Below the pieces are notes generated by a model. It searched no databases. It was given only the letters and a program-made list of their open reading frames with translations, and was not told the DNA's origin. A DNA stretch of 64,000 bases from Ulota crispa (Eukaryota; Streptophyta; Bryopsida; Orthotrichales; Orthotrichaceae): contig OY987247.1 in the NCBI GenBank assembly GCA_963920765.1, forward strand, positions 9,644,471 to 9,708,470, written 5' to 3'. A program made the position numbers and the translations under genes. Position 1 is the stretch's first letter, and each line of letters starts with the position of its first letter. Positions 1 to 64,000 of this stretch are shown here, piece after piece.

Positions 1-100
1 ACTACTCATATCTCAATTACCTCTGTAATATCACATCTCCATTCTCTGTGATATTATGGGTACAATTGTAGTGACCTTTGTAATATCACATTTGACCTCT

Positions 101-1008
101 TTAACCCCTAAAGGCCCAAGTGGTCCCAGTGGCCAAGTGGGTTTTTGAGCATGTACTTACAACTAAACTATTTTATGTGATTTTTTGAAACTATTTTATG
201 GAAGATGGGGAATTCAAAGATCTACATGGGCATCTAATTTTTTCTTCATTCCAACATTTATTGATGAAATTATGCAAGTTGCATTTTTTTAAAACAATTT
301 TTTTGAAATGAGTTCTTTAGATTTTTATGTATGTGGGAAGCTTTGAATCATTCAATTTTGATAGATGGGATGAAAGTTATGAGAAGTTTTAGTTTGCAAG
401 CAAGTACGGGACTTCCAAACCTCCTTTTTTTGCCCCTTGTAAATGTGTTTGCTTTACTTTTTTGAGCTCTTTGTGTATTTGTGTTTTGACTTTTTTTTCC
501 AAGTTGTAGTAGACTAAGATTACTTGGTTTTCACCATTTGGATCAAAGTAATTCAAATTTCTGAATTTTACACAAGTCTTCCAATTTTGCCTCGTGTACA
601 TGCAAATTTCATGGCTTTATGGCATTGCAAGATTTTACAAAGTGTGATCCACACCTCCAATTCATTTGAAAATTCTCCCATGCATACCTAACTTGGTCTT
701 CTACATGGGAAAAAAAAACTTTAACTTTGCGTAGAGCTTTTCATTTCATTTAGGAACACTCAAAGGCTTTTGAAATTTTTGGGCAGTAGTTGAAAAAACT
801 TTTTTTTCACTTTAAATTTCAATATCTCACTTGCATACATTTAGAATGAGCTGATTTTTTTCTCAAATACCTCCCATAGTCTAGGGCAAGATCTTATTGT
901 TGGATTTCCAAAAAAAACTTAAATTCCTACCATTCTACTTATTCCCCCAAAACTGGCAGTTTTCAGTGACTTTCACCAAAAAAAAAGGCTCGGGCCTTTA
1001 GGGGTTAA
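101..1008. mobile_element. TTAA-flanked inverted-repeat element, about 0.9 kb
   Basis: The element starts TTAACCCCTAAAGGCCC and ends with the exact reverse complement, GGGCCTTTAGGGGTTAA. No coding sequence is visible inside. The same family recurs in opposite orientation at 26257-27187, where the sequence next to the end is recognisably the same. TTAA at both ends fits either a TTAA target duplication, as in piggyBac elements, or a terminal repeat that itself contains TTAA. It is non-autonomous. Confidence 0.8.
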
Positions 1009-1009
1009 T

Positions 1010-1365
1010 TTGACACCCTAACCTCTTTATTATCACACCCTAACCTCTTCAATATCACACCCTCCCCTCTTTAATATCACACCCTACCCTCTTTAATATC
1101 ACATCCTACCCTCTTTAATATTACAAAATTGCATAAATTAGAGAATTTAGGATTTAGTGGTGAGAGGAGGTTAGCGTGCTAGAAGAGAGTTACAAGATCA
1201 CTTGATTACTTTTATAAAGAGAGGCCATAACTAGTTTGAGTTGTCAACACCTCTAGAGGTGGGTGAGAAAGTTATCATACATGATAACTTGCAAAAGTGG
1301 TTGAGTTATGGAATGAACCTTGCTAGAGTTATTGGGTGTAAAACACCAAAAAATAGCTAGGATTG
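1010..1365. repeat. ATATCAC minisatellite and dispersed repeat body
   Basis: Bases 1010-1125 are about six degenerate copies of a unit of roughly 19-23 bp containing CTCTTTAATATCACACCC. They are followed by about 240 bp of unique-looking sequence. The whole block recurs in order at about 41500-41800, so it belongs to a larger dispersed repeat into which the element at 101-1008 was inserted. Confidence 0.75.
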
Positions 1366-2169
1366 ACATCCACGATTCACCTTGTAGAACCTCACAACCT
1401 TGAGATAGACTATTTGTATTACATTGAAAACCACATTTCTAATCATGTTGATAAGGTTTTGCAATTGCTAGGACAAAAGTCTCTAGTGAAAGAGTTTGCT
1501 TGTGCTACTAGGGGCTTAGCTATGGTAAGAATCAACTTTCTCTAAAAAAAGTTTTTTTCTAGCATCGCCACTCTTGTCAACAAAAAGGACTAGCGGCAAT
1601 AGAAACTTGAATTACTTTGATCCAAATGGTGAAAACCAAGTAATCTTAGTCTACTACAACTTGGAAAAAAGAGTCAAAAAACAAATATACAAAGAGCTCA
1701 AAAAAGTAAAGCAAACACATTTACAAGGGGCAAAAAAAGGAGGTTTGGGAGTCCCATACTTGCTTGCAAACTAAAACTTCTCATAACTTTCATCTCATCT
1801 ATCAAAATTGAATGATTCAAAGCTTCCCACATACATAAAAATCTAAAGAACTCATTTCAAAAAAATTGTTTTAAAAAAATGCAACTTGCATAATTTCATC
1901 AATAAATGTCGGAATGAAGAAAAAATTAGATGCCCATGTAGATCTTTGAATTCCCCATCTTCCATAAAATAGTTTCAAAAAATCACATAAAATAGTTTAG
2001 TTGTAAGTACATGCTCAAAAACCCACTTGGCCACTGGGACCACTTGGGCCTTTAGGGGTTAAAGAGGTCAAATGTGATATTACAAAGGTCACTACAATTG
2101 TACCCATAATATCACAGAGAATGGAGATGTGATATTACAGAGGTAATTGAGATATGAGTAGTATGATTA

Positions 2170-2415
2170 GTAATAACATTAATCTCTTTAATATCACACT
2201 CCATATCTTTGATATCACACCCAGCCTCTTTACTATCACACCCTACCTCTTTACTATCACACCCTATCTTTTTACTATCACACCTTATCTCTTTACTATC
2301 ATAGCGCACCTCTTTACTATCACACCCTACCTTGTTAATATCACACCCTACCTCTTTAATATCACCCTTTACCTCTTTAGTATCACACCCTACCTCTTTA
2401 GTATCACATTCCACT
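2170..2415. repeat. ATATCAC minisatellite array
   Basis: About a dozen tandem units of 18-20 bp with the core TTTACTATCACACCCTACC. Both strands stay open in one frame, giving repetitive reading frames of about 100 codons (2112-2459) that are only translations of the repeat. Confidence 0.85.
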
Positions 2416-2420
2416 TCTGG

Positions 2421-3844
2421 AACTTGAACTTCATTTTAGTCTCATCAATAACAAGGTAAGCTTAGCTCAAGTGAGGGGGCAGATTAAGAAAAAAGTGGGG
2501 AATCCAGAGTAAGGTACCCTGGCTCCACATGTACCTAATAGTGCATTTTTGTAAGGCATCAGAGTTTTGACCAGATCACAAATATCTCCTTCTCATTTGA
2601 TTAGAATTGGAGGGACCAGCTCACATTTGTCACTGCTTGTCAGAAGTGTCGCCAAACTGACTTCCTTTCGCTAGAAAAAAATGCCCTAGTACCCAGCCCC
2701 TTCAAGCTCTCGTGGCCCAGGGTATAGGTCCATGTCAATGCATAGCCCTTTGGTACTCCCTGGAGATGCCCTAAGCTTTCCCAACAGTCCAGTTCAGCCA
2801 CAGCGCGGCGAGCTTCCTTTTACGGACTGCAGGGATGGACAAGCAGGGAGGAGTAAAAGGACCTTATCTCAGCTAAGCTTCAGCTTTGTTTTCTGCGCGC
2901 TACCTCCCGTGCAATGCTTGTGCTTCCGTCGCCTGCTCAGACGTGCTGTCGCCAATTATTGTTGGATATGTTGCTGCGTTGACCTGTCATATTTTCGGTG
3001 CGTTAATTGCGTTCAATTTCAGACCCTCTTGTTTTTGCTCTAGCCAAGTCTTTGTGGGGTTTGGGCTTTCGGTGTAGAAGCTATTTTGCGAGAGACGTTA
3101 TCGTTGCACTCATCTGTGCTCTAGTTGTACGGTACGTTGTGTTCTTTTTCTCGTGGGCGAGGGAACGCTTGACTCGCTTATCTAAGTTACGTCGGGGATC
3201 TCGGTGTTGCCAAGATAGTATGGTGCGGGTGCTTATAGATTCCAGTGCATTGCTTGCTTTTTAGTTTTCTCCTTTTTCATAGTATCGCTCGCGTTTCGGC
3301 GTTCATGTTTGTTTTGGACCAGCGAGATAGAAGCTATGGTGAGATTTTTGTTTTGTGAACGAGCGATTTCTCGACCACAGGGAACAGTAGTGCTGGCTAA
3401 TATCATCGAGCGTGGGAGATATTTGCTTACACGGAGGAGAATCACTCAAATCCCTCACTCTCGCGTTTCTAGGGCAGTGGGAATTGTAATGCCAACGTTT
3501 CCTTTTTTCTGATACAAGTAGCAGTTGGCTAATTCGTCAGTTGTGATAGAGGATTTTCCGTCATGTCTTTCCTTTGGAAATCCGGAGGATTTCAACTGCT
3601 GCATCCATTGCGTTGCTACATGGCGGAGGTTCATGGTTCCATCATGCATGCTTGCTTTTCCCTGTTTCTGTAAGCTAATTAGGTTTCTCGAGACGTCGTT
3701 GGAAGAATCTTTTTCGGTAGCGTCTCTGTTGATTCCTGGAAAAGAATAGTTCCTCCTTCGTTGATGTCATGTCTCTGGTCTTATAAATGATCATCCCTGC
3801 TGCAGAGTTGACGTCCTCGCCGAACGATCATTGTACTGAAAGCC
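2421..3844. other. Upstream region of the NUMOD3 gene
   Basis: From about 2700 the composition becomes more balanced than the AT-rich repeats on the left, as expected for promoter and 5' untranslated sequence. A TATA-like TTATAAAT lies near 3780, about 65 bp before the proposed start codon at 3845. No protein family was recognised in the short open frames here. Confidence 0.4.
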
Positions 3845-6800
3845 ATGGCTATAGAAGCAGCAAGCATGGCCAGGCTCTCAGGAATCACTTCGCTCGACAT
3901 CACCGGGAGAACATCCGTAACTGTAGGGGGCCTCCTAATGCTCTATGACATCTAAAGGATCCCGAACCGACTGTGCAAGAAGAGGTTTTTGCGCTGCTAA
4001 ATATTAGCAGCAGCTGTTCATCCGTCATCATGGCTCTAAGCTATTTGCCGTGCTTTGGCGAAGCGCGAGTTATGCTGGGGTAAGCTTCCTGACGATCGCC
4101 CTGTTAATGTGCTGAATATGGACCTCTTCGTTTTCACATTGCCATGTATGCTCATCTCCTGCTGGATTCACATTGATAAATGCAAGATTGTTTTTACTGC
4201 AACATAAGATTGGCGAGTGTCCGCTGGAATTTCAGTTGCCGGTCGGGCATTGATTCTGAGTGTAGGTGAGAGCCACTTAGGTGAAGATGAGACTCGCTTG
4301 AAGGTAGCATTCCGCTTCACTTTGTCAAATACATGCTACCACAAGCTCATGCGTTTGTCAATGCTTGGTGAGCAGATCACTCAAGATAGAAACAAATTAG
4401 GGGTTTTATAGGGTTTATGTGTCAACGGGTTCTCGAACTGCATGAACAGTAAGTGAAGAACTTATTTAAACAGGCTCATTGTGAGGGTATCGTGATGTAA
4501 AGAGCGATGGTGCGGTTCAACCGACGTTTAATAGCTTTAAATGTAACTTCGAGTTTTAGAGCTGGGAGATAGGGTTTAGGTCAGATTTAATAGATGTAGG
4601 TACACAGTGCCAGTGAGCTGTGTGCATAGCAGGTTTTGGGAAACTTATCTTGTATGAGTCGTAGTAATTCAGCTGTTCAGCTCTGGATTCTCTGTTTGAT
4701 GGTTCGGACAAATGACGAAGGGGCGAGAATTGGTGGAAGTACTCAGGTTTTTCTTGGGAGTGAATTCGGTGCGGTACCTCATATTTCTAGCTGAGCCGGT
4801 GTCTTGTACATCAATTATCACCAGTCAGTCGAGCACGAATTTGTAGATCTTTCCGAGGCTGACAACAGAGGAAAATGATATCGCTGACCGTGCTAATTTG
4901 GACTAGGTCAAGTGCCTTCAACCATGCCTATTGACCTTGCACTGATATTCTCAGAAATCGTCGAAATGCAGGCCTTGTGTCTGTTTGCCGCTATCCATTG
5001 GGAGCATTGACAAGCGTTCAGGTTTTCCCTGCAACACGACCTCTTCATGGTCAATAAATGTCAAGAGATATCATGTTCGACGACATCGTCAGGATGTCCC
5101 GCTGCCATTCCAACTGAATCCTACACAAGTAACAAGGACTTTGCAAAGACCGTGCATATTGATATCAACAGCAAGTGTGGCCCAGAGCAATCGCCCTGTA
5201 GTCACGTCAGAGGAACGGTCACAGATACTGAGCGGAGAAGATGGGGATGCTGATGGCGGAAGGGCATTGAGAAGTAGCGGCGGTATCGATTCTCGGGAGC
5301 GATTGCGGCGGGATAGGATCGCACGCGCTAACAAAGGGAAAGTACCCTGGAACAAGGGCAGACGTCATTCGCCAGGTACAGATATAGGCAGCATACTGAT
5401 TTTATTCTTAGGGAGTGGTACCGTGTGCCCTGGATTAACATAGGGGCTCTTGCATGTTGAAGAGTTCGTATATTTAGTGTTAGTAGAGGCTGGAAGTGAC
5501 ATCTTGCATACATTTCTGTGGTCACACTGGCTGGGAGCTTGACTTTGGTTTTCGTGTGCACAATATGCAGAGACCATTGCGAAAATCAAAGAGCGAACAA
5601 AAGCAGCGATGCTTAACCCACAAGTGAGCAACTTGAGACATACTTGGACATCTGTGCTTGAAAGTTGTGTGGATCTATTTACCATAGCGTACTGATTTGC
5701 TGAGCCATTTTTGTTGGGAAACGGAGTCTCATGTTATTTGATATAGACTGTTCCTGTGTTCTTTTTAACATCTCTGTTTTTTATTGTTTCAGATCAGGGA
5801 CAAGCTGCGGCAACATGGAAAGAATCCAACGTAATTGCTTTGGCCCAGGATTGAACTTATTTCATCATATATTACGTTGGCGACGTGCTTGTTTGGGCTC
5901 CTTGTATGATTATGCGTAGATTGTTGTCAGATTATTTAAGATGTGCCTAATACTATTCTACCACTGTATGGGTACAACTCACAAGCATGCAGTATCGCTT
6001 GATTTTGGTTTTTATTCAGAGTTCAAGCTCTGACAAAGTCGACCTGTTGAATTTATTGTGGCTCCAGCCTTGAAACCAAGTCAAAGATTCGTGAGAAAAT
6101 GGTTGTTTTTTGGGAGCGAAAGCGAATTGTCAAAGAAACGCGAGCCCTATGTGAAAGAAAATGGAAAGAGGTGATAGCTGAGGCTGCTAGAATGGGTGTT
6201 CCTGGAGAGGAAGAACTAGAATGGGATTCCTACAGGAAAACCAAGGAGCTGTACAAGTTGGAAGATTTGAAAGTAGTAAGGCAAGAAAAAGCCATAGTGC
6301 GAGCCTCCCTGAAGTCGGAACGGCAGAGAAAACCCGTTTCCGAGGCCCATCGAAAGCTCATATCGGATGCCATCAGAGCCAAGTGGGCAGACCCGGTACT
6401 GAGTGCAGCCCTAAGGCTCTTTTCTAAGTCTGTATTGTGTGATTGTGTGCTATTTCACGAGGCTTGGGGGTGTTGAAGCACTGTTTTCTGGTCTGCATCA
6501 ACCGATACTCTGTCTCGACTAGGCAAATGTTGTGGAGACACTGGACCTTGTGTTCCCATCTGTATGTGGTTTGACCTTCATTGCAACCCGAAAGACATGT
6601 CAGAAGGGCAAATGACTCTGATCATGTTTGAGTTTTTGTGTTCATTATTGTTGTTGTTGTTGTTGTTATTATTACTATTAATATTTCTATCGCAGGAATA
6701 TCAAGCGAGGCAGACTTACAAAAAGAGAGTTTCTCCTAGCAAGGCGTCGAAGAGCACTCTAGTTGTTTCTGAAGAAACTCAGATAGAACAGAAAAAAGCT

Positions 6801-8076
6801 TCTCAAGCTTTATATGCAGATGAAGATTTTATTGCAGAAGTCCTTGCGGAAGAAGTTACGCTGCAGACAAGAAGGAAGCGATCTACTGCTGCTCGTATCA
6901 AGGGACCACAAAAGGTTACATTGGTCAGTCTGGAAGATCAAAACTTGTCACCCGGAGACGACACTGAGGCAACTGGCTCAACAATAGGTGAATGCGCGGG
7001 GCATGAAGAGGTGCCTTGGGCTACGGAGTGGCCTGTAGCTGAAGCTGATGTAAGGACCCCAACTGCGGACCCGGCAGATGTCCAGCTCAGTAGCAAACTA
7101 TCTTCGCAGTCATACAAGGACCCTTTGGTACTGGAGAAGGTGCAAAGAATCCAACAGCTGCGGCAGGGTCGGCTCGAGGTGGAATTGAAGCGGAAGGAGG
7201 CAGCTGATCGAGCACGGTGAGTATGAAAGACTATGACATCGTGTGCGCTTATTTTCTTTGATGTGACGCTGTGGGAGCACCATGCATAGCTGGGTGACTT
7301 CTGGAGCAAGTGGGATTTGACAAGAGGATTGTTAGTTGCGATTCTGTTGCCTCTGTGATCAGAAGAAGCGCCACGCTTACAAGTGCCACAGAGGTCATGC
7401 TTTGCTCCGTTTGCGTGTGTTGTTTAGGATGCTGATAGCCAACGCTGAGAGAGCAGCAAATGCATTGGAGCAAGCCGGAAACGCAGATGCTGCGATGTTA
7501 TCCACTTTGAGAGAGGCCCGACGTGTCCTTGCAGAAGCAACACGATCTGTACAAGCTGCGGAGCTGCGACCAGGGAGTGCCGCGGACAAGCCAACACTGT
7601 CAAGAGGTTCAAAGGCGAAGAAGGATAGAGCAAAGGCCGCAAGCGTTGTTAGAAGCGTCGTCGGGTTTCATGATCGGATGTGGACCGAGGGAGATAGCAT
7701 AGAAGATTGTCCTCATCCCATCCCCATCCGCCTGGGCAAATTCTCATCCAGAGAGGAACAGCACCAGCAGTCACACATGGACGAGGTGGGCGGAACTCTG
7801 ACGAGTGGTGGTAGTGGGTCTGCTCGGGGGACCGTCAGTCGGGCTGGGATTACTGAGGAAGGAGAATTCGAGGAGGGCGCGGAGGGCCAGTCACCTGGCT
7901 CTACGGGACAACACGACGAACCCGTGCCTGGGGAGGGATGCCGCATCGCAGCTGCACCCGAAGGGTCCCGTAGCAAGGGTGAACCAAGGTCGGTGAAGAC
8001 CCAAAGTACTAGTGGGAACAAAAACAGGTGGCATCGAGGGCGCCTCATCATTATGGAAGACGTCGACAGGACGTGA
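3845..8076 (+). CDS. NUMOD3-motif protein (plant nuclease-associated modular domain 3 type)
   Basis: The proposed model has seven exons: 3845-3916, 4955-5375, 5571-5623, 5793-5830, 6068-6395, 6696-7216 and 7428-8076. All phases join and the product is about 693 residues. Exons 2-4 encode the NUMOD3 signature, with ANKGKVPWNKGRRHSP followed by ETIAKIKERTKAAMLNPQ; exon 5 carries the plant-specific region with EELEWDSY and ending AKWADP. NUMOD3 is a DNA-binding helix module first described in homing endonucleases. No nuclease catalytic domain is visible, so the plant protein is probably a DNA- or nucleic-acid-binding factor. The N-terminus is rich in Ser, Thr and Arg with few acidic residues, so plastid targeting is possible. 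Exon 1 is the weakest part: it was chosen for a GCCATGGC start context and correct phase. The C-terminal third is low-complexity and charged. Confidence 0.75.
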
Positions 8077-9430
8077 CAGCTGCGATTGATTGGTCTTCGC
8101 TATAGAATTGCCCTTCTATAGAAAGATCCACCTATTCTTTTAATTAGGCAAGATCCAGTTTCGGGGACCGTGGTACAGCGATAGCAGCAGGGCACTTCCA
8201 AATTGTGATTGATAGATACCCTGTGAGGTGAGCTTGGGTAACGTGCCTCTGGTGTCATTCCTAAGGGAATGAACATGACTGCTTCGTCATGCTAGTAGAG
8301 CGAGTAGGAATGGAGGACTTTTTCGGCTTGTCTGAGGTGCTTCGGATCTTTCTAGCGGTGACTCGAATTCCATGGACGCCATCAGTTTGACTGAGAGGAG
8401 CAACTCGTAGATGTCTGATTCTGAACAATTTTTGAAATCGGCTGGTGTTATGCGATTGAAGTGTAAAGCTAGCAGGCGTTTTGAGAAGGCCAAGGTGGAA
8501 CTGGGTGATGTTGTTGCTTATTCAAGCCTGAAGGCATCTGCCAGCAGCTGCTGTAGTGTACATCAACAAATCAGTAAAATGTGGATCGGCCTCTCTTGCT
8601 TCATCGCTGTTGCAAGAAGTTCATTTGTCCTTCACTCTTTGCTGGCTCGCTACTGAGGAAAAGTTTGAGTAGGATCTTACTTAGTAACCAGCTGGTGACT
8701 TTGGTCCATCCGGCTTCCAACTAAACGCAGTTGTGAGTGGTCGATGGTTACAAAAAAACCAGTAACTGCAACTGATTAGTGAGTTAAAGATTTCGTTTAA
8801 ATAACATTCCAACACTTGACCTTGACCATAACAAATAACTTATGGCTGAAATTCAATGAATGTTAGCGTTTGGATGAAATGGAATTCCCTAAAGAAAGCT
8901 TGAATTTTTTTACACTCAAATCTTAGGGACTCAACACTAGTAGTGGCTGGGGAAGGGACGAGCAAGATGGCAGCAACAGCTTTTTATTTAACCAAAAAAT
9001 GGTTGAGTAGCAAGGATGGTTACATTTTTGTTACAGATGTAAAGTTGGATGCGTTCAACCTTTCATCAAACCTAAATCTCATGATGGTTTTGTGAAAAAT
9101 TAGAATATTGCACCAATAGGGTGAGGTGACATCAAGTGGTATTGTGATAACCGGACTTCTACTCCCAAACCCGTGTATAAAAGTTGAATAAATATTATAC
9201 ATTTTTTCAAAAAATAATATAGAACAATTAGCAAAAAAGCAATAATTAGCACAAAATAATTTTATTGATGCAAACCGGTTCATAAAGGACTTTGGCAAAA
9301 AGAAATTGTTGTGATTTAGCTTATCTTACTCCCTGCAAATGATCACAAGAGTCAACTACTTGCGAATGATCACAAGAGTCAATGGGCCAAAGGCACCTTG
9401 CGTGTAGGAACTAACCTCACGTGTTGACAT
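8077..9430. other. 3' flank of the NUMOD3 gene and intergenic DNA
   Basis: No gene was recognised. The first few hundred bases are probably 3' untranslated sequence. Composition turns AT-rich after about 8750. A 27-bp unit containing AATGATCACAAGAGTCAA is present twice in tandem at 9335-9388. Confidence 0.5.
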
Positions 9431-9780
9431 TAGGGGGTTTCAAATATAAAATTTGGCCTTTGAGCTTCTCACCTCACAAGATCTCCGCTCACTAGTGCAC
9501 AGGATCTCCGCTCACTAGTGAATTGTTTTTGTTCCCTCGCACGTACAAACTCTGAGACACTTGTGAGTTTGCGGAAGTTTTTGTAAAAGAAGTTTCAGGT
9601 TTGAGTTGCAGGTGAATGAGCCACACGAAGCCGCAAAGGTGAGTTTTTGAAGTTCACTCCTCACGTGACTCACGTTAGGAGTGAAGTCCAAGGGTGAGTC
9701 ACCTTGAGATTCATTAGTGAATTCATAAAAGTGAATCACAACGTGAGTCACCTAAAAAAGTTGATGTTTGAAGCCTCCTA
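9431..9780. mobile_element. MITE with termini TAGGGGGTTTCAAATA
   Basis: The left end TAGGGGGTTTCAAATA is matched by an imperfect inverted right end, TGTTTGAAGCCTCCTA. The interior holds several short palindromes around CACTAGTGA and GTGAGTCAC. A shorter relative with the same termini lies at 41122-41312. No coding capacity. Confidence 0.7.
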
Positions 9781-10729
9781 TTGGATGTCATGGATGGAAG
9801 GAGGCTCACCACCTTCTCGAAACGTGTAGACTAAATATACAAACAGTTTTTATCCTTCATGATTGACTGTTATTTGAATATCAAATTGTTTACTTCTTGT
9901 CATGTGTTTGCGGTTTTTTTGGTATACGCTCTGACAAGACAAGGTCTCAGAGAAGGCATTTGTGATTCCCATATACGGAAATTTGACCTAACCCAGCGAA
10001 ATGTGATTTAGAAAATTATATAGTTGTTTTGTAAATTGGTTTGAGAAAAGAGATAATCAAATTGATGACCTGTTCCAGTTTCTCTAAGGATCTTCTAGGT
10101 GCAGTAGATAAAAATGAAATCATTTTGGATTTCACAAATCCGCGTGTAGGTGGCCAATCTGAAACCGTCAACTACATACAACAGTTTTTTAACTGTAGGG
10201 TTGAATTTCAGCAAAGACTACTGCCAGGTGTCTCTACATTGACATAATTTTATTTCTAATAAAGTTTCAGCTCATAAAGAGATGATCTAGAAAATTATAC
10301 ATCAGTCCCGAACTAGAAACCTCCAACATCTCGGTTGAAGAAGCGAATAAGGGGATGGGAACCACAGCAGAAGAGTCGTGTCCAGATTTCTCGACATATC
10401 TATTAACACCGCACCAGTGCCTCCACAAGGCTCTTTCTCGGTGACTAAGCTTTCTGTGCACGTTCCTCACATACAAAGCTTGAGTAACTTCTCTATCACA
10501 GAACAATCTACAACGCATCAATGGGGTAATCTCTCCAGCCCTCGCAAGGATGAGGAGAAATAGTACTTTCTATTGCAAATGGGTCTTTCTACCCAAGCTA
10601 GACAACCAACACCAACTAGCCATAACATTCATGATACCAATCGTATCTAAATAAGATTGATCAAAATACGCCACTAAAGCCAACGATGAGTTGCCACAAG
10701 GTGATGTAATTTGCCGTAGTGTCACAGAC
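9781..10729. other. Intergenic, AT-rich
   Basis: No gene, repeat or RNA was recognised. The part next to 10730 is probably the 3' untranslated region of the ARL2 gene, which is transcribed leftward. Confidence 0.5.
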
Positions 10730-12297
10730 TTAATCTAGCATGTAAATGCGAGAAGCAATATCAGACACGAGCCAATCAAAACCGGCCAGCAGGCCCTCTC
10801 CTGTAACCGCACTACAAGCAATAACTTTCCAGTGCCGGCTTGCGTCCATCACCTCGAGCTGTAGAACCTATTACAAACAATGAACATAAGGTTACCCTAC
10901 TAGCGCATTTACAGAAATTAAGCAGGGCATCGTAACCATTATCAAGTATAAATAAAACAGAGCTAATGAAAGGTAAGCGCAACCCCAAGTGATTGAGTCA
11001 AATTGATAAACGAAGTTTACCTTAGCTAGCTCCTCTGGTTGTATCGCACCTTTGATGTCTTGTTTGTTGGCCAAAATCAATAGAGAAGCTCCCATTAGTT
11101 TCTGAACCACGGTCAGACAGACAACGGAGTTATCAATGCACAAGCCAAAGATCTTGCCCGTGGATAATCTTGAGATGCAAAAAGCGTCACTCACAATGAC
11201 AAGACCTAAGTCCCTTGAAAGAGAAGCAAGAATGTCCACGCAAAATCAACATCACATACGGTTTCGCTTTCTATTTCCACGACATATCCAGAACGACTAG
11301 AAACTAAACGTCCAAAATGTCAAGAAACATAAGTTTTGGGAATTATAAAGCTTAAAAGAAGCAGCACTCCACATAATCAAGTTGACGACGTACTTCCTCT
11401 TTAAGAAGTCCATGAAGCTCCTGTTGACAGTCATCCAATCGGCGAAAGTCGGAGCAATCAACTACCCACACCATGCCATCTGTTTGCTCATAATAATTTC
11501 TCCAATACGATCGCAAAGTCTTTTGGCCCCCAATATCCCAAATGTTGAGGCGGAAACTGTGTCACATGGAGACATATTAAATGAATATGTGCAGGTTATT
11601 GACAAGTACGTGTGTGAAAATATAAAAGAAATCTAAAAGGAAGACGTAACTGCAAATGCAGCATGTCACCAAGTATTAGTTCTGAAATCATATGATTCCT
11701 TCTGCAGTCGGCCCGCCTAGGACCTTCGGGGAGATAGGAAAAAACAACTCGGTATTCTTTGCAACAATAAAATACACCAAATCCTACAGTGCAGGGTACA
11801 CTGGTGGACCTTAGACCACTATACCAGGAATGAATTTCAATGGGACCCCTCAGCAAGCAAGGGAACCCGCACATCAGAGTTTTCGACAATAGAGAGAGAA
11901 AGGGGAGTGCGGGTCATTGAGCAAAGCTACACAAGGGCCAACAAACGAACCTATTGTATTGCATAGTTTTGATGTTGAAGCCGAGAGTGGGGCTGATTTT
12001 ACTTGTGTCTTCTCCATTGATCCGCTTCACAATCGTCGTTTTACCTGCGTTGTCCAAACCTCTGCAACACGTCCAAGAAACAATTGTTTTCATTATGAGA
12101 TGTTGAATCAAAAGTCGCCCACAAGAAAGAAAAATAGGAACCTGACAAACTCCAATCGGGATGAGACGGACCTGCAAAGAAATTGGAATGCAGATACAGA
12201 AACAGGGAGGAGTGGAAGGGAAGGGCGCATACACCATGAAGATCCGCATCTCCTTCTCCTTGCGCTTCACTTTCCGGATGATGGTCAGCAATCCCAT
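10730..12297 (-). CDS. ARL2: ARL2-type small GTPase (TITAN5 family)
   Basis: There are five exons on the minus strand: 12297-12233, 12061-11951, 11556-11394, 11101-11021 and 10867-10730. They join in frame to 185 residues, the normal size for ARL2. The product starts [19 protein letters not shown], with Gly2 in the usual position. The P-loop is GLDNAGKTT, switch I contains [10 protein letters not shown], the G3 motif is WDIGGQ and the G4 motif is NKQD; it ends SRIYMLD, typical of ARL2. ARL2 works with tubulin-folding cofactors in making tubulin dimers; the Arabidopsis orthologue is TITAN5. It is divergent from the helicase at 13659. Nothing looks broken. Confidence 0.93.
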
Positions 12298-13245
12298 TGT
12301 GCCAACTCTCGTCGTCCTCAAGCTTGGCAATCCAATTCAACACGACGGAATGCCTCGCAACTCAAGCTGATCGAGCGGTACCGCCAATGCTTTCGAAGAT
12401 GGATCAGTGGCGAACTGAACCGTAATAAGATTGGGAATGAAGCGCTCGAAACCTAATTTTCCACGTTCAGGCAAAGCAGCAAGACCGACGGGTACATTCA
12501 ACCACAGTAGCTGCGTTCTTGAACATTCATCGAGGCTCATGGAAAAGGATGATTTCATCCGTCCGTTACAAAAACAGCGTAGTCTCTGTTCATACTCGGA
12601 TTCAAGTTGGCTCTAACTTACACCCTGTTCAGAAATGAGCACTGAAGCTGTCGAGGCCCCTTCTCTCAGGTATCCAGCTCGACCTCGAGCCCTCGAAAGC
12701 ATTCTCGGGTATGATTGCCTTTGTCGCAACCAGCCGATGGAGCATGGGATGTGGAGCTAGAAAAAAAGGGTGCAAAGTTTCCTGAATTGCCTCTTCCTGC
12801 ATGTCGACTACACCCGCAGCCCCAGTTTCAGGCTGGCCGTCCCACAAAAGCAAAAGGGGTGATGGCAAACTTTGACGACAACTTAGCGAGGTATCGAGAA
12901 ATCATCCTTCGCGTAACTAGAGTGTCTAGAACCAGAACCCGTTCCAACTCCTAGGCGTGAATAATTGCAACAGGCCAAAAGAGGAGGTAGAGAATGACAC
13001 AACATTAGGGTTTCGTGCAGTACCCGTTCCTAGACATGCAATATAGGGCTGGAGACCAGGTTTAAGGGAGTTAGTGGGCTATGTATTCTGGGCGAGAGTA
13101 TTGAATCTAAGCACGATGATACATGAAGCAAGACTAGTGCAATCTGAACACACACGGAGACATCGAATTGTCATGAGATGATTTTATAAGTCCCTGACTG
13201 GGGAATGTATACAGGCAAGCAGGCGGTTAGAGAACGGTATGAATA
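12298..13245. other. Divergent intergenic region between ARL2 and the helicase
   Basis: The stretch 12300-12950 is open in several frames and has gene-like composition, so it may be 5' untranslated or first-intron sequence of the ARL2 transcript. I recognise no protein family in it. The remainder up to 13245 shows nothing distinct. Confidence 0.4.
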
Positions 13246-13475
13246 TAAACCCTTAAAAGACCGCTCTACGTATTACATAGTATATACGCTGCACTATAAC
13301 TGACATTTGCTACCATTTTAATATGGGATCTTGACTAGCCCACTAGAATTGCATTGATCTATATTCTAACTTCTTTATTGATCTCAAATGTAGTAGAGGT
13401 GTGAATGTATTCCAAATACAAGGATAACAAATACTGTATTGACCGCAAAGGGCTCCTCGGTCCTTTAAGGGTTAA
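13246..13475. mobile_element. TTAA-flanked MITE, about 230 bp
   Basis: The left end reads TAAACCCTTAAAAG and the right end CTTTAAGGGTTAA. The interior, including TACATAGTATATACGCTGC and CAAATGTAGTAGAGGTGTG, is shared with 63592-63821 and partly with 63892-64000. It lies 184 bp upstream of the helicase start codon. Confidence 0.75.
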
Positions 13476-13658
13476 AGCGTAAGTAACAGCGACCAGATTG
13501 GATGAACTTCATCCTTAGTGAGCGAGCGTCTAATAAACTAACAGAGAGTTATAATCTCCGAAGGTGTTTGAATGCTGTGCAGCGGGCTTGCGGGAGTATG
13601 TAACTCGTTTTGGAGGAGGTCTAACATAACTTATGCTTAGGGTTTGCTCGGAAGCGCG

Positions 13659-15976
13659 ATGAGCGCTTTGATGACCGATATTACGGGTGGAGGTGCTGGC
13701 ACCCTGCCATCGGACTCCGCCGTGAAAGAGAAGAGCGTCCAGCAGCGACCGGCGGAGCCCGAGGATCCAGTTTGTGCAGTCTGTGGTCGCTATGGTGAAT
13801 ACATCTGCGCTGCCACTGATGACGACGTGTGTAGCTTAGAGTGTAAAGCTGTGATAATAGCCCGCAGCACTCTTGCTCCACCAGCTTCACGTGGCTCGAT
13901 CAATCCCAAGGGGCTCGTGGTGTTGTCTTCGGAATTGCCGCACGATGAATGCGTCGTCGTTACGGACAAGGGGAATAGACTGCCCGAATGGAATTTGGAC
14001 GAATCCATTGCCAAGCTTTCGCAGAAGCAAGTGGAAGCTCTACTCCAAGGAATTGAAGTATCTGTGGAGGGCGAGGACGTTCCTCGACCGATCTTGCAGT
14101 TTTTGGATTGCAAGTTTTTACCGAAACTCCAGGAGAATCTTGAAGCTGCGGGCTATGATACTCCGACACCCGTGCAAATGCAGGCAATTCCTGCAGCCCT
14201 CAGAGGACGCGATGCGTTGGTGTCAGCAGAGACTGGCTCTGGGAAGACTGCCTCCTTTTTGCTTCCCATAATTATGCGGTGTTGCCTTGTGCGCATCCAT
14301 GGCTTATCAGAACGCAGCAAACCCATAGCTGTGGTGTTGGCGCCGACGCGAGAGCTGTGTGCGCAGGTTCGTTGCCTTTTGTTTCGCTTGATTATGCAGC
14401 AGAGAACGATTTTTGTGAAGATGCTGCCTCTGTGAAACGCGTCGCGCAATTTATGTTCGCAGTTTTGTGTCGTGAGCAGGTGGAAGAGCAGGCGAAGGTG
14501 CTCGGCAGAGGTTTGCCATTCAAGACGGCCCTAGTCGTTGGCGGCGACGCATTGCCCCAGCAGCTTCACCGTATCATGCATGGCGTGGAATTGATCATTG
14601 GGACCCCAGGACGGCTTATCGATCTCCTTTCAAAGCACGATCATCTTAGTTTACAGGTACGCAGTAGTTCTCTGTTGTGCAGTAGTACTTTCTTTCCGTT
14701 GATGTTCACGAAACCCTTTCACTGGGTCGACGAACGTGAACGATTGCTGACTTTCTTTCCATCTCCACATGGGCACAATTTGGCTTAGACGTGGTTTCAG
14801 GTTGGATTAGGGTTTCGGGAATTTCTCAGGACCGGATGGCAATTCCGATTGGCAATGTTTCGGCAGCACTAGCCTGCGAGGATGAAACTCTCTTTGATTG
14901 ATTCATGCCAAAGTGAACATCGTTACGGAGCAAACGACGTTTTGCTGAATTTGAGTGAGAATCCTCGCAGGATGTTTTCATGTTGGTACTCGACGAGGTG
15001 GACTGTATGCTGGAAAGCGGTTTTCGAGACCAAGTGATGCAGGTAGTCCAAGCGCTGTCCAGCCCACAAATTCTTATGTATTCTGCGACAATTCCACCCA
15101 GCATCGAGAGGTTTTCATCGTCGCTTTTGAAAAACCCGGTTTTGGTGTCGGTCGGGACTCCAGGGCGGCCCAATCGAGCTGTGCAACAAACGGTATTATG
15201 GGTGGAGTCGAAGAACAAGAAGAAGAAGCTGTTCGAGGTCTTAAAGAGTCGACTTCATTATCGACCTCCAGTGGTGGTGTTTGTGGGCTCAAGAATGGGC
15301 TCTGATCTTCTGGCGGAGGCAATTCGCTGTGTCACTGGTATCAAGGCCATGTCTTTGCACGGGGAGAAATCCATGAAGGTGAGAACCTATTTCTCTTCTG
15401 GGCTCTCATTTGACAGTTTCCTATAGCCAAAAGATATTGTGACGAATACAAGGTGTGGCAAGCAGCACAGAGAACTCATGGTGGATATGCCAAAATGCTT
15501 GTCATTGGCTGGACGACCAGATCGATCAGCGTCTGGGATCTTCAAGCACGCTGCTGCTTCTTCTCTGCTCACATCATTCTGCTCACTCTGTTTGCGGCTC
15601 ACAGGACCGTCGGGAGGCGATGAAGAGTTTCTTGACAGGCGAAATCGCGGTAATCGTGGCTACAGGAGTGTTAGGACGGGGCTTGGATCTCTTGAGGGCG
15701 ACACAAGTGATAGTATTTGACTTCCCTTCCTCGATCCAGGAATACATTCACATGATTGGGAGGGCCTCACGGCTCGGGAGTCCAGGTTCTGCTATGGTGT
15801 TTCTGGACAACGAGAGCAAAGTGTTGTTTAAGGAGCTTGTGCCACTGCTGCGAGCATCTGGGATCGCCATTCCTCGCGAACTTATGAATTCGCCATATCT
15901 GCACTCAACGTATGCTGTCGCTTACAATAAAAAGAAAAGGCGGAGGAACCGAGATCTTGACACGGACAGCGAGTAA
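13659..15976 (+). CDS. RH41: DEAD-box RNA helicase with HIT zinc finger (RH41/DDX59 type)
   Basis: Four exons, 13659-14366, 14480-14656, 14971-15378 and 15605-15976, join in frame to 554 residues. Near residues 38-65 a HIT-type zinc finger is visible (CAVCGRYG, then DDDVCSLEC). The helicase core follows with a Q-motif region (TPVQMQAIPAAL), Walker A AETGSGKT, PTREL, GTPGR, DEVD in place of DEAD, SAT, and in the second RecA lobe ATGVLGRGLD and HMIGRASR. HMIGRASR is a variant of the usual HRIGR motif VI. A HIT finger before a DEAD core is characteristic of plant RH41 and animal DDX59. The C-terminus is short and basic. It is expected to act as an ATP-dependent RNA remodeller; the exact substrate is not known from sequence. 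The ATG at 13659 was chosen because upstream in-frame codons lack an ATG. Confidence 0.93.
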
Positions 15977-18900
15977 TCTATCCGAGTGCCGTCGTGCATG
16001 CTACGTGCCTGTGCCTGATTCCACTTGCTGCAAATATGCATGGATTTGTGCATATCCCCGCTTGCAACGCATCAGGCGCAGCTTGCAATAGCATCTCCTG
16101 CGAACACCAATTTCGGCAAGGTGTCTTTCAAGATCCCATTGTGGCTGAACCACTGCCACCAGAAAACTCAGTTATCGGTGCCCTGGGCCAGGTCTCGTGT
16201 GCGTACTTTTCTGATATATTCTACGGGCCATGTACCTCAGCTTTGCAAACATGGCACTGAAATCAGGCACACCGCGATTCAAAAGGTTCGCCTATTGCAA
16301 CACGCTTCCTCGTTGAGAAATGGTTTGCTTGAATCGTTGCTGACGCAATGCATTGTTAGTGCAGCTCACTCAGTGACCACTCAGCACAAGTCGTTCAAGT
16401 TTCAATGCGCCACAAGTTTATTGAATAAGTCGTATTGCCCATTGGTTGTAAGCCTCGAGTACAAATTTATGCCAGGGAGGAAAGATGCTGACCATTTGGC
16501 CGTGACCGTGGGGTGCAGATGTTGGCTCGAGAGGTGGGGTCTTCACAGAAAACACTCCCAATTCCGTCACGCCACCTCAACAAGACACAAGAGTTCTTTA
16601 ATTGGGAAGAGACGACACTGAACAGCCATCCCTTGTTAAGTTCATTGCAGTCACCGACCAGGAGCTATGCCGTGAAAGGCTCCGTTCCTAACTCCAAAAG
16701 CTACAATTAGGTTTGGATTACGGCGCCAGGAATAATCACAATTTCACGGTGCATGTTGTAGGATTCAATGACACTTTCCTGGCCTTTACCAACATGCAGT
16801 GGTGCTTAGGAATTTAGGCAGCATTTCTTGAATTTTGTTTGTGTACAACTTGTCTACCGAATCCTAAGGATTAGGTCGGCACTTTAGTGCCGGATAACTA
16901 ATCCAAGTTCAGAGGTTGGGTTTTTCAGTAGTCGAATTTTTTTTAGGAAATACAGATTCTTATTTGGCACATCAAGTTAATATCGGCTTTGGTGCATTAA
17001 TGAAGAACTGTCTACAGTCTAGATACATGTGGAACACTACTTCAAAGCTAAGCTTGTCTTTTTGCATTTCTTTTGCATCTTTGTTTCATGGATGCATTGA
17101 AATTCCTACTCATATTTGCTTTTGCATTTGAAAAAAAAGACAGATTGCGAAATTCTCTTTAGCAGAGACCTTTAGACTTTTGCTCTCACTTTCAGGGAAG
17201 AATATGGAACCAATGTGCAAATGGCTTTTGCAAATCTGTCTGAAAATGACTGCCAGTGCTCAAGAAGATATTTGCAAGACAGGTGGTAAGGCCGAAGAAA
17301 TGCTTACATGAAGGTACAGGTAATGAAGTCATTCATCAAGATATCCGAAGGTAGGTGTACAAAATACTTTTATCCTACACATTGACCATCTATCTATTTT
17401 GTTGTTAGAATGTATTGCAACATATTTGAGGTTTCGAATCACATGAGGTTATCTCGTAGAAAACCCATTGATTTGAATAGCGTTTAGAAAGCTCTGGCTA
17501 CAAATTCTATGAGTGTCATTAAAAGTGTCATTAAAGATCAACTTCAAAAATGTGTATAGAGATGCAGAACTTTTGCAGAAGGTTTAGAGGAGGCAAAATT
17601 GGCATAATGAAGTCACATTCTAGAAAGAAAGAAGTAGATATTCATAGAAATTGATGTCCATTAAGAATACAAGAGGCTGCTAAATCTTTTGGTTTCTCAT
17701 CATGCATATTGACTATAGTAAAGAAAAAATATTGTTGTAGAATTGGGACAAATTGATCCAATCCTCAGTCAAACCCGTCTCACACAGTCAATTCCTCTCC
17801 AAATGTGACACTAATTGCATGTTCTAAAAGCTTAATAAGGGAAACAAAATACATTAATCTTTCAAAGTACATTGTTCTTAATCCAAGCCTTGAATCTTGG
17901 TCAAGTGCAATTTTACACGAATGAGTATGTCATACTAATCAACTTCCACCAACATCATTGTGGCTCTTAACTGTTGTTTATGGCTTAAAATTGCACCAAC
18001 TCAAGGTAACCTCTTGTAGATTAAGAACACATTGAGAACACATTGGTAGTAGATTTGTCGTGGACTTGTAGTGATTTCAAGAGCATTTCAACCACATTTT
18101 GATGTGATTTTCTAAAATATTTTTATTAACACTACTTCTCCTAGTTTGATTCATTTCAAAAATCAATTCATTTGTCCCCCTTCCTAGGTTTTCAAAATAT
18201 GCAACTGGTTTTGGATTTGGTAAGGAATCGACTATCCGAGAGAGGTTTAAATGAAGTAATGATCATCTTGTCCAAAACTCCAGCTTCAAAGTGCCGAAAC
18301 AAGATTATGAGAGATTCTTATCACTTCAAAAAATCAAAATGAAACAACTGGTGATAAATAGAGGGTTGGAATCCCTATCTAAGATTTGAAAACAATAGTA
18401 TGAGCAAAAAAAAAGTACTCAAAGTGAAGGAAATAGACCCATTTGATGATGTATTATACACTGTTTTGAGAGATGCTGAACTGAAAACTTGTAAGAAAAT
18501 ATCAAATTTTATATTGTCATAAAGTACATACAAAAAAGGCTCTGTTATGCTGTTAATTTAAAAAATTGGAGTGTGAAGGTCTCAAACAGGGTAGAATCCG
18601 ATGCACAAAGATAAATTATTCCAATGGTATGGAACGCCATTGATTACAAATATTTCAATGTGACGTCAATGGCGATAAGGCCACAATGTTGTTTCCTGAA
18701 GTAAACATTACAGTGCGATGCAACGTCTACAATGCTGTACGCACATGACATTGCACTAATAAATAGAGACATAAGGAAATTTGAATCTTGAGAAGGTCAT
18801 TCTTCAACATGTGGTTAAAACGTAGTCAACTCTGGTACTAGTCACCTTATTTACCCTTTGAACATGGTAACAGGAAAAACATTGGACATTGACCAACCCA

Positions 18901-19431
18901 ATCTCAAAACCTCAACGACAATGAACATACATGAGCTATTTTTCGACATTGTTCTACATTCCAAAACGATTCCAACAATTCAAATCATAAACACCAGCAT
19001 ACGAAACAGACATACCTTAACACCCATATTACAGAGTACAAAGAATATCTAACAACACGCCCCCAAAATGGTACAGCAGTAAGCCCGCATCTGCCAATAC
19101 ACACACTTTCTACAACATTCTGCACACAGCCTCGAAAGCCCGCATCTGCCAATACACACACTTTCTACAACATTCTGCACACAGCCTCGAAAGCCTCTAA
19201 TTTAAAAACTACCTCCAAACCTGACTTAAATTCTCCTGAAGTCAGGAGCTACTTCAAAATCAAAAACTTCAAACTCTAGTGAAATTGACAATAATGTATC
19301 CAACAATCTCTGCTACGATCAAGCAATCATACACCATTGCCACGTCTAAATAACAAATCCAGCTGGGTAATGTGATCCAGTCAATTCCTGACATGACTAA
19401 ATTATTTCAATCCAAAGCGCTTGCCGTGATC
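15977..19431. other. 3' flank of the helicase, then AT-rich intergenic DNA
   Basis: Bases 15977-16700 have genic composition and an open frame of 198 codons, but no recognisable domain; 3' untranslated sequence or a decayed gene are both possible. From about 16750 the DNA is AT-rich and featureless until the repeat at 19082. Confidence 0.5.
19082..19191. repeat. Perfect 55-bp tandem duplication
   Basis: A unit beginning AAGCCCGCATCTGCCAATAC is present twice with no differences seen, which suggests a recent duplication. It lies 240 bp outside the left arm of the large palindrome. Confidence 0.85.
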
Positions 19432-20510
19432 TCGATCCGACTCCCATTGTGCGCCCCCAGCTCAACTCAACCGAACCTCCGGACGCGAGGTCCGAATGGC
19501 AGCTCTTCCTTTCCAGAGTACCATCGTGCAACAAAACAAGATCCCCATTGCGTCACGACGGCACCAACCCTTCCTTCCTGGTCTGCCGCTGCACGCTGGT
19601 TCGGGTCGGTTTCGAGAAACTCCGTGGCCGTTTCCAGCCTGCAGCACTCTCGATGCAGTGCCCCCGTACCCATTCAATATGCAAAAACACAAGCCAAGAA
19701 GGTGGTCCATTCCGTGTCCCGACACGTCCCTTGCCCTCGCAAGCACCAGCCTACGAGAATCCCTTCGTTCCCACGAAGCGGTGATGACCCCGACCCTCGG
19801 CAACACTCCTCCTCGCCCTCTCCCCTTCCCTCGACTTCATGCAACAACGCGTTCCCTCGCATTGTCCATCTCAGGACACCCTTGCACCACTGACATTCAG
19901 TGCATCCACCGATGAGGATGCGATCCACATACCCACTCCAGACTCCAAGCTCACAGCCCAATGGCCGATTGACGCCTCTCACCAGCCATCGCTTCCACAT
20001 AACTCCACACGCGACATGCGGGACTCTCCACGGACATCGAAACGGGCCAGCCTGAGGGGTCCGGAAGACGAAGGCCGTGCCCCACAGGACACCAGCCTCC
20101 CCTCGTCAAGCTCGCGAAGAGACAGGGGATTCCCAGCACGACCATCATGAAAAACTCCTCCACCCTCAGTGCACTACAACACCCACCCGGCACGCAACGC
20201 CCCCATCCGCTGTGACCGGTTCCCTGCACCACCAACGTGCATGATTGCCGTTCCACCCCCACTAGTACTACTACTACGTAAATCACACACACCCACACAC
20301 ACACCCCACATACATCCCGCATGAACTGCACGCTCCACGTTCCCTGCCCTCCCGTACGGAAAACGTCTCCGTCGTGACCGCCAAATCGTCCGCCATCAAA
20401 GAGCCCTACTTCCACTTACCACAAAATGCGGAAACCCTGACACCACGACGACGCCTTCCCCAACACGTTGGGCGACCCCCACCACCGGCACCCACTCACC
20501 CATTCACTCA

Positions 20511-20549
20511 CTCCCTCCCTCCCTCCCTCCCTCCCTCCCTCCCTCCCTC
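20511..20549. repeat. (CTCC)n microsatellite, left arm
   Basis: About 39 bp of tandem CTCC. The counterpart in the right arm, 47072-47122, is 12 bp (three units) longer. This is one of the few differences between the arms. Confidence 0.9.
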
Positions 20550-20669
20550 ACGTTCCAAACCCCCTTGCACTGAACTACACCTCATCAGATCCACCATCGC
20601 ACCTCCGTCGGTCCACAGTCCAAACACGACACCCCACACGCCTCTCCTTGGAGGAAACCCCCCGGCAAC

Positions 20670-20675
20670 TTTATT
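20670..20675 (-). promoter_or_regulatory. Polyadenylation signal of the left syntaxin gene
   Basis: AATAAA on the minus strand, about 540 bp after the stop codon at 21214. The same hexamer is in the right arm at 46946-46951. Placement fits a 3' untranslated region but there is no transcript evidence. Confidence 0.4.
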
Positions 20676-21213
20676 GTACAGATTCTCACTCACTGCTGCG
20701 CAGGATCCAGACTATGCATCGCCTGCTGCAGTCCAGGAGAACAGGAAAAACATCGAAGAACGCGGACCCCTACACCCGCTCAAAGCAAAGCAAGGAACGT
20801 ACACAATGGATCAAAATAATATCACCTCCTCCGAAACCAGACACCAGACACCAGACACCATAAACCATAAGCTAGCGCGGAAACACCTACGCCTCCTAAC
20901 TCACACCACCATCTTCCCCTCTTTCGCACTCTCGGGTTGACGTGGAACGGCATCCCCATCGTCCACAGCAGCCGCAACTGCGCCCCGAACCCCGTCTCCA
21001 TCCAAAACTCAGCTCAGCTCAGCACCCAAACCATTCTTGTCACGGTCGGCCACGTTCCATACCCCCCCACCCCCACTCCCAAAGCAGCTGCTGCTGCTAC
21101 ATACTGTGCCATTGGCATCGCCGGGATCTCCCCATAACCACAGCAACGACGCGCTCGGTGGGTTGGTCGATTCGACGGAACCACCCGATTCCCCGTGCGC
21201 TGCGCTTCCGTCC

Positions 21214-23022
21214 TCAGATTACGTTCGTGTGTTTCAGCACGGGGATGATGATGATCACCAGTGCGATGCACAGCAGAATGATCGCTATGCACGTCCACTT
21301 CCGCTTGCTCCTCTGGTGCTGCTTGGCCACTCTCAGATGCGTGCTCCCCCTCTCCACGTACGACGCCGACCGGTTCACCTGCGCCTCGATGTTGTTCAGC
21401 TGCTCGCCCTGCGCCTCCACCAGCACCGACATGTCCATGAAGATCTGGTGCAGCTCCAGCAGGTTCTTCTCGATCTCCTTCACGGAGTCGTGCCTTTCCT
21501 GGATCTCCCGGATGGTTTCCATCACATGCCCCCGCCCCTGCTCTTGGATCGCCTTCTGCAGAAAGCCCTCGCTCTGCCCCGTCTCGATGATCGTCTCGAT
21601 GGTGTCCTCGTCCGCCTGCTGCCCCGTCACCGTGTAATATCTGCACACCACTCGTCCGACATCAGCCCTCTCTCCCTCTCAGCCACCCCACTCATGCATT
21701 CCCACATCCTCTGCTTCACCTGCCGCGCCCGCGGTCGCTTACCCGACCAACAAGCACAGCTTCCCTGCACGCACCTACGTCGCTCACTCGCTCACTCGCT
21801 CACTCCCTCGGATTTGGTTTCGCGACTACGCTCGACGTGGTTGCATACCGGACACCCCAGCGGCCAGGGGAACAGCCATCATGCGGCAGCGGCCTCCGCC
21901 GCGAGTTCCCAGCCGCGGACGCGGACGACGCCACCGCATTCGTTCCCACCTGCCTGCATCCTCGGCGTACTAGGGTTTCCGAAAACCTCGAAACGGTCGC
22001 GGACGGACTACCGCCCACGGCTGCGCAATCGCAAGCTGCCGCACCCAGACGACCACCACCACCACCACCACGTCCCTGGACGACCGCAGGTACGAAGGAA
22101 CGCGGGCGGGTCGCTGACCCGCCAGTCCCGCGCGAGCCTCCACTCCGAACGCTCGTTTCCGGACCACCCTCGGCAAATTCGCCCCCGGCCCCCTAACCAT
22201 ACCCTTGGGCTCATCGACGCATGCATTCCCCAGCCGTGCCCGATGCCCTAGCCCTGGGCACACTGTTGTCTCCCGGGGCCTAACCTCGCAATTCCCCCGG
22301 CTGCTTGGCAGTTCCGCCGCCCAGCCCACAGCATCTCCGTGCCCAATTCAGTTCCGTTCGATCCCATTCAACTCAATTCAATTCAGTTCAATTCAGTCCC
22401 TTGCACTCAAGCCCCAAACCCAAGCATTCTGACTCCCCGTCCAACATCTGCACAACCGACCAAGGTCACGGAAGCGAAGCAAACGCAGGACCGCGGTGCC
22501 CAGGGTGCCGTACCTGCGCTCGATGGTCTCCCTGTACTCGTTCATCATCCTCTCCCGGAGAGCCTGGAACTCGCCCATCAGATCCTTGAGCTTCTTGCGC
22601 TGATTGCTGGTGATGCTCATCCGAGTGCGGTCCGTGGTGGTGCCCTCCTCGCACCCCTTGGTCCTGCGGCTCTCCGCGTTGCCTCGGTCCAGATCCTCCA
22701 GCTTCGCCTTGATGCCCCTCGCCAGCTTGCTCACCTGCGCAATGTCCGCATCCATGCGACCGCGCAGCGCCTTCATGGCGGGCGCGCGGTGCACGCCCTT
22801 GCTGTCTTCGTTCGCCTCCTGCAGCTTCATCAGCAGCTGCTTGATCCTGTCCATGTCGCCCTTGATTTTCTCCACCTCCGCGAAGAACCGCCCCAATCGC
22901 TGGTCGCCTCCGCCCATCTCGGCCATCTGCGTGCTCGGCCCGCCTCCGCCCTCCAAATCATCGTCGTAGGGGCCCCGGCCGCCCTTCCGCGCCGACAAGG
23001 TCTGCGACAGCAGGTCGTTCAT
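21214..23022 (-). CDS. Qa-SNARE syntaxin, SYP12 type (left-arm copy)
   Basis: Two exons, 23022-22514 and 21640-21214, are separated by an 873-bp intron and encode 311 residues. The N-terminus [13 protein letters not shown] is typical of plant plasma-membrane syntaxins. A three-helix Habc region is followed by STDRTR-like TTDRTRMS and the linker [18 protein letters not shown]. The Qa-SNARE helix (AIQEQGRG through [18 protein letters not shown] to NNIEAQVNR) has the central-layer Gln in the HQIF segment. A C-terminal membrane anchor ([20 protein letters not shown]) ends the protein. In land plants these proteins drive vesicle fusion at the plasma membrane or cell plate. The protein is identical to the right-arm copy. 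Codons are strongly G/C-ending, unlike the other genes here. The intron position at ERR/YYT matches Arabidopsis SYP12 genes as I recall them. Confidence 0.95.
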
Positions 23023-23641
23023 CTTGACTCCAACCCCGGGAGCGCGGGCGCCCCCTCCGCCAACCTGCTCTGCTCGCGCACAACGCCGCAACCCGTGCAA
23101 CAAGAACCCTCAAACCAGCAACGCCAGACCCGACCAGCGCCTCATGCCGGAATCCACCAATCCCCGACGCAAACACGGACCCCGCACCAGCACCAGCACC
23201 AGCACCAGCACCAGCCGCGGCGACAGTGGGACGATCGGCCTCCTCCCGCGACAATCGGCAGGGGGGGGGAACCGAAGAAGCGAGGCAGGGCGAGCAACAA
23301 GCGCAGGCAAGGACGAGCGCTGCGGGAGTGCAAGCGATGCGGAATCCGGAAGTCGGAAGGGGGGATTGAGATCGCAGATGCCCACATGGCCAGCTCCGCA
23401 AAGGGAGGCACAGAAGAGACTGGGACGGCACCCAGCGCTGCAAGGCAACGGGTCTGCCTGCCTGCCTGGAAGCCCGAGCACGGCGGACGACGAAGGGTGG
23501 AAGGAAGGGAGGCTGGAAGGCGCCGACGGGCTCGCCCCATGTACGCAGGGCGCACATGGGCCCGGCGTTCCGCAGATGCGGCCCTCCACAGTGGTAGATT
23601 CCGGCGATTGCGACGACGCCTGCGGCCCGGGTGGCAGCCAT

Positions 23642-23908
23642 CAATGACCGGTCTCGGCGTCCGAGGCACTGCGTCGTTCCCCAGTCGCACCGGCGGATGG
23701 ACTGATGGATGTGTTCGTCATGGATGTGAAGTTATTTTTGATTGCGTTTGCCAAATTATTAGTGGGACTGTGTCGAGGTGTGAAAGGTATGACAGTGATG
23801 TCGTTAACATTTCGTGAAGAAATGTTTATGCCCAATGGAAATTTCATGAGTGCTCCACTTGAACGGCCCTTCATGATTGTTTCCATCTTTAGGGTCATGT
23901 GATACATT
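23642..23908. other. Junction sequence inside the left arm
   Basis: Unrelated to the sequence that borders the right arm. The first 70 bp remain GC-rich (CCGGTCTCGGCGTCCGAGGC) and then give way to AT-rich DNA, so the original gene-proximal upstream region may survive here. Confidence 0.45.
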
Positions 23909-24310
23909 GGGGTAGTCAGAGTAGCATTTTTGCATTCTCAATCTTCAAGGGAAATCAATGTGGCGCTTCCTCCGCGACTCGTTCGAGCGCAGTTCCATGA
24001 AGATTGAGAAAAAAAATTCTCCTCCTCCAAGGGTGGAGAAATGGCCGACAAATATTATTTGAGTGAGAACTCTTACCATGGTTCGCATGTTTACTAGCTT
24101 GTGAATTGTTGTTTACCCTTGCTTTTTCTGCTCCTCCAATCGGTGGTCGTGTTGCCTTCCTCTAAGTAAAACATTCTCCATTCTCCTTACTCACAAAAGG
24201 GGTGTCACACCTCCTTCCGTGAAGAAGTGCTTCCATTGGCTCCTACATTCACTCAATCATTTCTCAATCTTCACGGAAATCTCAATCTCAAACCAAGCGT
24301 GACTACCCCT
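23909..24310. mobile_element. MITE with termini GGGGTAGTCA
   Basis: The left end is GGGGTAGTCAGAG and the right end GCGTGACTACCCC. Both subterminal regions contain TCTCAATCTTCA in inverted or direct form. A longer relative is at 37881-38753. No coding capacity. Confidence 0.7.
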
Positions 24311-26256
24311 ATTGATTGCTTGGAGATGGAGGAAGTTGCGTTTGCTTGACTTGTCCCATTTGTGCTTCAAATGCATCTGATGTATGTATCTGTCAACTTG
24401 TGTGAATGGAGAAAACCTAAATCCCCATTGCAAATGTGAGTCAAGTTTGGCAATGCAAATGGTCTTCTAGCAAGCAAGCCCTAGGCTTTTGCGAGTGGAG
24501 GGGTGTGGAAAGCTTTGGTTCACGGGGTTTGAAGGATTTCTTGCAGTCAATCATGTCGTTTTGTGTTGCGTTTTTGTTGCTCAATTTTGAGCATTAGCAC
24601 TTCTTGCCTAAACTTGGAAATTTATGTTCTATTGGGGCCTACAACTTGAGGAACCAATTGAATAGCAAAATTGGCTTTGGAAAAATTTAGCTACTATATG
24701 TTGAGAGCAGATTCGACATAAATTAATTCCTCTAAATTTAGCCAAATTATTTCATATATTATTCTCCAAAAATGCCCAATATCAAACCAAAAAAAACCTA
24801 AAATGTGGAACATTATAGAGCTAATTTTGGAGAGTCTAGGTTGATTTTAGGAGGGCTCAATCTATTCCAAACTTTGTACCAAGGACTTATTGCCATATAT
24901 TAACATTTTTAAAGGCCAAATCAACATGAAATTATTAACTCTGACGCCAAAATCAAGCTTTTTTGGAAAAATATACTATTTGGCAGCGAGTTGACGAATC
25001 TGCTCTCACGAATCTGCTCTCATGCTACAGTAGTTGAAATGGGCAAAATGTCGATTGGATTTAGTGAAAGGTTGATTCAAAGTTAGACATTTCTGCTTGT
25101 AAGAATGGATATCAACCATTTAAGGAATGTGAGTCATCACACTTTTTAACTTGGTCCTACTCATAAGTGGTTATGTAGCCAATGCACATGCAATATTATC
25201 AAACTTTTGATGATTGATTGATCCAAACAATGACATATATGCAAAGATTTTGTAGATTTGAGTAGATATGGGTTAGAAAAGTTGGCCTTGGCAGGATTTC
25301 AAATCAAATCGCTAGGCATTTACAATTTGAAGTTGAAACTTGCCAATCCAAAAAAAAGTCTTCCTTGATTTTATTTTGTTCTTGTCGTTGTAGTTTTTGT
25401 TGCTTTTGCAAATCCAATTTTTAGCACTCCTCCATACCCTAAGTTCTCGTATTCTTGTTGTATATTCTACAATTTGCACTTAACATAAAATCAAAACACC
25501 TACATCTATCATACAAAAAAATATTGTGCATACTTGTCTTTATAGTAGCACTAAGGAATGTTGTCATTAAGTGGGTTAATTACAAGGATATTTTGTCCAA
25601 ATTGACATGTCCTAATTTACTAAATGTGTCCAAATTGACAAAAAAAAAGTGTCCTTATTGACAAAAGAAAATGTCATGATTGACATGTCCTACTTTACAA
25701 AAAAATGACCAAATTGACAGATTTCCCTTGTAGTTGATCTATGTGAGTTTATCAACATTTGATATCTTGAAGTGTTAAGTTGTATTTTTTGATAATTACA
25801 TTTGACATGGCACTAAGATAAGATCAAACATCATTTTCCCCATGGATATCTCAAATTCCATTTTGAAGTTGTAATTTTGAGTTGCTCTTACTTGGCTTTT
25901 TTTCTGTAGCATCAAAATCTTGAGTGCCAAATACAAGGTTGTAAAATAGTGAGTAATTATCGTAATTTCATCAAATCCAATTGTATTATTTAGGATACAA
26001 TTAAGCAAAGGAACCACCCTTCTGAATCCAAAATTAGTGTTAGTTTGAATCTCATGGTTTTTTATTTCCTATAATTTAGGTTACTATTGAAAAATCAAAT
26101 CATTAGTTGTATCTGTGATATGTGGTTTAGATCTTTTTTGAGAATTGTATAATCCACTTAATCGTTAAGAAGGATTGCGTTTGTCAGAAAAAATTAGATT
26201 CATGATTTAAGGGATTTTTGGGTGCAAATTAGACTGTGTTTATAATTGATTATTTT
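24311..26256. other. AT-rich intergenic DNA
   Basis: No gene was recognised. A cluster of short repeats around 25580-25720 contains TGTCCAAATTGACA and related words several times. The phrase ACGAATCTGCTCTCA is doubled near 25000. Confidence 0.5.
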
Positions 26257-27187
26257 TTAACCCCTAAAGGGCTGAGCCCTTTTTCTTGCAAAGCCATTGA
26301 AAACTATCACTTCTAGGGCAATGAATAGAAAGGTAGAAAATTTGTTTTCTTTTAAACAGATTGTAGGATCCTATCTTGGACTATGGGAGATACTTGAGGG
26401 AAACAAATCAGCTCATTTTCAATGTAGAGGAGTGAGGTATTGACATTTGAAGTGCAAAAAAAAGTTTTTTTCTTGATGCCCCAAAATTTCAAAAGCCTTT
26501 CACCGCTCCTATATTAAAAAAATTGCTCTACTCAAAGTTGAGGTTTATTTTTTTCATGTAAAAGACCAAGTAAGGTATGTGTGGGAGAATTTTCAAATGA
26601 ATTGGAGGTGTGAATCATACTTTGTAAAATCTTGCACTACCATAAGGCCATGAAATTTGCATATACACTACGCAAAATTGGGGATTTCTATAAAATTTAG
26701 AAATTTAAATTACTTTGATCCAAATGGTGATAATCAAGGAATCTTAGTCCATTACAACTTGGAGAAATAATTAATTAATTAATTAAAGCACCAAATTTTA
26801 CAAGGAGCAAAAGGAATGGAGGTTTGTGTGTTCCATACTTACCTGCAAACTAATCATCAATAAAAAATGAATGATTCAAAGCTTCCCACATATATATATT
26901 GTATGAATCTAAATGACCAACTCTAGGGGGTTTTTATTTTAAATGAAAATTTTAAAAATGTTTCTTGGGCTACCCGAATTGCTTGCCCTCCCTTGTTTTT
27001 CAAAAATTCATGCATAACTTCTTCAATAAATGTGAGAATGAAGAAAAACTTAGATGTGCACCTACATTTTTGAATTCCCCGCCTTCCTCAAAAGTGTTAA
27101 TTTTTTTTATAAAAAATGGTTTAGTCATAGGTACATGCCCAAGGTCCCATTTGTTCCTCGAGGGGACAACAGTCCTTTAAGGGTTAA
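26257..27187. mobile_element. TTAA-flanked element, 0.93 kb, same family as 101-1008
   Basis: It begins TTAACCCCTAAAGGGC and ends CCTTTAAGGGTTAA. Internal sequence matches the reverse complement of 101-1008 over long stretches, for example around ACTATGGGAG and CAAATCAGCTCATT, but is diverged. It is therefore an old, independent copy. Confidence 0.75.
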
Positions 27188-27415
27188 CCCCTCAAGGGCC
27201 CTTGGGCTTTGGAGCTACGGTACCAAATACGGTTGCAACCAATATTCAGAAGTTTGAATTAGCTAAAAATGAAGTGTTACAACCATACATATTGAAGGGT
27301 TGTATGATGGTGGGTGCATAAAAAAAATTGGAAAGCCCTCCAAGCAACTCAAATACGTCTGTATATACAACCGTACATATTGCCGCAAAGGGTTTTTGTG
27401 ACATTCGGGGGTTAA
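27184..27415. mobile_element. Second TTAA-flanked element sharing a TTAA with its neighbour
   Basis: It starts TTAACCCCTCAAGGGCCC at the same TTAA that closes the previous element and ends at TTCGGGGGTTAA. The terminal inverted repeats are short and imperfect, so this call is weaker than the others. Confidence 0.5.
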
Positions 27416-28662
27416 ATTTGTAGTTTTTTTGATGTTTGAATACAATTCAAGGGGCATTTTCAAGAATCTCAAACTTGTAAATTTGATTTAAATCTATGAC
27501 TTAAATATTTCTTTATTCTTAGTTAGTATTCTAATTTAGAAAATTTTAAAAATATCAACTTCAATTGTCTTTGAAGAAAAGGTAAAGGACCCATTGCATT
27601 GAATTCAACATCAACTAATGCCATTTCTAATTTGCAAGTGTCATAACTTGCCCATGAATAGCTAAGAAAGATCTCTTGGTTTGCAACCAAAATTTTGATG
27701 GTGCAGTGGTTGCTTTGATATTGACATCAAGAGATTTTTTAATTGCTTATCAATATTATCCAAATTCCTTACTAATTCTTTTATTTATTTATTTTATTTT
27801 TATTTTTTTTCCAATGTAGTGATCCCTATTAATTGAGCTAGCAAACTTGTCTAACCCCTCCATTCAAGCTAGTGTTCACCAATGGCAACTTCAATTGTTA
27901 AAGCTCTTATAAACTTGTATTTTTATTTAGGAGACTTTGTTGATTAAACAATTATAAATAAAAATAGCTAAGTTTTTTTTATTTAGTAATTTCTACATTT
28001 TTTTAAAATTTGAAATTATGACCAAGCAGTAAAGAACAATAGAAGACTGACATGTTTGTTAAGTTTGGAGGCAGTACAAAATTGGTGGACATGCACAACC
28101 TTTGTGGTATCGCATCTTTATCAATCACAATATCAATGTGATAAAAATATATGTTATTCACAAAAAAATGAATCGAGAAATATTGGGAACTTTTTACAGA
28201 TTGGGTTGAATTTAACCAGCTTGAAAAAGATTTTGTGTACAATTTCTATAAGAGAGGAAATACATGTTTCTATATGATAAAGAGGGATCATCTAATATCA
28301 AAACATCAATCACACAAAATCCGCTAAAACAATAAAACATGAGAGTTTGTCTGAGGCTAAGCATTGAAGACAAAAACATTAAAAGAAGCAGTAGCACTAT
28401 CAAATAAGTTTTGAAACGATGCATTGTTCTCTTTTTGAAAAGCATCATATTTCATGTGAAAGAACTTGTTTTTTTTTAATATCCCAATTTGTATAAATTG
28501 CTTCTTTCATGCAATTTATTCATGACAAACAATTGTATCATGATGACAAATTATGTGTAAATATAGTGTATCTCAAGTGTTGTTTGTGAACAATTGCTAA
28601 ATAAATTAAAGATAAAAAAGAAGTTGGTTTGATGATTGATGCATCCATTTATATATGTGGTA
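27416..28662. other. AT-rich intergenic DNA
   Basis: No gene or repeat family was recognised. Open frames of about 75 codons at 28003-28448 show no family similarity I can name. Confidence 0.5.
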
Positions 28663-28980
28663 TAAGTTGGGAACACCCATAAGCGTCACATTCTCCATAA
28701 CCGTCACCTCTGAAATCTTGGAAAATCTGTGGAAATGAATAGATGTAACTACAAGAATGTACAACTTGTGAACATGAAATCTTGAAAGTGGTTATGGGTG
28801 CAATGGCAGTTTGTTCTTTAAAAATTTATAACAAATTCTCACAGTATTCAAATAATACATTCAAAAAGGCAAACTCAATATTTCTTTGTTCTTAATAGGA
28901 TCCTAAAATTTGCTACTTGTTTATTGATACTCATCATGTTCAAAACCCTTAATTTAACACTTATGGGTGCTCCTACCTTA
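28663..28980. mobile_element. MITE with termini near TAAGG-N-CACCCATAAG
   Basis: The left end contains GGGAACACCCATAAGCG and the right end its inverted match, CACTTATGGGTGCTCC, finishing TACCTTA. A second copy of the same length class is at 51573-51887, with the interior phrase GTGGTTATGGGTGCAATGGC in both. TA borders would fit a Tc1/mariner-type (Stowaway-like) target, but this is unproven. Confidence 0.75.
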
Positions 28981-29313
28981 ATGTTATTTGGTTATGTTTG
29001 CCATGTTTTTTTAAGTGATTTATCAAAATTTTGTTTTCATGAAATTTTAATCATTGTGTATAGTAAGAAATCTTTCAATGTTATTGTCAAATGATTTATG
29101 GCAACTGTGAAGATATGGAAGCTACGTATGCCGAGGTGTGTAGCTTTGATCAAATAACTTAAGGTCTGTTCATATTGGGTATTATACAAAAACCCTTGTT
29201 ATTATTCAATGTGCAGATCTTTTGGAAAACAATCCCTTTCCACACAATCTAGTGTTCCGAAACTATTGTAATATTGCATAAGAGCCACATGTTCACATGT
29301 GCAACTGGCTAAT
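28981..29313. other. Short AT-rich gap
   Basis: Nothing recognised. Confidence 0.5.
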
Positions 29314-30055
29314 TTAACCCCTAAAAGCCCAAGCACTGTTTTTTTTTGCCAAAATAGTGATATTGGGCAGCTCACTACAAGTGGATTATTCATCTTTTTT
29401 TCTTTGAAAATTTCACACATGATGTATCCAAGGAGTAGTTTTAAGGTCCAACAATTTTCATAACTTTTGGCTACATGGTTCAAAAGCTATTGCATGAAAT
29501 GTTGTTTTTTCTAAACTCCAGGCAACCTGGGCAACTCAAAAAACTTCTTTAAAAATTAAATTTTTTTGAATATTTTTTTTGAGATTGGTTCTTTAGACTT
29601 ATGTGTACTTGGGAAGCTTTGAACCATTCATTTTTTATTAATGATATGAAAGTTATGAGACATTTTAGTTTGTGGGTAGGTCTAGAGCTAGACCTATCCA
29701 CAAACTAAAATGTCTCATAACTTTCATATCATTAATAAAAAATGAATGGTTCAAAGCTTCCCAAGTACACATAAGTCTAAAGAACCAATCTCAAAAAAAA
29801 TATTCAAAAAAATTTAATTTTTAAAGAAGTTTTTTGAGTTGCCCAGGTTGCCTGGAGTTTAGAAAAAACAACATTTCATGCAATAGCTTTTGAACCATGT
29901 AGCCAAAAGTTATGAAAATTGTTGGACCTTAAAGCTACTCCTTGGATACATCATGTGTGAAATTTTCAAAGAAAAAAGATGAAATGTCCACTTGTAGTGA
30001 GCTGCCCAATATCCATTTTGTTCCTCAAAGGGACAAGTGGGCTTTTAGGGGTTAA
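29314..30055. mobile_element. Near-perfect 742-bp palindromic foldback element with TTAA ends
   Basis: Two arms of about 370 bp meet almost without a loop at about 29690, in AGGTCTAGAGCTAGACCT. The ends are TTAACCCCTAAAAGCCCA and TGGGCTTTTAGGGGTTAA, with TTAA on each side. Only scattered mismatches and short indels separate the arms. There is no coding capacity. A transcript across it would form a long hairpin. Confidence 0.9.
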
Positions 30056-31536
30056 CACAGCATTAAAACAGTTTCTTCACTCAATAAAACAATCACTAAA
30101 GGTTAACAATTGTTTCTTACTCCCAAGACCAAAAACAAAGCAAAGATTGAGACATTGTTAGTAGAATACAGAAACACCACCACATTGCAAAAAAACTTCA
30201 ATTCTAAAAAGAAATCCAAAAAATGTATGTACAACAACAAGAACCTAAAAACCTAACTTGTATTGTGGTATGTGTTCTTGCCTGCTACATCCAAATTAAG
30301 CTGCAACCTTGCAGCCAAGCATCTCGGCTTGTCCCTACATCATATGAACATCCTTCATGAAGGAAAACACAAAACCTTTGGATTCTTGAAAAAAACTTAC
30401 AAAGCAACAAGAACACAAATAAATAAAGATTACAATACATGAATCACACGTATTAACTCTAACGATGGCTTGAGAGTTTGTGGCAGTGCAACTCCATGAT
30501 TTGCCATAGCTAGGGTTACAACACAAAACCTCCATTAGCCAAAACAACGTTGATTACTAAAATTCAACTCCACATCCCTTTTCACCACAAAACCAAGTTG
30601 TCCCTTCCAACGCTCCTCACTGCTTTGCACGTTTTCGCATCACAACGCCAGCATTTGCTGCTTGGACAAAAACAAGTCTCCTCTGATGATTTTTTAGCAG
30701 AAACTTGGTTGACCGGCAATTTTGCACGCACACTTGTAGCAGGTTATCACACTTCCCCCACTCTTTGCTAATGAACGCTTATGAGAGCCAATACATAACA
30801 TCGCAAGTAAATCTCTAACATGTTCGTTTTTGCCAAATTTTGTTCTTACGTAAATGCGGATTAGTGTGCCGAATATATCGCTCAAAGTGCAGCTTGTTTG
30901 GGTGAAAGAACGCTGCTTTAAGTTTGGTGTGTAAAACCACTAGGGCGTGTACCCAAAAGGTATGTATCACTACTCTTACACACTCCCTAAGACTAGGTGC
31001 AAACGGACCTTTAGCTTTAGTGGTGGGCAAACATACAAGAATGGTTATGCTTCTAAGGAAGGTAAACCACTTTCTCATTTCTATTGATTGTGTACCTCAC
31101 GAGATAAATTTGGCCTCTTTAGAAGCATCAAAAATAAATTTAGTGAGGTGGGTTTTGTACTATATATTTTGGTTGAACATTTAAAAAAAAAAATTCAAAA
31201 TAAATAAAAAGGCTTTGCAAAGCAAAACAAATGATGTTCAATGAATACTAAAAACAAACAAACTTTAAACTTTGTTGGTTGTTAGGTGGCGAGCCATCAC
31301 TATGTTGTGTGAAATTTTTGAATCAAATATGGTACACAACTACTCTAGATTTACGAATGAAAATACAATCCTTATTTTCAATACAAAAATAGATTGGTCA
31401 AAAAGTTATTTACACTTTACTTTATAATTGATATATTCCCACGTTGTCCAAATTGTTTGTGTAGTCTAACCTAAAATCTGTATATTTCAACTTTAGAAAC
31501 AATTGTAGAAATGAAAATGGCAACCATTAGAGTCTA
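30056..31536. other. Intergenic DNA
   Basis: No gene was recognised. Between 30550 and 31080 base composition is less AT-rich and several open frames of 60-90 codons overlap on both strands, without similarity that I can name. Confidence 0.5.
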
Positions 31537-31793
31537 CAACACCATATTAGGTGAATTGGAAAAAGGGGTATATTTTGGGACTTCTGCAGGTTGTACATGA
31601 TCATGTACAACTGAGCTCAGTGTTTTTTTTTGTACATGTGTCCTCATCTGAGAAAAGGAATTTGCGAGGGAAAAAATCTTAGTGGCTAAGACTGAAAGTG
31701 ATACCTTCAAATCTGATTTTAGGTGACGTTCTCAAATGTAGGTGAAGTACAAATTGGGATACCCTTTTTCCCAATTTACCTAATATGGTGTTC
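31537..31793. mobile_element. MITE with termini CAACACCATATTAGG
   Basis: The left end CAACACCATATTAGGTGAAT and right end ATTTACCTAATATGGTGTTC form an inverted repeat of about 33 bp with few mismatches. The interior contains the palindrome TTGTACATGATCATGTACAA. TA lies at both borders. Confidence 0.75.
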
Positions 31794-34700
31794 TACTTTT
31801 CAATTTATTCTTTCAACGTAAATCAATACACTTTTGACGCAAATACAAGTTATCACATCATTTTGGATTTAACCCTCCCAGGGAGGTCACTTACCACGTT
31901 TTAGAAACAACGTGCAACAGAATATAGATAGCATTTTATTTTTTTTAGATAAAATTTATAAAAAGCTTAAAAGTAAGATAGAGGCCATTAAAAGCCAAAA
32001 ATCATTTATAAGTAATTTAGATAGCCTTCAACTGTGGGTCATTAGTATTTTGTACATATAGTTTAGTTTGTCATATATTGGATCCTCTAGACTAAATTTA
32101 CTATAGCATGTGTGTACAATTGGGTGCATATTTGGGTCAAACGTATTTTTTTTGCTATTAAATTCCCAATTTCTTCAAATTAAAATGGGTAGCTTCAAGG
32201 AAGAAAAAAAAAGTTGTGTATTTCTTTGTCTAATTTTTCTCCTTTCAACTTGTTTTTCAATTCTAGGTTTTTCTTTATAAAGAATATAGCCTAGAATAAA
32301 TTGCATTGAAATCAAAAGTATAAGTAATGATAGAGTTCCATTAAATAAGCCATTTTGTCAATTTTAAGTAATTATAGGGATTCTTTAATTCTTGCTTATG
32401 AGATAAATAGCCCCCCCCAAAAAGAACCCCTCGCTGCCCCTCGCCGCCCCTCGCCGCCCCTCACCGCACGGGCACTAGAAGAAAATGTTGGTAAATTTGA
32501 CTGACAACAAACAACTTACTGTCATAAACGACTGCGCAATGATAACAAAGCGACTCTAGTCATGGCTGTTGTAGCAGTTGTAGTACAGTTGTTTATTTGA
32601 CTTGGGGCATGAGGTCTGTAGTGTATATTTTGGGATAAATGATGTTGGGTCCATGATCAGATGAAATCTTTGCTGCTGTCATAGGAATCTGACATCTTTG
32701 ATTTAGAGTTGTATGTGAGTCGTATGAATAAACAACTTCTTCTTCTTTACTACTACAGTATTACTAAAGAACTACTATAAAATGACTTTCAATAGAATTA
32801 AATTAAATAATTAATAAAATTCATATTTAGGCTGCCCGCGTTGCAGCTCCCAATACCATTCTTATTTTGGTTGGAAGATATGCACATTAATGAGTGGTTT
32901 AGTAGTTGTTCAATAGTCGTTGATTAGTGCTAGAGTGCTATATCTAATTAGGGACTATACTGATGCGGTTGTATTATAGATGCAATGCATTTCTTCTTCT
33001 CAATTGAACTATTTTGCCATTTGTGATACATTTTTTAGGCTTTCATCTTCAAATTTGGTCATGAGAACAACTAGATCATTGCCACTACTAAACAACTACT
33101 TGACTATAAATTAACTTGACATCAACTACACAACAAGGGTAGTTGCAAGAATGACCTGCTAGTTTTGTTTCAAACATCGTTAAAACTAGTAGTACTATGT
33201 AGTACTATGAGCTTTTGAAATAATAAATTTTAAATGAAATAAAATATGGAGAATTTGTAAAGCACTTAAAATAGCATACTTGTGAAAATTTAAACCTAGA
33301 AATTTTTTATTCTAAAAGTTATGCACAAAACAAAATCACCAACAAAAAGCCAATTTCTCTCTTGCTTTTTAGAAAATAGTAAAATAATTCAAAACAGTAA
33401 AATAAAAAATGGCCATTTGAGAACTCATTAAATACATTCACATGATACAATTGCTTTGCTGAGGAATTTCTTCGTATTTTGCCGATGAAGGGAGATAGGA
33501 TGCCCACTTTGAGACAATGTAGATGCCATGGAGTTTATAATTTTGCAAAACCCTTCTACAAATGCATGTAAGCATGCTCCATAAATAGCATCCTTGATTT
33601 ATAGCCCTAGAAAAGCTATTTTGGACCCAAAATAGTACTACAAACCCCCAAAATGACTAAGGTAGACACCTATTTGGAGGTTGCTTAAAAATAGCAAAAT
33701 GATTTTAAAAAATATCAAAAAATTAAGGAACATCAATAACTTGCATGTTCACATTACCCTAAAAGGACAAGTCAATATGACTACTTTTGCAAAAGTTACA
33801 AGCAAAAAACAAGCCGCAGAAGGTGAGGGGGATAGAATGTAGTACATGTCATTCTTGCAATCACCCACAACAACAAGACTAAGCCCCGACTTCACATCAA
33901 CTAGACAATAACTATGAGACCATACACCAACTACTAAACAACTACAAACTAACTCAGTTACTCTTGCAATTGTTGTGTGCTTGTTATGTAGTTATTCTAG
34001 TCCAATTGTTTATTACTTATTCTTCTACTTACCCATTCTCTTGAGTTGTTTAAAATGTCCGGACTAGCTCATCTCATCAATGTTAACAATGAGTGCATTA
34101 CATAGAGTGCCAAAAACCAAATGTTTACTAATACCTTGCACATGCTAATAAGTCCTCTTCTGCAGACAATTCAATAGCACCTACTAGAGAATGTTTACAA
34201 AACAAGAATTGTTATGCTCTTCCTACTCCAATTCCAACCAACTATTTAAAAGGGGTGTATTTTTGTTAGCTTACTAAACCGTAGTTTTAGTGGTTTAATT
34301 GTATTTTAGGTTTACATGAGTTGTAGTGAGATCATTATAATCTTCTCCAAGCGTGTGCTAGTTGTAGCTTAGTTGTATTTGAGTCATAAATTCAATTATT
34401 ATTATTATTATTATTAACAACAATTTAAAAGCTACAATTAAAAGCTCTTTGAAAGCTTAAAAATTTATGTTTCATAATAATATATTTTTTTCATAATTTT
34501 ATTTATTTTTAAAGATAGAAGACTTACATAAAAAGATATGATTTGTTTAAAAAAATAATTAACACATTCAAATATTAGAAGTTAGAAATCTAAAATTTGC
34601 AAAAAACTTGTTTCTAATGCATTACAATATGGATTTTAGCATGTAAATAGTCTATTTTGAGGTAAGTATGTATTTTAGACACATTGTTGATGTTAAATTT

Positions 34701-34870
34701 GCCACACAAAAAAATTATTTAAGTTTTAATAGCAATCACCCTTAAGATCGAGTTGTAGTTTTAGAGAATCAGTTTAGACCCTTCATTTTGAGATTATGGT
34801 TGGTAGTTTGTAGGGTGAAGATGCAGCCGCCACCTTTGAGTTTAGGGTTTAGCTTTATAGATTTGGTATG
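31794..34870. other. AT-rich intergenic DNA with one GC-rich minisatellite
   Basis: No gene was recognised. At 32426-32467 an 11-bp unit, CCCCTCGCCGC, is repeated about four times in otherwise AT-rich sequence. A short ATT trinucleotide run is at 34398-34415. Confidence 0.55.
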
Positions 34871-34879
34871 TTGGCGTCG

Positions 34880-35190
34880 TGCTCTCCTGAGGGTTTGTTA
34901 ACAATGTGCATTTGTTAAAGTTTGTTGGCTCCGCATTTTTCTCATGTTTGCTTGATCTACTGAGGTTTGTTGGCTCCACATTGTTCTCATGTTTGCTTGC
35001 TCTGCTAAGATTTACTTGCTCTGCGATCTTCTTAGGTTTGCTCGTTCCGTGTTTTTCTCAAGTTTGCTTGCTTTGCGCTCTTTTCAGGTTTGCTTGCATT
35101 GGGCACTTGTCAAAATTTGTTGGCTCCGTGCTCTTCTCTAGATTTGTTGGCTTCGTGTTTTTTGTAAGTTTGCTTGTTCTGCCCACTTAT
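34880..35190. repeat. 33-bp minisatellite, about nine degenerate units
   Basis: Units contain GTTTGTTGGCTCCG or GTTTGCTTGCTCTG followed by a TTCTCA-like segment, at about 33-bp spacing. Because the period is a multiple of three, one frame (34906-35226) stays open and gives a repetitive hydrophobic translation. I do not consider that a gene. Confidence 0.8.
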
Positions 35191-36480
35191 CAGGGATTTT
35201 TGGCTTTGAGAGTTACCACATTGTAACTAGTTTTGAGGTTTTGCTTTTGTTGTCTATATGGAATTGCAAGTATGTGCATATGATGTTGAGTGGATACAAA
35301 AGGCAATGTGTAATAGTTTGTGATTGTTAAATAAGTAGTGGATGCACTATGAGTTTTTAATATACATGAAGCTTTTTGATCTGGTGTATACAATTAATAT
35401 ATATTCTGAAGTAACCATGTGTATCAATTATGGAGTAAGTGACTACTAGATGACAACTAGATGGCAATTCTTGGTTTTCATGCGAAGTGTGATTGAACTC
35501 AGATGCTAGAAAGCTACGATTCTAGTAGGACTCAATGACGACCAAGATATATTTGCAGCAAATATGGTCTTATTATTCTGTGATTTAGTAACTAGTACAA
35601 CTACACGACTCTCATATTACTTAGTGTTCATTGTATTACTACTATGCCATGACTTTGTGACTACAAAATCACTTATGCAATAACTACTTGTCCAATGAAT
35701 TATGACTCTGCTGTGACTCAATGGCCAATAAAATGTGACTGTAATACGACTCAATAGCCACTGAGGTAATACTATAGCATGACTCATTGATCATCACTAA
35801 ATGATTTTGCAGTATTAAATTAACAACTAAACTATGACAATACTATGACTCTGCCATGACTATGTGGGTACTAGATTCTCCCTATGCCATGATTGAACAA
35901 GAACTACTATATGACTCTATGATGATTAGATGACTACTAGACTACGACTCAACTACTGCTCAACTATAACTCAACTACTACTCAAATACAACTCAATAAC
36001 AACTACAAAATTACACATATACAGCTCAAAGTACTCCCATAAATGACTTACACAACTGAAATTTAACTAACCCACAACTGGTACAATCACTTGAACATTA
36101 TGTAATTTATGGACAAATAAGTATCCATAAAGTTGCTCTTAGCAAATAGGAATAGAACAACCAAAAGAAAGTGGGCCCTACCACAAGTTGTATTGCAGTT
36201 GTAACCGTACCCATGAATAGTAGTATGTGAGTAGAGAATCTAGTATTTATCCGGGCACTTACTTGATGACCCACCTGAAAAAAAATGACAAAGTGAAGTT
36301 AATACTGTGTCAATTCTGTCAGATGGATGAGAACTATCGTATAGCTAGAATGTCCTAAACAATAGGTTTTCTAAAACTGGGACATGATTGTGCAGTTGTA
36401 TAATTGTGAAAGAGACATTTGTATCTTAAACGACTCAAAAATGAGTTGTTTATAGAGTCCTATTTTGCACATTTTCTTCT
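35191..36480. other. AT-rich DNA with degenerate ACTACTA/GACTC repeats
   Basis: From about 35430 to 36060, short words such as ACTACTAGATGAC, CTATGACTC and CAACTACTACTCAA recur irregularly, suggesting an old decayed minisatellite. No gene was seen. Confidence 0.5.
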
Positions 36481-37879
36481 AGTGGGAGTTCTCAAAATAT
36501 ACATAGAGTGATCTCCTCAAGGATTATTAGTATTTTTGAGTTCTTATTGAAGTCTTGTTTTAGCATCAAGAGTCTGATTTTGAGAATGAATTAAAGTGAT
36601 TTTTCAATTCAAAGATTTTGTGCAAGGGCGTCCATTGTAAATTTTCACTTTTGTCATGATCCTTGATGGATGAATGGTTGATGGATGAAGGATTGATGGA
36701 TGAAGGATTGATAGATGAACAATTGATGAATGAAGTATTGATGGATGTACAATTGATGGATGAACTAACGCATAATGAAATGTGAATTAGTGGACAAAGA
36801 GAAAGCTATGAAGGTGGACATCTTTGGATGATGAATTTGTACATTTGAAGTTAAACAACTCCACTTGGATGACAAGGATATTATACTTCAGGACAAAGGT
36901 ACGGGATGTACCTTTGAGGACAAGTGTATATGATGTACAACTTGAGGACAAAGGCATGGGATGTATGCTTGATGACAAGTATGAGGATGACTTGATGATA
37001 AGTACCATGATAACTTGATGACAAATGTATAGAATGCACCTTTGAGGACAAGTGTACTGGATGTATAACTTGAAGACAAAGACATGGTATATACACTTGA
37101 TGACAAGATAAAGAGTGGAACTTGGAGTTAGACAATTCCAAGTAAAAGATGAGATTTGATATGAATTACATTTAGAATATTTCTAAATGTAACTAAGACT
37201 TTTATCTTAGCAAAGGGTTGGAGATGAATGTTAAAGATAGAAAGATTAAAATAGTTAAAGTAATCCTATTTTTATGAAAGGATTGATAGTATAAGAGGGA
37301 GCTTGGAGGGTGAGAAGATTAATTCTTGTTAGGAATTAATCTCTCTCTATGGTCAGGTGGTTGAGCTCTTTCTAGTTTTTATAGTTTATTGTGTATAGAT
37401 TATTGTTTTATATGAGTGTTTGGATGATTGAAGTATGGACCTAAGGAGGTTTGGAACAACTTTCTAGTGTTGGAGGCTCTTGGAAATGAGCCTCAAATAC
37501 ACTAGAACTTGGAGAAAAAATCACATTAAAAATTCAATTTAAAAAATTGTAGAATAGATTTTGATAAGCCATAAATTGATTGGGATCATGCATGTTATAC
37601 TTTACATACTCATATTTTTTTGGTACCCTCAATTTCACATTTGAGATGCAAAAAGAGGATTGAAAGATTTCAAATCACTTTCACAATTTTAACACCCTCA
37701 TGAACAAACATTATAATCTTTCAACCCATAAGTGATATTGTTGTGATTTTTTTTCTACCTTGAATTTGTATTGTTGCCCTTCAATTTTTTTGGATAAGAT
37801 TGATTAAAATACCAATATTTTGTTCACTTTTGAGTAAATTCTAAGATACTCAAAAATACTAGGAGCATTGAGGGGTTAA
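36480..37879. mobile_element. Relative of the 42598-43994 element, right end with TTAA
   Basis: The region 37480-37770 aligns with 43580-43850 (for example TTTTAACACCCTCATG) and 36530-36640 with about 42830-42945. The right end is GAGGGGTTAA at 37870-37879. The middle is replaced by minisatellites. The left end could not be placed. Confidence 0.6.
36655..37110. repeat. Two minisatellites inside the 36.5-kb element
   Basis: At 36660-36775 a 12-bp unit like TTGATGGATGAA is repeated about nine times. At 36890-37105 a longer unit built on GAGGACAAAGGTACGGGATG (about 25-35 bp, degenerate) is repeated. Overlapping open frames here are translations of the repeats. Confidence 0.75.
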
Positions 37880-37880
37880 A

Positions 37881-38753
37881 GGTAGTCACACCTTGTTCTC
37901 AATCTTCAAAAAATGGAAACATGGTACTCTCTTCTTGCTTTTGAAGAGTATCCACTCTCTCAAGATTGAGAACTTTTCTTTTTCAACTCCAAAACAGAAG
38001 AATGGGCAAGAAGAAGTTTTTGCATGTGAAATTTTTACCGATGCATGTCTCTTTTTCATCTTGCTCTTCTTGCTTTCACCTTCCTTGTTTTTGTTCTAGT
38101 GTGAATGTGGCTTACTTTCTTATTGCGCAACCATTTTCTTAGTAAACTTATTCTTCATTCATTATTTTCCACCACCCAAAAAAGGGAATCAAAGCTTCTC
38201 CATGGAAAAATGTTTTCATGAGCTCCTAAGGTAGTGTGCTTGAATTGCAACCCTCTAATGTAAAGTGCCTCAATAATTAGTTCAAGAATGGATATGAAGT
38301 GGACTTTGAGTGGACTTCTTTAGCCATAGAAAAAAGGTATATTTTATTGCAAGAGCTAATCCTACTCCTTGATATCAACTAATCTCTTTATAAGTTACAC
38401 ATGAACAAATTTTGCAAGACCCACATGTCACAACTAGGTGCCTATTATAAAAAGTTATGAATACTCATCTACCAAATTCAATAATGCTTCAAAAATACAA
38501 AAAAAAATAAGTCACTTTTGACATCTATTTCTCTTTGTTTGAAAATTAGACAAAATAATCTTCTTACCTAGAAAGCCCATGACAAGCAAATCAGCCCTGA
38601 ACCCTTTAGGGCCAGGTCGTCTTGGATCAGTGCTAAAATTGACAAATTTTGGTCGCCTTGGCCCTAAAGGGTTAAGAGTTGCTTGTAGAGCACATTACCT
38701 TCACTACGCTCCACAATTTCTCATTTTTCATAGAAGTGAGAAGGTGTGACTAC
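37881..38753. mobile_element. MITE-like element with termini GGTAGTCACACC
   Basis: The left end GGTAGTCACACCTTGTTCTCA region is inverted at the right end as GAGAAGGTGTGACTACC. It is related to 23909-24310 through its ends and internal blocks (for example CATTGGCTCC against CATGAGCTCC). It contains the 78-bp TTAA element at 38598-38675, so that one inserted later. Confidence 0.65.
38598..38675. mobile_element. 78-bp TTAA-type miniature element
   Basis: The ends TGAACCCTTTAGGGCCA and TGGCCCTAAAGGGTTAA are inverted repeats. The left TTAA has decayed to TGAA. The interior, about 44 bp, holds a further inverted pair (GGTCGTCTTGG and related). It is among the smallest members of the TTAA group. 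Confidence 0.65.
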
Positions 38754-38829
38754 CCTTGTTGCAGCGATGCACCCACGATCTTGCTTGTGGCCACCAACGA
38801 AAAGCATTTTGCTGACAAGACAATTAGTA

Positions 38830-38935
38830 TAGGGTTAAGCCTCGACTCTAGTGCGATATGCACAATTAAAAGCCCTCGGGCTCCGCCCTCGCGCGCTTAA
38901 TTGCGCGTATCGCACTAGGGTCAGGGCTTAAATCA
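38830..38935. repeat. GC-containing inverted repeat
   Basis: GTTAAGCC near 38834 and GGGCTTAA near 38930 bracket an inverted pair, CTAGTGCGATATGCACAATT and AATTGCGCGTATCGCACTAG, with the centre CCTCGGGCTCCGCCCTCG. It may be another small mobile element or an imperfect hairpin. The origin is unknown. Confidence 0.5.
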
Positions 38936-39211
38936 GCGTTAACCCTAGTCGAGCTCCGCTTTGCACAAGTTTGATCCCCGCTTACAATTTGCATACCTGC
39001 AAGTTGATTTTGCTTGTTCACATTTAACAATGCAATGCACCATTAAAAATCTAATCATGCATTACATTGTTAAACATATTTGCTGGTCTATTAAATGTGT
39101 GGATTTGTTGAGGCAGAAAGCCCAGCAAGGTTTAACAAACAGCTGAAGGACAAATAAAAAACATGAGATTAAAGATTAGTATAGCCAGCCACTGCGTACG
39201 AGAGGGGGGGG

Positions 39212-40439
39212 CTGGGGTTAGCTGGCATGCAGTTTTGGTTGGACCCCATTGTATTTTGCTTTCAGCCTAGTCCGACCTTGCTCAACCTTACTGCCCAAAA
39301 TATTTTGTCAAATTGTGCGTTCAAGAACCGCACATGTAACCCCAGCCCTGACGTTTAGTTTTACAACTACCTAACTAGTTTGTAATTGGTTTGTAATTGG
39401 TTTGTAATTGGTTTTTCACCTTACTATGTATATATCATAGGTATTTGTGTGTGGATTATTATGTTATGTATATTTTTAGTGGTTAAATTTTTTGTAATAA
39501 GGAAGAGAATTTATGTCATTCATGAGTGTTGTTCAATTCTTTGTTCTATTCATATGTGTTATTCATATGTGTTGGGAGGGACAAGGTTATGAACTTAGTG
39601 CTTTCTGTTAAAATAAGAGCAATAAAATAATGACTTCCTATAATGAATGCGGGATTTGATATATGCACACGGGGGGATAAATTTTGGATATGTCTCATCA
39701 ACAAGTTGAATTTGGAAAATCTAAATTCAGATTTGGATTTAGAGACCTTGATTTAGCCTAGAATCATAAAGGGAATTATAAGTGAACAACCCCTAGTGGA
39801 AAAGCTTAGTTTTTTTTTACAAATAAGAGTAAAGTTAATAATTTGCCCCTACCGAAGCTTTTCCACTAGGAGTTGTTCACTTGTAATTCCCTTTATGATT
39901 CTAGGCTAAATCAAGGTCTCTAAATCCAAATCTGAATTTAGATTTTCCAAATTCAACTTGTTGATGAGACATATCCAAAATTTATCTCCCCGTGTGCATA
40001 TATCAAATCCTGCATTCATTATAGGAAGTCATTATTTTGTTGCTCTTATTTTAACAGAAAGCACTAAGTTCATAACCTTGTCCCTCCCAACACATATGAA
40101 TAACACATATGAATAGAACAAAGAATTGAACAACACTCATGAATGACATAAATTCTCTTCCTTTTTACAAAAAATTTTACCACTAAAAACATACATAACG
40201 TAATAATCCACACACAAATACCTATGATATATACATAGTAAGGTGAAAAACTAGTTACAAACCAATTACAAACTAGTTAGGTAGCTGTAAAACTAAATGT
40301 CAAGGTTAGGGTTACATGCGTGGTTCTTGAACGCACAGTTTCACAAAATATTTTGGGCAGCAAGGTCGAGCAAGGTTGAACTTGGCTGAAAGCAAAATAC
40401 ACTGGGTCCAGCCAAAACTGCATGCCATCTAACCCCAGC
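39212..40439. mobile_element. 1.2-kb foldback element with arms of about 590 bp
   Basis: The left arm, 39212-39807, and right arm, 39855-40439, are inverted copies separated by a loop of about 47 bp. The outer ends read CTGGGGTTAGCTGGCATGCA and TGCATGCCATCTAACCCCAG. The arms differ by scattered substitutions and a triplet duplication of TTTGTAATTGG on the left. There is no coding capacity. Confidence 0.88.
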
Positions 40440-40798
40440 CGAGGGGGGAAGCTGCCCGAAAAAACACACACCAAACTCTCAAATTCTTAAAGAGACGTTC
40501 CCCACCAACTCAGGAGGTCACGAGGACCGTGCTAAAAAGGACGAATCAAAAACAGCAGTTTCCAAAAAGGAACAGCCAGGGCCAGAAAAAGCTAACCTAG
40601 GCATCAAAAGCAGCAACTAACAGACCCCATTTCGAAGTCAATTTCGTTAGCTCCTCCAGACAAGGATGGATGACGATGAATCCCCACACACCCCTCAGCC
40701 GAAGCCCGGCGCTCCCCCCCTACTTCCAACCCGTGCACCAGCCGTGATTCAAGCAGAGCTGGGAAATGACGCAGAGTGGGTGTCAAACCTTTGATATT
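40440..40798. other. Short gap of mixed composition
   Basis: No gene was recognised; several open frames are short and lack similarity. Confidence 0.45.
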
Positions 40799-40888
40799 TT
40801 AACCTATGAACGTCGAAGGGGATGATTTCCGTCCCCAGGAATATACGGGGTCATGTACCCATGATCACACCCAGCGTTCAAGGGTTAA
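40799..40888. mobile_element. 90-bp TTAA-flanked miniature element
   Basis: The ends are TTAACCTATGAACG and CGTTCAAGGGTTAA. The same end type, TTAACCCTTGAACG, opens the element at 63892. The interior carries a second inverted pair around ATGATTTCCGTCCCC. Confidence 0.6.
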
Positions 40889-41034
40889 GATTTTGGGATA
40901 ACTCTATCTCGAACTTTTCTTAAAGTTAGGGGTGGTGGTTGAACCATAATTTGCAAAGTTATCACCTTTGCACAACTTCACAAACAACATGATAAAAAAT
41001 TTAGTAAGTTTTCATAACGTATGTATGAGATAAT

Positions 41035-41810
41035 GTCACAAAGATTGATGTGTGATATTAAAAAGGGACACATGTGATATTACAAAGGTCAAAATGTGAT
41101 ATTACAAAAGGTCATTGTGCTTAGGGGGGTTCAAATATCTCAAATAAATAGTGAACAAATGGTTGTGAACAAGTTTTCGTTCACTAGTAAATATGTTGTC
41201 ACGACCTCGGGAGGTTGTCATGACTTGTTCACAGAGTGACTTAGTTGGGTTATTCATTAGTTTCATTCATGTGAACAAAATTGGTGGTGAATGACATATT
41301 TGAAACCCCCTATTGTATCCATAATATCACAAAGGTTAGGGTGGGATATTTAAGAGGTTAGTGTTACTACTAATTATACTACTAAAATCTCAATTACCTT
41401 TGTAATATCATCCTAACTTCTTTAATATCACATCTCCATTCTTTGTGACATTATGAATACAATCATAGTGAACTCTATAATATCACATCTTGAGTTATGT
41501 AATATCACATATTAAACTCTTGAATATCACATTCCACCCTCTTTAATATCATAAAATTGCATAAATTAAAATTTAGGGTTTAGTAGTGAGAGGAGTTTAA
41601 TGTGCAAGAAGAAAGCTACAAGATCCCTTGATAACTTTTATAATGAGAGGCCGTAACTAGTTTGAGTTGTCAACCATCTCTATAGGTGGGTGATGAAGTT
41701 ATCATACCTGATAACTTGCAAAAGTGGTTGAGTTAGGGGGTGAACCTTGCTAGAGTTATCAAGTAGGAAATACCAAAAAATAGCCAGGTTTGACACCTAC
41801 TAAGGTAGTC
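41035..41810. repeat. Second copy of the ATATCAC dispersed repeat
   Basis: Bases 41390-41800 match 1-100 joined to 1010-1365 with no 0.9-kb element between them, so this copy is a paralogous empty site for the element at 101-1008. Bases 41035-41345 match the inverted flank seen at 2062-2162 and are interrupted by the MITE at 41122-41312. Confidence 0.75.
41122..41312. mobile_element. MITE with termini TAGGGGGGTTCAAATAT, 191 bp
   Basis: The left end TAGGGGGGTTCAAATAT and right end ATATTTGAAACCCCCTA are inverted repeats. The interior has inverted GTGAAC/GTTCAC words. It interrupts sequence that is continuous at about 2080-2100, so the insertion is visible by comparison within the window. Confidence 0.75.
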
Positions 41811-42597
41811 GGCTCTAAAGGCGTTTGGTCATTTTGAATTGACAATGTAGGGTCACAAAAATAGTGCACAAAGATTCTTAAATGGGTCACATATTTTTAT
41901 GTTCAAAAATTGTACTTGTACATGCACAGTTTTAGAACCTCAAAAGAGTGATATGAGTTACCATTAAGTTTGCTTATTGGTCATAATTGTGTTGAGTTTT
42001 GTCTTCAATAAAATATTGGTATATGTCATACTAAAATAAATGAAAACATGTTCTCAATCATGATTTGAGCATTGGAATACAAGATGGGTGCTTGCACGCT
42101 TTAAGAGCCTTATTGGAGCATTCTTGGCTTTGTAGTGGTTGCATTTAGGACTCATGTGCTCCATTTACAAGGCGCCTTTGCATCATGAATGCTACCACCT
42201 ATGACCAAGAATAGATACCCAAGCACAAGCGTTCTCTAAACTAGCTAAATTTAGCAGGGATGGCTAACAAATTTTTCTTGTAGCTAAAAAATGTAAGCTT
42301 TCTAGTGTTAAAATGGAAAGTTTTAGCTTTTTAGCAATGTTTTTAGTCACTTATGCTAAAAGTGAAAATCATATTTGGGTGCTTGGCAAGCACATTTTGC
42401 TTTTGTTAATTGTAGTTGTCATACCAACTCAAAAAAATTCAAATTAAATGGCCATAGAACTATTTTTTCTTTAGCTTTCTAGCGAACATATATCCAAGTT
42501 GCTAATCTGACTTCATTTTAGTACATAGGTCATCTTTTCCTTAGATGGTCCGTTTACAAGCCAACCACCTTAGTGCCTTGAACACGAAGACCGGTCC
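41811..42597. other. AT-rich intergenic DNA
   Basis: No gene or repeat was recognised. Confidence 0.5.
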
Positions 42598-42695
42598 TTA
42601 ACCCCTAAATGCCCAGGCAACCATTCTTGGGTGTTTACAAAACTTTGAAGATGAATAAAACCTTATCAAATCACTATTTTTCAGTATTTTTTATT

Positions 42696-42840
42696 CAAAG
42701 TAAGCTTGTTTTTTTTTAATGGAAAAAGCCCCATGGGGAAAAAATTGAGACCGTCCCGAGACGTTGGTCATCGTATAATAAGAAGAATATGAAATACAAG
42801 AAAAAACCCCTTAATAGGGGAAACAAAGTAAGCTTGTTTT
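42696..42840 (-). mobile_element. Short retroposed insertion with a 17-bp target duplication
   Basis: CAAAGTAAGCTTGTTTT occurs perfectly at 42696-42712 and again at 42824-42840, enclosing 111 bp. Read on the minus strand, the insert contains a CCCCTATTAAGGGG hairpin, later CCCCATGGGG, and ends in an A-rich run next to the target repeat. Such long target duplications with an A-rich tail are typical of LINE-driven retroposition, so this is a SINE or a 5'-truncated LINE end. The relative at 36.5 kb lacks it. Confidence 0.7.
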
Positions 42841-43121
42841 GAAATCTATTTTCAACATCAAAAATTTGATTTTGAAATTAAGTATTGATGACTTTCTACT
42901 CAAGCTTTTGTACAAAGGGGTACACTTGGCTTATGAATTTTTTTCCAAGGAACCTGCCAAAAAATTCAAGAACTTCCAGAGGCCATAACTTCCTCAAAAT
43001 TGTTTGTTTTTAAAACCAAAAATGCGTTGGAATCCCACTGAAGGGTACTACATGATTTGATTTAAAAAATCTAAAAGTTTACAAATGACAATTTTTTTTT
43101 GGCTACTTTCTATATAGTGTC

Positions 43122-43322
43122 CATCATTCCTCTAATCAAAATCACCGTTTGAATTTGATTGGGCTACATTACCACCAACGGCCAAAGAACAAGCAAGAAA
43201 TGATACACATCATTCAAAGAGTATGGGATGAGGTATCTATGGAGCAATTACAAACCCTTATAGCAAGTATGACCAATCGAATTGAAGCGGTGTTTTTGGC
43301 AAGAGGTAGAAGTACTAGATAG
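43122..43322 (+). pseudogene. Tc1/mariner-type transposase C-terminal remnant
   Basis: An open frame of 66 residues ends at a TAG at 43320-43322. The segment NHRLNLIGLHYHQRPKNKQE resembles the SPDLNPIE...LW...R block of Tc1/mariner transposases, and IIQRVWDEVSMEQLQTLIAS with MTNRIEAVFLARG resembles their C-terminal end. The position of the last catalytic acid (E in NPIE) is Gly here, and the N-terminal two thirds are absent. It cannot be active. It sits exactly between the inverted arms of its host element. Confidence 0.6.
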
Positions 43323-44613
43323 TAGACACTATATAGGAAGTAGCCAAACTTTTTTTATTATTTGTAAACTTTTAGGTTTTTTTAATCAAATCATGTAGTA
43401 CCCTTTAGTACAATTCCAACGCAACTTTTGGTTTAAAAAATGGACAAATTTTGAGGAAGTTATGGCCTTCGGAAGTTCCTGCACTTTTCAGTGCAGGTTC
43501 TCTGCAAAAAAATTTGTAAGCCAATTGTACCCCTCTCTAAAAGGGTGTCCACTGCAATCTTGAGTTTTTAAGTGTTAAAAGATCTTGAAAATGACCCTCA
43601 AGTACACTAGTGCTTGGAGAAAAATCCACACTAGAAATCCATTGAAAAAATTATAGGAGTAGATTTTAAAGCTGCAATACATTAGTCAAAGTTAGACATG
43701 CGATGACCTCAAACCTCATATATTTTTGTGACCAAATTTTTAGAATTGACATGTGAAATGAGATAAGAAGACTTCAAGTAACTATTGCAATTTTAACACC
43801 CTCATGTTCAAACTTTATAATCTCCCAAACTATTAAAATTATTGTTTCTTCTTTTCCCATGAAACCTCTAACATGTTTAGTTCAAACTGTACGGTTGAAA
43901 AAAACTCGACTAAACTTACGAAAAGGTTAATTGATTGTTTCGTTTCATGGAAATGACAAAGGAGCTCAAACATGCCTTGAGCATTTAGGAGTAAATGGCT
44001 GCCACCCGGGCCGCAGGCGTCGTCGCAATCGCCGGAATCTACCACTGTGGAGGGCCGCATCTGCGGAACGCCGGGCCCATGTGCGCCCTGCGTACATGGG
44101 GCGAGCCCGTCGGCGCCTTCCAGCCTCCCTTCCTTCCACCCTTCGTCGTCCGCCGTGCTCGGGCTTCCAGGCAGGCAGGCAGACCCGTTGCCTTGCAGCG
44201 CTGGGTGCCGTCCCAGTCTCTTCTGTGCCTCCCTTTGCGGAGCTGGCCATGTGGGCATCTGCGATCTCAATCCCCCCTTCCGACTTCCGGATTCCGCATC
44301 GCTTGCACTCCCGCAGCGCTCGTCCTTGCCTGCGCTTGTTGCTCGCCCTGCCTCGCTTCTTCGGTTCCCCCCCCCTGCCGATTGTCGCGGGAGGAGGCCG
44401 ATCGTCCCACTGTCGCCGCGGCTGGTGCTGGTGCTGGTGCTGGTGCTGGTGCGGGGTCCGTGTTTGCGTCGGGGATTGGTGGATTCCGGCATGAGGCGCT
44501 GGTCGGGTCTGGCGTTGCTGGTTTGAGGGTTCTTGTTGCACGGGTTGCGGCGTTGTGCGCGAGCAGAGCAGGTTGGCGGAGGGGGCGCCCGCGCTCCCGG
44601 GGTTGGAGTCAAG

Positions 44614-46422
44614 ATGAACGACCTGCTGTCGCAGACCTTGTCGGCGCGGAAGGGCGGCCGGGGCCCCTACGACGATGATTTGGAGGGCGGAGGCGGGCCG
44701 AGCACGCAGATGGCCGAGATGGGCGGAGGCGACCAGCGATTGGGGCGGTTCTTCGCGGAGGTGGAGAAAATCAAGGGCGACATGGACAGGATCAAGCAGC
44801 TGCTGATGAAGCTGCAGGAGGCGAACGAAGACAGCAAGGGCGTGCACCGCGCGCCCGCCATGAAGGCGCTGCGCGGTCGCATGGATGCGGACATTGCGCA
44901 GGTGAGCAAGCTGGCGAGGGGCATCAAGGCGAAGCTGGAGGATCTGGACCGAGGCAACGCGGAGAGCCGCAGGACCAAGGGGTGCGAGGAGGGCACCACC
45001 ACGGACCGCACTCGGATGAGCATCACCAGCAATCAGCGCAAGAAGCTCAAGGATCTGATGGGCGAGTTCCAGGCTCTCCGGGAGAGGATGATGAACGAGT
45101 ACAGGGAGACCATCGAGCGCAGGTACGGCACCCTGGGCACCGCGGTCCTGCGTTTGCTTCGCTTCCGTGACCTTGGTCGGTTGTGCAGATGTTGGACGGG
45201 GAGTCAGAATGCTTGGGTTTGGGGCTTGAGTGCAAGGGACTGAATTGAACTGAATTGAATTGAGTTGAATGGGATCGAACGGAACTGAATTGGGCACGGA
45301 GATGCTGTGGGCTGGGCGGCGGAACTGCCAAGCAGCCGGGGGAATTGCGAGGTTAGGCCCCGGGAGACAACAGTGTGCCCAGGGCTAGGGCATCGGGCAC
45401 GGCTGGGGAATGCATGCGTCGATGAGCCCAAGGGTATGGTTAGGGGGCCGGGGGCGAATTTGCCGAGGGTGGTCCGGAAACGAGCGTTCGGAGTGGAGGC
45501 TCGCGCGGGACTGGCGGGTCAGCGACCCGCCCGCGTTCCTTCGTACCTGCGGTCGTCCAGGGACGTGGTGGTGGTGGTGGTGGTCGTCTGGGTGCGGCAG
45601 CTTGCGATTGCGCAGCCGTGGGCGGTAGTCCGTCCGCGACCGTTTCGAGGTTTTCGGAAACCCTAGTACGCCGAGGATGCAGGCAGGTGGGAACGAATGC
45701 GGTGGCGTCGTCCGCGTCCGCGGCTGGGAACTCGCGGCGGAGGCCGCTGCCGCATGATGGCTGTTCCCCTGGCCGCTGGGGTGTCCGGTATGCAACCACG
45801 TCGAGCGTAGTCGCGAAACCAAATCCGAGGGAGTGAGCGAGTGAGCGAGTGAGCGACGTAGGTGCGTGCAGGGAAGCTGTGCTTGTTGGTCGGGTAAGCG
45901 ACCGCGGGCGCGGCAGGTGAAGCAGAGGATGTGGGAATGCATGAGTGGGGTGGCTGAGAGGGAGAGAGGGCTGATGTCGGACGAGTGGTGTGCAGATATT
46001 ACACGGTGACGGGGCAGCAGGCGGACGAGGACACCATCGAGACGATCATCGAGACGGGGCAGAGCGAGGGCTTTCTGCAGAAGGCGATCCAAGAGCAGGG
46101 GCGGGGGCATGTGATGGAAACCATCCGGGAGATCCAGGAAAGGCACGACTCCGTGAAGGAGATCGAGAAGAACCTGCTGGAGCTGCACCAGATCTTCATG
46201 GACATGTCGGTGCTGGTGGAGGCGCAGGGCGAGCAGCTGAACAACATCGAGGCGCAGGTGAACCGGTCGGCGTCGTACGTGGAGAGGGGGAGCACGCATC
46301 TGAGAGTGGCCAAGCAGCACCAGAGGAGCAAGCGGAAGTGGACGTGCATAGCGATCATTCTGCTGTGCATCGCACTGGTGATCATCATCATCCCCGTGCT
46401 GAAACACACGAACGTAATCTGA
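44614..46422 (+). CDS. Qa-SNARE syntaxin, SYP12 type (right-arm copy)
   Basis: Exon 1 is 44614-45122 and exon 2 is 45996-46422, joined through the codon AG/A to give 311 residues identical to the left-arm copy. The intron has the same length, 873 bp, and I saw no differences in it. The protein has the Habc region, the Qa-SNARE helix and a C-terminal anchor facing the extracytoplasmic side with only KHTNVI beyond it. The shared upstream segment is 619 bp and includes a (GCTGGT)n run near 44423-44450. Beyond that, the distal upstream DNA is a transposon here but different sequence in the left copy, so distal regulation could differ. There is no sign of decay in either copy. Confidence 0.95.
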
Positions 46423-46945
46423 GGACGGAAGCGCAGCGCACGGGGAATCGGGTGGTTCCGTCGAATCGACCAACCCACCGAGCGCGTCGTTGCTGTGGTT
46501 ATGGGGAGATCCCGGCGATGCCAATGGCACAGTATGTAGCAGCAGCAGCTGCTTTGGGAGTGGGGGTGGGGGGGTATGGAACGTGGCCGACCGTGACAAG
46601 AATGGTTTGGGTGCTGAGCTGAGCTGAGTTTTGGATGGAGACGGGGTTCGGGGCGCAGTTGCGGCTGCTGTGGACGATGGGGATGCCGTTCCACGTCAAC
46701 CCGAGAGTGCGAAAGAGGGGAAGATGGTGGTGTGAGTTAGGAGGCGTAGGTGTTTGCGCTTTAGTTTATGGTTTATGGTTTGTGGTTTCGGAGGAGGTGA
46801 TATTGTTTTATTCTATTGTGTACGTCCCGTGCTTTGCCTAGGGTGGTTGCAGGGGTCCGCGTTGTTCGATGTTTTTCCTTTCTCATGGACTGCAGCAGGC
46901 GATGCATAGTCTGGATCCTGCGCAGCAGTGAGTGAGAATCTGTAC

Positions 46946-46951
46946 AATAAA
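46946..46951 (+). promoter_or_regulatory. Polyadenylation signal of the right syntaxin gene
   Basis: AATAAA about 525 bp after the stop codon at 46422, matching the left-arm site. It lies just beyond the divergent patch. Confidence 0.4.
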
Positions 46952-48200
46952 GTTGCCGGGGGGTTTCCTCCAAGGAGAGGCGTGTGGGGTGTCGTGTTTG
47001 GACTGTGGACCGACGGAGGTGCGATGGTGGATCTGATGAGGTGTAGTTCAGTGCAAGGGGGTTTGGAACGTGAGGGAGGGAGGGAGGGAGGGAGGGAGGG
47101 AGGGAGGGAGGGAGGGAGGGAGTGAGTGAATGGGTGAGTGGGTGCCGGTGGTGGGGGTCGCCCAACGTGTTGGGGAAGGCGTCGTCGTGGTGTCAGGGTT
47201 TCCGCATTTTGTGGTAAGTGGAAGTAGGGCTCTTTGATGGCGGACGATTTGGCGGTCACGACGGAGACGTTTTCCGTACGGGAGGGCAGGGAACGTGGAG
47301 CGTGCAGTTCATGCGGGATGTATGTGGGGTGTGTGTGTGGGTGTGTGTGATTTACGTAGTAGTAGTACTAGTGGGGGTGGAACGGCAATCATGCACGTTG
47401 GTGGTGCAGGGAACCGGTCACAGCGGATGGGGGCGTTGCGTGCCGGGTGGGTGTTGTAGTGCACTGAGGGTGGAGGAGTTTTTCATGATGGTCGTGCTGG
47501 GAATCCCCTGTCTCTTCGCGAGCTTGACGAGGGGAGGCTGGTGTCCTGTGGGGCACGGCCTTCGTCTTCCGGACCCCTCAGGCTGGCCCGTTTCGATGTC
47601 CGTGGAGAGTCCCGCATGTCGCGTGTGGAGTTATGTGGAAGCGATGGCTGGTGAGAGGCGTCAATCGGCCATTGGGCTGTGAGCTTGGAGTCTGGAGTGG
47701 GTATGTGGATCGCATCCTCATCGGTGGATGCACTGAATGTCAGTGGTGCAAGGGTGTCCTGAGATGGACAATGCGAGGGAACGCGTTGTTGCATGAAGTC
47801 GAGGGAAGGGGAGAGGGCGAGGAGGAGTGTTGCCGAGGGTCGGGGTCATCACCGCTTCGTGGGAACGAAGGGATTCTCGTAGGCTGGTGCTTGCGAGGGC
47901 AAGGGACGTGTCGGGACACGGAATGGACCACCTTCTTGGCTTGTGTTTTTGCATATTGAATGGGTACGGGGGCACTGCATCGAGAGTGCTGCAGGCTGGA
48001 AACGGCCACGGAGTTTCTCGAAACCGACCCGAACCAGCGTGCAGCGGCAGACCAGGAAGGAAGGGTTGGTGCCGTCGTGACGCAATGGGGATCTTGTTTT
48101 GTTGCACGATGGTACTCTGGAAAGGAAGAGCTGCCATTCGGACCTCGCGTCCGGAGGTTCGGTTGAGTTGAGCTGGGGGCGCACAATGGGAATCGGATCT

Positions 48201-48918
48201 AGGATTAGGGCGACTTTTGTAACAGTATTTTGGGCTTTCTGCTACTGTTTGGCATCAATTTTTTTCTACAGATGTGTTCTTGTGACGTTGTCGCGTCTAC
48301 TCATGTTTGTTTTAGGGTGCAATGTCCTTTTGTCTGTGCTTCTCGCTTTTCGTTACTTTCAGTTAGAGGGGCTATGATCATGGGCTCTTGGCTCTTGTGA
48401 GGTGTACTATTTGTTGGTTTGTGTATTATATGAATGCTTTTTTCATTTTCTCTTTCTTTTGTGACTTGACATTTCTCAGTTGATTGTTGAATAGGTAACC
48501 ATTTGTTGAAAAGTTAACCATTTTGTGGGACTATTACTCATCTCACTCGTTTTCTTTATGTCTCAGTGACAAGTTTCCTTGTGATATAATTGCGTCCACT
48601 AGTTGGTTCAGTTTGGTGTTGAGTTGTTGGGGTTAACATATGTTCTTGAAGTCTAATTTTGACAAGTTTTGACCTATTCCACTAACATGATGTTCTGTTA
48701 CCTGTTTGACTCGAGACTTGTTTTGACATTTGGGTATGAGGGAGAGAAGCTGTCTCATTATTTGTTTGGAGGATTGGCGCCGTTTCGGCAGTTCAGCTCA
48801 GCTAACGGAACTGTCTCCTGGGATTTTTGGAGCACTGCCGACGGAGGTTATCGGAGCTGAGAGCATCTCCATCGGCCCGGGTTCTTTCAAAGTTTTTCAT
48901 CTGTTTTGGAAGGTCCCC
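48201..48918. other. Outer flank of the right arm
   Basis: Composition drops sharply to AT-rich at about 48210. No gene was recognised. A direct repeat of about 58 bp starting AGAGCATCTCCATCG occurs at 48861 and again at 48919. Confidence 0.5.
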
Positions 48919-49191
48919 AGAGCATCTCCATCGATCCTTGCACGTTCAAAGGTTTTCGTCTGTTTTGAAGTGCCCTCAAGCTCCTTGAGCTCCAGCTGTA
49001 CTCTTCAAAAAGGTAGCCTTGTATTGCAACTTGCCCTCTAAATATTAATTTGACCACTTATCAAGGAAAGTATTGTATAAAGTTCACTATGCTTAGAATG
49101 AATAGTGATGAATAGTATTTTGAAGGACGCTTGTTAGAAACTTGCTAATAATAGTAGTGAGCATGTTTGAGGCACTGGTGGAGATACTCTT
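48919..49191. mobile_element. MITE candidate with termini AGAGCATCTCCA
   Basis: The left end AGAGCATCTCCATCG is inverted at the right end, TGGTGGAGATACTCT. The interior has GTGAATAGTATTTTG-like words often seen in plant MITEs with such ends. The repeat at 48861 could be an alternative or duplicated left end. Confidence 0.5.
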
Positions 49192-51572
49192 ATGTTCACA
49201 ATGCCTACTATAGTTATAAGGATGGGAAAGTGGCATCCACTTCAACCCACTATTATAAAACCTCTATTAATATCATACACTGAATTGAAGCCTGCATTGG
49301 AGGCATTGCAACAACTTGTTGAGTGTTGAATCCTCTCTTAGCTATCTCTTAGCTATAGATCTTAGCTATAGATCATGTACATTGGCACACTTTCACCTCC
49401 ATCTAGGTCATGATTTCAACACCAAGACATACGGACGGCATCATAATTCACATGCAATGTAATGTTTTGAGGGGCACATTCAAAGAAGAGTGAGGGAGTG
49501 ATGCAGGTATGATATACTGATGTTGGTCCCTCACGTCCAATCAAGTATGGGCTCTCCCCAACTCATGATAAGTTACTCTCGAAGTGTGATTGACGATTGG
49601 TATTTTCCTACAACTTGTTGGCACAAAGGTGCAACATTAGACATCAATGAAGAGTTAAACCTCTTGTAGTCAAAACTTGATTGGTAGGGTAGAACAGTAA
49701 ATGATCTCTCTTTGGGCTCCCTCCACAAAGTGTGCCGGAAAGGCACGTAAGTTATGCAAAATCAACAACCATAATATTGCAAGTCCAACAAAGTCTCTCA
49801 ATACAAGCAGGAGCATTAATTGCTCGATTTTCCAAATTCAATCAATTTGCTTGTGGGTGGGGTAGTTAGTCATGTTCGCTTCTATTTTTGAAGTTGTGCC
49901 ACTCTTCTGCCTAGGTTGCATTTAGTGGATGCTTACAGCAATGCAAGAGGAGTCTCCATAGCATACCATGTTACAAGTTAGAGCAGTATTGTATTGTATT
50001 GTTGCAGAGGGGCTTGGGTAAAAAAATAGCCCTAACTCCCGGGACTCTTTGAAAGAGAAGGCGGAGTTAGCCCTAACTCCTAAGACTCTTTGAAAGAGAA
50101 GGCGGGGGAGCAAGGCTAATGAGGGGAATAGGTTGCTAAGCATCACAATTGAGGATTCCAAAAGGTGGGCGGCCAAGCCCAAGGGTTACAAAGTTGAAGG
50201 TGGGTGCTTGTCAGTTTCTAGAGCAACAAAATTAAGCTTAAACATTGGACGTTTGTACAAAACAAACCCAAGAGTTAGCTGCTTGAAAAACAAGAAGCTC
50301 ATTAAGATGGAGATTGACAATAACAATGGAGTGAGGCCACACACAACAAAGTTGCACATTTTTCATAGGTGTGCAATACTTGTTGACTCTTTCTTCTAAC
50401 AAGCAATCCAAGCTCGCGTGGAAGGAGACAAGAGACAAGGTGATAAAAAACTCCTCCACCCCCCACGCTACAGCTATAGAGCAACCAACACACACCACAT
50501 CCAACAATTGATCAAAAGTGGCACATCACACTCAATTAGAGGTGTTGGAGGAAGAATAAGCTTAGGAAGAACTACACAAGTCGCACAAGGCAAAGTTCAA
50601 ACACCTTGCCTTGGAACAAGCTATTGACCCTCAACTAAATTATTTTCTAACCCACTCCACTTCCCTCCAACAAATATCCTTTGATTCATTCCTCTCTCCC
50701 CAGATTTAAGATCAAGAAATTTTGTCTTCAATTTTTAGATGAACTAGCTGCTGCTTTTTGATGTGTGTACAAGGCCAAGAGCACCTAGAACAACAAGAAG
50801 AGCATAAGGGCCTTCAAGTGGAAGGAAGGCTTTTGAGCATAAGAATCCAACCTAGATCTGCATAATGAATATAAAATACGAGTACAATTTCCTAACCATA
50901 ATTCCACCTTTCAAATTGAAAAAAGTTACTGAAAAAACTAGGCAACCTTGTAGGGGAAGTTACTTCAATTGAAGGGTCTCACCAAAAAAGCTATCTGGTC
51001 ATGTTGACGTCCCACTTCTGATAGGTAGATAGAGAGAGATTGTGCTTCTCACATACGACAAAAATTGCTTAGGACTTTGTAGACAGTGCACTAGATAGAG
51101 AGATTGTGCTTCTCAGAGACAAGAAAAATTGCTTGGGACTTTGTAGACAATGCACTTGATGACAGGAAGTTAGGCAAGCTACTAGTGTAGAGTGAAGGAT
51201 GCCACGCAATGGAGGAGCACCCTCTAATAATTGTAAACAAACTAGTTTACTCGAAAACAAAAAGAATCACATCCACAACTAACCGCATTCCATCAAAAGC
51301 ATTGTGTGGCAAAAGAAACTTCTAACAAATTTAAAAAAAAAAACAATCTATTGAAAATAGGATACAAGTATTCAAGTAGTGCAAGACTAATTCAAATATG
51401 TGACTTGTAGTAAGGAGATATGTTTAAGTCTTAATCAAAGATGCTTCCAAGTGATACCTTCTGAAAATGCAATACAAGAAACTTTATTAGTCAAAAGTTC
51501 AACCAAAAAAGTATTTCATTGTCGTTGGAAAATCTTCTTTGTTTTTGTAACATGAACTCACATTACTAGCAA
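49192..51572. other. AT-rich intergenic DNA with small direct repeats
   Basis: No gene was recognised. At about 50026-50107 a unit with ACTCTTTGAAAGAGAAGGCGG is doubled. At 51026-51160 a unit of about 66 bp with AGAGATTGTGCTTCTCA and ACTTTGTAGACA is doubled. Open frames at 50133-50627 lack similarity. Confidence 0.5.
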
Positions 51573-51887
51573 TAAGGTATGTGCAACCATAAGCACCACT
51601 GTCCCCATAACCGTCACCTCCAAAATCTTGGAGAATCTGTGGAAGTGAATAGATGTAATGATAAGGATGTACAACATGTGAACATGAAATCTTAATAGTG
51701 GTTATGGGTGCAATGGCAGTTTGCTCTTTAAAAATTCACAACTTATTCTCACAGTATCCAAATAATACATTCAAAAGTGCACTCATATTTTTCTGTTCCT
51801 AATAGGATCCTACAATTTGCTAGTTGTTTACTGATACTCATCATGTTCAAAACCCTTAGTTTGATGCTTATGGGTGTACATACCTTA
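51573..51887. mobile_element. Second copy of the CACCCATAAG MITE
   Basis: The ends TAAGGTATGTGCAACCATAA and the inverted TTATGGGTGTACATACCTTA are better preserved than in the copy at 28663-28980. The interior is clearly homologous along its whole length. TA at both ends is compatible with a TA target duplication. Confidence 0.8.
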
Positions 51888-54170
51888 CATTGTAACAAAA
51901 CAAAAAAGAAGAAAGAAAAGATGACAAACTAAATTATTCTTTACTAGCAAAACCATATCATAATAAAATAAAGAATTTTGGCAAAATGAACAAAGACACT
52001 TGTAAAACACAAAAACTGACACATTGTTTCATCAATATGAAAAGACTAAGAGTCCAATTTTATTTCAAAAGCTCTCTCGACAACATTTCTTTTATAGATT
52101 GGCAATCTGATCACCAAGCTTGTTTTTCAAATCTTAGATTTGTAAGAGCCAAGCACTCGGTTTTGCAAGTTCTTATAAACCACCACATGGCCCAATTCAA
52201 CACCTTTGTTTTACATGTACCAATACAAACCTACATAATGATAACCAAATATAAAATAGACACCTTTACTTGGCAAAAAAAACCTTAAAGAAGTAAGCAA
52301 TTTTGCTTCTTTCAATATCTTAGTTCAATGACCACTACAGATCATACTATCTTACTACTTCAAATTCCAATTTAACCCAAGTGCTCAAATGGCCAAAAGT
52401 GACTGCCTTTGTAGAAAACAAAATGCAACAAAAACATCAAAGTAGGCGATAAGATGTAACCCACAAACAAAGAAACCATAAAGTAAATTTTTGAGCAATA
52501 AAAACATATTTCAAATTTTAATATAATTAGTTATTAATTTCAAAGATTGGACTTTGTATTGTTTGAGTTATTGACCCACATATCCTTTCCACCCCCCAAT
52601 ATGGTGCCTTTATTACAAGCTATATGAACTGATTGGACAAAATAGGCTTCTAGCTTAAAGTACTTCAAACAAGTCAAAAAGTAAACACTAGGTTTTCTTG
52701 AGCACATCAGTTGTAGACAAATCATTCAAGCTTTAGTACAAATTATCATGAGCATTTAATACTATGATGGACACTCTCAACAAATACTACAATTAATACT
52801 TTTGTTCCCTATCGTGAAAAAAAAATCTCCATCACACTAATTAAGACCACTATACTTATTCACTTTGTAAATTCATGTTTTTTTCCTTCTAATCCCAAAA
52901 TAAAAATTAAAAAACTACACTCGCTCTCTATGCTTCGCACAAATAACTTGAAATTCGTGTCATAAATTGCCAAAGTTTAATAAACTATCAACGAATGTCC
53001 TCCTATATTATATAGCACTACACCCTTCCATGTTCACTACAAAAGGACATGCAGAAGAAGACACAGCAAGGTTGCTTGAAGAAAACATTAAAAAATAATT
53101 AAATGCAAAATCAAAGGAAAACCTCACCTACCTGAGCCACTTTTTCACCGTCTTGTCTCCACATCGCCGGACCCCTCTCCTTCACTACTACTGTCAGAAA
53201 CCTGCAACCTCACTCCTTCCCTGTCAAGGTCCCTTCATGAATGCTTCGCACTCAAAAAGCTCTCAAAAAGCTCGCCGCCCCATACAAGTCTTCTCCGAAG
53301 CAGGAAGGAACGAAAATAAACAAAGACATGAATAAAAACCAGGTAAACAACGTGGCCAGCAGCAACTTCTGCAAAAGGCACACACGTCAATTGCCAGGCT
53401 TCTCATCCTTACACTGCCTCTTTCAGCGACAACACTGATAATAACAGAAATTCTCCAAACACAACGCACATCCTTCATGACAATGAGCTACTCAAAGCTT
53501 ATCAAAAGATTAGCATCTTGGTCACATGATAAATTCAACTAAATTATCTTTGCATACCAACAAAAAAAAGTGAGGGAAAGGAAGTGAAGAAAGAAAAGAG
53601 GCATGAAGGGTACAACCATAATATTACAACCACAATATTGTAGTTGTTCTATCGTTTCACAAGTTGGAGGACCAAAGTGAAGGTTTGTTTATAGAGTTGT
53701 AGAGAAAATGTAGTGGACAAGCAACTCCCACACACGTAAGCAATGCTATTGGTGAGGGGTTTTCGGGAGTACCACAGGGTAAGTCAAGGTCGGATAATGA
53801 GCGGTGATTCGGATAAGGAGCAGTGATCGGTTGGCGTCCAAAAATTGACAGAAAATGGTGATCTAAGGCAGGGAGCGGTATTATTATTGGTGTGCCCCTA
53901 TTTGTAATTGCTTTCGAACTAATTATGCCCATATCTGTAATTATTTGTTTAGTTTTGTACTCTTGCTTGTAAGATTCTCCTGATATAAACCCACCACTCT
54001 CAGCAAATGTAACCGCCATAAATCCTAAACCCTGGCAATTTCAACACAAATCAAATGCAAATTCAATCAATTGTAACGCGGCTTGCTTTTCTGAAACACC
54101 TCAAGGGACGCAGTTCTATTGGTGGTATTATAAGTGAACAATGATTAGAAGTCTAAGAGAAGATTCTTAC
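51888..54170. other. AT-rich intergenic DNA, 3' side of the B3 gene
   Basis: No gene could be established. An acceptor-like site near 54034 followed by an open frame (54019-53657) could be the last exon of the B3 gene, but no B3 similarity is clear there. Confidence 0.4.
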
Positions 54171-56982
54171 CAAACAGAAGTGGTACTGCACACTGGAATT
54201 TGCTGTTTTCAAAGCTCGTGCAGCCAGTTCAGCTCTCCTCCGCTCCTCCATAGTCACAGAGCGTCTTTGAGATTGGGGAGACATAGAACTTGGTGTCCTC
54301 TGGTTTGACGCCCTTCAAAATCCATTAGCCTCATTTTCAGGCTGGCATTCACTGCACTCATGCTGATGACCACACAGACAAGTGAGCCAGACTAGCAGAC
54401 ACGATGAAAAACTGAAAAAATAGAAGTAAAAAATCGCTTTTGCAAAAAGACACAAAACGGTACAAAAAGGGTCCACATATACTAACTGCCAAAACAAGCC
54501 CACTCCATCAGTTCATAATCACAAAGTCCTCGAAAAGCTGCCAGCTTCGAACAACACACCAAAATTCAGTTCCAGACAGAACCGAGATGTAACAGCATTT
54601 TTCTAACTAAAACAAAGTAAGAAAAGCTGTGGTTTGTTTTTATACGAAGTCTGACTCGTGAGGAGTTGCGTTTGGTGTGGCGAGGCCTTCCGGTAAGTCA
54701 AGTGATGAACGTTCCAAATACATCTCCCTAGCTTTGGCTCGGCTTAGCGAAATCCCTTTCTTCCTTCGAATGGGTGATACTCCATCACAATAATGCAGTT
54801 TTTCCTCAACTCCCACAGTGGAATCGTCGCGCTCCACTCGAAAGATGTGCACAAGCAAAGTGAGAATCTCACGACTGACCACCTCAAAAACAAGCACGTC
54901 ATACTCTTCCAGTTCATGGTTCAGAGAAAATCTCTTCCACCCGGCACTCAGTCTCTTTCCAGAAAATTCACCAACCACTTGCAAATCCATGATTTGCCTG
55001 TAACATCTAGTAATGTCGCATCTTCCGTTCCTGTAGGAAGAGCAGTTAAACGCAAGTACTGTAATCAACTATAGAGGCCAAGTATCTCGATCCAATGCAT
55101 GCAAGTTTATCAAAAGCAACAAAAAAAAAGTATCGATTACCTCATCATAACATTCAAGAATGGCTTGCACTCTTTGCAAAATTTATCTATAAAATAAAAA
55201 CAAGTATCGATAACTAGATCACAACATTACAAAGTAGCTTGCACTCTTGCCACTGTTGCACAAACAGAATCACGAGAAGTGAAACGCTTGAAGAATTGGC
55301 TCACTTTTGAAGCAATTTACTCCATGAAATCACTATCTGCAAATTTCGTAACCATAACCTAGAAATTTTGCACCAAGGCTAACATATTACATTAGTGGAG
55401 GAGATGTGAAGTAAGCCGAGACTTACAAATGGAGAAGCCGTTGTACACTTGAGAGGGTCTCATTGTCGCAATGATAAATGGGTTAGAAGATTGGAAACTG
55501 CGGGCCTGCTCCACTGTTCTTTGCTTCTCAACCTCCATTGGCTCCCGTGGTCGCTGGGGTTGCACCTCCCAAATGTCTTGCGGCCTTATAACAGGTTCAA
55601 CAGGAGGTTGGTCTTGTCCCTCTAGGTTTTGATCCTGGTGCACAATTCTGTGGAATGCGCGTAGGTACTCAAACCTAAATAAAAAAGAATACAAAGGATT
55701 GTTCTGACAAAAAATAAAAACACGTAAACACGTAAACTGTGTAGAAACGAAGCAAACAATATAAAAAACAAACGAGTTAATACTTGTTTTAGAGTACCTT
55801 TTTATGTAATACTTCGTGGTCAATCACCTGCCGCGAGATGGGAGGTGGAACATCTTTAGGAGGGTAAGATATGTCTAGAACAGCCGCCTCCAGAGTTGCT
55901 CCTTGCTGCTGAAGATCGGGTGCAGGATCTGGTACTAAGAGCTTTATCCTGTCTTCCGCAGCTTGAAGTTTTCTCTGTGAGAAAGGTGGCATCCAAATCA
56001 ATGAGCTCATGGTCGTTACTGAAGGATGACAATTGAATTAATCAAATGTGGCAATAAAAAAGCTATTTTCCAGTCAGGAAATGAATGAACGCGGGAATGT
56101 AAAATGCTATTCACTTCAATACAAATTAGCACGATCCACCAACACATGAATGCAAATTTCTAGGAAAAAGTCGTGCCTTCAAGTCCACAACCTCCTGCGC
56201 TGTCGTAGCAACTGTCATGAACAAATGGGCTTCCCTTCGTTTTGCAGTCAAAAGCTACACAAAGGCATTACAATTGTCAAAACTTTGGCAACCAACAGTC
56301 GTAAACAGAGAACCACACGTCGTCCTTCACATCCAAAAGAAGGGTACAAAGTAAAGCATAACCTGACCTGCTATGAAATATGTTTTTTAGGGTTTACATG
56401 TGAAAGGCAAGGAGATTAAAGCTTTCCAAATACAGTGATGCTTGATTAAGGTCAACCTTTGTAAGAGAAAGGTTTAAATAGTGTCAAGGTCCCCCTCTCT
56501 TTTTTGTGTTCTAAGTCTTTATGAACGAAGTTTTTGTTCACATTCAATGTTTGGATATTGTCAAACATTTTTTTCTCACCCGAGGCATTGACCTTATCCA
56601 AGCATCACGGTACCTGGTTTGATCACCCAGCCACCATCATGCGAGCTTCATGCGAGCTCCTCACCTCCTAAGGAAATCGTGCACTAGAAGCCAAAGTACA
56701 CCCTCATTTTCGATCCTAACTACACTAACTGCAATTTCTTGTAATTACACCTTCATGTTTCTTCCTTGTTTCAAAATCGTTTTGTCATAATCCTTTCTGG
56801 TTTATTAAGAAATTAGAAGAAAATTGTCCAGCAAACAAAAATTATTCGATGAAATATGAGATAGTGTGAAAAATTAAGGAATGGCACCTAGAATTACAGA
56901 ATCTCCGTCGCAAGTCTGTCAGCACTGAGGCCCTCTCTTCTACCGGAACGGCAACATCAGCCTCAGCCACGGTTGTTGAGAT
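54171..56982 (-). CDS. B3-domain protein, REM-like, partial and possibly frameshifted
   Basis: Exons recognised on the minus strand: 56982-56888, 55974-55828, 55675-55427, perhaps a small one near 55187-55142, about 55058-54640, and about 54314-54171. The exon at 55675 ends with ARSFQSSNPFIIATMRPSQV and YNGFSI, the classic start of a plant B3 DNA-binding domain. The exon at 55058 ends it with LSAGWKRFSLNHELEEYDVL and VFEVV. Between them GTEDATLLDVTGKSW reads like the B3 core but in a different frame. The last exon has RRSVTMEERRRAELAARALK, like the linker and start of a second B3 domain, whose remainder I cannot find. B3 proteins are plant nuclear DNA-binding factors. The start codon is unresolved. 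Confidence 0.6.
55129..55255. repeat. Diverged tandem duplication of about 74 bp inside the B3 gene
   Basis: AGTATCGATTACCTCATCAT...TGGCTTGCACTCTT and AGTATCGATAACTAGATCAC...TAGCTTGCACTCTT are diverged copies. The unit overlaps a possible small exon, so that exon may have been duplicated or is not real. Confidence 0.6.
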
Positions 56983-56989
56983 CTGCAAA

Positions 56990-58431
56990 AGTACGTTAGA
57001 CAAGCACGAAAACTTCTCCATTATGAGCTTCAGCTGCATATCAACGTTCAAACCAACGAGTACCAAAGAAAACCAGAAGAAGAAGAATAACAAAAGAGTT
57101 GCACTCCCCAAAAAATCTGCAGAAATCGATTTTGGACACAAACTTCAAAATCTTTCAAACCGAAATTTTCACGGGTACCATTCTTACGAAGGGAAAACTG
57201 GCAATTGCCATTCTCATCCAATCGACAGCTTCAAATATCCATCACTAGCCATTCCTCAATCGGTTCCTCAACATCGTCTCCACGAAACCCTAGCCTGCAC
57301 ATGAAAATTAGAACCTGCAATCTACGTTTGACACATCAATATCTCTTCTGAAAAGCTGAAAATCTGCTTTAATGGAGAATCGCTCGTAAATCTACTTGCC
57401 CTTCAAACTGGAGCAGTGTGCATGTCACACTTTCCTACCTACAAAAAGGTATACGTCCACTCATTTCTTACCAACTCCACCACATTTACTGAAAGCCTGC
57501 CGCAAAATTATTCAATTCACGTACATGATGGTGATCACCAGAGTCGTAACTGGTCGTCACAAAGGAGTTAGAGTTATCATTGATACGGAATATCTCAAGT
57601 AGCAGTGCAAGATTAGCGCATATCAATATACAAAACTAAGATATCTCTTACAAGATCAGCCCATCATCATACGGAAAGGAAAACGGCCCTTGCGTGAAGG
57701 AGAGAAACATTGAGAGGCAGAGAGAGAAGCTGGCATACAAGAAGAAAGGACAGAGGGTAGAGACGAAAAACAGGTAGAAGAAGGAGAACGGCGAACATCA
57801 CAATAGATCGATTTGGTCAACAAATAATAGCAATGAACACTGAACCACTGGATCCTGAACAAGACAACGTACGACCTAGATTTTGAATATATAGAAGCTA
57901 TGGAGGCATTGAGGATTGTTAAACTCAGATTTGCAGATCAAACTGCTTGCAATTACAAAATCAACACATTAGCAAACTTGTGAGTTGAATGATCCAGTGG
58001 TGCACGTGCTCCTTCGATTTCTTCGGTCATTGTTGTGGTGACTATTGGTCTGAACAACGGCAGCGTAAGCTCGCCGGTTCGGCTGGTGATCAGTAGCAAT
58101 AAGATCTTTGAGAGCATTCTCCGCTGTTGCCGTGTAACCAGCACACTTACAAAGGTGGTAAAACATTCAGAATGCAAATTCGGAGTTGTCCGCACCCCTT
58201 TCAGAAATTCTGTTAAGCGTTTCTCTAAATACTGTGCATATTCAAACAATGTGGTGTATAATGCTTTCTAGAAATCTGAAGCAGTGAGTACACGCTTCTT
58301 CGGGCTCTCGAAGTTGGCCACGAAATTTCAAAATTGAATGTCAAAAATGTTGTAGAATGTCAATGCTGAGAACAGCAAAACTTTACAATTGGTTCAATTC
58401 CATCAAACCCAAGTGTCTATAATATGTTGCC
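56990..58431. other. Region between the B3 and DRM genes
   Basis: The stretch just after 58431 (leftward) is probably DRM 3' untranslated sequence. An open frame at 58166-57969 on the minus strand has protein-like composition but no family I can name. The 5' end of the B3 gene should lie near 57000-57400 and was not found. Confidence 0.4.
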
Positions 58432-61400
58432 TCACCGACGATGCTCGGGCAATTTGATAGTAAGCTCACGCACAGTCGCAACAATACGTGAGAACTCAAA
58501 AAACATTGTGGAATGCTCACCGTCGAGTCCAATGCGAGTGTAACGGTTGTTCCCCGTGAAATTGTTGCACGGGCTTCCCCCAACAACCAAATCAAATCCC
58601 CGGTACTTCTCCACGAGATCGGCGAGGACGTCTCTTGTCAGGAGTCGCACGTCGTGGTAGTTGAGGTCCAGATAGCCTCGTTGCTCGGTTAGTGCCCACC
58701 ACGTCTGCAGACAGCGGCGCGACCCTTCTTCAATCTCCACGCTTACCACGACGTTTAATTTAATCCCGATCTTGTGAAGAGCCACTTCCGCCCCTCCGAT
58801 TCCTGAAAACAGGGACAACACCTTGATCCCCTTCGTATACAGTGGTTTCAACACTGAAAAGTGGTAAGCCACGGTGAACACGGAAAAACTGTTTCCCAAT
58901 GCTTTGTACCGCGCCGTGTAGCCAAAACAATGCCTGGTATGGTCTTTGTCAAATCCCAACATCGCCTGTTTCATCCCCGGCCCAAAGTTCCATCAGTTTC
59001 CTAAACCAACCTATCCAAACACACAAGTCAACCTGAAAACAACAGATAAGAGATTTTAGTCAGGAGCCTTCACCTCAATCTCATCTGCCTCGACAGGACT
59101 GGGAATGTTTGGGGATGTCCAGACAAGGTTCAACTTGCAGCACCAATACAGGTACTTCTTCTGCTCTTCATTGCTAAGCTGCAATTTCTGAGATCTATCA
59201 CAATTAATGACAATTATCAGCATGTTAATTTTTGATGGTGGATATCCAATAAGCGTACCTTGACACAAACTCAAACAATGCAAAAGAGAAGCCATCAAAA
59301 AGAAGTACCCGGTTCCATCCACGATGCCAAGCCGCTTCGCTATAAACTCTGACGCTCTCACCGTGTTGATACAGTTCAACTTCGTCCGCGTGTCCCATTC
59401 CGGCCAAAATGCCTTAGTTTGTGGCATGAGCTCCATGATGGTCATGGGTGGATCTGCGATGAGCTTCTTCCTTCCTTCTATGGGGAGGTTGTGGATGTAT
59501 CCCCTAGATCGCCGGCATGCTGAGAAGTGCATGGCATCTACAAACTCAGGCTCAATATCAAAAAGATGCATCTTGATTCTCTTCCACTCACCCACCGGCA
59601 TTCCGGCTACATTCTCGAAATAAAAAAACGGAGCTCCTTTGACGTCTTCTTTCAAAAACCGTTGCATCATAACTGGTCGGCCAGGAAGTCCGAACCCAGT
59701 TGCCCCTCGTTGCTTGTTGACTGGTTGCTTGTTGACTGAAGGCATGGCTTTAGTCCTGACATTCCAACCACCTTACATGTTAGCTAGTGGTCTCAATATG
59801 ACATAAATAACCATGTAACGCAAATTTTAATTAAAAAAAAAACAGCATTTCCACGCAAGAAAGCTTACTTGGGTATTATTGGTGTTGGCTTCGTCGACCG
59901 ACCAGCATTGACACCTCCCTTCGGACGCCCAAACCGGCCACTGTAACCAAGTTCTTTTTCTCTCTCATCAATCTTTCGTTTGCCGCTGAGGTGGGAACCT
60001 CCCTTTCCCCCTCCTTCCTGGCCCCAACATGAAGCATCACGAAAGTACTCTTTTCCCCAATCGGGAGATTCATCCTCGCTATCGCTGCTGTCATCGGAAT
60101 CCGGAAGGTTGATTTTCTCCCCAAAGTCATCTCCCTGCAGAACACATAATGAGCACCATGAGCAGCATTACCAGCACTAGAAACATTCTGGAAGACTGGA
60201 AAATTGACTAGAACAGATACAACGGTGCAAGTGCTTCTCAAAATGATAAGATACCTGAAGTAAGTCCTCCATATGTGCAGCAAGAAAATCAACCAAGTCC
60301 GAAAAGTGCTCATCAGATGCATTCCACAACGGGGTCTCTGCAACCCTCAACAAATAGAAGTTTAGAAACTAAGCATGTTCATGATTTCATAACAAAAGAG
60401 AAATGAAGATGCCAAATGCACAATGAAGAGGATTTACTCACTGCAAATGACCATGGCTTTCTCAACGGCCATGGCTGGGAACTGAAACTCCGTTGTGAGC
60501 TTCTCCAGTGTGTTGACCTCTCCTGCCCTTGATAGATTCGCTGAGGCTGAGGTTGACGCTTCAGGATCTTGCTGAGCGGAGAGGTACAGCAAATACTCTA
60601 GAAGCATGTCATACTCAACTCCCTGTCCCAGCTCTTGTACAGCTCTCTCTATTAAGGCTAGAGGGAACCCTAAGGTCTGCAAGGTAGCCTTATGGCCTCC
60701 ATTCTGTGGAATCTCCCTGCTGCACAGGGGTGCTGGTTGTGCCGATAAAATCCCTGCTTCGTTCTCGGAATCTGAATCGCTGTCCTTACCCTCCGGCAAC
60801 TGATAGCCTTTAGCACGAGGATTCCGAGACCGATCGGCAAGAGAGCGTACGAAAATCCCCAGTCCTTCGGAAGAATCGCTATCTTCTGCTTCCGCAGCAA
60901 TGTTGGGTTGAACTCTATGAGGATCATCATTCTCTTTACTATAATCAATTAAAAATTGCAATAAAATGGAAACATCGGTTTCTAGACCTGCAACAGCAAC
61001 TAAGCATCGTTAAATGTTTCTCATGGAGACTGAGAACATGCATGAAGCTAAAGACAATGTAAAGAAAAGCAAGACGGATTATGTATGGGAAGTAAACCAC
61101 ACACCATGATGCCGAATAGCACGCTGCACAAGGTCAAATGGGAACCCCATTTCCAGGAAAAACGTCTCTCGCTCTCGCCGTTGAGAAGGTTGAAGGTGCG
61201 CTGGAGGGTTGGAGGAATCGACAGGTTCAATCTCTCTCTGGATGGTTTTCTCAGGAGAGCACTGGTGAGAACAACCAGCCTCAGCTTCCACCTTTACCAT
61301 GACCATCGCTGCTGGGACCGAAGACACTTCTGCTTCTGCCATTGCCGAGCTTTCACCTTTGTAGGAGGTTAAAGCAAGGGTTTCCTTGTGGGGAGGATTC

Positions 61401-62925
61401 TGAAAGACCGGAGATGGTTCTGCTTCTGCCACCGCCGAGCTCTCCCCTTCGTAGCAAGTCAAAGCAAGGGTTTCCTTATAAGGGTTATTCTGAATGATCC
61501 TACAGATAGGATCCACCCAAGCGTCTTCCGATGCTGCTTGTACTTGGGGAATCTGTACTCGACCGGGAGGCTGGATCCACTTCACTTTGCACACATCCCC
61601 ACCATCCTCGTCGCTTGAAATCATGTCCTGCAAATAGATACAATCACAAACACAAGAAAGACGTCAAGAAAAAATCAGTCCCTGAACTCCGCTGAGGTGA
61701 AAGATTATTCGCAGCGAAAGCAGACAAAAGGCCGTTCTAATACTTACATCTGAGAGATGCTCTTCGATGCATTCCGCTTGAGGAACGCTAAGGGTGAGAG
61801 CGTACGATGCAATAGCATTGAGGTCCGCCCCAAACTCTGTAGAACATTGGCCACAGATCATATTAGAGACTTTCTGACGCTCTAAGTCACGCAGACACTT
61901 TAAACGGCTTCAGAAATCCAGAAAATACGAAGCATCAGGCCATAGACGCAAGCCAAGAGAAACGTAAGCTGAAGTAAAACTCCATTTACCATTGCAGCAA
62001 CGTATTCATACTTGTCTGTATGGATTTTTTCAACGTAAATCAATCACAACTTACCCAAATGTGAACGACCAAAATGCGTTCAAACAACTAGGGGTAGAGG
62101 ACAATATATAGGTTCAACAGGAGCGCAAGACCCTCTTTTGAAATTTAATGATACCTTCCCGTTAATAATTAACGCACAGTACCACGAAATTGATTACTCC
62201 TTCACGAAATATATTTGGAGAAACTAAAACGACGACAGTCAATGTACGGATATCCTCTCCACCACAACTCTCAGAACCGAATTCTACAGTCCATACAGAC
62301 AATTCTCTTGCAAGTGCAGAGCGGGGTTCTATAGCAACAAAATGTAAGCTTAAACACAACAACGCATTTCAAACAGAAACATCACGATCGCAAATAGTCA
62401 ACCAATTTGGGAAGGAGGCCAAACCAGGTCAGCAAGACAACAAAATAGAAACAACACGAGAATGTCTAACGAGAGAATAAGCTACAGGTATCACAAAACT
62501 GATCACAATCACGAATTTCGGGATTTTACCGACCTCCATAGCCGAAGAGGTTACGAACAAGCCCTCACACATCTACTATTCATTTGAGAGTAATGCAAAG
62601 AGTCACAAACACTGAAAAGCCTCAAAGACGAATCTACTCACCTTGAGTTTTCTTCACAGCCTGCTCAACTGACTCCAAGGGCAAGCCCATTCCCACCAAC
62701 GTCTCCCGCACCTGCTTCTCCTTAGAATCGACATCGGGCTAGAATGCACAAAACATTAAAAAAAAATCAGATATCATAAATAGTCACAAAGTGCCTTGCG
62801 AGTTGCTCCAATTTTTATTGACGCAGAGCTTCAATTTCATTTCTAAAACAAAATTGCAAGCTTGAAGCCTCCGCCAAGGAAACAAATACCTCCTTAGTAG
62901 GCTTGGGCGCTCCCTCGCTGGCCAT
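58432..62925 (-). CDS. DRM: DRM-type de novo DNA (cytosine-5) methyltransferase
   Basis: Ten exons: 62925-62890, 62738-62642, 61836-61748, 61627-61105, 60987-60442, 60337-60255, 60134-59869, 59755-59309, 59194-59074 and 58965-58432. All phases agree and give about 913 residues. Three UBA-like segments come first (around VRETLVGMGLPLESVEQAV, FFLEMGFPFDLVQRAIRHHG and LQTLGFPLALIERAVQELG). The catalytic half has the rearranged order diagnostic of DRM: FFYFENVAG and the ALGNSFSV block precede motif I (LSLFSGIGGAEVALHKIG) and motif IV (GGSPCNN) with its catalytic Cys. DRM enzymes place methylation guided by 24-nt siRNAs in the nucleus (RNA-directed DNA methylation). It is longer than the roughly 626-residue Arabidopsis DRM2, mainly through acidic Ser-rich linkers. 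The protein ends soon after the FFEFSRIVATVREL block, as in the family. Confidence 0.93.
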
Positions 62926-63591
62926 AGCAGGCCCGATCAGCATACAGCGCGAGAACGAGAGAGAGCGAGCGAGAGCGAGCGAGAGAGAGAGAGCGAGAGG
63001 GAGCGCGGCTGTGTCGCTACAAAGTAAGTCTTAGTCCGTGGCCACCGTCGCCCCTAATTCTTCATCAAGCAGAATGCGAATGCGAATGCGAATAGCACCA
63101 ATTGAGAGCGCACTCACTTAACTTATGCTTTAGCGAGCCAATGCAGAGCCAAATGTCGCGTCGGAGGCAGATGGAAACCTCCAGAAGGGTCACAGTGCTG
63201 CAAGGTACGTCGCATGATCGGCGGCAGAGCCATCGCATCCAGCAAAGTCTGACAATGGAGCAGCAAGCAGCAACAGCAGCGAGCGAGCGAGCGAGCGAGC
63301 AAGGAGAGTCGACAGAGGCTGGCCCAGTGCACTGGGCCAAGAAGGGAGACTGGGCCGGGTGAGGCGGGGGGGCCTCCATCAAGCCTGGCCCGGCGTCCGG
63401 CCCGGCGCCGCAAGCGCGAGTCCGCGGCGAGAAGTCAATCCGTCGTAGGCTGGAATGTAGCCTGACAAGTATGCGGTACCTTTGTGTCACTCATGAGCCG
63501 TGACGTACGTCCAGCAGTCGGCAGTATTGTCATGCACAATTAGTAAGTTACGAGTACCTCTCTTCTCACACATACCGCTGTCTCCGTTTGC
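62926..63591. other. Promoter and 5' region of the DRM gene
   Basis: A GAGC/GA-rich tract at 62948-63005 precedes the start codon in the minus orientation, and a GAGC tetranucleotide run is at 63278-63302. GA-rich (CT-rich on the coding strand) leaders are common in plant promoters. No other gene is supported; the overlapping open frames at 63065-63490 are GC-rich shadows. Confidence 0.5.
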
Positions 63592-63821
63592 TTAACCCTT
63601 AAATATAGGGCATAGTATATACGCTGACGTATAATTGTCATTTGCTACCAATAAGAAATTTAAATTTGGGATCTCAAGTAGTTCACTAGAACTGCATTGA
63701 TCTATTCTCTATCTTCTTTGTTGATCTCAAATGTAGTAGAGGTGTGGATCCATTCTAAATACAAGAAAAACACCCCGTATTGTATTGGTAGGAGCAGCAT
63801 GCTCAAACGTTTAGGGATTAA
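63592..63821. mobile_element. TTAA-flanked MITE, 230 bp
   Basis: It begins TTAACCCTTAAATATAGGGC and ends CGTTTAGGGATTAA. It is homologous along its length to 13246-13475, including ATAGTATATACGCTG and CAAATGTAGTAGAGGTGTG. Confidence 0.75.
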
Positions 63822-63891
63822 TTCCTCCAAATCCCTTGATCAAGTATAACTTCAAAATATATAATTCGTGATAGTAAATTAAAAATACAGT

Positions 63892-64000
63892 TTAACCCTT
63901 GAACGACTAAGCAACTATAATACATAGTATGTACGCTGCTGTATAATTGGCATTTGCTACCAACAAAAAGTTTAATTTTGGGATCTTGACTACCTCACTA
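63892..64000. mobile_element. Third copy of the TTAA MITE, cut by the window end
   Basis: It opens TTAACCCTTGAACGACTAAG and continues with ACATAGTATGTACGCTGC and GCATTTGCTACCAA, matching the 63592 copy in the same orientation 300 bp upstream. The right end lies outside the window. Confidence 0.75.

Follow-up and report, generated by a model that had tools for sequence, protein, structure and literature searches.

The window, that is the whole 64,000-nt stretch of DNA analysed here, holds two syntaxin genes in a head-to-head arrangement, one in each arm of an inverted repeat and with the start codons facing inward (Table 1). When the window was compared with itself by BLAST, a single inverted match was obtained (19431-23641 against 48202-43995; 4,223 columns, 98.84% identity), and a repeat search of the window detected two inverted blocks that match perfectly, 2,795 and 1,119 nt long. 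An earlier note on this DNA had described arms of about 4.2 kb separated by 20.35 kb, which the self-comparison confirms (spacer of 20,353 bp); the structure is indeed a palindrome, although the word "giant" was generous for arms of 4.2 kb. The locus is situated in contig C6 (22.9 Mb) of an assembly of 274.8 Mb, in which 11 contigs (C1-C11) range from 41.4 to 6.3 Mb and two (C12 and C13) are below 24 kb. Exactly two full-length copies were found in the assembly, the flanking sequences differ at all four arm borders, and the window lies in a single contig without any N. Only one ORF of at least 130 aa lies wholly inside the spacer, and it has no Pfam match.

Table 1. Features of the inverted repeat, with positions counted from the first base of the window
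Feature	Position	Strand	Remarks
Arm A	19431..23641	- (gene)	4,211 bp, 61.9% G+C
Arm B	43995..48202	+ (gene)	4,208 bp, 61.8% G+C
Spacer	23642..43994		20,353 bp, 34.3% G+C, CpG observed/expected 0.39
Syntaxin exon 1, arm A	22514..23022	-	509 nt from ATG
Intron, arm A	21641..22513	-	873 nt, GT-AG, 63.9% G+C
Syntaxin exon 2, arm A	21214..21640	-	427 nt including stop
Syntaxin exon 1, arm B	44614..45122	+	
Intron, arm B	45123..45995	+	identical to arm A intron
Syntaxin exon 2, arm B	45996..46422	+	
Divergent patch, arm A	20736..20880	-	145 bp, 49% G+C, probable 3' UTR
Divergent patch, arm B	46756..46885	+	45% G+C
AATAAA, arm A	20670..20675	-	only sense-strand one in arm; possible poly(A) signal
AATAAA, arm B	46946..46951	+	counterpart of arm A hexamer
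CTCC microsatellite, arm A	20507..20549		shorter by 12 bp than its arm B counterpart
CTCC microsatellite, arm B	47072..47126		
G+C-rich tail	23642..23701		68% G+C, just past arm A; no counterpart next to arm B
End of high-copy repeat	43600..43992		adjoins inner border of arm B

Both arms carry a complete gene of two exons, with a predicted product of 311 aa that has Pfam matches to Syntaxin (6e-53) and SNARE (8e-16) and syntaxin-1 chains as its best solved relatives. An N-terminal syntaxin domain, a SNARE motif and a C-terminal hydrophobic anchor, the last read from the sequence, are all present, as in Qa-SNAREs. We take the genes to be of SYP12 type, a putative clade placement based on the domain hits; the earlier note had claimed an intact gene of this type in each arm, and the start codon, the exons, the GT-AG intron and the Pfam domains bear out that the gene is intact in both. 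Syntaxins of the SYP12 clade are described as plant secretory syntaxins (PMC8865848), which the arm genes appear to resemble in domain content. A second gene in the arm was not indicated, as Pfam gave nothing better than E 0.083 for ten ORFs of the arm A region, and no RNA family reached its gathering score within the window.

Base-by-base alignment of the arms gave 22 substitutions in 4,196 aligned columns, and their distribution was highly uneven: 20 of them fell within 130 columns, here called the patch, and the other two (A 19433 and 19441) no more than 11 bp from the outer border, leaving about 4,055 aligned columns without any substitution. The chance of finding 20 of 22 in a fixed stretch of 130 columns is 1.4e-28, or about 6e-25 when multiplied by the column count. 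The arms also differ by three indels, one of 12 bp in the CTCC microsatellite and two, of 1 and 14 bp, in the patch. The exons, the 873-bp intron and long noncoding stretches had earlier been thought identical, which is true of the exons and the intron and fails for the noncoding DNA in the 145-bp patch, at the outer border and in the microsatellite. High identity nevertheless takes in introns and flanks, as is looked for in a palindrome with conversion.

Divergence within the patch is about 15-17% (20 substitutions in 130 columns, or 15.4%), made up of ordinary point changes spread over 145 bp, half of which (10/20) are transitions; in the 15 weak/strong differences, G/C is found nine times in arm A and six times in arm B. 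As the patch is located between the stop codon (334-478 nt past it) and the AATAAA (61-205 nt upstream of the only one on the sense strand of the arm), it is probably part of the 3' UTR, although the hexamer count of the stretch with AATAAA is within chance. Neither version of the patch has RNA structure beyond chance (z 0.56 and 0.34). No third copy that could have served as donor was found in the assembly by a search with the arm A version, which matched only the two arms (100% and 83%); common words and simple repeats were skipped, so that a short donor may have gone undetected.

The inner border of arm B adjoins the end of a high-copy repeat, of which 39 other scored copies are 79-82% identical and 32 of these 39 end at the same base, 43992; given this divergence from its relatives, the junction is not young. 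The G+C-rich tail beside arm A is possibly the stump of a formerly longer arm. Within 3 kb beyond either border pair no diverged homologous tails were found, and by eye no terminal repeat or target-site duplication was seen at the arm ends. The presence of only two copies speaks against a transposon-borne copy. The old repeat at the border, and the 15.4% in the patch set against no substitution in about 4,055 columns, would fit an arm identity well above that expected from the age of the duplication.

The arms also stand out in base composition. None of 429 windows of 4.2 kb taken elsewhere in the 64 kb exceeded 49.4% G+C, the noncoding DNA of the arms ranges from 57 to 68%, and the G+C step coincides with the arm border at three of the four edges. 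Five related SYP12 genes of the same genome have introns of 43.1, 43.9, 43.0, 36.4 and 40.8% G+C against 63.9% in the arms, and the difference is retained when CpG is removed (54.9 against 35.2-38.4%). The 600 bp upstream of the arm gene have 67.7% (40.8-55.0% in the relatives) and the 600 bp downstream 57% (36.5-45.8%). Thus, G+C is raised in the homogenised unit relative to unhomogenised homologues, noncoding DNA included, as is looked for under GC-biased conversion. Third positions of SYP12 exons lean to G/C even in three unpaired genes (62-84%), so some of the G+C could predate the duplication. The sense strand is strongly G-skewed (0.30 in the intron and 0.40 in the far 3' region).

Near-identical gene pairs are found elsewhere in the genome, whose LHC genes mark it as that of a photosynthetic eukaryote. 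Inverted LHC pairs have tracts of 98-100% identity of about 1.5 kb on C6, with one-sided homologous neighbour sequence at 57-82%, and of about 1.3 kb on C7, introns included, beside homologous sequence at mostly 60-97%; we read these mosaics as putative conversion. On C1, two LHC genes in direct orientation and 127 kb apart share 1,900 bp at 100% identity; this unit is G+C-rich and sharp-ended, and inversion is therefore not required for identity together with high G+C. The G+C rise of the syntaxin arms was not found in some other near-identical pairs: an HSP20 palindrome on C7 (2,505 bp, 99.92%) has 37.5-44% G+C in the unit outside the gene core, an HSP20 pair on C9 (99.58%) has 42-49%, and the intron within the LHC tract of C7 has 37.6%. 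Besides the syntaxin arms, inverted pairs of near-identical sequence thus occur on C4, C7 and C9. An inverted SYP12 pair on C8 differs from the one on C6 and would represent the alternative outcome: its exons are 95.1 and 89.8% identical, the greater part of its noncoding DNA is at 44-52%, and its G+C is ordinary.

Synteny between the C6 and C8 loci was not supported, as four flank fragments of the window, searched as one joined query, gave 12 matches with none on C8; the best match of the methyltransferase fragment outside the window was on C11. Besides the syntaxin exons, 50.9 kb of C8 DNA has only repeat-like noncoding stretches in common with the window, and the two window stretches tested for copy number were both high-copy. 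Inheritance of the head-to-head layout from one ancestral palindrome is therefore not supported. Neighbouring near-equal pairs (at most 150 kb apart and within 5 bits) were inverted in 12 of 15 cases, two of the 12 being syntaxin pairs, in a count that used 22 of 56 LHC rows, 21 of 21 HSP20 rows, 19 of 29 histone rows and seven genes from 17 syntaxin rows and left out second-exon rows, weak rows and the LHC block at 21.39-21.77 Mb of C4. When that block (one inverted and five direct neighbours no more than 150 kb apart, by a manual count) and a possible direct C82 pair are added, 13 of 22 are inverted; inverted pairs are thus common, and no orientation bias is claimed.

In the likely history of the palindrome, an old inverted duplication was homogenised by gene conversion between its arms, probably with a bias towards G/C, and the patch was left as a relic. 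A SYP12-type syntaxin gene would have been duplicated head-to-head long ago, and the arms would since have been kept identical by interlocus gene conversion, in which one arm is repaired non-reciprocally from the other, probably by crossover-free, synthesis-dependent strand annealing. As this repair would favour G/C at mismatches, repeated rounds may have brought the entire arm, together with its intron and flanks, to about 62% G+C, while a 145-bp stretch of the 3' region would have missed the recent rounds and retained its divergence and lower G+C. The plant may in this way have two interchangeable doses of a single plasma-membrane t-SNARE for secretion. The contrast between about 4,055 columns free of substitutions and 130 columns with 20 of them may be read as two very different ages in one repeat. 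The earlier note had left recent duplication and continuing conversion open; conversion is favoured here over uniform recent duplication, which cannot give the patch, and the clustered divergence, the arm-limited G+C rise and the conversion-like tracts in two inverted LHC pairs all favour it at the sequence level. Counting against this explanation are the high identity without high G+C in the two HSP20 pairs and the C7 LHC intron, the sense-strand G skew, which strand-symmetric GC-biased repair does not predict, the lack of diverged homologous tails beyond the borders, and a G+C step of about 20 points, far above that of the published palindromes considered here.

Another way to obtain such arms, which we consider unlikely, is that a gene already rich in G+C underwent inverted duplication recently and that a single local event, either error-prone repair or import from an unseen related sequence, then made the patch. 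The direct C1 LHC pair has the look of a recently copied G+C-rich unit and makes such copying possible; SYP12 exons lean to G+C in general, and the missing tails in the 3 kb beyond either border pair fit as well. Against it stand the ordinary G+C content of the intron and most flanks in the five SYP12 relatives, a patch with less G+C than other parts of the arm, patch differences that are ordinary point changes spread over 145 bp, and the search with the arm A patch, which matched the two arms alone, short donors aside. An assembly artefact, whether a collapsed or duplicated haplotype, a misjoin, or polishing that made the arms look identical, appears very improbable. Polishing can remove low-level differences between long repeats, but it cannot produce base composition; moreover, the arms differ in the patch, the microsatellite and the ends, and inverted pairs of varied identity exist on other chromosomes. 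The collapsed haplotype or misjoin that was earlier to be excluded is thus disfavoured on assembly-based grounds (one contig of 22.9 Mb, no N, four distinct flanks, two full-length copies).

We give very little credence to the patch being held different by selection, with genes identical except for a copy-specific 3' regulatory cassette. Its position beyond the stop codon and upstream of the AATAAA would suit such a role, but neither version has RNA structure beyond chance and a passive relic explains the patch equally well. The wider proposal, that continual conversion over 4 kb combines with a selected copy-specific 145-bp 3' UTR cassette to give one protein from two separately regulated messages, and that the genome uses inverted pairs as a general way to hold duplicates, is improbable in our judgement.

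Concerted evolution of tandem genes in Physcomitrella is described in a paper that cites Lang et al. 2008 (PMC3045890). Near-identical neighbours attributed to possible gene conversion are a feature that those genes share with the moss locus studied here, but the statement is a general one and mentions neither palindrome nor composition. In Physcomitrella patens, PpHsp16.4a and PpHsp16.4b are likewise 100% identical and oppositely oriented, with a few kb between them, and are interpreted as recent duplication and inversion, but they are arranged tail-to-tail with 7,725 bp between stop codons, and the description of the pair mentions neither G+C nor a patch (PMC4228350). Palindromes of the Salix purpurea W have arms averaging >99% identity with evidence of gene conversion, but they belong to a sex-determining region and 20-kb stretches are common to four arms, in contrast to two arms here (PMC7023750). 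Mammalian X palindromes also have inverted, near-identical, gene-bearing arms with G+C above that of the flanks, with genes masked too (in human, 46.3 against 41.2%, attributed to GC-biased conversion), whereas the moss arms are merely 4.2 kb, the step is about 20 rather than about 5 points, and the spacer is low in G+C instead of intermediate (PMC8981503). The comparison with sex-chromosome palindromes made in the earlier note extends only to an analogy of mechanism; the locus lies on C6, one of the 11 large contigs.

Gene-bearing palindromes with arm-to-arm conversion are already known, and the syntaxin locus would be a further case. If the favoured explanation is true, identical arms, a relic patch and a sharp G+C step on the borders would together give the full signature of long-term conversion at one plant locus, with the unhomogenised SYP12 copies of the same genome serving as controls. 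The step of about 20 points over the surroundings is several-fold that reported for primate X palindromes (PMC8981503). Together with the LHC tracts and the HSP20 palindromes that lack a G+C rise, the locus would allow one to measure, in a plant, how strong GC-biased repair is and how gene duplicates persist.

Comparison of the window with itself showed a single large inverted repeat, in which a spacer of 20,353 bp separates two arms carrying the same gene with its ATG inward (a 509-nt exon, an 873-nt GT-AG intron and a 427-nt exon; 311 codons). The gene matches the Pfam families Syntaxin and SNARE, the nearest solved relatives of its protein are syntaxin-1 chains, and these domains agree with SYP12, which we take to be its name. 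Alignment and gene structure confirm the earlier note, which had described arms of about 4.2 kb across 20.35 kb with an intact syntaxin gene in each. Its observation that exons, the 873-bp intron and long noncoding stretches appear identical holds for about 4,055 columns of the base-by-base alignment; over the whole arms, 22 substitutions and three indels were counted. A 145-bp patch 3' of the stop codon, probably in the 3' UTR, holds 20 of the 22 substitutions together with indels of 1 and 14 bp; the other two substitutions lie at most 11 bp from the outer border, and the third indel (12 bp) is in a CTCC microsatellite.

Exactly two full-length copies, both inside the window, were found in the assembly (274.8 Mb, 157 contigs) with a 501-bp probe as well as with the full arm as query, in a search that passes over very common words and scores the best candidates. 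The full arm gave eight further matches, all of them exon-sized pieces of related genes on contigs C5, C8 and C2 (71-81%). Protein search gave 17 matches, which include complete relatives on C8 (two genes), C5, C2 and C1; weaker ones lie on C2 (at 17.9 Mb) and on C1 (at 29.3 Mb).

One young duplication should scatter the differences between the arms, whereas here they are clustered (P = 1.4e-28 for 20 of 22 within a fixed stretch of 130 of 4,196 columns, about 6e-25 when multiplied over all columns), which suggests that the repeat combines sequence of two ages. In the patch the arms are collinear and homologous, at 15.4% divergence (Jukes-Cantor 0.17), so it is not a foreign insert; its arm A version had no match in the assembly beyond the two arms. 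On the most parsimonious reading, the patch retains the age of the duplication and the remainder of the arms was homogenised later; a local burst of mutation is a possible origin of the patch. Of the two origins previously proposed, very recent duplication and ongoing conversion, the clustering speaks against the former in its uniform form, and the patch and the G+C content favour conversion.

The G+C content is 61.9 and 61.8% in the arms, 34.3% in the spacer and 33-44% in four 1-kb flanks, and in 200-bp steps the change coincides with the arm border at three of the four edges; at the inner edge of arm A, another 60 bp at 68% lie outside the border before the fall. Among 429 windows of 4.2 kb the highest value outside the arms was 49.4%, and five 3-kb samples (C3, C4, C9, C10 and C11) had 33.6-38.5%. 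The best control is provided by the related SYP12 genes: the intron has 63.9% G+C in the arms versus 36.4-43.9% in five relatives, the upstream 600 bp 67.7 versus 40.8-55.0%, and the downstream 600 bp 57 versus 36.5-45.8%. Retention of CpG is insufficient to explain this, because with CpG removed the intron still has 54.9% versus 35.2-38.4%. The patch has 49% (arm A) and 45% (arm B). This pattern of arms, relatives and patch is what GC-biased conversion predicts. In primate X palindromes the shift is reported with the same sign but smaller size (human arms 46.3 versus 41.2%; PMC8981503).

Other gene pairs of the genome serve as a control, and some of the results count against GC-biased conversion. 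The LHC, HSP20 and histone families were screened for neighbouring near-equal matches, and the DNA of eight LHC and HSP20 pairs was compared (table). Near-identical inverted pairs are common in this genome, and we claim no bias of orientation. The C6 and C7 LHC tracts, lying inside older diverged duplications, are read here as conversion tracts, and the C4 block of eight LHC genes is possibly also homogenised. However, the C7 HSP20 palindrome, with nearly the identity of the syntaxin arms, has 37.5-44% G+C outside the gene core, the C9 HSP20 pair 42-49% and the C7 LHC intron 37.6%, which indicates that identity by itself does not raise G+C. Genes with no near-equal neighbour (three HSP20, five LHC) have 39.1-46.9% in 4-kb stretches, and one such LHC intron 41.2%. 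For the conversion reading to hold, the pairs would need to differ in age and in how many rounds of conversion they have undergone. The direct LHC pair on C1, with 52% G+C between exons, 62.5% in 626 bp of partly coding sequence located 5' of the domain match and 30-42% in the flanks, fits either distant conversion or recent copying of a G+C-rich gene. In addition, the syntaxin arm shows a strong G skew on its sense strand, of 0.30 in the intron and 0.40 in the far 3' region. GC-biased repair does not account for this asymmetry, which counts against it; transcription-linked asymmetry or R-loops are possibilities.

Features of the window and near-identical gene pairs of the assembly (inverted repeats of the window from self-comparison)
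Feature	Coordinates	Arrangement	Extent and identity
Arm A	window 19431-23641	inverted versus arm B	
Arm B	window 43995-48202	inverted versus arm A	
Patch, arm A	window 20736-20880		
Patch, arm B	window 46756-46885		
Second high-copy repeat	window ~23885-24322	spacer, near arm A	at least 46 matches; best 40 of 1,170 candidates scored
Foldback-like repeat	window 1-2162	inverted, arms enclosing 1 kb	two 562-nt arms, 98.6%
Foldback-like repeat	window 39210-40440	inverted	1.2 kb, 91%
Foldback-like repeat	window 42908-43542	inverted	0.6 kb, 72%
Palindrome	window 29314-30055	two core arms of 290 nt, 2-nt loop	742 bp, 94%
Palindrome, recurrence	C8:13674375-13675097	next to C8 SYP12 pair	~81%
Flank gene matches	window 11914-12333, 13641-15976, 54640-55065, 58432-58989		
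LHC pair, C6	C6:18415801-18459000	inverted, 33 kb apart	~1.5 kb at 98-100%; one-sided homologous tail 57-82%
LHC pair, C7	C7:1382201-1490400	inverted, 98 kb apart	~1.3 kb at 98-100% with introns; adjoining mostly 60-97%
LHC pair, C4		inverted	731 bp at 99.0%
LHC pair, C8		inverted	577 bp at 93.9%
LHC pair, C1	C1:168126-170025 and 295251-297150	direct, 127 kb apart	1,900 bp at 100%, without tails
HSP20 pair, C7	C7:5952638-5958357	inverted palindrome, 710-bp spacer, HSP20 gene in each arm	two 2,505-bp arms, 99.92%
HSP20 pair, C9		inverted	2,368 bp at 99.58%
HSP20 pair, C8		inverted	90.6%
Eight LHC genes	C4:21391382-21771811	both strands	domain scores equal or near-equal
Histone-family matches	C1:11490935-11504067, C1:24205224-24212386, C8:6046845-6063613	opposite strands, 7-13 kb	near-equal scores

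The border of arm B is formed by 393 bp, ending at window 43992, of a high-copy repeat (2,864 first-look candidates, best 40 scored). Besides the window's own copy, 39 were scored; their identity is 79-82% and 32 share the terminal base, so this is the end of an old repeat. Together with the G+C-rich stump by arm A, it suggests that the arms were formerly longer and that arm B may have been truncated by the repeat. No homologous tails were found within 3 kb outside the arm borders. The 742-bp palindrome of the spacer is a foldback or MITE-like repeat. The flank genes match a HIT zinc finger/DEAD-box helicase (13641-15976), a C-5 cytosine DNA methylase (58432-58989) and an Arf-type GTPase fragment (11914-12333), with a B3 domain match (54640-55065) below the cut-off.

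The SYP12 pair on C8 is likewise inverted, head to head, with about 24 kb between start codons. Identity is 95.1 and 89.8% in the two exons, 81% over about 110 bp upstream and 70% over the 300 bp directly downstream; 67 columns of the intron reach 95.5%, the remaining compared sequence 44-52%, and G+C is ordinary. One ancestral palindrome for this pair and that of the window was considered, and common descent cannot be shown.

If the arms were homogenised by conversion, a break in one would be repaired from the other, inverted and 20 kb off, without crossing over; the spacer would be inverted by a crossover between the arms. Mismatches within the joint would be resolved towards G/C, a heterologous patch with a 14-bp indel would tend to escape repair and so be preserved, and the outcome would be two identical syntaxins. 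In Arabidopsis, cell-wall defence structures are reported to require SYP12 proteins, one of which a Marchantia SYP12 is able to replace (PMC8865848). Published work on the W chromosome of willow describes plant palindromes with gene conversion (PMC7023750), and Physcomitrella accounts describe an identical inverted gene pair (PMC4228350) and concerted evolution (PMC3045890). Among the open-access titles listed on gene conversion in palindromes or inverted pairs of mosses or plants, none announced a G+C-elevated plant gene palindrome outside sex chromosomes. The syntaxin repeat of U. crispa would belong to a known kind, gene palindromes with conversion, and what is unusual here is the large effect on composition.
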